The translations under genes were made by a program, and so were the position numbers. A stretch of 64,000 nt of DNA. Origin: Norana najaformis (taxonomy: Eukaryota > Annelida > Clitellata > Crassiclitellata > Hormogastridae). Numbering within the stretch: the first letter of the stretch is position 1; each line of letters opens with the position of its first letter. Positions 1 through 64,000 of the stretch are shown in pieces. The notes under the pieces are model-generated. The model did no database searches. It was not told the origin of the DNA and worked only from the letters and a program-made list of their open reading frames with translations. The DNA is taken from the NCBI GenBank assembly GCA_964023275.1, contig OZ029920.1, positions 2,202,572 through 2,266,571 on the forward strand. The letters run 5' to 3'.

Positions 1-244
1 CACATTTGGCCGACATCAGACCATTATTGTCCAAATGGGGGCTCAACGATCGTGGCTGTTAGAGGGACTGTATCTTAGGATAACCTTCTGACCTAACATT
101 GACATTTATGTAGCGCCTTGAGTGTAGTATGTATTTCACGATTACTGTTACTATTACGAAACACAATGCGACTATACTCGTATTCACGATGCACTGGCAA
201 ACGTGTCAAAAACTAGAATATTGAACAAAAATTAGCCTCATATA

Positions 245-335
245 GAGTTAAAGAAAGCGATATAAAGGTGTCCAAAGATAGCATGCCTAAAGCTAGTATT
301 TTAGTGTTATTTAGTGATTTACGACATCTTGTGGC
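245..335 (+). repeat. F/H repeat module (forward copy)
   Basis: It contains the pattern that recurs throughout the window: a TATA-rich stretch, then GCGATATAAAGGTGTCC, then about 45 bp later TTACGACATCTTGTGGC. The same order occurs at many other loci on both strands. No coding potential is convincing; the short open frame here is not conserved between copies. Confidence 0.6.
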
Positions 336-389
336 CGCCAGGGCTGTAGAAATCAACCTCATCACGAAAGAAATATCAACAATTGTGGG

Positions 390-820
390 TAGTTTCTGTT
401 TAACGACGCTGTGTCATAGCGAAGATGATAAGCGTCGCTCTCTTCATAATAATTATGTGAGAACTTTCTTTAGCGCCACTCTGTTAATGCTCAAGGCTTC
501 AGTCGATGTTTACCGCTAACCAAAGTCGTTGTGGAAGTCAATTTCCAGGGTGAGATCGTTCGAAAACCAAGAGAGGAATCGCAGAAGACACAGAAACAGC
601 CTACGGAGGAAAAAGGTCCAGGGAGAGATGAGTTTTTAGCAGAGTTCATCCAGACTTCAAACTGGCATCACCCGACCGAGTTACAACTTCTTGTATTCCA
701 AATGTTTAACGTGGATAGGTAGGAATCAAGGTCTGTAATCAAACACCGAAGATTGTCGAGAGAGGACCTTCACAGGCAGTTCCACAGAGATTCTCCCAGT
801 AACTTTCGAAGCAGAATTTA
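390..820 (+). repeat. Rep-B dispersed repeat, forward copy
   Basis: This roughly 430-bp block is repeated in reverse at 11345-11800 and 13955-14412 and forward at 40690-40990. Shared landmarks in order are TTTAACGACGCTGTGTCATAG, TTTAGCGCCACT, TTCAGTCGATG, AGAAGACACAGAAACAGCC, GGGAGAGATGAG and ACTGGCATCACCCGA. Two small open frames cross it, but indels between copies show it is not protein coding. The CTGGCATCACCC segment is shared with SINE-A, which suggests common ancestry. Confidence 0.65.
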
Positions 821-873
821 CAACACAAAGAACTGACAACACAAAGACCCGGAACGAGATACAAAAATAAAAG

Positions 874-1999
<1,126 letters not shown>

Positions 2000-2000
<1 letters not shown>

Positions 2001-2650
2001 TCTCTAACACTATTCCTTATCTGATAAGGCGTGTTATCTGTACGCAGAGGTTCTGCCTAAGCCTATCAGCAGGATGCATGAGTAGCAAGGTAGCGAGGCT
2101 GAGCTGTTGCAAGAAACCAAGGCAGTCAGCAGTAACTGAGAATCAATATCAGTTGCATACACTGACCTAATTCAACAGACGCCGTATCAAATAAGATCGT
2201 GTTGCGATTACTACACAAAGTAAGACATGTTTTTATTTATTTTGCATGAGTCTTAACTAGTGCTTGATCTGTTAAAGCCATACATTCCACTGTGATATTT
2301 GGAGTTGGAATTACGCACTATTTTGTAGGTTAAATGTAGCGTTGCGGCGATGCTAGAGGCTTTCAAAGCCTGTATATTTTCACTATAGATATGCAAGACA
2401 AGAGGTGCTTTGCAAAGTCAAGTCTTGGCGTTGGTTGGAGAATATTTTAAGTTAATTTGCTCTTTTGTCAGTTTATCTTAGAAAATACAAGTAGGCCTAA
2501 TTTATTTATTGGACTAAAGCAAATCTAACAACGAAGAACTTGAAATCGAAAGTAAAAAATGAAGAAGCTTTTGGGAAATTAAACGACATAATTTCATTGA
2601 CGCAGAATAATATCACTCAGCAAATGATGAACGAAGATTCGCTGAAAATT
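2000..2650 (+). pseudogene. Orphan 5' region of a TRIM-Kelch gene copy
   Basis: This stretch is collinear with the region upstream of TRIM-Kelch gene 3 (about 50140-50770). Shared landmarks in the same order are TTCTGCCTAAGCC, the splice-donor-like AAGTAAGACAT (GT at 2220-2221 here, 50357-50358 there), CACTGTGAT.TTTGGAGTTG and TTGAAATCGAAAGTAAAAA. No RING or Kelch exon follows; a LINE copy begins at about 2645. It is either the remnant of a fourth tandem copy or a distal alternative promoter and 5' exon for gene 1. Homology is direct observation; function is inference. Confidence 0.55.
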
Positions 2651-3420
2651 GTAATCGTAATCGCAAACTCGAGATTTCTAAAATGCTCAGCAAAGCTGAG
2701 TCGCGAGAACCAGCTTAATCACAGGCGCTCAATTAAAACAAAATCGCGAGGCAAAAGGGTTATAAATGGTTCCGGCTCAAGATCAAAGAGTCAGGCAAGC
2801 AGATAGTCAGACGACTACGGTTGATGATGACTGAAATTGGAGCGACAAAATAGAAAAGGGGAAGAAGAAGGTTCAGGATGGAGCAGTAGAAGTGGAATGT
2901 TTTCAGTCTTGTGTGAAAGACCAGTGCAGAAATTGCAAAGGATGAAGTGATGGCGAATTCGTATGATTGGTCAGATAATTGTCGTAATTCTGGTGGGAGT
3001 TTATTCCAGGGGAAGGAGCAGTTATGGCTATGCAGCGATTTCTCAAAGTTTAAGAATGACGTGCGGGAAGATAGATAAGTGTCACGCCAGAAGAGGAGCG
3101 GGTTGAAGAGAGTTGTTGGATTATAAATAAGTAACAAAATATGATGATTTGGAGGATTCGAGTGTATTGTTGATAAATGATAGGACTGTGTACTCTATTC
3201 GTTCAGGTATTTTAAGCCAGTGAGTTTATTTGAGAACAGGAGTTATGTGATGGTGTTTCGAAGATTTGGTGACTACACGAGCGAGAGTCTACTGGATTGC
3301 TTGAAGGCGTTTTATATGGGTGGTGTCTGTATTCGGAAAAACTGCATTTCAGTAGTCTTGTTTTAACATGGATTATAGATGGGACGATGTTAGCTGCTAT
3401 TTTGAAGTCAAGCAAATGGC
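2645..3420 (-). mobile_element. CR1/L2-like LINE family 1, 5'-truncated, degraded
   Basis: Read on the minus strand, the 3' tail is the (ATTACG)n-type repeat (TAATCGTAATCG at about 2651). Upstream is coding sequence related to the better copy at 36100-36847: WNKLPPELRQLS, then VFHTRLKT, and further 5' NIVPSIIHVK. These motifs are the carboxy-terminal end of ORF2 in CR1/L2-type non-LTR retrotransposons. Frameshifts break the frame, so it is a dead copy. Confidence 0.7.
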
Positions 3421-4130
3421 GAATTCTGTAAGTGTAATTAGTAACTTTTTTTCGTGCTGATGTTTAATGCACAAGGCAACAACCGATGACGCACCAAAGT
3501 AAAGTCGCAATCAGATCAATATCCAGAATATAATTTCACTAAGACAAAGATACAGCTTACGGTGGATCAGGAAAATCAAATAGGTTAAGTTGAAAACAAA
3601 GTGACACAAGCGACTGAGCAGAATGGACAGGTAAATGAAGAGAGTTACAGAATCTAGTAATGGACTTGTAAAGAAGGAAAGATGCGTTGATGCTATACTC
3701 CTGTATATGCTTGTTACAACGAGATTCCTCTGCGCAGCTTTTGCTAATCAATAGTACCAGTATCGAGTGCTTAACGATATCTTATTGTCGTAAGGGATAT
3801 TTACATTTACCACACATTGATGTAATTTATCGTGAAACCGTCGACTTTACAAAAATACAGAAGTTATCAATCGATGGTCGTAATTAACATTTACCAACAA
3901 ATTTTTATGTATATTAAGACAACTTCTTGAAAACAGGTTTATCAGCTGCGGTTACATAGATAATATAAATAATGTACATAAGTGCATAGTAATGTGATTA
4001 AACAGTTCTTTGAATTAATGGACGAATCTTATCCAGGTTTATGTAACATTCGTTAGATGGAGTAACTAATTCTGCTCGTCTCGTGAATGGCTTAAAAGAG
4101 CAGATCGGTCGAATGACAGTTCAAACATTA
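3421..4130. other. Intergenic sequence between two LINE copies
   Basis: AT-rich sequence with no domain-bearing frame. Short frames at 3557-3751 (-) and 3687-3887 (+) resemble nothing recognisable and overlap each other. No repeat-family landmark was seen. Confidence 0.4.
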
Positions 4131-4134
4131 AATG

Positions 4135-5035
4135 ATAGAATCATAATCGTAATTATAACCTAGAAAAATTTCTAAAGCGCTGCTCTAAAGCTAAGCGCAG
4201 GAATTAGTTTAAACCCGAGCGTTGCATCAAGTCAGAGGGATTATCCAACGGTACCATGAGAAGGTCAAAGTCTGGTAGCCAGAAGACCAGGGAGAGACAG
4301 AGCAGTAGACAGAGCAGAGCAGCTGCCACGATGTTTTGGTTGACAGAAATGAGAAGGCTGCGGATTGCATGGATCAGGATAAGTCTTCTTGAAAAAGTGA
4401 GACATAAGTTTTGAATGGAATGCCTGAGCAGTAATACACAGGGTTTAGGAACATTTGAAGGTGTGTGAATCACACAGGGTAAAGAGGCACTGAGAATTTG
4501 TGAAATTCAGGAGGGAGTTCATTCCAGAGTCGAGATGCAGTGTGGCATATGGACGGTTTAGAGAACTTAAAATGAATAGTTAAAAGGCGACGTGAAAGTG
4601 TTAGGTAAGTGGATGAAGGGGTAGAGCGGGGTGATTGGATGGTAAAGAGTTTGCGAAGTACATGTATGTTGGGAGTATTGCAGAGTCATAAGTTAGAGAA
4701 AGAACTTTGAAATGAATGCGATCGGGAATTTTCAGCCATTGGAATAACTTATGGATTGGAGTTATAATTGTGATGCTTGGATGTCCTGGTGACATGTCGG
4801 GTAAGTGAATTTTGGATGAGTTGAAGAAGCTTCATTTAAGTGAATTCGAGGTTAGGAAAATGGAATTACAGTAGGCAAGCTTGCAGTAGCCTAAACAGTA
4901 AAGGCAGTTTTAAAATCAAGCATAGATCGAGTACAGCGATGGGCTCGGATATGAATGAAATAGGTGCACTAGTGGCTGGAGATGTGATTTGAAAAAAGAG
5001 ATGTGATGTCGAGATAACGTACAATCCAGATGTCC
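4135..5035 (-). mobile_element. CR1/L2-like LINE family 1, second degraded copy
   Basis: The tail remnant AATCGTAATTA lies at about 4142-4156, followed on the minus strand by the family-1 terminus. WNELPPEF, LKIPDRIHFKVLSLTYDS and a CNSIF-like segment correspond to WNKLPPEF, LKIPERIEYKVLSLTYN and CNSLF of the copy at 36100-36847. The copy is broken by frameshifts and by divergence near its tail. Confidence 0.65.
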
Positions 5036-5385
5036 ACTTGTGCTAGATGTTGTAACTGTCTGCAGAACGAACTAAAAGCTTTCAGCATGTTCAGAAAGTT
5101 GCTTTATTACAGTTAGAAGAGTTTATCCCTTTTCAGTCCACGCACTGCACTATCTGCTTTAGTTTTTATTATGTAGCTCATTTTGTTTCTGCTAAATCGG
5201 TTTTATTCTCACCTGGCATTCGTAGCAACCTGAGGTACGAAGATCATCAAGACAACTAATTTCGAACCATGTAAAGAATGAATAGGGTCCAATGTGACAA
5301 AAGATATGTCTACATTTATGTAGCGCATGTTAAGAAACCTATCAACTGCGTCATATGAATAAATGCTATGACCTACTTATGCCGC
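5036..5385. other. Spacer upstream of TRIM-Kelch gene 1
   Basis: No feature is recognised apart from a short TTTATGTAGCGC-type motif near 5312-5323. That motif also occurs near 111-118 and 51168-51177 and resembles the tail region of dispersed elements. Confidence 0.35.
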
Positions 5386-5389
5386 CCAA

Positions 5390-5853
5390 TATTTTCATTA
5401 GTTTCTGTTAGAGCTGTTCATGGGTTTGTTAAATTGGTGCGGTTTTTCTCAATTGATGATTCGCACAAATTACGTACATTGAACCGATGCACTTCAGAAA
5501 CTTTGCCGACATATGAACCACTTTACACTAATTTTTGAACAAATTAACCTTAATGAATCTGAATAAGTATTAGGGCACATTCGTTCTTTTCAACAGTTCT
5601 TAACTATTGCCCTGGGCTCGGTCAAATAAAAAGCTCCGCTCCTTAGCTCACTCTACAGATAACGCTGGTTGAAAATGTGGAACTACTTGGGCAAAGGACT
5701 GATTAGCTTCAAGACTACTTTTCAAGACTGCTTAGTTTCAAGGTGCTCGCTTCAGGTATGCCAACGCCTTCAACATAGGGACAAAGATCGTCAGATAAGT
5801 CATCGAATATCGTGGCTGGCCGATACATGGACTACATTTATTTGTATTGCAAA
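5390..5853 (+). promoter_or_regulatory. Promoter region and probable 5' UTR exon of gene 1
   Basis: About 600 bp here match the region upstream of gene 2 (33080-33650) almost collinearly, including CAGATAACGCTGGTTGA and ACATAGGGACAAAGATCG. The exon probably ends at 5853, because AAAGTAAGACTTG (donor GT 5854-5855) is kept in gene 2 and, as AAGTAAGACA, in gene 3 and the orphan copy. A stronger donor in gene 2 (CAG|GTAAGT at 33451/33452) reads CAG|ATAAGT here (5794/5795), so it is lost in gene 1. The 62-codon open frame in this exon is disrupted in gene 2 and is treated as untranslated. The transcription start was not located. Confidence 0.5.
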
Positions 5854-7187
5854 GTAAGACTTGCTTTTAGTTATTACACTTCATTCAAAATCTGAGACTG
5901 TTTGCTTGCACACCTTTCACCTAAGTGTCGGAAACGACAATAGCAATAGGACACATTGACCGTTCTGCTTCAAATTCAAACTAAGATGAAGATTTGAATT
6001 AACTAAGGAATAGAACTAAATCTCAATAAAAAAGGAAATCTTTGAAACAGAAAGTAAAGCTAAACCGACAAACCGACAAACATACTTGGCTATTTTTAGC
6101 AAAATTTATATATTCGTAATCGTAATCGTAATTCCGAGATTTCTACAGTGCCCAAAGAAAGCCACGTCGCGGGGACTAGCTTACTCACAGGCGCTCAGTC
6201 AAAATAAAAATCTATAGGCAAAAGGGATCGGTTCCATTTCAATATCCAAAAGCCAGACGGAGAGACAGCGTGACAGCTAAGGGGGTTGGTGTTTGGGGTT
6301 GGAGAGGAGAGAGAGATAAGAGGAAGAAGGGATGTCAGGATAGGATCTGTGAAAGAGGAACGTTTTCACTTTTGAGTGAAAGGCCTATGCAGAAATTGCA
6401 AGTGATGGAGCATCGATGAATTTGTATGATGTGTCAGAAAATTATCGCAGTTCTGGGGGGAGTTTATTCCAGAGTGGTGGGGCAGCTATGGCTATGAAAC
6501 GATTACCAAATTTAAGGATGAGGTGTCGGGAGGGCGGGGAAGCGTTAGGGAAGACCGATATTGCGTAAAGTATGTTGGGTTCTTTGTACATGGCTACACT
6601 ATGACTTCCATACTTATCGTTTTACTGTTTTCATCGGGCGATATCCCTGTCTGTTTGAAAACGTGTCAAGTAATTTTAGAACCCCTTGTAAGACATCAAC
6701 AGTCAAAGATACAATACTCTTGGTGATAAACACTAGGCCACAGTTCAGCAATTCATTAAGTGTCGAATTATTTAACGAAAAACTCATATTCGGAAAAGCA
6801 ATATTTCTTTCTGTCTCTCAGTAAGCACTTGATAGATCCAAAAATCATGAACAAAAGAGTGATTATGTGTATACTTTCAGCTTTATTTTAGATTAACGTG
6901 AATAACCGGACTAGCCTGAGATAAATGTCTTCAGGCTTATAATTCTTTCTGTCATTGAAACTTATTCTTTGACATACTTAAAGCTCAATTATTTGTGAAA
7001 AATGGTCTGTCGTCGCTATCCATCTTTCTTATCAGGAGATTCACACCAGCAATCATATGCCTACACATCATATCCACCGTCTATTCATAAAATATTTGAC
7101 ATAAGAATAAAATCAAGATTTCGTTATCTCACCACTTCTACGGAATAGATTAACCTATCCAAAGTGTAACTCAAATTTTGGTTACAG
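5854..7187 (+). other. 5' UTR intron of gene 1
   Basis: Proposed GT-AG intron. The acceptor is TTTTGGTTACAG ending at 7187, just 20 bp before the start codon. The same acceptor position occurs in gene 2 (ATTATAG, 34301) and gene 3 (TTTCTTGCAG, 51447). The intron holds a LINE insertion (about 6115-6560) that the gene 2 intron lacks. Confidence 0.5.
6115..6562 (-). mobile_element. LINE family 1 insertion in the gene 1 intron
   Basis: The tail repeat TAATCGTAATCGTAATT is at about 6116-6132. Beyond it, on the minus strand, is family-1 3' sequence (GATTTCTAC, GCGCCTGTGAGTAAGC, a WNKLPP-like stretch). Aligning flanks with gene 2 (33740-33770) shows the paralogue is uninterrupted, so this copy inserted after the gene 1/gene 2 duplication or was lost from gene 2. 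Confidence 0.65.
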
Positions 7188-7207
7188 GTAGAACTACAAG
7201 AGTAAAC

Positions 7208-8336
7208 ATGACCGCGAGAGAACAGAACCCTGCAAGACAACTGAAAGACTTAACTGAGTGCTCAATCTGCACCAACGTATTCACAGATCCAAGAATGCTG
7301 CCATGCATTCATACATTCTGTTTTCAATGTCTTAAACGAACTGGAGAATCGAATAACAAGAAACGAGGAGACAAGATGCCTTGTCCGTTGTGTAGAAAGG
7401 AGTTCATTATTCCAGTGGAAGGCATCGCTGGTCTGCAGAAAAACTTCTTCATGGAGAATCTGATACAAATGACTACGAACTTGGAACAAAGTAACACAAT
7501 CACTCCCTGTGATATCTGCAAAATAGGTAAAACGACCGACGCAACAAACTGTCCTGAAGCTACAATGCAATGCATAGATTGTCAGCATAAGTACTGTGAT
7601 GACTGTTCAAAACAGCATCTTATGCAGCAACTGAACAAAACTCACCAAATTGTCATAATTGGAGGCAAAACAAATGAAGGCACTGGGCCAACATTTCAAG
7701 CAAAACATTGCACGAAACACACTCAGAAACCATTAGACTACTATTGCGGCAACTGCGAGAAAATCGTTTGTGTCTCGTGTTTTGTTGAGAGTCACAAGTT
7801 ACACGATTGCATAGATGTCGCCACAGTCGACAAAGAATTTCGTTATAAGATGGAAGTGAATGCATGGAAGATGTCGAGCTTCAATGATGAGATGTTGGCA
7901 TTGCGAATGAATGTGGAACAGAGAAAAGCAAATTTTCTAAAAGACATTTCCGAGAAAGAAGATGCAATTCGTAAAAGAAGTAGGCCTATGGAACTTAATG
8001 ATACGATAGACCAACACATAAAAGCTGTTTTAGAGGCACTCCATGTGGCGAAGCAAAGTAGCTTAAAGGAGTTAGAAGTCACAATTGAAGAAATAGACAG
8101 ATGTTGCACTATATTAACAAGTTTTGGGGCTTATTGTACTCAGCTAAGTTCAAAAGGATCGGCCAGCGACATCTGTAGCTGTATCGATGAAGTCATGAGA
8201 AGAGCAGATGAATTGGAAAAAGATCACGAGAAATTTGCTGGTCGATCACATCAATCTATCGAAGTTTCTTTCAAGCCTACTGATCTACAGGCACTCATAT
8301 GGATGTCGAACAACAACATTGTTGGTCGGATTCAAA
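7208..8336 (+). CDS. TRIM-Kelch gene 1, coding exon 1: RING, B-box 1, B-box 2, coiled coil
   Basis: First coding exon of a TRIM/RBCC-type E3 ubiquitin ligase; in this family the RING recruits a ubiquitin-loaded E2. The C3HC4 RING has C18, C21, C33, H35, C38, C41, C59 and C62. B-box 1 spans about C101-H146. B-box 2 is complete: C168, H171, C180, C183, C188, C191, H196, H199. A Lys/Glu-rich coiled coil spans about 205-340. The start is ATG 7208 (AAACATGAC, A at -3), because a conserved acceptor ends at 7187 and gene 2 has its ATG at the same place. The exon stops at ATTCAAA|GTAAGC (8336/8337), leaving phase 1; reading through would give an unconserved tail ending at 8404. Compared with gene 2 there is a 6-nt in-frame insertion at about 7981 that creates TAGGCCTA. 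Joined to 9141-10087 it gives 691 aa. Substrate unknown. Confidence 0.85.
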
Positions 8337-9140
8337 GTAAGCAGTTGCTGATAATGTTTTTGAATTTAGCTAGCCTAGAATTGCCATTTAATGGATTACA
8401 TTGAAACGCCGGGTGGCAATAGATTAGTGCTAATCTAAACGCCGGGTGGCAATAGATTAGTAGGGTAATTTTTTTTCCCAAAGAACTGAACTACTCGCAT
8501 TGTAAGGCGACTGACAAGAGCCCAAGCTTGTTGGCTTATTAGGCCGTTTTAAAAGGCATTGTCACGGATCAGCGATATTCGTCGTCTTCATCCTCACCTC
8601 CATCATAATCATCATCGTCGTCGCCGTCGTCAACGTCTTCGTTATCATCTTCTTCTTCGTCATCATGAAATAATTATCAATGATTTGCGAGAGAAATATG
8701 TAGGCCTACTACAACTTAAAGTATATTTCTCGAAAAGCCTGTGTCTGAAAAACAAGATAACTGATACAAAACTGGTATACTTGGCTACAATATTCAGGCG
8801 CACTTATGCATCTGTAGGGCAATGTTCCAGTTGCAGAGGAATCGGGTTGCACTAACCGGGGAAGGTGATATAAACAAAGCATTCGTTTGGCTGCAATAAA
8901 AAGTTGATATGTTAAAAACACACAGGATTAATCTGGAAATTAAAATACTTCTGTATAAAAAGAACTACTATAAGATTTATAGCCAAAGAGTCTTAATCGA
9001 AAGAGTTTTCAGATATAGCGAATATCAATATTAATTAGCATTGTTATAGATTTCATACACGATAAGACTAAGTAATTAGCAAATGACTAAATGTCCAGTT
9101 CATGCAATCGTCACTTACTAATGTGTATTTGTTTTAACAG
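8337..9140 (+). other. Gene 1 main intron
   Basis: GT-AG intron, phase 1: donor A|GTAAGC, acceptor TTTGTTTTAACAG. It has a tandem duplication of about 36 bp at 8402-8462 (GCCGGGTGGCAATAGATTAG twice) with the palindrome GATTAGTGCTAATC between. Gene 2 has one related unit. A CAT/CGT-rich stretch lies at 8580-8667. The Arg/His-rich frame at 8559-8855 follows that low-complexity sequence and is not a gene. Confidence 0.75.
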
Positions 9141-10087
9141 ATGAAACAGAAACCACTACGCAGTTTGAAAATTATGCAGTAGTTGGATTATATTATGGCA
9201 AGTCCATAACGAAGGACGTTGTCCAAATAAATTTGCGTCTTCCAAACAAAGTTCCAATTCTAAAACGAATACCTACTACAATGGAAGGCGACGCCGCAAC
9301 CGCCGTTTACTGTAACACGATGTACGTTACAGGAATAGGAGACAATTGCGATGAAATCTGGAAATACAACTTGGCTTCCGGTTGGATGAAATGCGCTTCT
9401 TTATTTCAAGGCCGACGTAACCACAGCGCAGCGTTTATCGGTGAAGTATTGTACATCTGTGGAGGATATGTGTATTCCGAGAGAAGAGCTCTAGACAGCG
9501 TCGAAGCTTATAATGCAGTCACCAATAAATGCACTAGAGTTGGAAAGCTTGTTCACTGTGTCCAAAGTTCAGGCAACTGTGTTCCACTCAAGACTTCGCT
9601 CTACATTTTCGGCGGTGGCGATAAATATTACAATGCGCTGACTCACGTTCAAGTATACGACACTAAACTTAACACATGCAGTCTCCTTTCGAAACCAATC
9701 CCACGTCCTCAGGGCTTCATGCGAGCTGCACTTTGGGATACATTTACTATCTTAGTTGGATGCGATACATGTTTTATATTTAACTTGAAGACAGAGACTT
9801 GGCAAGAAAGACAACGGTTCAAGACCGACGTTTATTACTTTGGTTTGGTTCTTGAGAATGATCGACTCTTTGTCATTGGAGGAGGAAACAGCGAGAAGGA
9901 TAAATATGGCCAACATAAATGGAAATTCAGAGATGAGGTACGTTATGTGCCTTTTCAGAATATTCTCGAGAATAAACAGACTGCTTGGAAGATTCACGCG
10001 AAGTTACCAGCACCGTCGCTTGTACATTCTTATGCAAAACTGAGGTTCCCAGTCACGCACCAAATTACGAACACCGATTTCTACTAG
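9141..10087 (+). CDS. TRIM-Kelch gene 1, coding exon 2: Kelch propeller
   Basis: The exon begins after TTTTAACAG at 9140; two bases complete the split codon (Asn) and the frame runs ETETTTQFENYAVVGL to the stop at 10085-10087. It encodes a Kelch-type beta-propeller, normally a protein-binding, substrate-selecting domain. Blade signatures include EVLYICGGY followed by SVEAYNAVTNKC, SLYIFGGGD followed by VQVYDTKLNTC, and RLFVIGGGN. A CDTCFIFN/TETW strand pair lies between the second and third. About five to six blades fit in 315 residues. In most metazoan Kelch proteins the partner is BTB-BACK; here it is RBCC. Two tracts match different paralogues: 9740-9905 is closer to gene 3 than to gene 2, and 9358-9465 is nearly invariant in all three. 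Confidence 0.85.
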
Positions 10088-10480
10088 CAATTCGTGAAGA
10101 TCAAACTAAGACAATTACAAATTAGGCCTACATGTATTTACTTTTTGTTGATATTTAACCGTGCCAGAGAAAACCCTTCACGAAATCGGAAAAGGGAATT
10201 TGCAAGAAACGCGCTCAGAAGGGACGTAGGCAAAGATTGGTCAACTGACCTTTATTGAATATTTATATTCCTATTTGAATATTTATATTCCTTGTTGTGT
10301 TAGCTCTCAAACTATGAGTCCTTATGTGGAGTTTCGCTGTCTAAGTTTTTTACTTTCAATTTTATTCTGATGTTCTGCACAAAACTTAATTTAACATGTC
10401 CTCTTGAAGTCCTGGTTATGTGAAACAGTTACTTTGCAACTAGCCAAGTTAAGTAAATCTTCGTCTTAACCAGCGTTAAT
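10088..10480 (+). other. Gene 1 3' UTR and flank shared with gene 2
   Basis: This stretch is collinear with 37817-38275 downstream of gene 2 (CGTGCCAGAGAAAACCCTTCACGAAATCGG against GTGTCTGAGAAAATCCTC, then TGTTAGCTCTCAAAC and GTAGAGTTTCGCTGT-type blocks). It ends near 10480, which marks the 3' edge of the duplicated unit. A short tandem duplication of TTTGAATATTTATATTCC is at 10253-10293. I saw no clear AATAAA near the stop. Confidence 0.5.
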
Positions 10481-11344
10481 GGAGATTTTATTATTTTATG
10501 GCATACACAGAGGTATATGAATACGTTCCAATTTATTAATTACACATAGCTTATAAATTGAAACTTCCAGGCACAGCGACTTAGGTTGGATCATAGTTTC
10601 GGTAAACTCTAACTCGTGATTTCTTAAAAGTAGCCGTCAAAAGACCTACACTGTACATCTTTAAAAATTGTAACCTTTTTACTCTTTGTGACAGAAACAT
10701 ACGACGTTCACATAATTATTCAATATGGCGCAGTGTTAGACGCAGTTTTGATTTTTCCGACTTTGTGAGGGTTTTCCCAGTCACAGGTACATATGATATT
10801 AAATAGCATGTAGTAGCATGTTGCATTACCACAAGAGTGTTTTTAGTTATACGCGGATGGTTTAAAAGCGGACCGTTTTGTTCCGCGGCCTTTGCCATAA
10901 CAGGGATTAACAGGTGTATCAGAAAATACATTTAGGCCTATGCGCCTATTCAATTGATTACTCGGTCCAAATGACGGCGAAAAAGAAAGATGTTAAGTTG
11001 TCGCCTTGAACGGATGGGAAGTGGCCTACGATTTTAAACAGGGCCTTTCAACACTTGAAGTGCAGTCCTCACATTTCTGCATCTCGTAAACATGAAACTA
11101 CCGCTAATAGTCTGCGTCACCAGTTGTTCTCTTCGTTCCTTAGACAATCGAGTCTCATGACAAGTCTATGCATCTTTCCGCCCGAAGCATAGGTCCATCG
11201 GGAAACGCATTTCGCACTATCAGAAAAAGCCTCTCCCTCGTTTTGTGCGAAGGCCTTCCTGCCTCATACTTCTATTTGCCATGCAACACATCTTACGGAG
11301 TAAGTTTTGTACCAGGTCTATGTGTTGGCAGTTCTCGGTCAACA
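10481..11344. other. Intergenic; inverted 3'-flank fragment and a Rep-C remnant
   Basis: At about 10748-10787 a short segment (CCGACTTTGTGAGGGTTTTC) is the reverse complement of the TRIM-Kelch 3' flank (37978-38006), so a scrap of a gene tail lies inverted here. Around 11070-11170 is a diverged minus-strand Rep-C fragment (CTCGTAAACATGAAACTACCGC compared with 17345-17370). Nothing else is recognised. Confidence 0.4.
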
Positions 11345-11802
11345 GCTCTAGTAAATTCTGCTTCAACAGATTCTGATAGGGTCTCCGTGGAACTCTTGAG
11401 AGTGAAGATCATTGCTCGATAACCTTCGCTATTTGACTAATAATCTTCGTCCCCACCTTCGCACTTTAGACTCTTGGAATTCGTCCAGTTGTAACTCCGT
11501 CACTGCATTCATTCGAGTGATGCCAGTTCAAAGCCTGGATGATCTCATCTAAAATCTCGTCTCTTCCTGGACCCATTTCTTCCATAGGTTGTTTCTGTGT
11601 CTTCTCGGATTCCTTTCTTGGTTTTTTGACCCGACTCACACGGAAAGTTGGCTTTGCATGACGATTTTGCTTAGGAGCGACCATCGACTGATGACTTGAG
11701 CATTATCACAGTGACGCTATAGAAGTTCTCAAATAATTAATGTGAAGAGGGCGACGCTTATCTTCTTCGCTAAGACACAGAATCGTTAAACAGAAACTGC
11801 AC
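11345..11802 (-). repeat. Rep-B, reverse copy
   Basis: Reverse complement of the 390-820 block, with the same landmarks (GCATTCATTCGAGTGATGCC, TTGTTTCTGTGTCTTCTCGG, GCGACCATCGACTGATG, GACACAGAATCGTTAAAC). A 72-codon minus-strand frame crosses it and is not conserved in other copies. Confidence 0.65.
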
Positions 11803-11864
11803 TCAACTGCCAATATGTATTCCTATAGTCATGTTTTCTACGTAAGTGGAGGTCGACGTCAACA

Positions 11865-11992
11865 GTGCTGGCAGCCATAAGATGTCGGAAAGCACTAAAT
11901 AATACTAAAATATCAACTGAATTATACTCTCTTTAGACACCTCTATATCGCTTTCTACAACCTTATATTATGCTCATTTTCGTTCACTTGCC
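11865..11992 (-). repeat. F/H module, reverse copy
   Basis: Order on the plus strand: GGCAGCCATAAGATGTCGG, then about 35 bp later TTTAGACACCTCTATATCGC, then TATATTATGCTCATTTTCG. It abuts the Rep-B copy to its left. Confidence 0.6.
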
Positions 11993-12950
11993 AATCCCCT
12001 GTAGATTCGAATACTAACATAATGTGACCTAATATCACTAAATGCTCGGTCGAGTGAAGAATAAATGGAAATAATGGTTTAAAGTTTTCATGTCTATTCA
12101 GCTTCTAAAAACCAGTTTACATTACAGTACAACATAAAGTAAATTAGAAAAACATTTGAATTTTTATATAAACTCTTGTATCGTCTTCTAAACGAATGAG
12201 TCGGATTGTGTCGTGTCAGAATTTAAAGCTGGTTCGAGTCGAGTTATCTCCAGTATGTGATGAGTCGGTTCCTTTAAGAATGACCCACCGAGAACTCTGT
12301 GCGACCCTGGCTGAGATTTGAGTCAGTGACCTTTCTGCTGATAGTCGATCTCGCTCACCAATACACAATATGCACGTATATGCGATCTAAGAGGAAATGG
12401 CGTCTGTGGTTCATGAGGAGATTGGCTCCGATGTCTCGAGCGAAAGATTATAGGTTGATTTATGACTGTGACGTTTGTCTAAGAGATTACGGACTGACAT
12501 TTATATTTAAATAACATCGCAGTACATGTCTCCTAAATACTGTAGGAATTTTAGTATCCAGTTGTCCAACTATGCTAAAGAGCCTAGGGAATTACGAAGA
12601 ACATAATATAATCAAAGAATAAAAACGCGTGCTGCTAGTGCCATCTAGGGAATCAAGCTTTCTTCTAGCAACTTCATAATTATTTATATGTTGTATTTGA
12701 AACCCGTCGAAAGATAAAGGGCCATAGACTGCGATTTGTAAATGCGGCATATTATGTTCTTTGGTTAACGACGAACAAACAAACATACAGCCAGAGCATT
12801 TGGCCTTTAACTGTTATTGTACTGATATCCGTAACCGATGATAATCGTAATCGTAATCGTTTGCTGTTAAATTCTTCATTGACATCATCTAAATTATTAC
12901 TTTGATTTTGGCTGGCTTTGTATTACCACATCTTCAATTCCTCTTTAATT
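11993..12950. other. Intergenic sequence, nothing recognised
   Basis: A lone (ATTACG)-type tail repeat on the minus strand at about 12841-12862 (ATAATCGTAATCGTAATCG) could be the relic of a LINE family-1 insertion, but no element body is next to it. Short frames (12299-12514, 12592-12786) have no recognisable content. Confidence 0.4.
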
Positions 12951-12964
12951 GGACTGACACTACA

Positions 12965-13175
12965 GTGATTGAACGAAAATGATGGATATATAACTTAAAT
13001 TACACCGAATTAAAGGTGTCTAAAGGCTTATAGGAAATTATTGTTGTATCGAGTGTTTAACAAATGATTTAAAACGAAATCTTGTGACTAATCGGCAGAT
13101 TGACTTTCCGCGAGTCTCATATAAATTAAAGTCGAATTCAACGGTTCCGACAGCCACAAGATGTCGTTAAACAAT
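12965..13175 (+). repeat. F/H module, forward, with an adjacent reverse H block
   Basis: GTGATTGAACGAAAATGATG, TATATAAC, GAATTAAAGGTGTCTAAAGG and GTGTTTAACAAATGA follow in canonical order. At 13147-13170 a reverse H block (CAGCCACAAGATGTCGTTAA) begins another partial copy. Confidence 0.55.
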
Positions 13176-13950
13176 AAAAACTAAATAACTGACCCAAAAA
13201 CCTGGTTTTTGCGGCGTTGATTTTAAATAGCGCCGGCGAATATTACACGCTGGTCTTCCTAACGTAGATTTGGTCGTTGTATTCTGAATATTACTAAAAC
13301 TAATATCCCCTTTTAGTCAACATTATATATTCTTCCTTTTACATGGAGACTGAATTGTTTACGTATTTTGCGAATTTCAATTTCTTAACCCGATTATATG
13401 AGTCTTCGCATCCGAGTCTGGCCGACCCTTACATCTGGGTGGATGCGGCTGATGCTACGAGAGGCAGAAGAAGCCAGAATCAACCTCAGTCTAACAACAA
13501 GATCGCCATCTCTGATTAGAGGAGTGGCCTCCTACTATTGAATACCATCGAATCTGACATTTAGCATCAGTTCCAGTCCGTAACGCATCAGTTTCTGTCA
13601 GTAGAGGATGAACACAGTATGGACCATAGTTCAGGCCATCGGGTAGCTTTGCAGCCACAAAGCATGATCGTCGTTATAGAGGCAATGCACTTTAGGCCTT
13701 AGATCTGTCAGATCTTGTATCATTTGCTGAAGTACATCTGCCTGATTTTTAAGGGTGTTGTCCACTTTGAAATGTCCAATACAATTCAATATAAATTCCA
13801 ACATAACATTGCTCAAATGCGTTGGCTAATGAAGAACAAAATCGAATTCTAATGGCACTGAAACAAATAAAACATCAGGTTACATTTAAATTGTATATTA
13901 ACTTACGGATTAAGTTTTAATACGGAGTCTCTGAGTTTGAAGTTATCGAT
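13176..13950. other. Intergenic sequence, nothing recognised
   Basis: No frame, RNA gene or shared repeat identified. The short minus-strand frames at 13631-13816 and 13903-14094 are partly Rep-B sequence or unconserved. Confidence 0.35.
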
Positions 13951-13954
13951 CAAC

Positions 13955-14412
13955 ACAGTCAGTGAATTCTGCTTCGAAAGATAATCGTAGGATCTCTGTT
14001 GATTTCTGAAAACGAAGATCCTCTCTCGATAACCTTCGCTATTCGACAACAGACCTTCGTCCAGACCTACACTCGTTAAACTCGTGGAATCCATCCAGTT
14101 GTAACTCAGTCACCGTCTTTATTCGGGTGGCACCAGTTCGAAGCCCGGTATATTTCGACTAAAAACTTATCTCTCCCTGAACTTATTTCCTTGTACGCTG
14201 TTTCTGCGTCTTCCGGGATTCCTTGTTTGGTATTTCCAACCAAGACTCACCCTGGAAGTTGGCTTGCACACGATTTTCCTTAGCAGTCACCATCGACTGA
14301 TGCCTTGAACAATGAACATCATCACAGTGGCGCTACTGAAGTTCTCAGATTATTATTATGAAAGGGTAACGCTTGTCATCGTCGCTATGACACAGCGTCG
14401 TTAAACGGAAAT
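13955..14412 (-). repeat. Rep-B, second reverse copy
   Basis: Contains AATTCTGCTTCGAAAG, AACCTTCGCTATTCGACAAC, GGTGGCACCAGTTCGAAGCC, GTTTCTGCGTCTTC, CACCATCGACTGATGCC and GACACAGCGTCGTTAAAC in the same order as 11345-11802. The CAGTTCGAAGCCC block resembles a pol III B box and is the part shared with SINE-A. Confidence 0.65.
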
Positions 14413-14431
14413 CAAATACAATGCTTTCTAG

Positions 14432-14765
14432 GTGAGGTCGATGTCAACACCCCTGGCAGTCACAAGATGTCGTTAAGCATTAAATAATATTAAAATATCG
14501 ACTTCATTTTGGTCTATTTGGACACCTTTAAATCGTTTTCTCCAGCCCTATATGAAGATCATTCTCCTAAAATTCTGAAATTCTCTAATATTTCCTAGGG
14601 TAATTAAATCTAAAGTAGAGGAATGTCTAATGGTCAGTTGCTCTTACAGCCAGAAATCGTCATAAAAAACCGAAAAACTTAAAATTGCTAACAGTCCTAA
14701 CTTCCGTTTAGGCACCTTTAAATGGTGTTCTCCGGTGTTTTACATTCCTCAGTTTCGCTCAACTT
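14432..14765 (-). repeat. F/H modules, reverse, two partial copies
   Basis: The first has GGCAGTCACAAGATGTCGTT (14454-14473) and GGACACCTTTAAATCG (14520-14535) followed by a CTATATGAAGATCATT segment. A second core, TAGGCACCTTTAAATGG, lies at about 14710-14726. Confidence 0.55.
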
Positions 14766-15385
14766 ATAATAGACCTCACAGAAAGGTGTCGAAACTGTTT
14801 TCAAAATAAATGCAATGTACGTGGTTTTAAACGCCAACCGTGTGGCCTCGACCCTCTTTATTTTTCACTAGAGAGTAAGTGTCTGATGGAGACGATACGA
14901 GATGCCGCAAGTCATAAATTGCAGCTCAGATTTAAGCAAAATTACGCAAGAGCTCATCCCAATACACAGGAAACTCATTTTCAGAAAAAGCTGATAGAGT
15001 GTATCAGTACAGTTAGATGGCACGTTTTAAGTACCTAACAGAAGCACTGCGCGCAGTACTATCTTACGATGAAAGAAATTATACTTTTTTCACAGACATC
15101 TTTACAGATTAATACACATGTTACAAAAACAAAAGGTATTGGTGAGATAAAGTTTTTATCTTTGGCGCTGGTAGTCGTAATTAGTAGTAATTAGTCTTTT
15201 AACTCTGGATGCCACTAAAAAGGTTGTTTTCAAAATAATTAAAGCGCTTCTTCGACTTCCTAATATTACATTCCTGATATATTCCTAAGCTCAATTCAAC
15301 TCGATGATCAAAGATCATCTATAGGCCAGGAAAAAATAGAAACCCCAGGAAATACGAGCTGATAACATCATGACAAACAAACCCT
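14766..15385. other. Intergenic sequence, nothing recognised
   Basis: No coding frame or family landmark was found. Confidence 0.35.
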
Positions 15386-15389
15386 TACC

Positions 15390-16081
15390 TTTAAGCAACA
15401 TGTTTCTGCTGTATACAAAACCGCTTTTTTCCATCTTAGAGCCTTAAGACATATTCGTTCGGTTCTCACTGATGATATGGCAGCTGCGATCGCCGTTGCT
15501 CTTGTCCAATCTAGACTTGACTATGCCAATTCTATCCTTTTCCATACCCCGGCTTATGATTTCAGAAAATTACAGCGGGTACAGAACTTGGCAGCACGCC
15601 TTGTCCATACTAACTGCAACCTTTCATCTGCTGGCATTCTCTCACAACTTCACTAGCGCCCAGTTTCAAGACGCATTGATTTTAAAATAGCTATAATCAC
15701 CTACCAACTTCTCCATACCCAGCAAACTACCTATCTCCGATCTTTAATTGATTTTCATGTTCCTGTTCGTAACACACGATCTAGTGACCCTCTGAAGTTG
15801 CGACAACCTTATTTGGGCAAAGTTATTGGGGAACGTGCTTTCTGTTCGGCCTCGTCTGTGATTTGGAACAACATTCCTTTCTCTATCCGATCCGCTGTAT
15901 CAGTCTCATGCCTCAAGCGGCAACTTAAAACTTTCTATTTTGCCAACTCACCTATCACCTAGTTTTCCCTCTTTTGCTACTGCCTCACCCGCTGAGCGAC
16001 TGACCGTGCCTCTGATTCAAATTATTTTTGATGTCTGGCACGTTAATCTCTTAATATTCATTCATTCATTCATTCATTCAT
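15390..16081 (+). mobile_element. CR1/L2-like LINE family 2, degraded 3' end with (ATTC)n tail
   Basis: Conceptual translation gives LRHIRSVLTDDMA, SRLDYANSILF, LQRVQNLAARLVH, a stop, RRIDFKIAIITYQLL, NTRSSDPLKLRQP, WNNIPFSIRSA and LKRQLKTFYF. This is the canonical ORF2 carboxy-terminal order of CR1/L2-type non-LTR retrotransposons. At least one in-frame stop is present, so it is inactive. The element ends in ATTC repeats (16058-16081), typical of 3' tails copied during target-primed reverse transcription. The sequence differs from family 1. Confidence 0.75.
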
Positions 16082-16164
16082 GCATCTGATGTAAGATAAG
16101 TTACGGAAGATGTAATCGACTCTGTTGGCGGTGTACGATATACTAGAGGTACTACGGATGCTAG

Positions 16165-16220
16165 GTTGCGTTAGACACCTTTAAATCGCATTCCAGATAA
16201 ATATATATTTTTCATTTTCG
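16165..16220 (-). repeat. F core, reverse copy, next to a piggyBac-like element
   Basis: GTTAGACACCTTTAAATCGC followed by AAATATATATTTTTCATTTTCG. The TTAA at 16223 lies just beyond it, so the piggyBac-like element sits at or in this module. Confidence 0.55.
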
Positions 16221-16222
16221 AA

Positions 16223-16944
16223 TTAACCCTTTACCCGTTTATTAAAAATTTTCAGGTTCCGCCCACAGCGTTTATTTAATTTTGCATAAACATGGTGTTT
16301 TCAGGTGTAAACATTGCTGACTGTTTTAACTGGAAAAAAATAAAATGCAAAATGTTTTATTGTTATTATTTGTTTATGACATAATTTGTCTCTGGTCACA
16401 ATGCATAAGAAATGTACCTGAAAATAAGTATAAGAAAATAAGTATAAGAATTTTTTCTTTGTGTGATACACCTCAACCCATGGAACTACGCAAAGTGAAA
16501 CATCACAATCAGGTTCTGACTCTTGAGTGTCTTCCTCTGCCTCCGAAAAACAATTATCGGATAAATCATCCAAATCCTCTAGTTACGATAAATTCGATTC
16601 ACCAGATGAATCTTCAGCTAAAACCTGCTCTGCAATGAGGCTGACATCATGCGTACGAAAGTTATGTTTCATAGAAGAATTTGACGTTTTTAGGATATGT
16701 TTACAGAGAACCGAAACTATATTTTGCAACTGAAAATACCAATACTAAAAATAGAATGACGCCATTTGTTTCCATAGACGATCTAAATAATAGAGCAATC
16801 CAATAGTAATAATAAAAGCGAGATATTTCGGGGTAAACTGTAGCAGTAAGGTTAGGACTATGATCCGCGAGTTAACTCGGGGTAAACGCTGTGGACTGGA
16901 TTACCGCCGGCGAGTATACTCGGGGCAAACGGGTAATGGGTTAA
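16223..16944 (-). mobile_element. piggyBac-like element, internally deleted (non-autonomous)
   Basis: Both ends are TTAA, the target duplicated by piggyBac transposases. The termini are inverted: TTAACCCTTTACCCGTTT at the left and, read from the other strand, TTAACCCATTACCCGTTT at the right. Subterminal repeats near the right end share CTCGGGGTAAACG and CTCGGGGCAAACG. On the minus strand at about 16470-16640, VLAEDSSGESN, a stop, DDLSDNCFSEAEEDT resembles the acidic amino-terminal region of piggyBac-type transposases. No catalytic DDE domain remains. The 722-bp element needs a transposase supplied elsewhere. Confidence 0.7.
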
Positions 16945-17044
16945 AGCTGTTCGACAACTGTTTCCGTTGTGTCAGAAAATTTTATGCTGAAGATCAAGAC
17001 AGCCGTACGATGTCACTAGAGTCTGTGAATCGGTCGCAAATTGT

Positions 17045-17460
17045 ATGTTTCTTGGTGGGGTGGGTGACTCCAATACAGTTCTATGCCCTGAGCCAACCAC
17101 ATTACTGCCCATTCAACTTTCGGTATAGGTCATGACCATTCCGCAGCAGATCTGCACCACAGTATCCTTTCAGTGAAGATTCCGCTTTCTTAAAGGAGGC
17201 AACGCTGCAAAGCGATTTGACTCAGCCTCTTCCACGGTCGCCGGATGGGGAACGTTCTAACTAGGATTCGTTCCTTTCCGGCAAAATCGTTCCCTTTCTT
17301 CGTGCTTGCTTCACTGCGGGCTTTACCTTCACCCCGACTCTTCATCTCGTAGGTCTTGAACTACCGCCATTAATCTTAGGCAAGAATAGTTCTCTACGTT
17401 CATGGGAAAAAGGAAGCCTTATGAAGTCAGAGCGTCTTTTGTGCAGGGATCATTTAGGCC
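17045..17460 (-). repeat. Rep-C, reverse copy
   Basis: Matches the reverse copy at 30765-31140 and, on the other strand, forward copies at 54774 and 59130 (GGGTGACTCCAATACAGTTC, CCACGGTCGCCGGATGGGGAA, TTCATCTCGTAGGTCTTG, CTACCGCCATTAATCT). No conserved frame. Confidence 0.6.
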
Positions 17461-17529
17461 ACATAAGTTGATAATGTACACGCAACACGGGGCAGGCTGA
17501 GAATAACTTATATGGCACTGTTACACTAG

Positions 17530-18010
17530 TATTCGTTATGTCCATTTTTCAACAACTGCTTTTGGCAGCCAAGGCCGTTCTCGTCGACCGTACCTAACAC
17601 TGACGATCATCACAGAATGTAACCAGTGATGTGCGCGCTTGCGTGTGTGTCTTTGAATCGGTGCATTGAGCAGCCGTAATGTCCAGTTCTTAACAACTGC
17701 TTATGTCCGACAGGGCCGTTCTCGTCAACGTTGACGACCATCTTACCAGTGAAGTTTGTCTGTGTGTGTGAAATTAATGCTTAACGAGGCCGTGTTGTTT
17801 GAAGATGATTAGCGTCGATCTGCTCCATTTTTCCAGGCCTCGGACTGAGAGACAGAGAGAGAAAAGAAAGACAGACAGACAGACATATAGATAGACAGAC
17901 AGAGAGAGCAGCACGTTTTAAAGGTATCAAATACAACTGAATATTTTGTAGGATTATTGAATATTTAATGACATCTTGTGTCCGTTAACGTCGATTTTAC
18001 ACCAAAGAAA
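17530..18010 (+). repeat. H-block copies and a GACA/GAGA simple repeat
   Basis: Two diverged H blocks lie at about 17545-17595 and 17680-17745 (CAACAACTGCTT, GGCCGTTCTCGTC). A purine-rich GAGA/GACA run occupies 17842-17912. An H block (TTTAATGACATCTTGTGTCC) is at 17963-17985. Confidence 0.45.
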
Positions 18011-18062
18011 GCTCTTCTTCAATTTGTGATTGCCTGACTGTTCCTTGGTTTAAGTAGTCGTT

Positions 18063-18168
18063 CCAATGTTTAACGACATCTAATGACGTCAAAGGCTGTT
18101 GACGTCGCCCTCCTCCTTTATCCAGGCTTGGGACTGGCACTGCCCCAAATCAAGGCAGTGGCGGAGTT
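18063..18168 (+). repeat. SINE-A, forward copy
   Basis: Runs from TTTAACGACATCTAATGACG through GTTGACGTCGCCCTCCTCC, TATCCAGGCTTGGGACTGGC to AGGCAGTGGCGGAGTT. This is the reverse complement of the copy at 20601-20716, which has clear target-site duplications. Confidence 0.7.
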
Positions 18169-18189
18169 TTATTATCACCAACGTCGTGG

Positions 18190-18790
18190 TAATTGAGTAG
18201 CGATCGAGAAAGCGAACTAAGGGTGTGGTTCAATTTTAATTTATCTCACGACCTAACGCGTACGAGTTATATATAATATGATAGCAAGTGATTGAAATGT
18301 GTGTAAACCGATGCTGATATTTTAAAAATATATCATATTTAATATTTTATAATTTTTATAGACATTTTTTGACATTTTTATATTAGAAATTATTCGTTGT
18401 TTTTGTGTTTGTTGTGCGCGCGTAGTTGCTGGTTAACGACGTTCCTAACTGATCGTCTCACCGAATTGATTAATTAAACGAAATGAAGTGTAAATAGCGA
18501 CAAAGAGAGCGAATAAAAGGTGTGAGACTATTTTAATGAATCAGGCGACCGAACGCTTACGAGACATATATTATGTCGAGAAAAGTAATTGAAGGATGTG
18601 CGAATAGAGGCTTTATTTTTTACATTTTATATTTATATTATATGCAAAGTAATTTGTGGTGACTTTTGGTTTATTGTAATAGTTTCCAATCTTTAACAAC
18701 ATCTTGCATCAAAGGCATTTGAGGCCGCCTTCTTCCTTTATCCAGGCTTCACACTGCCACAACCCGGCTAAAGTTACTGGCTGATGAAAA
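18190..18790 (+). repeat. F-variant modules and SINE-A relic
   Basis: Two F variants have the core AAAGGTGTGAGAC.ATTTTAAT in place of AAAGGTGTCTAAGC (18200-18235 and 18510-18545). The same variant recurs at 39805 and 48590. A diverged SINE-A (ACAACATCTTGCATCAAAGG, CCTTTATCCAGGCTTCACAC) is at 18690-18780. Confidence 0.5.
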
Positions 18791-18807
18791 CTGTGGAATA
18801 TATAAAG

Positions 18808-19110
18808 TCGTGATAAGCGATTTGAAGGTGTCTTAGCGTAGCCTAATATTATTATTGCTAGTATTTAGTGCTTAACGACATCTTTTGGCTGTCCATGCCA
18901 TTGACACTCTGAGCTTACCAATCGCTGCAAGGAAAGTTTTAAATAACATGTGTGTTTATAGCTTGCACATTCAGAGAAAATGTGATTATAAAACAAGCGA
19001 TTTAGCGATTTATATGCGTCTAAGCTCATCGCCTAATGTCATTTGTAGAATTAAGTGTCAAACGACATCTAGTGGCTCCCGGGGTCGTTGAACTCGACCT
19101 TATTTTACCT
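18808..19110 (+). repeat. F/H modules, forward, two copies
   Basis: AAGCGATTTGAAGGTGTCTT, CCTAATATTATTATT and GCTTAACGACATCTTTTGGC are in order at 18817-18895. A second diverged copy (ATGCGTCTAAGCTC, AAACGACATCTAGTGGC) follows at 19010-19090. Confidence 0.6.
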
Positions 19111-19855
19111 TCTTAAACCTGTCTTTGTAGCTAAATAAGGTACTAGTTCAGAATACGTTTTTGATCCATCGGTCTTTCTGTTGGTCTGCGTTTACGGACT
19201 AAGAGATCGTTGAAAGAAGGAAATATCTAAGGGAGGGGGAATCCGGGTGAGGGTGTAACTCGATGAAAAGGGAAGATTAGAGCAACCGAGAGTACTCGAG
19301 TCCAAAAGTTCGAGTAGTGTTTTGATACTCGAGTACATTTATATTAGTCTTACAAGAGGAAGGAAGGAAGCAAGGCAGGCAGAAAGGAAGCAAGGAATGA
19401 AGGAATTAAGCAAGTAAGTAGGAATTAGGCTTCAAACAACAAAGATCATCAGAAATTCAGGAGAAATAATGTGCCACCATAGTATCTACGATGACTTTGT
19501 TAGCAACACTGGTGCGTGAAGGCGCATCTGTACGTCAGAATGCCGGTTCGCATACCGATAGTGACAATATTTGCAGATATTTTGATCTCGGGTTAGTACG
19601 ATTCCTACACGCGGACTTAAAATGGCGGGCACCCATTCAAACGAGCAGCTGGGGTGAAGAATCTCACCCGATAAATTCATTGAAAAATGAGCAGGGTCTA
19701 GGCCATATGGTCACTATATAAGACCGAGTAATTTGCATTTATATTTGCTCGTCAGAAGAGTGAGCCATTCCACTTTTTAAACCCGTTCCAACTCTTGATG
19801 ACACGTCGACCTTAAGTTACATATAGTAACTGAAATTGCATGGAAATTACTGAAG
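19111..19855. other. Intergenic sequence with a GGAA-type simple repeat
   Basis: A degenerate GGAA/GCAA repeat lies at 19358-19412. Opposing frames at 19486-19680 (-) and 19491-19721 (+) overlap and show no recognisable domain. Nothing else seen. Confidence 0.35.
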
Positions 19856-19861
19856 TAACAT

Positions 19862-20225
19862 ATGCAAATTAACCACATTAAAGGTGTCTAATCAGATCCC
19901 AGCATTATTAGTTTTATAAGAGTAATCGGTGTTTAATGACATCTTCTGGATGTCAGAAACATTAATGTTGATCTTCGTTTAACTTTCATTTAATTACCGT
20001 GAGAAACATTTCCGAATTTCAGAGTTTTAATACTCATATTAAAATTTGTTAAATAATAACACTGGGAGATAGACGACATCTTGTGACTGGCAAGACTGCT
20101 ATCGCCAATCCAACATAACGTACATGAAGCCCGTACATGAGTGAAACTATCCATTAAGCGAAATTGAGAATTACATAACTTCTGTAAAGGCGATTTAAAG
20201 GTGTCTAAGCATCGCTAAATGATAT
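19862..20225 (+). repeat. F/H modules, forward
   Basis: CATTAAAGGTGTCTAATCAG (19878-19897) with GTGTTTAATGACATCTTCTG (19930-19949), then GACGACATCTTGTGACTGG (20072-20090) and GCGATTTAAAGGTGTCTAAG (20190-20209). Confidence 0.6.
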
Positions 20226-20600
20226 TAGGATAGCATTGAAAATTTCTTTTTTCTCTTTGAGCAGATCTTACTCACAGGCCAAACACAATCAAGAGGCAGA
20301 AACGTATATGAAGTGCAAGCTATGTCAACTTTATATCCTCTGCGTATGAGGGCTGGTGGATTGCTACTTCCTCGCCTTCCCACTGTCAGTGTACAGTTGG
20401 AGTACTTATTTTTAGACCATTTCGTTAAAGGGCGCAAGTGGGACAAAATTATCGAAATATCTGCTCTGGTGCGAGTCTGAATCCCAGACCTCTTGATTCG
20501 CTCGGTTTTTTTCAAATTATAAGTTTAAGGCAATGACTCGCGCAGCCGTAAGAAATCGATGAACAATAAATAATCCAATGTTCTTCTTAGACACCTTTAA

Positions 20601-20716
20601 CTCCGCCACTACCTCGTATCGGGGTAGAGCCAGCCCAAGCCTGGAAAAAGGAGGAAGGCGACGGCAACGGCAACGGCCTTTGATGCCATAAGCTGTCGTT
20701 AAACTGAGGAACTACA
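20601..20716 (-). mobile_element. SINE-A insertion with 14-bp target-site duplication
   Basis: The 116-bp insert starts CTCCGCCACTACC and ends GAGGAACTACA. It is flanked by exact copies of TTAGACACCTTTAA at 20587-20600 and 20717-20730. That flank is the reverse F core, so the element landed in an F module. Internal blocks are GGTAGAGCCAGCCCAAGCC and GAAGGCGACGGCAACGG, then ATGCCATAAGCTGTCGTTAA. Other copies read CCAGTTCGAAGCC at the B-box-like site (for example 14120-14150), hinting at pol III ancestry; no convincing A box was identified. Confidence 0.7.
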
Positions 20717-20859
20717 TTAGACACCTTTAAAACGTTGTTAGTTGATGCTATAAAGGGGACGTAAAGGGCAAAATAAAACGAGTTGTACAAGAGGGTTGCT
20801 TAGATTTCGAGGTTTATACGATTTAAAAAATCTGAAAAAGCTAAATAATTTCCAAATGA

Positions 20860-21570
20860 AGTTTTTGGTTTTTTTATCTTGGAAGAAATTAAAAAAGACA
20901 ATCGGGTTTTCTCTTTATTTTTTCGACTGAAAGATAAATATTAATAAATCAACACCCCGGCGGTTGGTATCTTTAAGCAGATCCTTCTCCACCAGCGTCC
21001 ATCGTATCAGTGAACTCAGAATTGAATATCATCTGCACCACCATTGTTCTACTTGCGTCGCCAGGGAATACAATAAAACCTAAAACACGATAATACCTAA
21101 AAAATAATTGTTTCGATTCAAAAGATAGCTTGTTTGCACTTTCTATTTAGCTTATTTAAGATACCTTTTATTCGTTTATTATAAACAAATAGAGTAATTA
21201 ATTAATTAAGTAAGTAATTAAATAATTCATTAATTCTTTCATTCATCCATTCGTTCGTTCGCTCGTTCGTTCGTTCACTCATTCATTCATTTATCGATAG
21301 CGGTCATTTCAGATTAAACTCAGTAGCGATATAATTATAACAGTAACCGTCTGATTTGGAGGATCGAACCCACGCGCTACGCATAAAAAGGTGAGCGCTC
21401 AACTAACGGCTACTGAAACTTTGGGGTCAGAAGTGCTTTCTTACCATAAAGGCAATTTTTTTGGGCCTAATTTGGGGTCTTCTTTGAGAGAAAGAAGAAA
21501 AGTTCGGTATTACATTGATATTTGGCTCTGTTTAAACACCTTAAAATCGCTTTAACCGACATTATATAGG
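20860..21570 (+). repeat. Rep-D dispersed repeat
   Basis: Collinear with 61890-62380: a TTTTTATCTTGGAAGAAATTA-type start, AGACAATCGGGTTTTCTC, TCTGCACCACCATTG and GTTTAAACACCTT near the end. Parts also match 60350-60520 and 61196-61330, which a piggyBac-like element has split. It contains an ATT/CGTT-rich simple stretch at 21190-21300. No coding frame. Confidence 0.55.
21340..21419 (-). mobile_element. tRNA-derived SINE head
   Basis: On the minus strand TAGCCGTTAGTTG (A-box-like) is followed 41 bp later by GGGTTCGATCC (B box), the usual spacing of pol III internal promoters. The intervening GAGCGCTCAC.CGTAGCGCG is tRNA-SINE-like. It is not a functional tRNA because no clean acceptor or cloverleaf could be drawn. 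A decayed sister lies at 60455-60510 in the same Rep-D context. Confidence 0.5.
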
Positions 21571-22435
21571 GCACCTCGTATGCTCTTATAGCGTTTGAAA
21601 ACTCTTAACCCTTGTGTAACGTAAGGCGAAGTCGCCGCTGACTCTGACAGGCACACGTTGTTAAATTAAAGAATGGATGTCATAGACTAACAAAATTAGG
21701 CTCCGCCTTAATGCCTTTAATTTTTTGCCACTGTTGTATGTCCTCGTCTTTATCGTTCAACTTCTGACGATATTTTCCACGATACTTAAGTTGTGATGTC
21801 GGTCGACCATGACGCCCTCTGGCGACCGTCAGATGTCGTTAAACACTCGATGAAACTAATCGCATTAGAGACTGAACATAAAAACTGTCCACTAAAAACT
21901 GGAGACTCAAACTGGAAACTAGTGGTACGTAGTAGCATACTGTATATATCGAAATGTAATGCCAAATGGCGCTACACAAATGCTTGATTGCATTACTGAG
22001 ACCAGATAGTCAACGAGCGTTTGTGAGTACTTAAGGACAGAGTACTTATTCTGTGCAAAACACTAATACCTCGTACAAAGATGGCACGGGTAATTGAGGC
22101 CACTCTGGTCGACGCATCGGGTGTACTTGAGGCGTTTAGACCGTGTAGTACTTGTAGGCAAATACTTTGCCAAAGCGATCACACTGATACCCCTCTTCAT
22201 CTAGTTACACACAATTATACAAATAGTGATAATGATATGTGTGTGTGTTTGTGTTTCGGCGAGGCTTTTGAAGCTTTAAACTCCAAACTCTGGGTTTTCA
22301 GGAAATCCATTGCCCTAGTCACTGACTGTTGGCTCAAATATAAATTTTAATGGATTTTGACACTTTCACGCCATAAATCAGTTTATATTTTAACCCCGAT
22401 AAATTTCTTAGGTAATGCAAGTTCAGGTCGACCTC
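21571..22435. other. Intergenic; one reverse H block
   Basis: A reverse H block (GCGACCGTCAGATGTCGTTAAA) is at about 21822-21843. The plus-strand frames at 21793-21987 and 22081-22350 have no recognisable domain; the second is Cys-rich but I see no ordered zinc-binding spacing. Confidence 0.35.
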
Positions 22436-22439
22436 AACG

Positions 22440-22560
22440 TCCCTGGCCGCCACAAGATGTCGTCAAATAGGGCAATACTTCAACTTTTTGGTTACGCTTA
22501 GACACCTTTATATCGATTCTTCCGCAGATATATAAATTTAAATTTGTTCAATCGTGTAAA
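22440..22560 (-). repeat. F/H module, reverse, complete order
   Basis: GGCCGCCACAAGATGTCGTC, GGTTACGCTTAGACACCTTT, then CAGATATATAAATTT and TTGTTCAATCG: the full F/H order read backwards. Confidence 0.65.
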
Positions 22561-22590
22561 ATTATAATAAAAACTAAATAGTGTAACTAA

Positions 22591-22693
22591 ACTCCGCCAC
22601 TGCCTTATTTGGGGGTAGTGCCAGTCCCAAGCCTGGATAAAGGAGGAGGGCGACGGCAACGGCAGTCGTTAAACATTGGAACTACTACTAATC
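22591..22693 (-). mobile_element. SINE-A insertion with 10-bp target-site duplication
   Basis: ACTCCGCCACTGCC to AACTACTACTAATC, flanked by GTGTAACTAA at 22581-22590 and again at 22694-22703. It is missing part of the internal CCTTTGATGCCATAAG segment. A diverged second copy follows at 22706-22800 (CAATCCTGGATTATGGAGG). Confidence 0.7.
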
Positions 22694-22859
22694 GTGTAAC
22701 TAAGCAACTAGCTTCGGTTGGATAGTGTTAGTTCCAATCCTGGATTATGGAGGAGGGCGACGTCAACGGCTTTTGATGGATTATAAGATATCCTCAAACA
22801 TTAGAACTACTACCATCGCCAGTTTGTTAAGCACGCAAATGTAAGGCTGTAGAAACTTT

Positions 22860-23015
22860 CCCTGTAAGCCGTAAGATGTCGGTGAACGCTGGAAACTAAT
22901 AGCTCTGGCACTGTCTTTAATAAGGTGGTGCCAGTTCAAACCCTGGATGAAGGAAGAGGGCGACGCCGATCATCTTTAATATGACACAGAGTCGCAAGAC
23001 ATAAACTTCTACCAA
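22860..23015 (-). repeat. H block and SINE-A/Rep-B hybrid, reverse
   Basis: CCGTAAGATGTCGGTGAAC (22869-22887) is followed by GGTGGTGCCAGTTCAAACCC and then a Rep-B-like end (ATCATCTTTAATATGACAC). It therefore combines a SINE-A 5' half with a Rep-B 3' half. Confidence 0.5.
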
Positions 23016-23204
23016 TCGCTAGGTTACAAGCAACGTTTTCCGACGTTTAATATTCCTCGCTTTGTTCAAACAACTGCACATGTATCAAATTTAGATGCGG
23101 ACGACCGCACTGTGCAAAACCCCCTCTCCCTTGTCCGCATATGGGTAACCCTGCTTCGCCATGATGAAAGTCGTTTATAGACGATCCCCTAGCATGGCCT
23201 ATGA

Positions 23205-23283
23205 ATAAAAAACTGGTTCCCGGGTCTTAGCTTTCAATGGGTGACGTAGAAATCTCGAGATTACGATTACGATTACGATAGTT
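23205..23283 (+). mobile_element. LINE family 1, short 3' end
   Basis: ACTGGTTCCCGGGTCTTAGC, then GTAGAAATCTCGAGATTACG and (ATTACG)n at 23252-23281. About 75 bp identical in layout to the end of the 36100-36847 copy; it is strongly 5' truncated. Confidence 0.65.
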
Positions 23284-23344
23284 GTGTAGCATTTGCTTCA
23301 TTTTAGCCAGCTATAAGACATCATCGAAAGCTCGGCAAATAATT

Positions 23345-23425
23345 AGCATAAAGGCTCGCCTTGGACACCTTTAAATCGCTTCTTACTGACTTTATATAAA
23401 CATTATTTTCGCTCGATTTCTAATA
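23345..23425 (-). repeat. F core, reverse
   Basis: TTGGACACCTTTAAATCGCT, ACTTTATATAAACATTATTT and CGCTCGATTTC in the usual reverse order. Confidence 0.6.
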
Positions 23426-23563
23426 AATTCCTGTGGCACACATATGTAAGAGTAAGTCGGCTTTAACAGTTATGGCGGACACAAGATGTTGTAGATAATG
23501 TATTTGATGTATGTCTTACCTGCTCTCACTTTCTGACACTAGATCGCTACATTGTTATGGATA

Positions 23564-24016
<453 letters not shown>

Positions 24017-24139
24017 TTCAAACGATAAAATGAATGTAAATGTAAGTATGCACGTTTATATAGCGAAAAGAACCAACTGAGATCCACTTAACCTCAGACA
24101 CAGGGTTGACTTGTTAAGTAGGATTAATCAATATCAATC

Positions 24140-24300
24140 AATCGGGAATCAGATCAGGATTAGGGCCGAGATTTCGAGATTTTTGTCTCATTTGCGCCCC
24201 CTAACGAACGAAGCCATAAAATAAGAACTCAAACTGTACACTTTCAGTGGGAACACGAAGAAGTGGCATTATTACGAGTCCTCATACGCCAAGGCTAAAA
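24140..24300 (+). repeat. Dispersed repeat shared with 26085-26225
   Basis: GAGATTTCGAGA.TTTTGTC, CCCCCTAACGAACGAA, GGAACACGAAGAAGTGGCAT and CCTCATACGCCAAGGC match the second copy in order. The second copy is preceded by GGGGTTCAAATCC, a B-box-like motif, so this may be the body of a tRNA-derived SINE. Confidence 0.45.
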
Positions 24301-24529
24301 AGTTGAAGTCGCTTACACTTTATGAATTGCACATGATTGACTCTTGAGTTTTTAATAGGAGACTTCGCTTCTAAATTGAATTCAAATTCATTCACTAGTT
24401 GGCAACAGTAATTACATTACGTCATATTTACTTGTTCTCGGACTTTTATGCTCTGTAAGCTTCTGACTGTAATCAGAACTGCTCGAAGAGAAAGAATAAA
24501 CTTCCAATGCTAACGAAATTCCATGAGGC

Positions 24530-24580
24530 GCTGCTTAGACACCTTTAAATCGTGTTCTCCGAATTTATATAAATCACTCT
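24530..24580 (-). repeat. F core, reverse
   Basis: CTGCTTAGACACCTTTAAATCG followed by TTTATATAAATCACTC. Confidence 0.6.
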
Positions 24581-25550
24581 TAGCAAAGACCTGCTATTAC
24601 GAAGGCTGAAGGGAGATGCTTGGGATCCTCGCTGATTATGACGTTCATTATTTTACAAATTCCTTCTTTAAATGTATTTCATAGGCCTTATTATATACTT
24701 TTCGATTGGCTCAAATCGCACCGCAAACCCAACTCAGCTACAATAAGTGCACTGAGTGGGATGATCAGGCGGTGAGGGAGAGGTCTGGTCAACCGTCCTT
24801 GTGTTCTGAAGCTAAGAAAAATTAAGTCTCGAGTGACTGCTTTCTCCGCTTCTTCTGTCATCATTGTTGAGGTGGTGCTGGTCATCAAGATGTGAACAAG
24901 TATTGCTATAGATATAAAGGGGGTGGCTTCAATCCCGACTTTGTCTTCGAGACTGTTTGTGGCTTATGCTAATTTATCCCTCCGACATTTTTGTACTGAC
25001 ACTTAAAAACTCTTCACAACGCTTGGGTTTATGACTTACCTTAAGTCCCTTTGCTTTCCCTAGAGATCTCCCGGTTTTTGGCTTTACCCGGAAAACTTAC
25101 GCGCCAAAAATGTGTAGGCCTGCCTGTAGGGTCAAAAGTGGGCAGGGATAAAAACAATTCTGACCCCACATTTTGGACTGCAGTGATGGCCCCTGACTCC
25201 ACGAACTCTGGCGACGCCTTCAGATGTGCAATACAATACGAAACATCTGATAATGCTCTCCATATAGAGTTCAGAAGTAGACACTAAAGCCGGACGACAG
25301 GAATCATTAAGAACCATTCAGAGACCTGAAGAGATAAACTTTCAGTTTAGAGCGAAAGAAAGCATCTCTTTAAAGTGAGATGCGCACATGACGAAGCTAA
25401 TTCAAAACGATTGAATTGTGCCGTTCAGAACCTATTCCGAGAAATGCAATAATTACACTGGCGCTATAGAAGTAATCGGATTATTATATGTTATTATTAT
25501 CACGGTATCATTGTGGTTTCTGAAATACAAACGAGGTGATAACAGTCTTT
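24581..25550. other. Intergenic sequence, nothing recognised
   Basis: No domain-bearing frame. A minor Rep-B trace (CACTGGCGCTATAGAAGTAAT) lies at 25457-25477. Opposing frames at 25051-25287 (+) and 25132-25317 (-) show no known motif. Confidence 0.35.
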
Positions 25551-25554
25551 GTAT

Positions 25555-25735
25555 TATCCATTGTTTAACGATATTTTCTGGCTGTCAAATCCGTTGAAAT
25601 CGAGCTTCGCTTTTATTCACTGATAGAAAAGGTCTATTAGAGATTGATGTAATAGGTCCAATGTTTAACGGTATCTTAAGAAATCAAAGCATCATTTTCC
25701 CATTGACAAAGCATCGTTAAACAGAAACCACACGT
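25555..25735 (+). repeat. H blocks, forward, diverged
   Basis: CATTGTTTAACGATATTTTC and CCAATGTTTAACGGTATCTT; a Rep-B-like end (GCATCGTTAAACAGAAACC) is at 25708-25727. Confidence 0.4.
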
Positions 25736-25989
25736 ATTGATCTCTGCCACATCAACAAACCAGACATCGAACAGCAATTAACATCAGGAAAGCAAGAAGC
25801 AATATAAAGTCAATTGAAATTCAAAGACAATTACCGAAGAAAGCTTAAAAACTGTTGTAAACGGCCTTTGATCTCATAGACAGACGTGAAACATTAGAAC
25901 TGGCTGACAGCTCCTAGTTAGCTTCACCATCGACAGATGGCAAAATGACGCATATCTTAACTGCAGAGTTAACCTCTAAAAACTACATT

Positions 25990-26235
25990 CTGTGTGTATG
26001 CGTGTGCGTGCATGTCTGTGTGTCTGTGTGTGTATGTGTTTGTGTGTTTTCGTATCGTTTGCTTTTAGACTGTCAGTCTAGAGGTCGGGGTTCAAATCCG
26101 AAGCAGAGCTGAGATTTCGAGACTTTTGTCCCACGTGCCCTCTCTAACGAACAAACGTACACTTCAAGTGCGAACACGAAGAAGTGGCATTTCAACCTCT
26201 CCTCATACGCTGACTTAAAAAGTTGGACACGCAGT
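25990..26235 (+). repeat. TG-rich microsatellite and tRNA-SINE-like repeat
   Basis: A degenerate TG repeat is at 25990-26048. GGGGTTCAAATCC (26087-26099, B-box-like) is followed by the repeat body shared with 24140-24300. No A box at the expected upstream distance, so the head is incomplete. Confidence 0.4.
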
Positions 26236-26264
26236 CCGGGCCTAAGAAGAGGAGAGAATCTCTT

Positions 26265-26320
26265 TCTCTGGTCCCGAGATGTCTTAGGGGCAATTATCCG
26301 ATGAGACACCGGTCCGTAAT
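26265..26320 (+). repeat. Inverted partner of 28440-28480
   Basis: GAGATGTCTTAGGGGCAATT through CCGATGAGACACCGGTC is the reverse complement of the segment at 28440-28480 with few differences. Confidence 0.5.
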
Positions 26321-26537
26321 TTACGAGGAAAGACCCCCACTTGAGACCATTCAAATAGTTGTTCCGTCTTCGCTTGCACAATATTATTCATTGTTTAAAT
26401 ACACCTTGTGTTGACCAAAACCTATGTTTCAGAATATATCCTGGCGGTATTACCTCTGACTGGCACCTAAGAGGTTTTGCACTGATTGACCTGACTGGCA
26501 CCCAAGGGACTACATATAAGGGTTGAGAGCAGCCTGG

Positions 26538-26705
26538 AGAGAGAGACAGGGAGAGAGAGAGACAGACAGAGACAGACATAGACAGACAGAGAGGCAGAGA
26601 GACAGAGAGACAGAGACAGAGTGAGAGATAGAGAGAGACAGACAGACAGAGACAGAGACAGAGGCAGAGATAGTTAGAGAGAGAGAGTGAGAGAGTGTGT
26701 GTCTA
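26538..26705. repeat. GAGA/GACA simple repeat
   Basis: A purine-rich strand of mixed GAGA, GACA and GGCA units. Ser-rich minus-strand frames here are low-complexity artefacts. Confidence 0.9.
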
Positions 26706-26826
26706 CAGTGGTCAGAGAGGCCGAGTTTATGCCTATAGTAAAGATAAGTGTTGCTCTTGCAGTAAACGACTGACATTAGGACTTTGTGGATTCAGTCTCT
26801 TGGGGACCCCACGGGCCTTACCTCGC

Positions 26827-27050
26827 GCACTAGCTGTAGGTTGCACTAGCTGTAGGTTGCACTAGCTGTAGGTTGCACTAGCTGTAGGTTGCACTAGCTG
26901 TAGGTTGCACTAGCTGTAGGTTGCACTAGCTGTAGGTTGCACTAGCTGTAGGTTGCACTAGCTGTAGGTTGCACTAGCTGTAGGTTGCACTAGCTGTAGG
27001 TTGCACTAGCTGTAGGTTGCACTAGCTGTAGGTTGCACTAGCTGTAGGTT
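26827..27050 (+). repeat. 16-bp minisatellite, 14 perfect copies
   Basis: The unit GCACTAGCTGTAGGTT is repeated 14 times without error (224 bp). Perfect identity means very recent amplification or active homogenisation, or an assembly effect. CTAG and AGCT palindromes occur in each unit. Confidence 0.95.
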
Positions 27051-27099
27051 GCAATCAACAAAACTACGAAATATATAACATTTAAAGAAAACGAGCATT

Positions 27100-27260
27100 A
27101 TATAACGTTGGTTAAAGCGATATATAGGTGTCTAAACAGTTTGAAATATTATTCGTAATCTCGAGTGTTTTGCGATTAGTAATCTGGAGATTTCAACAGC
27201 GCTACCCAAATAAAGCGAAAGCGCGGGAACCGCTTTATTTGCAGGCAATACTGTAGCTGT
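27100..27260. repeat. F core (+) and LINE family 1 end (-)
   Basis: AAAGCGATATATAGGTGTCTAA at 27113-27134. Then, on the minus strand, TCGTAATCTCGAG...GGAGATTTCAACAGCGC and CGCGGGAACCGCTTTATT (27160-27245) match the 3' end of LINE family 1. Confidence 0.5.
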
Positions 27261-28110
27261 GAGGACCATTGATATCATTCTGGAGTTTGGGTTTTAAGTT
27301 GGCAATTACGCAAAGCCCAATACCCAGTAAACTTAAGTAATTTCATATGTATGTATGAATCTTATATCCCTGTACGTATTATGTATTCATATTTATGTAC
27401 GTATTATGCATGTGTGTATGTGAATATATTTGTATTGTATATACGTATTATGTATTTGCAAAGCACCGGGACCATCTGACAGGCAGCCTATGGTGGGAGG
27501 AGACAGCAGACACGGTCAGTATTGCCTTGAATCGAATCAGAGTCATTTACCGGATGTGGCGATATCAATCCTCATCCCGTAGAACCGTCAGCCGTGAACG
27601 GTCAGCATGATAGTATAATCTAGGCCATAGTACTCCTCAGGTGGAATGCTGACGTTTGCAAATGGGGTTAGGAAGGTAGTTTCATCGCAAGGCAGGTTCT
27701 AAATGCAGAACTAGTGATTGTTCCCTGCCTGTTTTCATAAGCGAAATATTCACATAGTTTTAAAGATAGAAATTGAACAGCAAATGATCACCAACGGTTA
27801 TTTTTTTCATTGAAAATCATGCGGTTGCCTTAAGTCGAGTGGAGCCAGTCCGAAGCCTGGAAAAATGAGGAGGAGGACGACGGTAATAAAATTTGTTATG
27901 ATAGACGCCTCCAAAGGATTGAAATGGGTATAAATAAGGAAGGTGATCGTGTTTCATATTCGAATCGATGTTCAAAGATAATCTTAAAACCAGAAAAAAA
28001 AACATTAGAAACACCAGAAAAAATATGAGAAGAAGGCATCACAGCAAATGAACTAAAAGTCTGTATGAAAAGAAAGAACCACGGACTTCAAATAAACAGA
28101 AACTTTAAAG
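27261..28110. other. Intergenic; SINE-A relic
   Basis: A TATG/TACGT-rich stretch lies at 27345-27455. A diverged reverse SINE-A (GTGGAGCCAGTCCGAAGCC, GGAGGACGACGG) is at 27838-27890. No gene recognised. Confidence 0.4.
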
Positions 28111-28114
28111 ACAT

Positions 28115-28365
28115 AAACGGCCAGAGGAGCCACACGATGTCCGCAAACCTTCGATCACTCAGGTAAGCCAATTTAAGCCACAAGCTGTCGCTAAGCTCTT
28201 GATACTACTAATAATATTTGGCTAGCGCTAGATACCTTTAAATATTTTTTTTCGTTTATATATAAACCTTATTTTCGCTCGAGAAAGCGCCACGATATTA
28301 TTCAAAGGTCGACGCCAGTGGCCTTGTCAGCATAAGATGTCCTTTAGAAATGAATATCAAATACG
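28115..28365 (-). repeat. F/H modules, reverse
   Basis: CACACGATGTCCGCAAAC, AAGCTGTCGCTAAGC, GCTAGATACCTTTAAAT with TATATATAAACC and TTTTCGCTCGAG, then a further H block (GTCAGCATAAGATGTCC). Confidence 0.5.
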
Positions 28366-28439
28366 TTTAATTATGCAAGAGAAACCGTTTGAATGGTCTC
28401 AGTTTCCGTTTGATTGGCCTCAGTTTCTCTCGTAAAATA

Positions 28440-28575
28440 TAGACCGGTGTCTCATCGGATAGTTGCCACTAAGACATCTCTTCTAGCAGCGCAACAGAAT
28501 CTGTCCTCTTCTGACGCCCCAACGGCGTCCACCGCTAGACCACGTGACCCCATGTAGACCATCGGGCAGTGGGAG
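28440..28575 (-). mobile_element. tRNA-derived SINE-like fragment
   Basis: On the minus strand TGGTCTAGCGGTGGA is a strong tRNA A-box sequence (28528-28542). The B-box position holds only a weak GACAGATTCTG. Its distal part is inverted at 26265-26320. Not a functional tRNA gene. Confidence 0.4.
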
Positions 28576-28599
28576 AGTCCGAGTGCCAGACACAGTAAG

Positions 28600-29165
28600 T
28601 AAGTAAGTAAGAGGCCAATCCTGAATCTTCGTTTGAGAGAGTGGACACTACGGAGCAAAGATGGTACGAAACGGCCATTTTAGCCTATGTCGAAAGTAGA
28701 AGGGGCAGTCACGTGGATGGCTCAGGGCACAGAACTGGGATTGAGTCACCCCCACCCCACAAAGTACAAATCGCGGCATCTGAAAAGTGTTTACTGACTT
28801 CTTACGGCTGTCATGGCCGTTAACAATCGACCTTATCCAACATGTCCGTTATCTTGGAGGGCGTTCTAGTTCTGTCACCGATTGAACGAAAATGAGTCTT
28901 ATATAATTATTTTAAACACGATTTAAAGGTGTCTAAGCGGAACCTTACATTTGAAGCGTTTAGCAACATCGTACACACTTGACGTCGATTGTAACTCATC
29001 TTATAACAAATCGTTAGCGGATTTGAACCCCCTTGTGATTCACCTCTTTTAACGAATAAAATGTAAAAAAGACGGTTTTAGTGAGGTTAAGTAAGGTCGA
29101 CTTTAACGACTCAATTAGACGCAAGAAGTCAATAGAGACTGGGTAAAACTAATATTAACTGATAA
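28600..29165 (+). repeat. Rep-C long copy 1, with F core inside
   Basis: Order: GCCAATCCTGAATC, GACACTACGG, ATGGTACGAAACGGCCATTT, GTAGAAGGGGCAGT, an H-like block, GATTGAACGAAAATGAG, TTATATAA, CGATTTAAAGGTGTCTAAGC, CATCGTACAC, CAAATCGTTAGCGGAT, TTTTAACGAATAAAATG and GCAAGAAGTC. The same order occurs at 54774, 56520 and 59130, all forward. Confidence 0.65.
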
Positions 29166-29925
29166 TAATGGCCAACATTAGTTCGCTTCTTCGTCGTTTT
29201 AAACGACTCGCTTTTCTCTATCTCGTTTTTCAGATTAGACTATTTAAGCAGATTCTTCCCAGATTCCTGTGTTGTTAGACAATGATAACTACTATTAATT
29301 TTCCATCTATCGCATGCAAACTCTTCTACTGCCTTACGTCTGGTGGTGCCAGTTCAAGTCTCGTTAACTAATGTCGGAACTTTTCAGCAGTCGGTAGATA
29401 TACAGATATACCTCAAAGATTATGGCAACCATAAGATGTCGTTAAATACTGGATTCTGGTAACAAAAATTCAGGTTACTTCTGGACACCCTTAAATTGTT
29501 TTTTTTTCAGACGTTATATATTCATCCTTTTCATTCCGTCGTCAATTCAAATACTTCTCAAATTGAGGTCAAAGGTCTTTCATGCCATAAGATGTAGTTA
29601 AACATTGGAAACTACACTCTAGGGATGACAAAAAGCTTAAAAAGGTTATGGCAAAGTTGAAGACAACCCTGACTATCATAATATGCTGCTTGTAACTTAA
29701 CAATTGATAGTAGTTTAAATCTAGAGACTCTGGGTCATAATAAAGATGGTTAGCGTTGCCCTCCTCTTTTACCTTGGCTTTGGACTGGCACCACAGCCGA
29801 ATAAAGACAGTCACAGAGTTAAACAAGCGATTAGTTTCCAGTGTTACCCGGCATCTTTTGGCTGCCAAGGGCCATTAATCTCGACGTTGCACAAAGATTC
29901 TCAATACCTCAGGAGTAGTAGCAGT
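29166..29925. repeat. F/H reverse copies and SINE-A forward copy
   Basis: SINE-A relic at 29325-29370 (GGTGGTGCCAGTTCAAGTC), reverse H at 29430-29450 (ACCATAAGATGTCGTTAAAT), reverse F at 29485-29520 (GGACACCCTTAAATTG, GTTATATATTC), another reverse H at 29582-29605. A forward SINE-A relic is at 29750-29830 (GCCCTCCTCTTTTACC) followed by an H block. Confidence 0.5.
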
Positions 29926-29929
29926 AAGT

Positions 29930-30600
29930 GTAATTGTAATTACGACAATTTATATAGCATCGTTAGTAGCATGCTGTGTACTTCTAGGGTGCTTTACAAA
30001 GTCAAAAGTCAGCTCAAGAACTAAGAGTTATAAAGTAAATAAAGTTTCAACTGATTTTTAAAAAGATTGACACTTTTGGACTCTTGAATGGATGCCGGAA
30101 GGCTGTTCCAGGCATGCGGACCAGCAACTCGAAAGGCCCGATAACCCAGTCTAGTCTTTGTTGCTGGTACAAAGACATTGGCGGACTTTGATGATCGCAA
30201 TCGCTGTCGGTTGGGGTCATCAGATAGGGGCCTGATGCTGTCTGCAAGATAGCGTGGTGCACAGTTTTTCAGACATTTGTACGTAAGAAGACAAAGTTTG
30301 ACTTTAACCCGCTGGCCGATCCTTAGCTATTGAAGTTGGTCCGGAAGTACGGGTGCGATGTGGTCGGATTTGCTAGTCTGAGTGGCCAGACGAGCAGCGG
30401 CGTTGATGACTGCCTGAAGCCGAATGGTTTTGCACTGTGGCAAGCCAGAGAAGGCAACGTTGCAGTAGTCAACTCGGCTTAGGACCAGACTTTGTACAAG
30501 TAGGCCTATTACGTCCTTTGTGAGGGACCGACAGACAAAGTACCTTAGCTGTCTCAGGATGGCGAAGCTGGTCCTCATAAGTCCTGTGATGTCATTGAGA
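29930..30600 (-). mobile_element. CR1-like LINE family 3, degraded 3' half
   Basis: Minus-strand translation gives SLVLSRVDYCNVAF, LQAVINAAARLAT and, after a stop, CLLTYKCL, LRSSKSANVFVPATKT, GPHAWNSLPASI and LFKNQLKLYLL, the standard CR1-type ORF2 terminus. The 3' boundary shows GTAATTGTAATTAC. Stops and shifts disrupt it. Confidence 0.75.
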
Positions 30601-30764
30601 GATCACTGTCGCATAGGAGGCCGAGATCACGAGTTACTTATTATATATACCCAATTTTCATTAAATCTATGAATAGCTTTACAACCAAACAGCAGGATAG
30701 GGCCGATGTTAATGACCATGACAGCCGTAAGATATCACTAAACACTGTGCAGAGATCGCGATCT

Positions 30765-31140
30765 TTAGGTTCCATGGTGGAATGGGGTGACTCCAACCCA
30801 CTTCTATGCCCCGAGCCACCTACTTCACTCCAACTTCTACTTTAAAATGTTAAAATGAACTTCTGTACATTGTCTGCCCTGTGGTGTCCGTTTTCTCCGG
30901 ATTGACCACCTCCTTAAAGGAATCGACACTATAAACCTCTGTCTCGGGATCTTACTTTGCTTCTTCCACTGTCGCCGGATGGGAAACGTCCTAAGGACGA
31001 CCTTTACTCAGAACACGATCCATTCTTTTACCTCCAGTAGTTGTTGCCTTTTGTGTGCTTTATTTACTACGGACTTTCTCTTCACCACCATTCTACATCT
31101 CGTGATCTTGGAACTGGGACCATTGATCTAAAACAAAAGT
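30765..31140 (-). repeat. Rep-C, reverse copy 2
   Basis: TGGGGTGACTCCAACCCAC, CTTCTATGCCCCGAGCCACC, CACTGTCGCCGGATGGGAA, CATCTCGTGATCTTGG match 17045-17460 in order and orientation. A reverse H block (CAGCCGTAAGATATCAC) is just left at 30722-30740. Confidence 0.6.
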
Positions 31141-31590
31141 CGTTTTTATATGTCCCTGGGAGATGAAACTCTTGTGAAAGGTAACAGTGTCTGCAATTCC
31201 AATCCCATATGTTTGCGAAAGGTTCATGTATTTGTTGTTTATTCGTTGCATTGGCCTCCAATAGGCAATTAGAAAGTTGATGATTACATTGACCAGTTTA
31301 ACCATATACTCTTAACACAGTCTTTCAATGGTTGGACAGAGGCCCACTGTGTCCCACGGGTTTAGGCTTTAGTCGCTGTTTGGCTTTCAGTTAATTAGAT
31401 CAGACTAATTTGCATTTTGTCTTATGCTGATTGGTGACTGTGCATATGTTATGATGTTTAAGATCTTGTGCTTGACGTAGGCCTTTCCTACCGGTGATAA
31501 GGAAGAAACTAGGAAAAAACCTATGACGTGGAAAAACGAAATAAATGTGTCAAAGATCTAAATATCTTCTAAGATAAGTTATGATCGACG
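31141..31590. other. Intergenic sequence, nothing recognised
   Basis: The minus-strand frame at 31093-31305 begins inside Rep-C and has no recognisable domain. Confidence 0.35.
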
Positions 31591-31715
31591 TCAACTTCAC
31601 TGGCAGCAGTGAATATATTTTAACTAAACACGTCGTACTACGACTATTAGGTTTCGCTTAGACACCTTTAAATAAGTTTTCAGAATATTATATATAGATT
31701 TCATTCAATCTGTTT
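31590..31715 (-). repeat. F/H module, reverse
   Basis: GGCAGCAGTGAATAT (diverged H), TTCGCTTAGACACCTTTAAA, then ATTATATATAG and TTCATTCAATC. Confidence 0.5.
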
Positions 31716-31734
31716 AATATTTGCAACATTTCCC

Positions 31735-32030
31735 TTAAAAGCGTGGGAATAAGTCCAACTGACCTGTGCTCTGAGTGTCAAGTTTCAAATTCTTTAGAAC
31801 ACATTTTACTTGCATGTAACAAACAAAATAATCATATCAAATAAACTAAGACAAAAATTTTACGAAAAGAAGGTAGATTTTACCATAAGGAACATTCTTT
31901 CGATTGGAGACCTTTATATGGAGGCTTTCAATATTATAATGAAAATAACTAATATAAAAGATTTTGTAAACATTCAATATAATTATAATGTAGATATTAA
32001 ACATAGTATTTGTAAATACAGTTGATAACT
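31735..32030 (+). mobile_element. LINE ORF2 carboxy-terminal fragment (C-C-H-C type)
   Basis: SPTDLCSECQVSNSLEHILLAC (Cys-x2-Cys, then His-x4-Cys) matches the zinc-knuckle-like end of several non-LTR retrotransposon polyproteins. After a +1 shift near 31835 the frame continues NKLRQKFYEKKVDF and FNIIMKITNIKDFV, as expected for the same tail. It is a different lineage from the CR1/L2-like copies here and is dead. Confidence 0.6.
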
Positions 32031-32114
32031 TTGATGGTTTCTATATAAATGTTCCCAATCACGATGTCATGCAAATCTAAAATTATAAGCAACAATATTT
32101 TGAATTTGTAAATT

Positions 32115-32462
32115 TCTACAGAAGGCCTATAAGAAAAAGGTAAAATATTTGTATTAAATGTTTAGTTTAAAAATACATTATTAAATATGTGTATCAGCAA
32201 ATTAATATTGTATATGAATTCTTTTGCAAATAACTCTTGATATATATATATAATATATATTCATATGCATGGATCTTAAATCAAGTAACTTTCTGTAAGT
32301 GCATGTCATGCTGTAGGCCTATTTGAAAAAGATAAAAACACTTGTGTTAAATATCTAGCTTAAAATACATTGTTACATATATATATATATATATGTGTGT
32401 GTGAATCAGCAATTTAATATTGCATATAAATTCGTTGTAAATAGCTATGATGTATATATATA
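32115..32462 (+). repeat. Direct duplication of about 150 bp
   Basis: 32115-32260 and 32310-32462 share, in order, AGGCCTAT.., GAAAAAG.TAAAA, TTGT.TTAAAT.T.TAG, AATACATT.TTA, ATCAGCAA.TTAATATTG and TATATAAATTC-like ends. Divergence indicates an old duplication; both copies end in short AT runs. Confidence 0.5.
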
Positions 32463-32478
32463 TAGAGTTACACACACA

Positions 32479-32716
<238 letters not shown>

Positions 32717-32727
32717 AACTACACACA

Positions 32728-32945
32728 CCTTTATGGCCAAAAAAATAACAAAAAGAGCCTTATGACCATGAAAAGACGTTTCACGGCCACCAAAAAAATA
32801 ATAATAAAAAAAATTGAAGAAAAACAGAAAAGAGCTGATATGACCATGAAAAGAGCCGTTGAGGCCATCAAAAGTTTAAATGTGGCCACATAGGAAGCCA
32901 GTATGGCCTTGGAAAAAATCTAAATGTTTAGAGGAGCCACCTGGC
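32728..32945 (+). repeat. Degenerate GGCCA.GAAAAGAGCC repeat
   Basis: Irregular recurrences of ATGACCATGAAAAGA, TTGAGGCCATCAAAAG, TGTGGCCACA and TATGGCC at variable spacing suggest an eroded tandem repeat. It lies between two AT arrays and makes a Lys-rich pseudo-frame. Confidence 0.4.
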
Positions 32946-32952
32946 CAATTTG

Positions 32953-32955
32953 AAA

Positions 32956-33001
<46 letters not shown>
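32953..33001. repeat. (AT)n microsatellite
   Basis: A short AT run ending just before the gene 2 5' region. Confidence 0.9.
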
Positions 33002-33002
<1 letters not shown>

Positions 33003-33074
33003 CAGTCTTGAAAGAAAACATGTCTACATATATACGTTTTATATACGTTTTAAATGCCTATTTTTTATTTATGA

Positions 33075-33510
33075 AGAGTTCGAAATTTCACTGGAAACGT
33101 TAGGGAACTCGATCAACGCTCAATTGGTTCGGTTTTTCTCCATTGATCGTTCACGTTAATTGCGTCAATCGAACCGTTGCACTTCAGAAAGTATGAAGAG
33201 ATATGAACCACTTTATACTTACTTTGAACAAATTAACCTTAATTAATCTGAGTAAGTATTAGCTCACATTCGGTCTTTTCAAGTGTTCTTTACTAGGGTC
33301 ATGGGTTTGGTCAAATTAAAGCCTCGGCTACTTAGCTCACTCTACAGATAACGCTGGTTGAAAATATGGGACTACTTGGGCAAAGGGCTTAGTTTCTAGA
33401 TGTTCGCTTAAGACATGCCAACGCTTTCAACATAGGGACAAAGATCGCCAGGTAAGTTATCGAATATCGTTGCTGGCCGATACATGCACTACATTCATTT
33501 GTATTGTAAA
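33075..33510 (+). promoter_or_regulatory. Promoter region and probable 5' UTR exon of gene 2
   Basis: Collinear with 5430-5853 upstream of gene 1 (TCGGTTTTTCTC.ATTGAT, CTTCAGAAA, CACTCTACAGATAACGC, ACATAGGGACAAAGATCG). Two donor candidates: CAG|GTAAGT (33451/33452, strong) and AAA|GTAAGAC (33510/33511, the one kept in all copies). The exon lacks about 35 bp present in gene 1. Confidence 0.5.
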
Positions 33511-34301
33511 GTAAGACTTGTTGTTAGTTACTACACTTCCTTCAAAACCGAACCCTTTTTACTTTCACACTTTTCCTCTGAATGTCGGACGATAGCAACA
33601 TGACACATTGACCGTTTTGCTGCGCTTCAAACTAAGATGAAGATTTGAATTAACTAACTCACATAGATGTCTTAATAAAGAGAAATCATTGAAACAGGAA
33701 GTAAAGCTAAGCCGACAAACTGACAAATATGCTGGGCTAATTTTATGAAAAATCATGTTTTGGGTAAAGTACGGTAGGTTCTGTACAGCTCCATGTAATT
33801 TTAGATCCACTTATAAGACCGTATATCAGCCAAAGATACAAACCTCTTGGTCATAATCACTTGGCCATCGCTCAACAATTCATTCAGTGTAGAAAAACTT
33901 TATTGAAAATGTGTATTCAGAAAAGCATTGCTTCTTTCTGTCTCTTATTAAGTACTAAGATTCGAAAGTCACGAACAAAAGAATGAATCTGTGCATGCCT
34001 TCAGTTTTATTTAGATCAACGTAGAAGAACGGGCCAGCTTCAGATATATCTTCAGTTTTATTGTTTATTTTAATTTTTTTTTGTAATTGAGACTTATTCT
34101 TTCATACACAAAAAGCTTAATAATTTGGGAAAAATCGTGAGTCGTCCCTACCCAGTTTTCTTATCGGGAGATTCACAGTAGCTATCATATACTTCAAACC
34201 ATATCCACCTACAATGTGTCTACATCTAAAGCATTTCGTTAACTAAACAGTTTCATGGGATAGATTAACTTTATCGAAGTGTACTGACATTTTGATTATA
34301 G
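33511..34301 (+). other. 5' UTR intron of gene 2
   Basis: Proposed GT-AG intron with acceptor TTTTGATTATAG at 34301. It matches the gene 1 intron on both sides of the LINE that gene 1 alone carries. Confidence 0.5.
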
Positions 34302-34321
34302 GTAGAACTACCACAGTAAAC

Positions 34322-35444
34322 ATGGCCGCGGGAGAACAATTTACTGTAAGACAACTGAAAGACTTAACTGAGTGCTCAATTTGCACCAATGTATTTACGG
34401 ATCCAAGAATGTTGCCATGCACTCATACCTTCTGTTTTCAATGTCTCAGTCGAACTAGAGAAGCGGCAAATAAGAAACGAGGAGAAAAGATGCCTTGTCC
34501 GTTGTGTAGAAGGGAGTTCATTATTCCAGTGGAAGGCATGACTGGTCTGCAGGAAAACTTTTTCATGGACTATCTGATACAAATGACGACGGACTTGGAA
34601 CAAAGTAACACATTCACTCCCTGTGATATCTGCAAAATGAGTGAAACGGCCGACGCAACAAACATTCCTGAAGCTACTATGCAATGCATAGATTGTCAAC
34701 ATAAGTACTGTGATAACTGTTCAAAACAGCACCTAACGGAGAAATTGAGCAAAACTCACCAAATTGTGACAATCGGAAGCAAAACAAATGAAGGCACTGG
34801 ACCAACATTTCAAGCAAAACATTGCACCAAACACACTCAGAAACCATTAGACTACTATTGCGCCAACTGCGAGAAAATCGTCTGTGTCTCGTGTTATGTT
34901 GAAAGTCACAAATCACACGATTGCAAAGATGTCGCCACAGTCGACGAAGAATTTCGCTATAAGTTAAACAAGAATACATGGAAGATGTCAAGCTACAAAG
35001 ACGAAATGTTGTCAGTGAGGAAGAATGTGGAAGAGAAAAAAACAAAGTTCCTAAATGGTATTTCCAAGAAAGAACATGCAATTCGTAAAAGAAGTTTTGA
35101 GCTTCAGATTATGATAGACCAACACACAAAAACTCTGTTAGAGGAACTCCATCAGGCGAAACAAAGGTTTTTAAAGGAATTGGAGCACACAATTGAAGAC
35201 ATAAACAGATGTTGCACAAAATTAAAAAGTTTCGGGAATTACTGTACTCAGTTAAGCTCCATAGGATCGGCCATCGACATATATAGTTGTTTCGATGGAG
35301 TCACGAGGAGAGCAGTTGAGTTGGATAAGGAACACGAGGCATTCATTGATCGACCATATGAATCTATCGAAGTTTCTTTCGAGGCTACAGGTCTACAGGA
35401 GCTGTTATCGAAGTCGAACAACAACATTGTTGGTCGGATTCAAG
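34322..35444 (+). CDS. TRIM-Kelch gene 2, coding exon 1: RING, two B-boxes, coiled coil
   Basis: RBCC exon of a second TRIM-Kelch paralogue. Start is ATG 34322 (AAACATGGCC, good context), 20 bp after the conserved acceptor. The RING keeps C18, C21, C33, H35, C38, C41, C59 and C62; H34 to T34 before H35 is the only nearby change from gene 1. B-box 1 starts at C101, and B-box 2 is at C168/H171...H196/H199. The coiled coil is Lys/Glu rich and free of stops. The frame is open to 35452, but the paralogues show the exon should end at ATTCAAG (35444) with phase 1, which puts GCAAGT at the donor: a GC-AG intron. Joined to 36897-37816 it gives 680 aa. Likely a cytosolic ubiquitin ligase; substrate unknown. 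Confidence 0.85.
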
Positions 35445-36896
35445 GCAAGTAGTTGCTAGGAATGTTTTTGAATTTAGCTAGTCTATAATTATTAAATAAT
35501 GGATTTAATTGAAACGGTAGGTGGCAATAGATAAGTGATAGTAAGAATAGTGTGTTATTTTGTCTCCTAGTTAAAGCGATTGACAAAATCGCAGGCTTCT
35601 TGGCTAATTAAACCAATTTTTAAAGCCCAAATATTTAAAAAACACCGATATTAATAATCATCGTCATCATCCTTTTCATGATAACAAATTAATTGTCACT
35701 GAGGTGTCAGAAATATGTGCTACAAGAGAAAGTACATATCTCGAAACTCTTTGCAGAGAATATTTTTTAAGAGCCAAAAGAACTTTCTGGAAGAAAACTG
35801 GTAGAAAACTTCGCTGTGTTTGAGCCTTATGCTCAACATTGCTTCGGTAGAAGGAAGCTCCAGTTGTAGAGGATAAGTTTGTTTTAACCGGGAACGTGTC
35901 ATAAGCTAAACGTTCGTCAGTTGTATAAAGTCAAGATGCAATACTCTCAGATATTACAATATTTCTATACATAGAGGCCTACATAATATTTTTAGTCAGA
36001 TGGTAAACTGGATGTCTTCACTGAAATGGAAAAGCAGCTAGTGTCATATTTGTTTAAGGTAGTCACATGTTTGATACGTGATTAGCCTTAGAAATGAGGA
36101 AATGAATAGATGAATATTGCCCCATCCATAGTCCATGCAAAACTTGACTACTGCAATTCACTTTTCCTCAATATTGACACAACCCAGATAAATCGCCTAC
36201 AAGCTATCCAGAATGCTCTCGCACGTGCTGTCACCAAAACCCCCAAACACCATCACATCACCCCTGTTCTCAAATCACTGTACTGGCTTAAAATACCAGA
36301 ACGAATAGAGTACAAAGTCTTATCCCTCACCTACAACACACTTCAATCCTCCCAACCCTCCTATCTTCGTCAATTATTTACTATCCAACCACTCCGTTCA
36401 ACCCGCTCCTCATCTGTCCTAACACTTCTTCGCCCTCCCGTCACCTCATCCTTAAAATTTGGAAATCGCTCTATAGCCATAGCTGCCCCACCCCTTTGGA
36501 ATAAACTCCCGCCAGAATTTCGACAGTTGTCTGGTCAATCATACGAACTCACCAACACTTCACCTCTTTCAGTTTCTGCGCAGGTGTTTCACTCAAGACT
36601 GAAAACACTTCTTTTCCAGAAATCTTATCCTGATTCTTCCTCTTCCCCTTATCTCTCTTCTCGCTTCAATTTCAAACAGCATCCACCGTAGTCGTCCGAC
36701 TGTCTGAGTGCCTGACTCCTGGATCTTGACCCTTTTGCTTATCGATTTTGTTTTGACTGAGCGCCTGTGAATAAGCTGGTTCCCGCAACTTAGCTTTCGT
36801 TGAGCGCTGTAGAAATCTCGAGATTACGATTACGATTACGATTACGATGTTGAGTTTATGCATCAATCAATTATCATTGTCTATTTGTTTTCACAG
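35445..36896 (+). other. Gene 2 main intron (GC-AG)
   Basis: The donor reads CAAG|GCAAGT, with GC replacing the GT of genes 1 and 3. The acceptor is TTTGTTTTCACAG. Phase 1 fits the frame on both sides exactly. The intron is about 650 bp longer than in gene 1 because a LINE sits at 36100-36847. Confidence 0.7.
36100..36847 (+). mobile_element. CR1/L2-like LINE family 1, best copy, in the gene 2 intron
   Basis: An open frame (36110-36691, 193 codons) encodes the ORF2 carboxy terminus: KLDYCNSLFLN, LQAIQNALARAVT, HHITPVLKSLYWLKIPERIE, APPLWNKLPPEFRQLS and FHSRLKTLLF. The 3' UTR ends GAAATCTCGAG plus (ATTACG)n at 36818-36847. It is 5' truncated, with no endonuclease or RT palm, but the remaining frame is intact, so it is the youngest family-1 copy here. 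It lies in sense orientation with the host gene. Confidence 0.8.
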
Positions 36897-37816
36897 TTGA
36901 AACAGAAACCACTACACATTTTGAGAACAATGCAATAGTCATGGGGTTATGTGATGGCAACTCCATAACAAACCACCTCGTCCAAATAAATCTACATCGT
37001 CCAAATGAAATTTTCCATTTACAGGAAATACCGACTGAAATGCAGAATGAAGCCACAGCCACCGTTTACTGTAACACGTTGTACAGCACAGGAATAGGGG
37101 ACAATAAAGATGAAATCTGGAAATACAACTTGGCTTCCGGTTGGATGAAATGCGCTTCTTTAGTTCAAGGCCGACGTGGACACAGCGCAGCGTTTATCGA
37201 TGAAGTATTGTACATCTGTGGAGGATATGTGGATGAAGATGAAATAGTTCTAGACAGTGTGGAAGCCTACAACGCAGTCACCAACAAATGCTCCAGAGTT
37301 GGGAAGCTGGTTCACTGTGTCCAGGATTCAGGCAACTGTGTTCCATTCAAGACTTCGCTTTATATTTTCGGTGGTGGCGATAAAGATAACTATGCGCTGA
37401 AAAGCGTTCAAGTATACAACACAAAACTGAACACATGCACTCTCCTTTCGAAACCAATGCCACGTCCTTGTAGCTTGATGAGAGCTGTACTTTGGGAGAC
37501 AACCGCTATTTTAGTTGGCCACGACATTTCTTTTATATTTAACTTTGAGAAAGAGACATGGCAAAAAAGAAAACATTTTAAGGCCGACGTTTTACATTTT
37601 GGTCTGATTCTTGAGGATGAACGACTATTTGTCATCGGAGGAGGAGTTACAGAAAAGAATAAAGATGGTAGCAAGACATGGAATTGCAGAGATGACATTA
37701 AATTTGTCCCACTTATGAAATTCCTGAACGACAAAACAAGCGAGTGGAAGATTCATTCGAAGTTGCGAAAACCAACTCTAGTACAGTCTTATGCAAAACT
37801 GAGGTTGCTTGTCTAG
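36897..37816 (+). CDS. TRIM-Kelch gene 2, coding exon 2: Kelch propeller
   Basis: Begins after TTTTCACAG (36896); the split codon reads Val and the frame continues ETETTTHFENNAIVMGL to the stop at 37814-37816. Kelch blades are visible at EVLYICGGY...SVEAYNAVTNKC, SLYIFGGGD...VQVYNTKLNTC, ILVGHDISFIFN and RLFVIGGGV. The carboxy-terminal half departs from the other two paralogues: HDISFIFN.EKETWQKRKHFKADV replaces the CDTCFIFN/TETWQERQ/FKTDV pattern shared by genes 1 and 3. The 108-bp tract at 37117-37224 differs from gene 3 by only two bases. An AATAAA at 38006-38011 could be its polyadenylation signal. Confidence 0.85.
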
Positions 37817-38280
37817 CAGCAAATCAGAGAGATCTATTTTAACTGAAGACGTTCATTAGCAATTTCGTACGGCCAAACTTAGACAGTAAAAATTAGCGTT
37901 GAGGCAATGTTTAGGGCAAAAAACTAATACAGTTACGTATTGGGCCTATTTGCTTTTCGTTTGATTTGTGACTGTGTCTGAGAAAATCCTCACAAAGTCG
38001 GAAAAAATAAATTTGCGAGAAACGCTTTCTGAAGGAAAGTAGACATAATATGAATCATAATGCGTTATATGCATATTTACAGTATATTCCTTTTTGTGTT
38101 AGCTATTGAACATTAATTCCGTATGTAGAGTTTCGCTGTAAAAGTATTTTTATTTTTATTTTATTATGCCTTGCCACAAAAACTTTAAATTAACATGTAC
38201 TCCGGTGCCCTACTCGTTTGTTTAAATCAATCACTATGCAAGTTACCAAGTCAGGCAAATATTCGCCTATTTTAATTTAG
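37817..38280 (+). other. Gene 2 3' UTR and flank shared with gene 1
   Basis: Collinear with 10088-10480. AATAAA at 38006 is a candidate poly(A) signal; the matching position in gene 1 lacks it. Homology fades at about 38280. Confidence 0.45.
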
Positions 38281-38574
38281 CCGAAGAAAGGAAACAAATT
38301 GCTTTCAAAAGTGCGCGGTTTATTATGGTGCCGTGACTGTAAGCATGAAAACTTAATCTGTAGGCCTATTCTTTTTATCTGCTTGGCAATTAGGACATCA
38401 ATCGTGGTTCTCAGTGAATTATTCCAGAAACTCAAATGTGATAAATATATAATCTGTTAGTGGTGCTCTGTAAATGCTGAAGCATCACTGTGGCCATCCG
38501 AAGCAGTCCAGTGGATAGGAATTCTAGCAAAGCCAATCAATTTCTATATTCATTTACAAACATTTGACGCAGCT

Positions 38575-38796
38575 CATAGTGGCAGCGATTGGTCCATAAA
38601 TCCATACGATAGATTAAGACGTGTCGATAGTACGTCATGATCAAACGTGTCAAAGGCCGCACTAGCGTCGAGAAGAGCGAGCCGCATCACGTGGCCTTAG
38701 TCCATGTAATCATATAAATTGGAAATCAGCCGCAGGAGGACTGTCTTGATGGAATGACCTCTTCTGAATCCGGATTGGATTATAATAATATAAAAC
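38575..38796 (-). mobile_element. CR1-type LINE reverse-transcriptase palm fragment
   Basis: Minus-strand translation gives QSGFRRGHSIKTVLLRLISN, YDYMD, a stop, GHVMRLALLDASAAFDTFDH and DVLSTRL. This is the conserved RT block of CR1/L2-type LINEs (usually QSGFR.GHST...LLDLSAAFDTVDH). The FD of the first catalytic block is kept. It is the only RT palm seen in the window, and it is cut at one side by SINE-A (38796-38915). Confidence 0.8.
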
Positions 38797-38915
38797 TCTG
38801 CCACTTTTTTGTTTGGGGTAGAGCCAGTCCCAAGCCTTGATAAAGCAGGAGGGCGACGTCAACGGCATTTGATGCCATAAGCTGTCGATAAACTGAGGAA
38901 CTGCTACTAATTGCT
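38796..38915 (-). repeat. SINE-A, reverse copy
   Basis: ACTCTGCCAC, GGGGTAGAGCCAGTCCCAAGC, GGAGGGCGACGTCAACGGC, ATGCCATAAGCTGTCGATAA and GAGGAACTGCTACTAA in order. It interrupts LINE sequence on its left. Confidence 0.7.
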
Positions 38916-38935
38916 TATTCTCACTAACAGACAAA

Positions 38936-39331
38936 TTAGGAATGTTCTTTACGTCGGTTATTTGCGCGATTTTTGCTTCGCAGACTCTTACCGGCGTTGG
39001 GTTGAAGTTCTGTTATAGTCGGTCTCTTCATGAAATCGTCTATTGCCAACCTCCTCTGCTTCGTCGTTGTAGCGAATACGGCTTCCTTCTGGTCGCTCAT
39101 AGTGTCTGCTTCGCAATCGCTATCTGGGCTGGATGACGCATTTCCTGCTACGTCAAGTTCTTCCTTTGTAGTGGTAGAAGTAGTTTCAGTTGAGGGTTGT
39201 TCATCCGCCGACGACAACATGTCCTCGTCAACCCCTGTTTCGTGGGTGTCCTTGTTTGAGTTGTCATCAGTTGCATTGATAGTACAGTGCAAAATGTCCT
39301 GTTTTCGACCTCTGCCCTTCGTCCGAGGCAT
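38936..39331 (-). CDS. Unrecognised 131-codon open frame, Ser/Thr/Asp/Glu rich
   Basis: Open minus-strand frame starting MPRTKGRGRKQ (basic), then an acidic Ser/Thr-rich middle (about residues 20-85) and a basic end (RSKNRANNRRKEHS). It is unlike the repeats around it, has no second copy here and is the longest non-simple frame outside the TRIM-Kelch genes and elements. The basic head, acidic middle and lack of a folded domain would suit the start of a LINE ORF1 or a transposase, with the rest deleted, or chance. No zinc knuckle, esterase or RRM is visible. I do not assign a function. Confidence 0.3.
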   Translation of the reverse strand: MPRTKGRGRKQDILHCTINATDDNSNKDTHETGVDEDMLSSADEQPSTETTSTTTKEELDVAGNASSSPDSDCEADTMSDQKEAVFATTTKQRRLAIDDFMKRPTITELQPNAGKSLRSKNRANNRRKEHS

Positions 39332-39484
39332 TTTTACTCCTTAAGAGTGAGATCAGCAACCGACCTGATTTTGTTTTAGTCCATTCGATCAGTTTATTTC
39401 GATATGGATTTTATGTTATTTATCGACAGTAATAATTTTCCCGCCAACCGACGCGGAAACCGTCAGAATTTGCAATTATGCCAA

Positions 39485-39800
39485 ATTTACGTCTATATAT
39501 AGTCGGATAAAAGTGATTTAAAGGTGTCTAAGCACAACGTAATAAAACTGGTAGTACCCAGTGTTTAACGACATCTTGTGGCTATTAGAGCAGTTGACGT
39601 CTACCTCGCTTTATATGTTTTGACTGAATGGTGGCGCTGGACCTTATCTTATATCGATTACACGGAAATTAGCAATTGGTAATGGTTTCAATATTTAACG
39701 ACATCGCATGGCTTCCAAAGCCGTTGACGTCACCCTCCTCCTTTATCCATTAGTGGCACTGGCACGACCCGATTACCCCAGTAAACAGTATTTGAGATGA
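39485..39800 (+). repeat. F/H module and SINE-A relic, forward
   Basis: A clean F/H: GTCTATATATAGTCGG, GTGATTTAAAGGTGTCTAAG, GTAATAAAACTGG, CCAGTGTTTAACGACATCTT, GTTGACGTCTACC. A second H with SINE-A body (TTTAACGACATCGCATGGC, TCACCCTCCTCCTTTATCC) follows at 39690-39780. Confidence 0.65.
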
Positions 39801-39804
39801 AAGG

Positions 39805-39950
39805 AAAATGAGAAAGCAAGTGAATTGAAGGTGTGATACAATTTGGATCAGGGATGGGAGAATTTCTGGCGATTATTCGCAGTTTCCAGTGTTTAACAAC
39901 ATCTAGTGTCCGCCAAAGCCGCTAATGTCATCTTCACACTAGGGCACTAA
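39805..39950 (+). repeat. F variant and H block
   Basis: AAGTGAATTGAAGGTGTGATAC.ATTTGGATCAGGGATGG (variant F) with GTTTCCAGTGTTTAACAACATC at 39880-39901. The variant recurs at 48590. Confidence 0.5.
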
Positions 39951-39971
39951 TGCAATTTGTGACTGCGATTA

Positions 39972-40042
39972 GGACACACACACACACGCGCACACACACA
40001 CACACACATGCACGCACGCACGCGCACGCGCACACACGCGTA
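39972..40042. repeat. Alternating CA/CG purine-pyrimidine tract
   Basis: About 70 bp of almost unbroken purine-pyrimidine alternation (ACACACACGCGCACAC...GCACGCACGCGCACGCGCAC), the kind of sequence prone to left-handed DNA. Confidence 0.85.
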
Positions 40043-40129
40043 TTCATATTCGATTATTCCAATATTCAACTATGTATTTGTATAATTTCGTATAATTATA
40101 AAGAAGGTCTATTTGGAAAAAGTAAAAAC

Positions 40130-40330
40130 ACTTTTAGTAGTAGTTGCTCCAAAGTTTAATGACATCTTATGGTATCAAAGGCAGTTGACTTCGCCCTCCT
40201 TCTTTGTCCAGGCTTGGGACTGGCACTACCGCAAACAAGGCAATGGCGGCGCTTTAGAATTAGCCATTGAAAATAATCATCATATAAGATTAGAGAAAGA
40301 TATTTAAAGGTGTCTAACTAGAGCATAATA
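40130..40330 (+). repeat. SINE-A and F core, forward
   Basis: AAAGTTTAATGACATCTTATGG, CCCTCCTTCTTTGTCCAGGC, CAAGGCAATGGCGGCG (40149-40252), then GATATTTAAAGGTGTCTAAC at 40297-40316. Confidence 0.65.
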
Positions 40331-40419
40331 TTTTAGTGTTTTAATCATATTTAGAGGTTGATTGTGTGTACCAGGAACTGTCATCAGTAGAGTGATCGAG
40401 ATAACTAGAGAGGTAATAG

Positions 40420-40600
40420 CAGCAGTTCCAATGACTGACGACATCTTATGGCATTAAAGGCGGTTGAATTCGCCCTCCTCCATTATCCAGGCTTGGGTCT
40501 GCCTCTACCGCTAAGCGAGTGAACGAAAAGAGCATTATTTAGGGTTGGAGAAAGCGTTTTAAAGTTGTCTAAATAGAGTATAATAAAGACAATATTTAAT
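40420..40600 (+). repeat. SINE-A and F core, forward, second pair
   Basis: GACGACATCTTATGGCATTA, CGCCCTCCTCCATTATCC, GAGTGAACGAAAAGAGCATT, GCGTTTTAAAGTTGTCTAAAT. SINE-A runs straight into the left edge of F without spacer. Confidence 0.6.
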
Positions 40601-40689
40601 TATTATTATTTTGCGATTAATTGGCGATGTCGACCTCATTTTGCGTATCAGCTACGATGGTAGAAAGAAATTATATCAGTTGAGTGTTG

Positions 40690-40995
40690 TTTCTGTTTTT
40701 AAGACGCTGTGTCATAGCGAACATAATAAGGGTCGCACTCTTCACAGTAATAATTCGAGAACTTCTGTAGCGCCCTGTATGATGTTCAAAGCGTCAGACG
40801 ATGGTCGCGGCTAAGCAAAATCGTTGTGCAAGCGAACTTCCAGACTGAGTCCGGTCGAAAAGTGAAGAAGACACAGAAAGGAGGAAATGAGTCCTGGTAG
40901 AGACGAGTTTTCAGTCGAGTTCATCCAAGCTCTGGGCTGGCATCACCAGATTAAAGGAGGTGGACGGAGTTAGAACTGGATGGAGACATAAGGAA
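40690..40995 (+). repeat. Rep-B, forward copy 2
   Basis: ACGCTGTGTCATAGCG, AGGGTCGCACTCTTCA, TGTAGCGCCCTG, GTCAGACGATGGTCGCGGC, AGAAGACACAGAAAGGAGG and GGCTGGCATCACC match 390-820. Confidence 0.65.
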
Positions 40996-41349
40996 AAAAT
41001 ACAAATATGCCACTGAACTTCAAAATAACATTATTTAAATGCGTCGATCATTGAAGAACAAATCCAAGTTCAAATCCAACTGAACAAATAAAACATCAGG
41101 TTACGTTTAGATAACTTTCAAATCGCTTTTACCGGCGCTATATATGTATCAAGATACTTAACATAGCGCCTTTTAAGTACCTCACAAAGGCGCTACTTAC
41201 GCCCTGTACTAGATGATGCTAGTTGTCATTAAGAACAAAATTCCATCACTTTGCGAGTAGTAATCAGATAAGTAACTATAAATGTCACCAGCAGCAGACT
41301 GGCACACACACGCTGAGCCTAACCAACAGGTTTCCATCTTGAGCTGACA

Positions 41350-41401
41350 GAATGATGATGATGATGATGACGATGATGATGATGACGATGATGATGATGA
41401 C

Positions 41402-41435
<34 letters not shown>

Positions 41436-41436
41436 T
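41350..41436. repeat. (ATG)n trinucleotide repeat
   Basis: ATG repeats with interspersed ACG units. Poly-Ser and poly-Ile frames on the minus strand (41209-41616) reflect this only. A reverse F core lies just upstream (GTTTAGATAACTTTCAAATC, 41106-41125). Confidence 0.9.
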
Positions 41437-41547
41437 GTTCAGAGTTCGTCGGAGGGTGACAGCCCCACCGTCCAACACCCTCCCTCCGAGGTCGTAGAAA
41501 AACAGAACTTGAGCCACCAGGTCCATCTGTGATGGGCAGCTTTTCCA

Positions 41548-41960
41548 TACACTGTGTCCGGAAAAATTCCAAGGCTCTAAAATATGAATGAAAAAACTAT
41601 AGTAGATAATAATCAATTTAAAAATTTAAAAACCTTTTTGATCCGTACATAATTACCAACAAAATTCTTTGTAATTTATTAACGGCCCCCGTTTAAAATT
41701 ACGTCACAGTGACGTATTTGAATTTTATATTTTGTAAAGAAAGTTGCTAGAAAAATGGCGTTCAGCGAGGAAGACAGTTAGTCAGTGGCGTGTACGTCTC
41801 GAAGCTTGCGTTGAAGCCAATGGCGGACATTTTGAACATAAATTATAGTTCAATAATATTTCAGGATTAAACTGTTTTTGGAATTTTAAAAATCGATTAA
41901 TGTTTACTAATTATTTTCATATTTACCGTAAAGCCTTGGAATTTTTCCGGACACAGTGTA
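41548..41960 (+). mobile_element. Tc1/mariner-type miniature element with transposase tail
   Basis: Perfect 27-bp terminal inverted repeats begin CACTGTGTCCGGAAAAAT (41550-41576) and end in the complement (41932-41958). TA duplications sit at 41548-41549 and 41959-41960. A frame at 41783-41848 reads QWRVRLEACVEANGGHFEH, then KL and stop, the characteristic end of IS630/Tc1/mariner-superfamily transposases. The catalytic core is gone, so this is an internal-deletion derivative whose identity is fixed by its own coding remnant. Confidence 0.8.
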
Positions 41961-41979
41961 CAATATTATCTTAGGGACT

Positions 41980-42272
41980 TCTGCATTTCGGTCTCCTTGG
42001 TTCCAGGCCGTAGCACTCTCCGGTCGGCCTCCCTTGGACTTCTGACTATCCCTCGTATGCGCACTGCTACAGCGCAGTCTAGAAGCTTTGCCTATGTTGG
42101 ACCCAATAGCTGGAATCGCCTTTCCCGAGAGCTCCGGCTAGTATTCCTCAGTTTGTCTCTTCCGCAGTTTCGCAAGCGCCTGAAGTCTGTGTTATTTGCC
42201 AGTGGTCTCACTGGTTCGGGTCGGGAGCGCTTCTGATGAGTCTACACAGTGATTACAATTACAATTACAATA
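41980..42272 (+). mobile_element. LINE 3' end with (TTACAA)n tail
   Basis: The 79-codon frame (41997-42236) ends a LINE ORF2: RSFAYVGPNSWNRLSRELR, LPQFRKRLKSVLF. The 3' end is GTGATTACAATTACAATTACAAT (42250-42272). It starts 20 bp after the mariner element. Different family from the other LINEs here. Confidence 0.65.
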
Positions 42273-42349
42273 TTATTATATTCCTCTGTTGGCCGTTGAC
42301 GTAGACCTTACCTAACTTCACGGTACGTCGATAAAAGGACGAACTAGCG

Positions 42350-42475
42350 ACACTAGTACTTCCAGTGTTTAACAACATCTCATGGCATAAAAGGCCGTTG
42401 CCGTCGCCCTCCTCCTTTAACCAGGCTTGGGACTGGCACTACCCGAAACAAGGCAGTGGAGGAGTTCCCAAATTC
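42350..42475 (+). repeat. SINE-A, forward
   Basis: TTCCAGTGTTTAACAACATCTC, GCCGTTGCCGTCGCCC, CAGGCTTGGGACTGGCACTA and GGCAGTGGAGGAGTTCC. Confidence 0.7.
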
Positions 42476-42494
42476 ATTTTAATTAGAAAGAAGT

Positions 42495-42625
42495 TCTAAA
42501 TAGACGCGGAAGAACCGCATTAAAGGTGTCCAACACTAGCCATATATTATCAGTTGTAGCAAACGCTTACGACACCTTATGGACGCCAGGCCCGTTGACG
42601 GAGACGTTACTCTGACTTTCGCATC
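42495..42625 (+). repeat. F/H module, forward
   Basis: GCATTAAAGGTGTCCAACAC, CCATATATTATCAG, GCTTACGACACCTTATGGACG. Confidence 0.55.
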
Positions 42626-42631
42626 TTACTT

Positions 42632-42707
42632 GCGACTAACTGACTGACTGACTGACTGACTGACTGACTGACTGACTGACTGACTGACTGACTGACTGAC
42701 TGACTGA
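42632..42707. repeat. (GACT)n microsatellite
   Basis: About 18 units of CTGA/GACT with no interruption after the first. Confidence 0.95.
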
Positions 42708-42809
42708 GGTAAACTGGTCTTTTCTTAATCAATGAGAAACGTTTCAAATCATCAGTGCATTGCTCTGAATTCCTGGCTGAAAGAATTTTTTAAACCAAGC
42801 ATCAGTGCA

Positions 42810-43110
42810 CATTGGACACCTTTAATTACTCTGTGTACCGGATTGAATAGAGTAATAGACTGAAATGACAGACGATGATTAACTCTGCCATTGGCTTATT
42901 TGGGGGGGGGGGGCGGGCGGGTAGTTCCAGTCCCAAGCCTGGATAAAGGAGGAGGGCGATGTCAACGGCCTTTGATGTTATAAGATGTCGTTAAACTGAG
43001 GAACTACTTCTACGACAGACGATGTAAGATAATACGACCGCAAAGGCGCTGCCAGTCACAAGATGTCGTTAAGCATAGAAAACTAAAGATAAATATGGAA
43101 TAATAATACA
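42810..43110 (-). repeat. F, SINE-A and H copies, reverse
   Basis: TTGGACACCTTTAATTAC (42810), SINE-A at 42882-43010 with a G12 run then CGGGCGGGTAG near its start and GGAGGAGGGCGATGTCAACG inside, then an H block GTCACAAGATGTCGTTAAGC (43057-43076). Confidence 0.65.
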
Positions 43111-43199
43111 AAAATACGATAAGGTAATATTGTAAGATATATGCAGTGTGAGGCTCTCCCAAAAACGGAGTATTAGGTCTGCGTCAAAGGTCTATTTGT

Positions 43200-43318
43200 T
43201 TGAGTATCTGCATTGTTTGGGGTAGTGCCAGTCCCAAGCCTGGATAAAGGAGGAGGGTGACGGCAACGGCCCTTGATGCCATAAGCTGTCGTTAAACTGC
43301 CGAACTACTACTAATTGG
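43200..43318 (-). mobile_element. SINE-A, reverse, 5'-truncated
   Basis: GCATTGTTTGGGGTAGTGCC to CGAACTACTACTAATTG. Flanks GAGTAT (43202-43207) and GAGTAT (43318-43323) may be a short target-site duplication. Confidence 0.6.
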
Positions 43319-43582
43319 AGTATTACGTTCAAACTTTCTGGGGTGAAGTCGAAGTAAATAGTGATAGTAGGGACAAACTGTCTCAAAGCTCTGATTTCTG
43401 TTGAACAACATAAGCTTCATCGCATATTTGTTTTAATTTGTTAGTTGCAAAACTGTTTGAAATGCCCGAAAATCGTCTCAGCATTTGATTTCCTTCACGG
43501 AGGAAACCAGTTGTTGCTCGACGAATTTTATTATTTGTGGTGTAATAAATTTCACAGCGCATCCGTAAACACTCAGGGAAGG

Positions 43583-43789
43583 TTTATGTAAAATGATCTG
43601 CCTAATTTATGTAAAATGATCTGCCTAATTTATGTAAAATGATCTGCCTAATTTATGTAAAATGATCTGCCTAATTTATGTAAAATGATCTGCCTAATTT
43701 ATGTAAAATGATCTGCCTAATTTATGTAAAATGATCTGCCTAATTTATGTAAAATGATCTGCCTAATTTATGTAAAATGATCTGCGTAG
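43583..43789 (+). repeat. 23-bp minisatellite, about 9 copies
   Basis: Unit TTTATGTAAAATGATCTGCC plus TAA, repeated about nine times with one change at the end (GCGTAG). Near-perfect identity indicates recent expansion. Each unit has TGATC on an A-rich background. Confidence 0.95.
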
Positions 43790-43837
43790 TGCTAAAGGTT
43801 TTTAGTATTCATGTAAAAAATTGTGGAAATTTTTTAA

Positions 43838-44070
43838 ATATTAATGATGATGATGACGACGACGATGATGAAAGCAAATGAGTTAGATCGTGGCTGGGCA
43901 AGGCAAAACTGTTTACTGATTTTCTTATATTCATTCACTTCATACAACACGTTGATGAACTCTGCCACTGCCTTACCTGGGGTGGTGCCAGTCCGAAGCC
44001 TGGAAAAAGGAGGGGGATAGCGCATCTAGTCATCTTCGTTATGACGCAGTGTCGCTAGACAGAAACTACA
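43838..44070 (-). repeat. ATG/ACG triplets and SINE-A/Rep-B hybrid
   Basis: A short ATG/ACG run is at 43840-43871. From 43953 SINE-A (AACTCTGCCACTGCC, GTGCCAGTCCGAAGCC) switches to a Rep-B end (GTCATCTTCGTTATGACGC, AGTGTCGCTAGACAGAAAC), like the hybrid at 22900-23015. Confidence 0.55.
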
Positions 44071-44149
44071 TTAAAAACAAAAGAAAAGAAACTAAGAAAT
44101 AAAAATACCATGTATTATTAGTATGCTGATTAGAGGACAACTAGTGGTT

Positions 44150-44510
44150 GGTAATGGTATCAACTGCTTAATGACATCCTGTGAATTGTAGGTCGTTTGA
44201 CGTGGACATCTTAACTGAAACACGCGATTAGTAGTAGTTTCGCTTCATCTCATAGCATCAAAGGCCGCTGGCATCAATTGGAGCAATTTATATCTTAATA
44301 ATAACGATTGAACGAAAATGAGAACTATATAATGATGGATATAGGTGATAAAAAGGTGTCTAAGCGTTTCCTAATAAGTTATAAATACATCTATATCTGC
44401 TTAAAAACCCCAACGACCCTGGCAGCCGCAATATATTGTTGAACAATGAATAAAGCAATGCTCTCCTTAGACACCTTTATAACCGTTTCAGTGGGCGCTT
44501 TACATATATC
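44150..44510. repeat. F/H copies on both strands
   Basis: Forward H at 44160-44205; forward F at 44306-44370 (CGATTGAACGAAAATGAGAA, ACTATATAATG, AAAAAGGTGTCTAAGCG); reverse H/F at 44420-44510 (GGCAGCCGCAATATATTG, CCTTAGACACCTTTATAACC). Two inverted copies lie about 100 bp apart. Confidence 0.55.
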
Positions 44511-44521
44511 AGCTGCCTTTA

Positions 44522-44650
44522 ACTCCGCCAATAACTCGGCCACTGCCTTGTTTGGGGTAGTGCCATTCCCAAGCCCGGATAAAGGAGGAGGGCGACAGCA
44601 ACAGCCTTTGATGCCATAAGCTGTCGTTAAGCTTTGGAACTACAACTAAT
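44522..44650 (-). repeat. SINE-A, reverse
   Basis: TAACTCCGCCAATAACTCGG, GGTAGTGCCATTCCCAAGCC, GGAGGAGGGCGACAGCAACAG, GCTGTCGTTAAGC, with a short internal insertion near the 5' end. Confidence 0.65.
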
Positions 44651-44689
44651 TGCGGTTCCATGGCAGAATATTTTAATGAAAAGTGAGGT

Positions 44690-44965
44690 CGGCGTCAACG
44701 GCCCTCGCAGACATACGATGTTAAACAATATAAACAAGTCGTTCGTAGGATATGGACAGACGACAATCGAACACCGATAGTAAAGCCCCGATGCTGCACT
44801 GCCCACTATTGAAACAACGAAGCCTTTCATTGCAAATTTTGGCCGCTTTCGTCAACCTTAAGTAATCATCTAACGAAGAAAAGCGAATAGAAGCATACAG
44901 GTTTTAACGACGTCTTACGGCTGCCAAGGCAGTTGACGTCGGCCTTACTTCACATTCTATTTTGT
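44690..44965. repeat. H blocks, both strands
   Basis: Reverse H-like CTCGCAGACATACGATG at 44704-44720. Forward GTTTTAACGACGTCTTACGGC with GTTGACGTCGGCC at 44901-44943. Confidence 0.45.
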
Positions 44966-45231
44966 TATTACAATACCCATCATCACAGTTCAATCATTTA
45001 TTGTTATCATATGATTAGAAAGATCGTTGCTGACAATTCATATAAGTAAACTTATTATAAGACCACAAACTTGGTATTCAAATCTGAAAGCCAAATTCCA
45101 TAAAAGCTAGAAACTTGTATTGGCTTATTTTAAAAATCTAGGCTTATTGATAAGGTACACCTATCTAGCACCGATTTTTCGAAACATTATGCTTCATTTT
45201 CAGTGGCATATGGTATTCCGATGTAATAGAG

Positions 45232-45362
45232 AAAAGCAGGAGGAGGGACAGGAGGGAGGAGGAAGAAGAGGAGTAGGAGGAGGAGGAGGAGGAAAAGAAG
45301 GAGGAGCCGCAATAGGAGGAGGGCGAGTACGAGGAGGAGGAGTAGGAGGAGGAGTGATCTCT
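45232..45362. repeat. (GGA)n purine tract
   Basis: Some 130 bp of GGA/GGAGGA with AAG insertions. A Gly-rich frame (45120-45422) is an artefact of it. Confidence 0.9.
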
Positions 45363-45527
45363 TTTATCGTTACACCATACTTTTTATTGTCGTCTTCAGA
45401 CTCACGTGGTTCTCATCGATGACTTACTTCGGTCTTGGTTAATTAGTCATTGTTTTCAGTTTCAACGGCGTTTTGTGGCTCCAACAGCCTTTTGCAGCGA
45501 CATCGACTTACACCTGGATGCAATTAT

Positions 45528-46145
45528 CCAATTCTATCCTTTGAGTGACTTCGAGGATGGATATAACATCAAAACAGCTATATAATGGTGTCTAATATTG
45601 TTCGTGGTCACGATTTTTCATGCAGTGCTTCCTAATCAGGTGTCGGCGGAATCAAAGGTTTTCAAAGACCATAAATCGTTATTACTGATGCATTTATTAA
45701 GCGCCATTATCTAGTGACAAAGCATCTATCGATGGCACTGAGCAAAGTGGAGTAGACTGGAGCAATGTATCTGCTCAGTAGACGTCTTCGAGAAAGAGGT
45801 TCGAACCCGTACTCTCCGCGTCACAAGCCCTCCATTTGTCCATCCGCCACGGTGCCTTGTGTACTAGTTTCAGCGAGAATTTTGGAATAAATAGTATTAT
45901 TAATAATCCAACTCTATTCTCTGAGAGACGAAGAGGATGGATATAACGTCGAAAACAGCGATTTAAAGGTGTCTAATATTGATCGTAGTCTCGATTTTTA
46001 ATGCAGTGCTTCCTAATCAGGTGTCGGCGGAATCATGGGTTTTCAAAGACCATCGCCATTAATATCGTTTTTACTGATGCATTTATTAAGCGCCATACCT
46101 AATGACAAAGCATCAATCGATGGCACTGGGCAAAGTGGAGTAGAG
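45528..46145 (+). repeat. Direct duplication of about 240 bp around an F module
   Basis: 45528-45765 and 45905-46145 share GAGGATGGATATAAC, TGGTGTCTAATATTG or AAGGTGTCTAATATTG, GCAGTGCTTCCTAATCAGG, TGTCGGCGGAATCA, TTTTCAAAGACCAT, CTGATGCATTTATTAAGCGCC and GGGCAAAGTGGAGTAGA. A tRNA-like SINE fills the spacer. Confidence 0.7.
45785..45862 (-). mobile_element. tRNA-derived SINE head
   Basis: On the minus strand TGGCGGATGGA (A box) is followed 42 bp on by GGGTTCGAACC (B box, exact to GGTTCGAAnCC). No cloverleaf could be drawn through the acceptor stem, so a SINE head is more likely than a tRNA gene. Confidence 0.45.
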
Positions 46146-46159
46146 AATCAATTATTACT

Positions 46160-46460
46160 CGTACTTAGTTGTATCAAGTGTTTAACGACATCTTACGGTT
46201 GTTAGGACCACTCACGTCGACCTTCCCCTGCATGGCATTAGCTAATTTAGGCACCAAAAATAGAAATTCAATATAAGTAAACATTAAATATTTACCCATG
46301 AAATCAGAATTATTAGAAGTGTCCAGTGTTTAACGACATCTTTTGACGTCGACCGTAAATTGTGTATAAAATATCTGCTTTGCGAGGAGAGGAACGACTG
46401 AACGAAAATGCGGAAGATATAGTTAGAAGCAAGGGATATAAATCTGTTCAATTGTCGTCT
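46160..46460 (+). repeat. H blocks and F edge, forward
   Basis: TCAAGTGTTTAACGACATCTTA (46167-46188), CCAGTGTTTAACGACATCTTT (46323-46343), then GACTGAACGAAAATGCGG (46398-46415) without a clear core after it. Confidence 0.5.
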
Positions 46461-46639
46461 TAAATTAGTAAATTAGTAACATTAACCCAGATGCTACTTT
46501 ACATGTGAGTTATGTTCTTCAGTGCATTATTGTGCGCCTGTCATGACACTCGTTGACGGAATAATTATCTCTCAAAAGTTCCATAGATCTCGACAAGAAC
46601 TCATCATTCTAAGCCTCCCCTCTTGGCTTTCCAACCGAT

Positions 46640-47050
46640 TTCGTGTGGCGACCATCGACTGATGCCTTCAGCTATATCACAGCAGCGCTATGGAGGCATT
46701 TCTCATTAATGCTTCTTGTTTTAGTAGCTATGGCAATATAGCAATGTTGTGTCAAAAAAGTGATAACATGCAAGACAGTAATTACATTTTCCTGTTTTCA
46801 TCGACATCTTCTGGCTGTTGATTTTGGTTTTTACCATTTCAAACTCTTGAACACTTGATGTTCCACTTTCGTTACGGTTATACACCTTTAAATCGATTTA
46901 TCCAGTTTTATATTAATCACTTTCGTTCAATCAACTCCACCTCTGCCTTGTTTGGGGGTGGTGCCATTCCCAATCCTGGATAAAGGAGGCCGACGGCAAC
47001 GGCCTTTGATGCCATAAGATGTCGTTAAACTGAGGAACTACTACTAATCA
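46640..47050 (-). repeat. Rep-B fragment, F core and SINE-A, reverse
   Basis: GGCGACCATCGACTGATGCC and GCAGCGCTATGGAGGC (Rep-B) at 46648-46700. TATACACCTTTAAATCG, TTTTATATTAATCAC, TTTCGTTCAATC (F) at 46878-46935. Then SINE-A 46937-47045 with GTGCCATTCCCAATCC and ATGCCATAAGATGTCG. Confidence 0.6.
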
Positions 47051-47135
47051 AATATTGAATACGAGCAGAATTTAAATAATTGCAGAGATTGATAATCGCC
47101 TGAAAATCGCAAAGTGGTACAAGAGAAAAAAATTA

Positions 47136-47220
47136 TCAACCCATCTCCTCCTTCTCTTCCTCCTTCTCCACCTCCTCCACTACCACCACCACCACCTCCT
47201 CCTCCTCTCCTCCCTTCTAT
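47136..47220. repeat. CCT/CCA pyrimidine-rich repeat
   Basis: CTCCTTCTCTTCC to CCTCCTCCTCTCC; low-complexity, on the strand opposite to the purine tract at 45232. Confidence 0.9.
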
Positions 47221-47539
47221 CGTTGTTCTTTGATAATAATTATATTCCTCGTTTTCGTTCAATCGCAACAGTCAATATAGTTTTGCCTTTCATAAGAAAA
47301 CCCGGCGTACGTCGAAGAAAATTTAGCACGGGATTAAAATAAAATCGGTTTTTATGTTGAAGGGTGACAAGTTTGTCTAAAACGCATGTCTTTCATCACA
47401 CATAGTAAGAAGTTAGAAATGTTTCAATATGTAAATCTACGACTTTACAAGCCTTACAGTAGATGCTATATTAATATAGAAATCAATTACTAGATAAAGT
47501 AGATGTCAATTGTCCTGTCGTTAAGCTCTGGAGTCCGAA

Positions 47540-47725
47540 AAATGTCGCTATGAGCTTGATTCTACGAATAATATTTGGCTAGCGTTAGACACCTTTATAT
47601 CGCCTTTTTCGTCTCTTAGCCTCAAAGATGTTGTTAAACACTGGAACTTATACTACTATGTCTTAAACCCCAAATAATGTTATAAGTTTTGTCTCAACAC
47701 CTTTTAATCGCGCTTCCAGCAGCTA
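47540..47725 (-). repeat. F/H copies, reverse
   Basis: GCGTTAGACACCTTTATATCGC, CTCAAAGATGTTGTTAAACAC, and a second core TCTCAACACCTTTTAATCGC. Confidence 0.5.
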
Positions 47726-48580
47726 CAAATTCCTAATTTTCTGTCAAACGTTAGTGTATAGTTATTAATACATTGTGTAGAAGCAGGTCGAAGTAAACTG
47801 CGTTGGCGGCGACTAGATGTCGCCAAACACTCATTGCTATTTGAGAACATGAAGCGCGCATTTTTTTGAGTTGCAAAACTCTTGTCAAGTGCGGAAAATC
47901 GACTTCGCGTTTGATTTTATTCAGGTAGAAAAACACCTGATGCTTCACGAAGTTTGTTCATTGTGCTAAGCGGCCAAAAGTTGCCATAAAACATATAACC
48001 GTAAATTTAATTAATATGCGTTGTTTCACTAGAGGGCGTCGGAGGGAGGACTCCAACGAAAATCATCATATATTTTGGATACTTGGTCGTGTAAATCCCG
48101 ATGAATAGAAAAGGTAGCAAAAATTACAGTCAGTATAAAACGCAATCATCCTCCTTATTTAGACCCCTTTTAAAACAATTCTGAAGGCGGCTTTCCCCAC
48201 TCTCTAAATCGCGCCCACGGCATATATACGTAATGTTGTTTAATTAAGAGTAATCAGACATCAATGCATCGGCGTTCGAAATTATATGAATAGATATCGT
48301 CTCATTATGAGATGCAGGAAGACAGCAATAGGTATTTGATGTCCTGCTGTTTTCAATCGAAATTGTTAAAAAAAAACTTCAGAGTCAAACTTGACTAAAA
48401 AAATCACGACAAAGCCAAGCTTCATCTGTTGTTTTACTCCATTTCTCGAGTATTTGCTCTTTGCTCGTATTAAACTTCCAATCTATGACTTGCGGCGTCT
48501 CGAATCATCGCTTTCAGCGATTCACTTTCTACTCGACTGAAAAAATGAATCACCCAACTTTTACAACCGTTTCGATGCAC
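47726..48580. other. Intergenic sequence, nothing recognised
   Basis: A reverse H-like block (GGCGGCGACTAGATGTCGCC) is at about 47803-47822. No other landmark or gene. Confidence 0.35.
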
Positions 48581-48587
48581 TAACATG

Positions 48588-48910
48588 AGAAAGCGAATGA
48601 AAGGTGTGGGACAATTTGAATCAAGGATGGAATTTTACAAGCGATTGATATTATAGTGAATGCCAGTGTTTAATGATACCTTGTGACCGCCAAAGTATTT
48701 AGAGTCGATATTCCTATACACGAGCGGATTAGCCAATCTGGTTTTCGATAAAAAAAAAAACGAAAACAAATAATATATAACTAATGAGGATACAATTTAA
48801 AGGTGTCTAACCGTAACTCGCTACTTTTTTAGTTGTATCCAGTTTTTATCGACATCTTGTGGCTGTCAGGGCCCATGAAGTCGCCTCTCGATTATATATC
48901 GATAATATTC
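48588..48910 (+). repeat. F variant, H block and F/H module, forward
   Basis: AAGCGAATGAAAGGTGTGGGAC.ATTTGAATC (variant F), CCAGTGTTTAATGATACCTTG, then TATATAACTAATG, CAATTTAAAGGTGTCTAACC, CGACATCTTGTGGCTGTCAG. Confidence 0.6.
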
Positions 48911-48924
48911 GTTTGGCAGATCGA

Positions 48925-49200
48925 ACATCCCTGCTCAGAAAAAACCGTTGGTCATCACCAGGGAAGATGGCAAAACGACAGGATGGCTTGACTCTTATCC
49001 TATGATCTCGTAAACCGGGCAGCCTCAGCCAAAAGGTTAAAATACGTCACTATAGCCAAAACCCGTGTTCAGTGGCGGTCGCACTGGAGACCAGCGGCGC
49101 ATGGAGTAAAGAAGGATTGGATTTTGGAGTTAGGACGAAGGATGAGCACGGCAACCCACGGCGCAACGTCATCTGCTTCTCCGGAACTCTACCATAAACA
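48925..49200 (+). mobile_element. Retroelement ORF2 tail fragment, frameshifted
   Basis: Across three frames: KRQDGLTLIL, then AASAKRLKYVTIAKTR, then W.KEGLDF and ELGRRMSTATH...TS. This resembles a recurrent tail of invertebrate retroelement RT proteins (DGLTLIPW ... AA..K..KY ... LGRRI). Several shifts break it. Assignment rests on remembered family patterns, so it is tentative. Confidence 0.4.
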
Positions 49201-49215
49201 TGTAGAAACCCCAAA

Positions 49216-49285
49216 CCCCAACACCAACAACACCAGCAACAACACCACCACCACCAACAACAACAACAACAACAACAACAAGAGT
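49216..49285. repeat. (AAC)n trinucleotide repeat
   Basis: ACCAACAAC.. to CAACAACAACAAC; it encodes a poly-Asn frame that should not be taken as a gene. Confidence 0.9.
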
Positions 49286-49895
49286 AATAACGACGACACT
49301 GTCGCTTAAAGCAAAATTAGATTCAACGCAAAACAGATGTCTCATGTGTGGCGGAAGTTGATGTTCAAAGCTGAAGCTGTACTCAAATAACTCCATGTAC
49401 CCGGGGGCCCGGGAGCCATGGGGCCAAAGGCGCCGATGCTCACACAAGTTTTGGCTCTGTGAAGCCCAGGAAGGAGCATGCTCACACAACTTTTATGGGC
49501 AACGGGGATATCTACCTATGTCACGGAACAAGCATTAATACTGAGAAATTAATACAGTGACACATACTATGGTATTTCGTCAAAAATTAATTTTATCCAC
49601 CTTAGGTCTGTACTTGGCTGAAGTTGGCTCACACAACTTTTAAACACTTCCTGGGCCACTGCGTGTACCAATTTTAGATGCGGACGTTCTGGACAAACCC
49701 CGCCCCCGTTGTTCGCAAATGGGAGACCAATCCGTTCCTCCTCTTTGTGGACGCCCTTTTAAATGGATGACCATTTACTTAATGATTAAGCTTATGATAT
49801 AGCAGAGGGGTAATACTGGGCAAAAAGCAATAAAGTACGTAAAGCAGCAAGAGCAGACAAAGCCAAATGGCTTGAATATAAATGCAGAGATGTAG
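49286..49895. other. Intergenic; duplicated short segment
   Basis: GCTCACACAA.TTTT occurs three times (49437-49453, 49480-49493, 49628-49642) with nearby GAAGCCCAGGAAGG / CTTCCTGGGCC text. A segment at 49665-49740 (TGCGGACGTTCTGGACAAACCCC, CGCAAATGGGAGACC) resembles 23095-23155 (TGCGGACGACCGCAC, CGCATATGGGTAACC), so a further dispersed repeat exists. No gene. Confidence 0.4.
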
Positions 49896-49897
<2 letters not shown>

Positions 49898-49989
<92 letters not shown>

Positions 49990-50040
49990 CCGTAAAACAG
50001 TGATTTTAAGGTGTCTAAGCGTAATCTAACAATTAATAGA
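49898..50040 (+). repeat. (AT)n array followed by F core
   Basis: AT run 49898-49988, then GTGATTTTAAGGTGTCTAAGCG at 50000-50021. The array has replaced or expanded the TATA part of the F module. Confidence 0.8.
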
Positions 50041-50134
50041 ATCGAGCGTTTCATTAGTCATTGCTATGACAGCATGAATAAACCGTAATGTGAAAATTGC
50101 GACTAATAAATCTTTAGAACATGAATTACGCCAT

Positions 50135-50356
50135 AGATCCTATTATCCGTTGTATAACTGAGCTCAATCAATAAGAAGTTTCTGCCTAAGCCAATCAGTC
50201 AATCGTTTACAGAGCACAGTATACCAGTCTGAAAGAAGTTTAGCAACAAACAGAGTTACAGGTAGATGGACTTTGCTGTCATTTGCATGCATACTTTTTG
50301 ACCTCATCTAGCTAGCAACTTATTTGCATAAGAAACTGCCGAGAAGAAGTTACGAA
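50135..50356 (+). promoter_or_regulatory. Promoter region and probable 5' UTR exon of gene 3
   Basis: Homologous to the orphan region at 2000-2219 and ending in the conserved donor GAA|GTAAGACA (50356/50357). TTTCTGCCTAAGCCAATCAG is shared with 2050-2070. The match to the upstream regions of genes 1 and 2 is limited to the donor. Transcription start not located. Confidence 0.45.
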
Positions 50357-51447
50357 GTAAGACATATTTAGACTTTTTCTTAGGTCCTTACTATCGCTTA
50401 ATTTGTTAATTTGTGAAATCCATACGCTGCACTGTGATTGTTGGAGTTGATAATAAAGAGTGTTTCGTAGCTGTAGTGTTGCCCCGACCGAAACGCTGTC
50501 TTAGCCTCTAGACTTTGACGGCAGGTACAAAAAAAAAACAATGAACGAGTACAAATCAGATAAGGCTTTAGCGATTTTGAAAAAAAGAAATTAATGTCTC
50601 TTATGTGAAATTATCAAAAAGGAAATGCCACAGTTAATTTTATTCGACCAGACAACTCTTAGAATTTGAAATCGAAAGTAAAAATTAAGCAGCGGAAATT
50701 TAACCCGTAATTTCCAATGATGTAGAATTATTAATGAACAAGTGGCGCACGACGATTCGTCGATATAAATAAACTGCTGTCTGTCACGAATAGACAACTC
50801 GTGTGTTCGAGAAAACTGTTTTTTCTCCCGACATGGACTGCTAGGCTACAATTTATATACAGCCTTTAAATATACAACTTTAACTATTCACAGTCCTGTT
50901 TAAAAAACCTTCAAATGTTCAGTAATAACTATTGTCCACAAAACTACTAAAACAAGAGCTACTTACATTTTCCTGGCTAAACTTCTAACTAAATAAGTTT
51001 ACTTCTTAAATCACACTACTGCCATTTTAAACTGTACATGTTTCCCTTCTCTTGATTCCCCTCTCTCTCAAACCAGCTAGCCGTTTTATAGCCCAATCCT
51101 TTGAAACACACCCTTCATTCATATCGTGCCCAGAACTCACTTAAGCGTGACCCAACCCTAGTACTTTTATGTAGCGCTAATATATACTTTCTTCGCTACA
51201 CTGTCCACAGTTTGATTTTGTTAAATTTTGCCGCATTTAGCGATGAAATTTTTGCCATAGTCAAAATCTGATATTTTTCGTGCATATAACCAACTTTTCT
51301 CATTCTTTGGTGATACTTTCAAGCAGCTTCGTCCAATGAAATTCACTGTAAAACTTTGATTTGTGTCATTTTGTAAAACTTAAATTAGGAGTATTACTTA
51401 ATTGCTGGTTCGAAATAATAAGAGTTGAAAAGTAAGTTTTCTTGCAG
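50357..51447 (+). other. 5' UTR intron of gene 3
   Basis: Proposed GT-AG intron with acceptor TTTTCTTGCAG at 51447. Its first 400 bp match 2220-2650. About 50820-51190 has no counterpart elsewhere and ends near TTTTATGTAGCGC, so it may be an insertion. Confidence 0.45.
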
Positions 51448-51468
51448 GCAGCAATTAAACCATTTAAC

Positions 51469-52579
51469 ATGGCTGCAGCTGGATGTCAACTTCAGAAACT
51501 GACGGAATGCTGTATATGTTTCCAAACATTTACTGATCCTAGAATGCTGCCATGCATTCACTCGTTCTGTCTCGAATGTCTCAAACAAACAGCCGATGCA
51601 GCAAAGAAGAAATCAGGAGAGAATATGTCTTGTCCCTCGTGCAGAAAACTGTTCGTTATTCCAGCAAATGGCCTCGATGGACTTCAGAAAAACTTCTTCA
51701 TAGAAAATCTCATGGGAGTCGCGACTAATTTGCAACTAAGCAGCACGTCAGTCATTCTTTGTGATATATGCAAAGATCTTTACGAGGGCGACGAAAAGAC
51801 AAGAACTACTACGATGCGCTGCTTTGAATGCAGAAACAACTTTTGCGATAGTTGTGCAAAAGCACATAAATTGCATAAATCAAGCAAAGACCATCATATT
51901 GCGAAAATTGGAAGTGAAACGGAAGAAGACATCAGAAAAATGCTACGATCAGTAAATTGCACTGATCACAATGATAAGCCATTAGACTTATATTGCGCTA
52001 ATTGCAAGAAAATTCTATGCGTAATGTGTTTTGTTGAAAATCATGCATCACATACATGCAAAGGTGTGACTACAGTCGAGGAGCAATTCCGACAAACAAT
52101 TAAAACAAATGCATTCAAAATTGCGAACTACGCTGATGTTGTGTTAAAAGAGGGAAGGAGAGTGGAACAGAGAAAGGAAAATGTCCTTTTAAAATTAGCA
52201 GAAACAAAAAGTGAAATTCGAAAAAGAAATCTAGAACTTAAAGAAATGATAGACGACCACACAAAGTCCCTTCTGGATGAGTTGTCTCTGATAAAACAGA
52301 AGCAGGTAAAGAATTATGAAAACGAAAAGGAAGAAATTGAACGCATTCACATCATTTTAAAGAGTTTTGAGACTTACTGCACCGAACTAAGATCGAAAGG
52401 ATCGGCCAGCGACATCTGCAGCTGTGTTGACAAAGTGTCAGTGAGAGCAGACGAGTTGGAGAACGATCACGAGGAATTCTTTGGTCGTCCGCGTCGATCA
52501 TTCGAAGTTTCTTTCCAAACAACAGATATACGAGAATTTTTAGAGAAATCCAACAGTAATGTCGTGGGACAAATTAAAG
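51469..52579 (+). CDS. TRIM-Kelch gene 3, coding exon 1: RING, two B-boxes, coiled coil
   Basis: RBCC exon of the third and most diverged paralogue. Start is ATG 51469 (TTTAACATGGC), 21 bp after the conserved acceptor. The RING begins CCICFQTFTDPRMLPCIHSFC; the C3HC4 set is complete (C14, C17, C29, H31, C34, C37, then CPSC). B-box 1 begins CDICKDL; B-box 2 is CTDH...YCANC...CVMCFVENHASH. The coiled coil (about 200-330) is Lys/Glu rich. Roughly half the residues differ from genes 1 and 2, mostly in B-box 1, the linker and the coiled coil. The exon ends ATTAAAG|GTAAAA (52579/52580), phase 1; reading on gives an unconserved tail (KNCPNCLS). With 53293-54215 the protein is 677 aa. Confidence 0.85.
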
Positions 52580-53292
52580 GTAAAAATTGTCCTAATTGCT
52601 TAAGTTAAGATTCTGAGGTGGTTGGCTTGCATTTGAGCTGAGTGGACAGAGAACTTGCAAAGAGGACAGGTTCTCGTTTTAGTCTCCAACTTTTGCGATA
52701 TCGCTTATTTTTGAGTTGAAATCTCCCATTTTCCGGATTGCTTATCTCCTGTGTCGCTTGTCTTCTGTCCTGAGAGACCTCAAAAATTCGGCTGATTCTG
52801 TTTCGGATGATTTGTGGTTTTAAAATATGGTTTTGATTAGAAGCGACCGTCGATTGAGGCGACGTGTTTTATAATAAAAACGAAGCTATACACGTTTCAA
52901 GATATGATATTACAATGACTAATAAAATATTCCATTACACTACAGTACACTACACAACATCACATCACATTTCATTGCTTTATATTACATTCGTTTTAAT
53001 AAGGTTATTATATCGCATCATAATTCATTAGATCACATTGCATTTCACTAGAATACATAACCTTAGATTCAATGAATGCAATAGATTACACTAAATTGCA
53101 TTGGATTGCAATGCATTAGATTACATTATTTTAGAATATGTTACATCAGATTTAATCATTCTCTGACAAATGTTCATAAGAAGTGAGCAAATGAAGAAAT
53201 GCTCGGCGAAATGGTCAGTTATAATAATGGTGAAGATAAATGAATACTATTATCAGTTTAACCATCAATTTTAAATATATCTGTTTCATCAG
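52580..53292 (+). other. Gene 3 main intron
   Basis: GT-AG, phase 1: donor AAAG|GTAAAA, acceptor CTGTTTCATCAG. It carries a reverse Rep-B fragment (52840-52890, AGCGACCGTCGATTGAGG) and an ACATT/CATT-rich stretch at 52925-53150. This is the only long dispersed-repeat fragment seen inside a gene body apart from the LINEs. Confidence 0.7.
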
Positions 53293-54215
53293 CTAAAACA
53301 GAAACCACTACACTGATTGAGAACTATGCAATAGTCGTGGGATTAGGTGATGGGTCGACCATAACAAATGACGTCATCCAAATAAATCTGCGTCGTCCAA
53401 ATGAAATTTCAACTCAACAACGAATACCGACTACAATGAAGATGGAAGCAGCTGCTGCCGTTTACTGTAACACGATGTACGTTACAGGAATAGGAGACAA
53501 TGCAGATGAACTCTGGAAATACAACTTGGCTTCCGGTTGGATGAAATGCGCTTCTTTAGTTCAAGGCCGACGTAGACACAGCGCAGCGTTTATCGATGAA
53601 GTATTGTACATATGTGGAGGTTTTGCCAATTCAGATGGCAGAGTTCTAGACAGCGTGGAAGCCTACAACGCAGTCACCGACAAATGCTCTGCAGTGGGAA
53701 AGGTGGTTCACTGCGTCCAGAATCCATGCAACTGTGTACCATACAAGACTTCGCTCTACATTTTCGGTGGCAGAGATAAAGATTACAAGGCGCTGAATGA
53801 CGTTCAAGTGTACGACACAAAACTGAACACATGCGCTCTCCTTTCGAAACCAATGCTAATTGGTTACAACTTACTGAGAGCTGCACTTTGGGAGACAACC
53901 GCTATTTTAGTTGGATGCGATACTTGTTTTATATTTAACTTTGAGACGGAGACTTGGCAAGAAAGACAACAGTTCAAGACCGACGTTTATCACTTTGGTT
54001 TTGTTCTTGAGAATGAACGACTCTTTGTCATCGGAGGAGGAAACTACGAAAAGGATAAAGATGGAAAAGATTCCTGGAAATGCAGAAACGACGTACGTTA
54101 TGTTTCAATTCGAAATATCATCGAGGATAAACCGACTGAGTGGAAGATTCATGCAAAACTGCCTCAACCATCTGAGATACATGCCTACGAAAAATTGTCT
54201 TGTTTTATCCCATAG
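53293..54215 (+). CDS. TRIM-Kelch gene 3, coding exon 2: Kelch propeller
   Basis: Starts after TTTCATCAG (53292); the split codon reads Ala and the frame runs KTETTTLIENYAIVVGL to the stop at 54213-54215. Kelch signatures: EVLYICGGF...SVEAYNAVTDKC, SLYIFGGRD...VQVYDTKLNTC, GCDTCFIFN.ETETWQERQ, RLFVIGGGN. Although exon 1 is distant from gene 1, this exon is close to it, with TMYVTGIGDN and CDTCFIFN...FKTDVYHFG identical or nearly so. The tract 53513-53620 differs from gene 2 by two bases in 108. It therefore looks like a recombinant. Confidence 0.85.
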
Positions 54216-54299
54216 TGCAAAAAACAATTCAGTGTTTCTTTCATAAATAATAGTAAGTGATTGTTATATTTCTGTATCCTATCCTCATTCCTCCTCATT

Positions 54300-54357
54300 C
54301 TTTATATATATATATATATATATAGGTGTTAAACAATATATATATATATATATAAAG

Positions 54358-54397
<40 letters not shown>

Positions 54398-54442
54398 AAT
54401 TTTAATTCTTTATATATATATATATATATATAAAGAATTAAA
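54300..54442. repeat. Nested inverted AT repeats downstream of gene 3
   Basis: Four AT runs are punctuated by TTCTTTATATA and TATAAAGAATT in alternating orientation, with AAAGAATTTTAATTCTTT as a perfect palindrome at the centre. It could extrude a cruciform or form a transcript hairpin about 85 bp past the stop codon. Confidence 0.8.
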
Positions 54443-54654
54443 ATATGTGAAAAAGGCCAATATTTACACATGTTTGGATTAGTTGTGACATTATATAGTT
54501 CTCGTTGGCATTGTGCCGCGAAAGTAATTCAAATTGTTTAACTCCTTTAATTGCCCACCTTCGGCGCTATATAAATCTCATTTTCGTTTAGCCTGTAGGT
54601 TAAGTTAAACTGAGGAACTACTGCTAGCCTGTAGGTTACAGATTAAGGCGCTAC

Positions 54655-54773
54655 TGTAATGTAAAGTGGACCTGAACTGCTCTGGCGGCCACAAGATATC
54701 ATTGAACACTGAATATTACTTGGAAATAATCAGCAGTATTAGACACCTTTAAAATGTCTTGCAATACTGCTAT
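54655..54773 (-). repeat. F/H module, reverse
   Basis: GGCGGCCACAAGATATCATTG (54683-54703), TATTAGACACCTTTAAAATG, CTGCTATATACTCGG. Confidence 0.55.
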
Positions 54774-55575
54774 ATACTCGGAGAACGAGTGGCGTCTCAG
54801 ATTAACGGTGGTAGTTCCAGAATTGCCAGATGGAGAACGGGGACGAAGATAACGTCCGTATTAAAGACGGCACACAAAAAGGGAACAACTAATGCCGGTA
54901 AGAAAAGAAATGTCATCCTAAGGACGTTGCTCACCCAGCGACCGCGAAGAGGCAGAGTAGGATCCCGAGACAGAGACAACGTTGATTACATTTTAAGGAT
55001 ACGTCCATTCCTGAATCTCCATATGAAAGAACGAATACTATGGGGCACAAATGGTACGGAACGACCATTTTAGCCTATATCGAAAGTAGGAGTAGTGATG
55101 AGTAGTGATGTGGGTGGCTCAGGCCATAGAACTGCATTGGAATCATATCACGCCCCCTAATATCAAAGAAATGGCGATGGTTGCGCAGTGTTTAGTGACA
55201 TCTCGCGGCTGTCAAGGCCGTTAACAGCGACTTCGTGGAGATATTTCTGAAGACTAACAGTGTATGTACAAAGTGATTCATATATTATCCTGTAAACACA
55301 AATTAAAGGTGTCTAAGCGTAACCTAATATTTGTAACACTGCGTGTTTAGCTACATCGTACACGGCTGCCAGTGCCATTTTCGTGTACCGTAACTTATCT
55401 GACAATAAATCGCTAGTTAATATGGGCTCCCTTATAATTCACCTCTTTCCACCAATAAAATGTATTAAAAGTCGGTTTTAGTAAGATAAAGTATGATTGA
55501 CTTTAACCACAGCGTCAGCCACGAGATGTCCATAGAATCTGAGAATTACTAATGATAGCCGATAACAACTGCCTA
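54774..55575 (+). repeat. Rep-C long copy 2
   Basis: GGCGTCTCAGATTAACGG, CGCGAAGAGGCAGAGTAGG, TTCCTGAATCTCC, GGTACGGAACGACCATTTT, GCGGCTGTCAAGGCCGTTAA, AATTAAAGGTGTCTAAGCG, CATCGTACACGGCTGCC, AATCGCTAGTTAAT and CACCTCTTTCCACC in the order of 28600 and 59130. Three small frames within it are not shared. Confidence 0.65.
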
Positions 55576-55589
55576 CATTTATAGATTCG

Positions 55590-56515
55590 ACGCCTTTAAT
55601 TCGCTTTTTCCGCTTTATAAATGCCTCGCTTTTCTCAGTAAAAAGTGTCAGATTAGACTACCAACAAAGGGTAACGTTTATACTAACGCCCTAGCAGCAG
55701 TAAGTGGTTAAAAGCTAAATTCTCTTGATGATATAACTTTCGGCTTAGACACCTTAAAATCACTTTTGTACATTTTTTCAATCGTTTGTTCATTCATTCG
55801 TTACTTTATTTATCTATTCATTCATGTGACGAATTTACTGAGACACACATTTTGTTGAATGTACGATTCTTGTGGTTGAATCTCGCTCTGATTTACACGG
55901 TGGTCGAATTCAATAAACTAAGGTCTATACGGTAAAGACCACGTCAACGGCCTTGGTAGCCACAGGATCAATGTAAATGCAAATGAACACGTTTTTCTAT
56001 AACGACTGTATGAGCTTGACCCTGCTCAATTTATAGTATATATATCGTGTCAGGTCCTTCACCACAGCTGCCCGTTTGAAGGGGCGCCACGTCATTTAAG
56101 GTCTCCAGATACGGACATTGAAATATCTTACATTTAGCCACTATCGGTATATGAACCGACATTCTCGATTCCTGAATTGCGTCATTTATTAATTTGTCTA
56201 CGTGCAAAATCGAGAATTCTTGCCCAGTTAGCGTTTTTCACCTCAAATTCTCAATTGAAAATCACAAAATGGTGCGATTGAGAAATCTACCAATACTCCA
56301 GTAGGTAATACTGCAGTCTGAACTAGATATTACAATTAATTAATTAATTAATTAATTAATTAGTTCGTTCGTTCGTTCGTTCATTCATTCATTCGTTTGT
56401 TCATTTGTTCGTTCACTCGTTACGATCATTCACATATGCGAACATATTCAGATACATACATTCTTTTTGCTTTTGCTTTTTTCGTTTTACTTTTTTATTT
56501 TTCCCTTCCTTCATA
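55590..56515. repeat. F cores (reverse) and simple repeats
   Basis: F cores at 55590-55630 (TCGACGCCTTTAATTCGC) and 55743-55765 (GGCTTAGACACCTTAAAATC). TAAT/TTCG/TTCA tetranucleotide runs at 56336-56412. A Phe-rich frame at 56397-56582 follows these runs and is unlikely to be real. Confidence 0.45.
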
Positions 56516-56519
56516 TTTG

Positions 56520-57182
56520 CGGCAAGGGAACAAAACCTGTTCTGAGAAAGGCCATTCTAAGGTCGTTGCACGGAAGATGTGAAGTCGAATCCTGAGACAG
56601 AGGTTTAGAGCGTTGTTTCCCTTAAGTAAGCGGCCAATCCTGAATCCTCCTTTGAGCGATAGGACACTACGGGTTAGGGATGGTAAACAAAGGTCGTTTT
56701 ACCCTTTACTCTAAGAAGGTGTAGAAATGCTCAGGGCATAGAACTCGGTTTGAATCACCACACTCCACCAAGGAACATATAGTTGCCCACAGTGTTTGAT
56801 TACCATCTTACGACTGTCATGGCCGTCAAGATGGACCTTATTATTTGTAACACGAATTCGAGACGCCCAATGAGCGATTGAACGAAAATAAAGGATATAT
56901 ATTTTTGTAAAGAAGTGAATTAAAGGTGTCTAAGCGAAACGTAATATCTGCAGTTCTGCATTTTTAGCAACATCGTACACGGCTGCCCCTGTTGTTGAAG
57001 TCGATCGTTATCTTGCAAGATATAGTTAGCGGATATAAGCTCCCTTACAATAACCTCTTTTAAATAATAAAATCTATAAAAAACGTTTTTAGTAAGGTAT
57101 TGTAAGGTCGGCTTTAACCACCCTGGTAGCCGCAAGAAGTCCGTCGAAATTCGGTATTACAAATAATAATAGCCTACGTATG
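56520..57182 (+). repeat. Rep-C long copy 3
   Basis: GAGAAAGGCCATTCTAAGG, GCGGCCAATCCTGAATCC, GGACACTACGGG, GAGCGATTGAACGAAAAT, GAATTAAAGGTGTCTAAGCG, CATCGTACACGGCTGCCCC and GCCGCAAGAAGTC in order. Confidence 0.65.
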
Positions 57183-57184
57183 GA

Positions 57185-57375
57185 GTTCTGACACCTTTAA
57201 TTTTTTTGTAACGTAAATTATAAATGTCTTGTTTTTCTCAATCACGTGAGAAGATGACTACGGTACTGACTTTAGTCGGATGGTGCCAGTTCCAAGGCTG
57301 GATAAAGGAGGAGGGCGACGTTAACGGCATTTGCAGCCATAAGATATCGATTAACATTGCATACTACTACTAGTA
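57185..57375 (-). repeat. F core and SINE-A, reverse
   Basis: TTCTGACACCTTTAATTTT, TTATAAATGTC, then SINE-A from GGATGGTGCCAGTTCCAAGGC to CATACTACTACTAG. Confidence 0.6.
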
Positions 57376-58085
57376 ACTATACCATAACTAGAATTCGTAT
57401 ACTATTACAATCACGTTTGTTAGATTGAACTATAAACCTATGGTACCTTAGACGCATCAGAACAAAAATTGTAGTTAAACACTTGATGCTATTAATTAAT
57501 ATTAGGTTCTGTTTATCGCTTCTTACAAATTTATTTATTCCTGTATTTGGTAGATTAAGTACAGAAACAGGTTAATCTTGGTTGAGCCATGGCTAAATGA
57601 ACATGAAACACTTGCCTTGTCTGCTATTATAAATGTAGCCTTTAAAATACATTATCCTTGAATAGGTTATCGTGTATTCTTTTAATAAAGATTATTGATT
57701 GACTATGCCTACGGTTATAAATAACCAGAAGACAACTGTCGGCTGTATTATAAATTATAGTTTAAAGAATACTCAACGAACTATTATCTATGTAAATGAA
57801 AGATTCAATAATCACCCAAAATGTTATATAATATGATGGTAATAAAAAAAATTGTAATTCTGTGCATACCAATATAGGATAATATTATGTTTATTATTTC
57901 CGATTGTTTTTAATAAAGAAATAATAAGACATTCTTTAAAACAACACAGAATATTCTTTAACAAGAAATTTACATACTGATTGCATTCTCTGAAATGCCG
58001 TCAACGATCTTTGTAATCCCCAAGTCACGACGAATGATTGCATATTGGATAAATAGAAATATAAATGAAAAATATAAAACCGCAG
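57376..58085. other. AT-rich intergenic sequence, nothing recognised
   Basis: No frame, RNA or shared family. It is markedly more AT-rich than its neighbours. Confidence 0.35.
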
Positions 58086-58089
58086 TTTA

Positions 58090-58385
58090 CACACCTTTCT
58101 AGCAGTTTCTGCGACATTATATATAATTCGTTCTCACTCCGCCACTGGCTTGGATAAAGGAGGAGGGCAAAGTCAATGGCCTTGGATGCCGTAAGATGTC
58201 ACTAAACTGAACAACTAATAATAATAATAGTCGCAAGATAACAGACAATTCGACTAGTAACCATACAACTCCGCCACTGCCATGTTTGGGGGTAGTGCCA
58301 GTCCCAAGTCTGGTAAAGGAGGAGGGCGACGGCAACGGCCTTTGATGCCATAAGCTGTCGCTGAACTGAGGAACTACTAATAGAA
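58090..58385 (-). repeat. F core and two SINE-A copies, reverse
   Basis: ACACACCTTTCTAGC, CATTATATATAATTCG, SINE-A (partial) 58135-58225, SINE-A (full) 58266-58382 with GGGGGTAGTGCCAGTCCC and GCTGTCGCTGAACTGAGG. Confidence 0.65.
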
Positions 58386-58499
58386 ATTATTTAAGAGAAA
58401 TGGCGAGCATGGGTGAAAGGAGGAAGTCGATCCTTAATCAACTTCGTTATGAAACAGTATCGTAAAGCAGCAATTACACACACACCTCACTAGTTACAT

Positions 58500-58835
58500 T
58501 CTGTTATTGTCGTCAGTGTGAAGTATTGTCGACGAGAACGGCCCTGGCGGCCAAAGAAGTTGTTAAAAACTGCACACAAAGACTACTAGATCCGAAAGGA
58601 TTCCCATTGACGAAAGGTACACTTTACCTGGGAACAGTTTCAGGTCCTGGATCTTCACAGCTGCAGTACTCAGCAGCCGGAATTTCGAACGAATTTCCTT
58701 CAACCTTTGCTGCCTTATGTTGATATAAATAAAGTTAAATCGGGGGAAATACACAGCGCCACTGTCGTAATGCTCAAAACTTCAATCGATGGCTACTGCA
58801 AAGCAAAATCGATGCCCATGCCGATAAAGAGGGTG
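58500..58835 (+). repeat. H-like and Rep-B fragments
   Basis: CAGCGCCACTGTCGTAATGC, CAATCGATGGCTACTGC and AAGCAAAATCG (58753-58815) match Rep-B. CGGCCCTGGCGGCCAAAGAAG resembles a reverse H block. A 65-codon frame at 58526-58723 has no recognisable domain. Confidence 0.45.
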
Positions 58836-59129
58836 AATCCCTTTGCAAATGCTGAAGGGAAATCCGGGAAGATAAGGAAACATGTGGACATTGGGTCACC
58901 TAACTACCTGACCTCCCTGCCCTCATCGATGTAGGGCTACACCGGGGACTTGAAACTCTATTTGGGGAAATGTATCTTTAGGGGGTGACAGTTTTAACCG
59001 GTCGGGAAAGCTACTCTTCCTTCTGCTAATCGCAGCATATCGATCCCATGAGGCTCATTTGAGTAATCCCACATTTACACAAGTTATACTCAGCCTTTCA
59101 CGTGCAGCGAGTAACATCATTGAAGTGTG

Positions 59130-59915
59130 TGGTCCCAGGAACTCAAAGAACGACTGTCGTCTCAGATTAATGGCGGTGGTTCCAGAGTTATGAGATATAG
59201 GATTGGTGGAGAAAAGACAATTCGTAGTAAAGCAATCACGCAAAAATGGAACGACTCTTTCCGGTAAGAATACGAAAGTCCATCCTCAGGACCTTGCCCA
59301 CCCGGCGACCGCGGAAGAGGTGGAGTCGCATTCCGAGACAAAGCTTTGCAGCGCTGCCTCCCTGAAAGAAGCAGCCAATCTTAATCTCCCTTGTAGAGAT
59401 AGGATATTACTGGGCAGGGATGGTAAAGAATGGTCATTTTAGCCTGTATGAAAAATAGAAGAGCCAGTGATGTGGATTGGTCAGGACATAGAACTGTGTT
59501 GGAGTCACCCCGCTCCACCTAATACCATACAAATCGCCCCCTCTCAACAGTGTTTAATGACGTTTTACGGCTCTCGTGGCCTTTAACATCGACAGTAGAG
59601 TAAAAGAAAAGCAAACCCAACATTGATTAATCGAAAGTGAGATTTATATAATTTTGGGAAATCACGATTTAAAGGTGTCTAGGCGATGCCTAACATTCGA
59701 AGTATCACGTGTTTAGCAAACACTGTACACGGCTACCAGTTGAAGTCGACAGTAATTTATCATAACAAATCGTTAGCGGATCATTGTCGTTCACCTCTTT
59801 TAACGAATAACGTGTAAAAAGACGGGCGTTGTGAAGTAAAGCTAGGTCGACTTTAGCCACCCCGGCAGACGCAAAAAGTCGACTAATAGCAGTGGATAAG
59901 TTAACTGAGTGTAAA
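59130..59915 (+). repeat. Rep-C long copy 4
   Basis: CTGTCGTCTCAGATTAATGG, CCACCCGGCGACCGCGGAAG, GGATATTACTGGGCAGG, GTTTAATGACGTTTTACGGC, ACGATTTAAAGGTGTCTAGG, AACACTGTACACGGC, CAAATCGTTAGCGGAT and GACGCAAAAAGTCG. It aligns with copies 1-3 over almost its full length. Confidence 0.65.
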
Positions 59916-59979
59916 CCTATGTAGCAGAAAAGCAACACGTTTTAAAGATATGTAATACAGCTGAGTATTTTTTAGTATT

Positions 59980-60245
59980 ATTCAATTCTTTAATGACATC
60001 TTGTGGTCGCCAAAGCCGTTGACTTTGACATTACTTTAAGGAGCTGACGGGCAACACTGGAGCGATAGTAGTTCCTCAGTTTAACGACAGCTTATGGCAT
60101 CAAAGGCTGTTGCCGTCGCCCTCCCTTTATCCAGGCTTGGGACTGGCACTACCCCCAAACAAGGCAGTGGCGGAATTGTCAGCTCATAGAACTAAATTTA
60201 AGAATTATTTACTTCGGCACGAGCGAATTAAAGGTGTTGAAAAGA
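59980..60245 (+). repeat. H block, SINE-A and F core, forward
   Basis: TTTAATGACATCTTGTGGTCG, SINE-A 60063-60178 (GTTTAACGACAGCTTATGGC to CAGTGGCGGAATTG), GCGAATTAAAGGTGTTG. Confidence 0.65.
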
Positions 60246-60349
60246 GCTAAAGAGCTTTTGACATAAGTTGGTATTAAAGACATTAGTGGTTCGTGGGATC
60301 TTGGGCTGTGGAGGACGCTCTATTACTTTTAGTTTTTGGGGAAACCTGA

Positions 60350-60522
60350 AATTGTATGCATTTTATATTATTATCTTATCGTTTTTGTTTTGTTTTATTG
60401 TTCCAAATGCAAATTAAACTCGGAAGCGCTATGTCTCAACTGATTATCTCATGTTGCTGCTCCACACATTACGCTTTAGAAGGCGAGAGCTCAACAAACC
60501 AGCCGATAAAAAAATGTGTCAT
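60350..60522 (+). repeat. Rep-D left part with tRNA-like relic
   Basis: TACGCTTTAGAAGGCGAGAGC then CAACAAACCAGCCG is a decayed form of the tRNA-like head at 21361-21412. Rep-D resumes at 61196 after the piggyBac-like insertion. Confidence 0.5.
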
Positions 60523-61195
60523 TTAACCCCTTTACCGTCCATTAAAAATTTTCAATCCGTCACCAATCCGGCCATTTATTTTTTTAAGATTCGGGCTTGC
60601 CGATTAGCTGTCCGCTTGTCCGGTTTCCGAACGTCTTGACTCAGCTACTCGGCACGTTTATTTGTCTCTTCAACCATCATTTCTAATGTATCACAAGTCA
60701 GAAACAATCTAATGTAAAACATCACTTGTGTCCGGAATTGCTGCCTTTCGTCCAGGAGATCCAGTGAAATCCAGTCGCGTGGGTTGATTGCATTGTCTAT
60801 CAGACCAAGCAAAATTTGATCCAGCATCGTAGATCACCGTTTCCGTGCTTTCGTTGCTATCCGAATGTTCGAAATCATCCTCACTCGACTCTACCTCACT
60901 TTCGCTGGCGACTACCGACGATTCATCGCTCCTATCTAAGAGAATTTGCCGAACTTGGCTCGCGCTGTATGCTCTCTTCGACGCCATTTTTACAAGGGTG
61001 CAACATAAATATTCCAAAAATAAGTTCCACCTGGCGAATAAATGATTACTAAACCCATATATATCTTTCCCCGAGTCTGATTCGGGCTTGCCGATTAGCT
61101 GTCCGCTTGCAAAGTACAACCCGAGGCTCACTCGGGCTAGCCGAATAATGAAACACAGCGCGAGTGCCGCTCGGGCTAGCCGGTAAAGGGGTTAA
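60523..61195 (-). mobile_element. piggyBac-like element, internally deleted, with transposase N-terminus
   Basis: Flanked by TTAA (60523-60526 and 61192-61195). Inverted ends: TTAACCCCTTTACCG at the left and its complement CGGTAAAGGGGTTAA at the right. On the minus strand from ATG 60985-60987 is MASKRAYSASQVRQILLD, an acidic Ser-rich stretch, then FTGSPGRKA and, after a one-base shift near 60725, YIRLFLTCDTLEM..EETN. This is the start of a piggyBac-type transposase up to the first part of its DDE domain; the rest is deleted. A 30-bp direct repeat (ATTCGGGCTTGCCGATTAGC...) lies at 60589-60618 and 61080-61109. It splits a Rep-D copy, so insertion postdates Rep-D. Confidence 0.8.
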
Positions 61196-61385
61196 AAGTG
61201 TTTTTACCATAAAGGACAAAATTATGTGGCATAATTTCGCTTTCGGCTAAACGCCTATGATATCTGCTTTGATGTAAAGAAGAACCGATTAATACAGCAT
61301 TAATATTTGGGTCTGTTTAAACACCTTCAAGTTTCTTTACACAAAGCTATATAAAAGACTACTTTGTTATAATTTTCAATTAAAC
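61196..61385 (+). repeat. Rep-D right part
   Basis: AAGTGTTTTTACCATAAAGG matches 21429-21450, and TTAATATTTGGGTCTGTTTAAACACCTT matches 21508-21541. Confidence 0.55.
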
Positions 61386-61639
61386 AGCAGTACACGAGTT
61401 TTAATTCGATATTAACGGCTCTGGAAGCCAAATCAAGTTGCTAAATTAAATAAAGACTTTATGTTATATTATCGACTATTAAAATCAGTCTCCGTTTTCA
61501 AAACTTTAAATTGTTTATAACAATTCGACATATGCTACTCATTATCGTTCAACTGCAGCTGCTGATATTTCTCCACCGGAAGTTGTGACGTAATCGTAAT
61601 CGGACTAAGCATTCCGGAAATGAAAAACTACAGACAGTA

Positions 61640-61880
61640 GTAGTAGTTCTTCAGTTAATCGACGTCTTCTGGCGTCAAAGTCCGTTGCCTCCCCTTCAAC
61701 CAGCTTGGGACTGGCACTACCCGACTAAAGGCAGTAGCGGAGTTGGGCTACAGATAATAGTAGCAATTCCCTTGTTTAACGATATCTTATGGTATCAAAG
61801 GCCGTTGACGTCGCCCTCCTCCTTTATCCAGGCTTCGGACTGGCCTTACCCAACTAAAGACAGTGGCGGCGTTTTTACTA
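61640..61880 (+). repeat. Two SINE-A copies, forward, tandem
   Basis: First 61642-61745 (GTTAATCGACGTCTTCTGGC to GGCAGTAGCGGAGTTG), second 61768-61875 (TTGTTTAACGATATCTTATGG to GACAGTGGCGGCGTTT). Confidence 0.65.
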
Positions 61881-61889
61881 GCGATTGAA

Positions 61890-62375
61890 AAAGAAATTTT
61901 CCAAATCAGGCTTTCTGGGTTTTTATGTAAAGCAAGAAATTAGAAAGACAATTGTATTTTCTTTATAAATTTTCGATCGAAATACAAATTGTAATGAATC
62001 ACTGCAGTGTTTGCAATGTTTTAGCAGATATTGCTCCATCAGCGACCATCTCAGTATTTAACTCAGAATGAATTATCCTCTGCACCGCCATAGATCTCTG
62101 TACATCGTCTGGAAATATATTTGAAAATATAAAATACATGAAAAGCCATTTTTTGGATTAAAACGGGTTTTCTCACATCTGATTTATCTACTTTTAAATA
62201 CGGCGCAAGTGACCAAGATGTCTAACGTTTCTGTTCCGGGTCGTTTTTCAACAATCAGTCGGTCAAATGCTGATTCTTGCTGGATAGTAATCCTTCGTTC
62301 GGACTTCTGTATGCCCTAAAATATTAATATCTGTTTGAACACCTTTAAATCAGTTTAGCTAGTATTACGATGATA
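61890..62375 (+). repeat. Rep-D, second long copy
   Basis: AGACAATTGTATTTTCTTTA, CATCAGCGACCATCTCAGTA, TCTGCACCGCCATAG and TCTGTTTGAACACCTTTAAATC follow the order of 20860-21570. Confidence 0.55.
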
Positions 62376-62880
62376 GTATGAAAATAACAAGATGATGTCA
62401 TTTTAGTTGATGCCTTGTGTTGTATAATAAAAGCACAGCGTGCGTCACTTAATGTTTTGGAAGAACAATTGACTGAAGCGAGCGTTTCCCATAGTAACAG
62501 CCTATATCTTGATCCGTCCAATCAAATGGCGTACTTCCATTGCCATGGTGATCAATTGTATTTTCTGGCCAATAAAAGCGCTGTAGAATGTTCTCAAAGG
62601 GTCGGAAATATGTAAAAGTTCGAGCATGTTGCCCCTTATCTTCAATTGCCTCTTATTTGTGGCCATGTAAAGAGGCATTCACAATTAAACGCAGCTGCGC
62701 ATTTATGTCCATCTGTTTTAATAAATTCTATATGTTGAGATGTACTAACTTATAAGATCTTAAAAGATATTAAAACGTGTTTGAGGCACTTTCCGTAACT
62801 GCACGGCGTCTTTTTCCAATGCTTAAACCGTATAGTATAATTTTCAAAGGCCGGCTCTCATTACCCGCGTTTAATTCATA
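62376..62880. other. Intergenic sequence, nothing recognised
   Basis: The 66-codon frame at 62415-62615 has no recognisable domain. Two CCAAT-type motifs (62518, 62569) are noted without further promoter evidence. Confidence 0.35.
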
Positions 62881-62884
62881 TAGA

Positions 62885-63098
62885 TATGACCAGTGGACCC
62901 TCAACTACAGGGGCTGGCGTGGGTTCCAAGCGTGTGCGGTGGAGTAGCTGAGTCTGCAATTGAAAGTCTCGATACAACCAGCTCTAGAGACCCTGAACAC
63001 CCTGATCAATCCATCCTTTCTGGCTAAAACACTAAGCCTACTTTAATTCTGTCTCTTCAAATCCTATCTGGACAAACTGATATCTAATCTAATCTAAA
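62885..63098 (+). mobile_element. LINE 3' end with (TCTAA)n tail
   Basis: The end encodes LFKSYLDKLISNLI and stop, in the style of a CR1/L2 ORF2 terminus, and is followed by CTAATCTAATCTAA (63084-63097). Upstream sequence is too diverged to confirm, so this is tentative. Confidence 0.35.
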
Positions 63099-63127
63099 GA
63101 CTTCTACAGCATTGTTATCATAATTCC

Positions 63128-63332
63128 TAATGCCTAAGACTATCATAATGCCGAAGGGCTAAGGCTATCGTGATGCCTAAGGCCTAAGGTTATCATAATG
63201 CCTAAGGCCTAATGTTATCATTGTGTCTAAGGACTAAGGCTATCACAAATAACTAAGACCTAATGTTACTATAATGCCTAAGGTCTAGTGTTATCATAGT
63301 GCCTAAGGCCTAAGGGTATCATAATGCCTAAG
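63128..63332 (+). repeat. 25-bp degenerate minisatellite
   Basis: About eight units of the form TGCCTAAGGCCTAAGGTTAT plus CATAA; successive unit starts at 63174, 63199 and 63224 give a 25-bp period. Units differ at several sites, so it is older than the two perfect arrays. Confidence 0.8.
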
Positions 63333-63334
63333 TC

Positions 63335-63750
63335 AAGTCAAAATTGCAGTGAAAAATAGTAAACCGTTGGAGAAGCTGGGTCGAATTCCGATAGACCAGA
63401 GAAACCAGAAGCCAGGCTAAGGTGGGTAAACAAGTTGGAAGAAATGTGTCTTAAGTTTGGACCTGAATGATATCAAAAGAATTGGCAGAACGAACTGAAC
63501 TGGTAGTGAATTCCACAGCTTTGGACCAGCTACCGAGAAGGATCGAGAGCCCAACATTGTTTGGTTAGGCCTATAGGGCACAGCAAGAGTCACACATTGA
63601 ACGAGTGCAATGTCTACTAGTGTTAGGGGTGAACATGGAATATAGAAGGGTCGGCTGATTTAAATGTAGTACCTTATGAACTATAAAATAGATTTTGAAA
63701 TGAATTCCTTGTTCAATGGGCACCCAGTGCAGTGAATGTAAAATTGGCTG
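63335..63750 (-). mobile_element. CR1-like LINE family 4, degraded 3' half
   Basis: Minus-strand translation: LHWVPIEQGIHFKIYF, AYRPNQTMLGSRSFSVAGPK, LWNSLPVQFV, FRSKLKTHFF. The order and motifs match CR1-type ORF2 termini (LHWLPI..RI.FKI, AP.LWN.LP, FK..LKT.LF). It is old, and its right part is cut by the window's last 250 bp of unrecognised sequence. Confidence 0.7.
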
Positions 63751-64000
63751 GCAAGAGAGTTTTTCTTACAGCATATACGCATCCTTGATGACGAAGATTC
63801 CTATGAGATGAGTTGCGAATACCACGATGCCTCGCTGCCTATCTTTCTCTCGTCTCTGTCTGTCTGTGTTTGTATTTGTGTGTTGGTCGTAGATTTCCAG
63901 AGGCCTCTGGCGTGGCGTTAAAACCCCATAAGCTTCTGAAGTCTGTTGGGTCACTGGCGCGGCGTAAAACCCCGTAAACCAATCCGTAGATTTCGTGTTT
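63751..64000. other. Window end, nothing recognised
   Basis: A TCTG/TGTC-rich segment at 63844-63890 and a short repeat (GGCGTGGCGTTAAAACCCC against GGCGCGGCGTAAAACCCCG) at 63909-63975. No gene seen. Confidence 0.35.

Follow-up and report, generated by a model that had tools for sequence, protein, structure and literature searches.

Clustered genes predicted to join a TRIM-type RING/B-box half to a Kelch propeller in Norana najaformis

TRIM ligases and Kelch adaptors are two of the main animal routes to choosing ubiquitination targets. The established carboxy-terminal classes of TRIM proteins are SPRY, NHL, filamin, MATH, bromodomain, ARF, and others, and the TRIM-NHL class comprises a small number of conserved genes. 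Kelch propellers generally hold their targets on the BC/DA side. PMC3503706 places the TRIM-NHL ligases TRIM2, TRIM3, TRIM32, and TRIM71 in subfamily C, and the word kelch is absent from its main text. The available part of PMC3137616 describes the fish multigene TRIMs (finTRIM, btr, and hltr) and TRIM5alpha as large RBCC families with hypervariable loops on the binding face, the variable domain being B30.2/SPRY with positive selection reported from likelihood tests, and contains no Kelch class among its TRIMs. No RBCC-Kelch family was found among the titles and abstract openings of the matches listed in a literature search that left most subscription journals outside its range. A pattern search of viral_contigs picked up 101 stretches, none of which was confirmed as a relative.

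The window, a stretch of 64,000 nucleotides of N. najaformis contig OZ029920.1, contains three two-exon genes, all on the forward (+) strand, that encode a RING, two B-boxes, a helical region, and then a Kelch propeller. The domains were located with Pfam, and the exons were delimited by Pfam together with the joined frames and the introns by the joined frames. In gene 1, the RBCC exon (7208..8336) carries the RING at about 7259-7393, B-box 1 at about 7508-7651, and B-box 2 at about 7700-7816, followed by the helical region; a phase-1 GT-AG intron (8337..9140) leads to the Kelch exon (9141..10087). In gene 2, the RBCC exon (34322..35444) carries the RING at about 34373-34507, B-box 1 at about 34622-34765, and B-box 2 at about 34814-34927, followed by the helical region; a phase-1 GC-AG intron (35445..36896), inside which self-comparison of the window revealed a repeat at 36113-36844, leads to the Kelch exon (36897..37816). 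In gene 3, the RBCC exon (51469..52579) carries the RING at about 51508-51642, B-box 1 at about 51757-51897, B-box 2 at about 51955-52062, and a long helix predicted by a low-confidence AF2 model at about 52075-52392; a phase-1 GT-AG intron (52580..53292) leads to the Kelch exon (53293..54215). All three Kelch exons end in TAG. The joined proteins of genes 1, 2, and 3 consist of 691, 680, and 677 amino acid residues, respectively, each with a single terminal stop. The first exon ends in phase 1 in all three genes, with GT, GC (AAG followed by gcaagt), and GT donors, respectively, and the exons join in frame. The first-pass annotation had claimed three same-strand RBCC plus Kelch genes with a shared phase-1 junction; the genes lie where it had placed them, with open joined frames and Pfam domains above cut-offs, its junction coordinates (8336/9141, 35444/36897, and 52579/53293) are exact, and the joining of the halves in frame was borne out in all three exon pairs. 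The GC donor of gene 2 was absent from that annotation. In the rest of the window, four other ORFs gave no Pfam match at E 0.01, and searches of the window found no tRNA and no Rfam match at gathering scores. The sequence TAGGCCTA was in excess, with 9 occurrences observed against 0.64 expected.

In the first exons of genes 1, 2, and 3, Pfam matches above the curated cut-offs were obtained for zf-RING_UBOX (E 2.7e-10, 1.9e-11, and 3.1e-10, respectively) and zf-B_box (E 6.1e-8, 1.1e-7, and 9.3e-9, respectively). B-box 1 was matched only as an ANCHR-like domain, with 19.1, 27.0, and 24.0 bits, respectively, against a cut-off of 27, and its Cys/His ligands matched the pattern in all three genes. 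The zinc ligands of the RING are complete and fit the spacing pattern in all three genes, each of which has an Ile within the first Cys pair and an Arg following the last Cys; we take these to be the E2-binding residue and the linchpin, respectively. The amino-terminal RING followed by B-boxes in order, as in TRIM/RBCC proteins, was found in all three genes. The AF2 model of the gene 3 RBCC half contained one long helix at residues 203-308, where block means of pLDDT reached 83 against a mean of 50.0 for the model. In the second exons, Kelch_1 exceeded the curated cut-off (E 5.1e-18, 1.6e-16, and 5.1e-21 for genes 1, 2, and 3, respectively). This Pfam run was the HMM check proposed earlier for another domain replacing Kelch, and with Kelch_1 found in all three genes it gave no refutation. 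At E 0.1, the second exons matched Kelch-type families only and thus belong to none of the established TRIM carboxy-terminal classes, and BTB, BACK, SPRY, and NHL were not matched in the six exon frames scanned with Pfam. Reading of the motif by eye indicated six blades, with the last strand closing blade one; an AF2 model of the Kelch exon built from three sequences was poor (mean pLDDT 39.6).

The source genome (608 Mb, 17 contigs) yielded 129 matches to the Kelch exon, some of which are fragments of a single exon. Contig C8 (35 Mb) holds 118 of them in its initial 5.4 Mb, and 102 of the 129 are free of stops over 270 or more of the 306 residues. By these matches, about a hundred related Kelch exons form an array around the three genes. 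Self-comparison indicated duplicated units on the forward strand: 5432..10466, with gene 1, matches 33122..38268, with gene 2, in three pieces with 73.5-80.9% identity, flanks included. The NG86 dN/dS values of the window genes were 0.29-0.43 for RBCC and 0.42-0.57 for Kelch, which indicates that both halves are under purifying selection.

Ten of the 129 matches were read, namely the three window genes and seven elsewhere; the eight fetched loci, of which gene 3 is one, were those scoring best against gene 3. Between the window genes, the RBCC exons are 49-75% identical and the Kelch exons 68-72% identical over nearly the full exon length. In all ten copies, the RBCC exon precedes the Kelch exon on one strand, and its donor falls at the same codon; in the seven outside copies, the fetched flank reaches back no further than residue 59 of the RBCC exon, short of the RING. 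Because of this identity and this constant arrangement, chance association is excluded. If the two halves belonged to separate messages, or if the Kelch exon were a stray neighbor, no fusion protein would be produced; we consider this very improbable. The RBCC frames continue 2 to 22 codons beyond the donor before a stop, so that an unspliced RBCC-only protein could be made, and two of the eight fetched loci (L005 and L007, two of the seven outside copies) pair an open Kelch frame with a broken RBCC. However, the Kelch frames of all three window genes have no ATG at or 5′ of the acceptor, where they are still open, and the shared residues TETTT start directly after it; the start codon must therefore come from an upstream exon, and a separate Kelch message is unlikely. 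The exon order, strand, and donor codon kept in the ten copies also argue against separate messages, as do the splice sites of the fetched loci: all eight have a GT donor at the same codon, and although the usual acceptor AG is altered in four of them, an AG 9 bases further on, read by eye, preserves the frame. These results support RBCC and Kelch as one gene joined by a predicted splice.

Amino acid variation in the Kelch half of the ten copies was 0.87 bits in the BC and DA loops and 0.40 bits elsewhere (0.44 bits in the AB and CD loops and 0.37 bits in the strands; permutation p 0.00045). None of 305 label shifts was as extreme as observed, with either ten or eight copies, the loop labels having been assigned by eye from the motif after the ten-copy alignment had been viewed. 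With these labels, Kelch variation is concentrated in the BC and DA loops, which connect strands b-c and d-a and form the KEAP1-type substrate face. The tandem, varying set described in the first-pass annotation thus proved far larger than three genes, and its variation in the ten copies falls mainly on the expected binding face. The pooled dN/dS was 0.84 for the BC/DA (top) loops and 0.68 for the bottom loops, and the top-loop value exceeded 1 in 13 of 45 pairs. Positive selection on the loops is not claimed because of the pooled value of 0.84. The dS of the top loops was also twice that of the bottom loops (0.29 vs 0.14), so part of the loop contrast is not amino-acid specific. These values would suit an ordinary expansion under relaxed constraint, in which real RBCC-Kelch ligases form an array grown by drift, with tolerant loops and no recognition repertoire, as would the stops in 17 of the 129 matches and the two broken RBCC exons; loops are also the tolerant part of most propellers. 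We regard such an expansion as a possible but not the probable explanation, in that amino acid variation is about twofold higher in the BC/DA loops than in the AB/CD loops, seven pairs of fetched loci with introns differing by 3-6% have Kelch exons differing by 7-11%, and most of the matches are long and open.

The RBCC and Kelch trees, in which support was mostly low, differ from each other: the Kelch data rejected the RBCC tree (AU p 0.0002), and for the RBCC data only the AU test rejected the Kelch tree (p 0.038; KH and SH 0.089). PHI detected a recombination signal in Kelch (p<0.0005). Without the loop codons, the signal weakened to p values of 0.26 for ten copies and 0.0075 for eight copies, and at third positions to 0.58 and 0.057, respectively. 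We do not regard gene conversion in Kelch as established, since the loop codons carry most of the PHI signal.

We slightly favor, as the most likely reading of this analysis, that the genes encode E3 ligases that act as single chains independently of cullin and vary in target binding. Each gene would give one protein in which an amino half of the TRIM type, with RING, B-boxes, and helical region, is followed by a Kelch propeller of six blades. By analogy with known families, the RING would recruit an E2 loaded with ubiquitin, the helical region would mediate dimerization, and a target bound at the propeller's BC/DA face would then be ubiquitinated; cullin-3 would not be needed because the BTB domain is absent. 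The array, located at one end of contig C8, would expand by duplication, and the Kelch exons would have a history partly separate from that of the RBCC exons, with unequal exchange or conversion close to the junction intron as the probable cause. The outcome would be a ligase repertoire in which one catalytic half is combined with many different binding faces, and its likeliest driver would be microbial or otherwise fast-changing ligands.

An immune role of the RBCC-Kelch genes, such as the pathogen or damage recognition suggested in the first-pass annotation, may be considered. Gamete compatibility, allorecognition, and lineage-specific development also use large, clustered, loop-diversified families, and no feature here specifically suggests pathogens. 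A non-immune recognition family of this kind, with other causes of fast divergence, is conceivable but seems the less probable; no signal peptide or membrane segment was seen by eye in the joined proteins, and a cytosolic RING ligase would suit intracellular targets better than surface recognition. For the predicted single-chain ligases, we tentatively propose that about a hundred of them at one chromosome end of an animal-type genome may constitute a germline repertoire, in which the catalytic half is conserved and the Kelch faces are diversified through changes in the loops and through exchanges among copies around the shared phase-1 intron, which would make it the Kelch equivalent of the TRIM-SPRY restriction factors. 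If so, nature would have in them a set of single-chain degraders whose specificity can be changed, and fast-evolving recognition of the TRIM-SPRY type could arise on another binding fold.

Compared with known systems, the proteins resemble the TRIM-NHL ligases in having RBCC followed by a propeller, and TRIM2, TRIM3, TRIM28, and TRIM56 are among the closest solved chains for the RBCC exon of gene 3. However, the propeller here is Kelch (Kelch_1 E 5.1e-21 to 1.6e-16) with no NHL match at E 0.1, and the RBCC-Kelch genes are many and variable, whereas the TRIM-NHL genes are few and conserved. The KLHL/KEAP1 proteins (BTB-BACK-Kelch, cullin-3 adaptors) share the Kelch propeller, and for the Kelch exon of gene 3 the closest solved chains are designed Kelch proteins, followed by KLHL12, KLHL7, KLHL20, KLHL3, KLHL2, and KEAP1, among others. 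They differ in that neither BTB nor BACK was matched here in the six frames scanned, and the RING lies within the same gene. Like the fish multigene TRIMs and TRIM5alpha, the genes would form a large RBCC family with loops variable at the (here presumed) binding face; the variable domain is B30.2/SPRY with reported positive selection in those families, whereas it is Kelch with a loop dN/dS of 0.84 in N. najaformis.

The three genes of the window, all on the forward strand, each join an RBCC exon (RING, two B-boxes and a helical region) to a Kelch exon, at 7208–8336 and 9141–10087 (gene 1), 34322–35444 and 36897–37816 (gene 2), and 51469–52579 and 53293–54215 (gene 3). The donor is GT in genes 1 and 3 and GC in gene 2, the acceptor is AG throughout, and each joined frame is open with one terminal stop. 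The first exon ends in phase 1 in all three; the first-pass annotation had proposed that such a junction joins RBCC amino-terminal and Kelch carboxy-terminal halves encoded on one strand, and the in-frame joins and Pfam domains upheld this in every gene. As that annotation anticipated, the HMM search recovered RING, B-box and Kelch: RING and B-box 2 scored above the Pfam cut-off in all three first exons and Kelch_1 in all three second exons, with B-box 1 at or below the cut-off. BTB, BACK, SPRY and NHL were not found at E 0.1 in the six exon frames, which extend slightly beyond the splice sites. The RING ligand spacing was complete in all three genes; the first Cys pair holds an Ile and an Arg follows the last Cys, a combination shared with active RING ligases. 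A long helix was predicted after the B-boxes of gene 3 in a low-quality model. The solved chains closest to the first exon of gene 3 were TRIM2, TRIM28, TRIM3, and TRIM56; those closest to its second exon, also looked up by profile search, were designed Kelch propellers, then KLHL12, KLHL7, KLHL20, and others down to KEAP1.

No ATG was present at or before the acceptor in the open Kelch frame of any window gene, and similarity started at the acceptor. In all eight loci taken from a genome search with the gene 3 Kelch exon (L001–L008, gene 3 and seven outside the window), a same-strand RBCC exon lay upstream, its GT donor falling at the same codon; adding genes 1 and 2, this amounted to ten of ten copies examined out of 129 matches. 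The usual acceptor AG, read by eye, was changed in L002, L005, L006, and L007 (four of the eight), where an AG 9 bases downstream would preserve the frame. The sequences thus provide strong evidence that the two exons form one spliced gene. In the seven outside loci, the visible part of the RBCC exon began between residues 59 and 171 in the numbering of gene 3, which put the RING outside the view; this part was open in five of the seven. It was broken by a frame change in L005, and in L007 it was open for 222 residues ahead of the junction with stops further upstream. With L007, two of the seven outside copies have a broken RBCC, which makes somewhat likelier an alternative of relaxed constraint, according to which the genes are real RBCC-Kelch ligases whose array grew by drift and whose loops tolerate change, with no recognition repertoire.

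The genome search (608,420,607 bases, 17 contigs) gave 129 scored matches from 189 candidates, a count exceeding that of genes because some adjoining matches are pieces of one exon. The tandem family noted earlier was borne out and its scale extended: 122 matches were on contig C8 (35,155,284 bases), 118 of them below 5.4 Mb, a stretch equal to 0.9% of the genome, with four on C11 and one each on C7, C9, and C17, that on C9 within a 577-aa frame. The first copy on C8 began at base 5899, and the 86 matches below 2.9 Mb (56 minus, 30 plus strand) were spaced at a median of 18.7 kb. Of the 129 matches, 102 spanned 270 or more of the 306 residues with no stop, and 17 contained stops. Identity to the gene 3 Kelch was at least 60% in 77 of these 102 (74 on C8, 3 on C11), 50–59% in 2 and below 50% in 23. 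A second Kelch cluster, at 4.3–5.3 Mb of C8, comprised 19 of these 23, stop-free over at least 270 residues with 41–47% identity. Since matches are not genes and low-identity ones, such as that on C9, may belong to other Kelch families, we can only estimate how many RBCC-Kelch genes there are, at the order of 80 to 100.

Variation among the Kelch exons of ten copies was concentrated in loops predicted to lie on one face of the propeller. Six blades were read from the Kelch motif in gene 3, and loop labels were set by eye after the alignment of ten copies (genes 1–3 and the seven outside loci) had been viewed. Mean entropy in these copies was 0.91 bits in BC and 0.83 in DA (top loops), 0.38 in AB and 0.46 in CD (bottom loops), and 0.35–0.42 in strands; the first 11 residues averaged 0.47 and the last 4 averaged 1.10. 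The difference between top and bottom loops had p 0.00045. None of 305 label shifts round the domain matched the observed contrast in ten or in eight copies (L001–L008), with a one-residue shift nearly equaling it (0.44 versus 0.47). A profile anchored on the six strand-b ends alone peaked right after the anchor (BC) and 15–16 residues before it (DA). In KEAP1, it is the BC and DA loops that make up the face on which substrates bind. Pooled NG86 dN/dS was 0.84, 0.68, and 0.34 in BC+DA, AB+CD, and strands, with dS of 0.29, 0.14, and 0.26, respectively; the top loops thus also carry more silent differences, and dN/dS sets them less sharply apart from the bottom loops than entropy does. This excess of silent change is consistent with relaxed constraint, which, although less likely than not, gained from it and from the second broken RBCC at the expense of both ligases with varied target binding and a germline repertoire.

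The two exons appeared to have partly separate histories. The RBCC exon of gene 3 was 49% identical to those of genes 1 and 2, which were 75% identical to each other, whereas Kelch exons were 68–72% identical in all pairs; by NG86, genes 1 and 3 are separated by a synonymous distance of 1.23 in RBCC and 0.42 in Kelch. Among L001–L008, Kelch distances stayed at 0.07–0.12 whether introns differed by 3% or 23%. The Kelch data rejected the RBCC tree (AU p 0.0002); rejection of the Kelch tree by the RBCC data held under AU (p 0.038) and failed under KH and SH (0.089). Support values were mostly low. PHI indicated recombination in Kelch (p<0.0005, ten and eight copies alike) and none clearly in RBCC (p 0.36 and 0.06); 600-base Kelch pieces remained significant (p 0.002 or less), so length is not behind the difference. 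Because the Kelch signal weakened without loop codons (p 0.26 in ten, 0.0075 in eight) and on third positions (p 0.58 and 0.057), recombination is not firmly claimed here; exchange between copies is the likeliest, if unproved, cause of the pattern.

The window also contained several repeats. The type-P1 twister ribozyme RF03160 had 17 matches (E up to 0.1) at 18103–61878, the best at 22585–22654 (+); 11 had E below 1e-4, none reached the gathering score of 67.2, and none was found in L002–L008 at E 0.01. Most of the 11 best shared a repeat of about 100–120 bases starting at the ribozyme, of which the match at 43953 (+) shared only about 60, and copies sometimes followed each other head to tail, as at 61810 (−), where a second copy came 129 bases further on. 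We read this as a short dispersed repeat that may carry a self-cleaving ribozyme at its 5′ end, a retrozyme-like layout. The palindrome TAGGCCTA occurred nine times (0.64 expected); one copy lies at 7981 in the RBCC exon of gene 1, at the site of a two-residue insertion in gene 1 compared with genes 2 and 3. A repeat of about 0.75 kb lay in the gene 2 intron (36113–36844) and, whole or partial and inverted, upstream of gene 1 (2647–3391 and 6111–6549); its frame resembled by eye the end of a LINE reverse transcriptase and had no Pfam match at E 0.01. Perfect tandem arrays (100% matching) were present at 26827–27053 (14.2 copies, 16-base unit) and 43583–43785 (8.8 copies, 23-base unit).

On the model of TRIM and KLHL proteins, the RBCC-Kelch chain would dimerise, a target would bind on the BC/DA face, and the bound target would be ubiquitinated with no need for cullin-3; we infer a ligase function on these analogies. 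Single-chain, cullin-independent E3 ligases with varied target binding are, by a small margin of belief, the reading we favor. That about a hundred of them make up a germline repertoire, with a conserved catalytic half and Kelch faces varied by loop change and exchange, is a tentative and rather doubtful extension. No RBCC-Kelch family was among the literature matches listed, which is no proof of absence, and the main text of PMC3503706 does not mention Kelch. We count the family with the TRIM kind. It shares the layout of TRIM-NHL, except that a Kelch propeller takes the place of the NHL one. PMC8251876 sets TRIM NHL propellers beside Kelch adaptors of cullin ligases and refers to a crystal of the KEAP1 Kelch domain with an Nrf2 peptide. 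In family behaviour, the array resembles the fish TRIM-B30.2 families, for which PMC3137616 reports hypervariable loops, positive selection, and recombination breakpoints.
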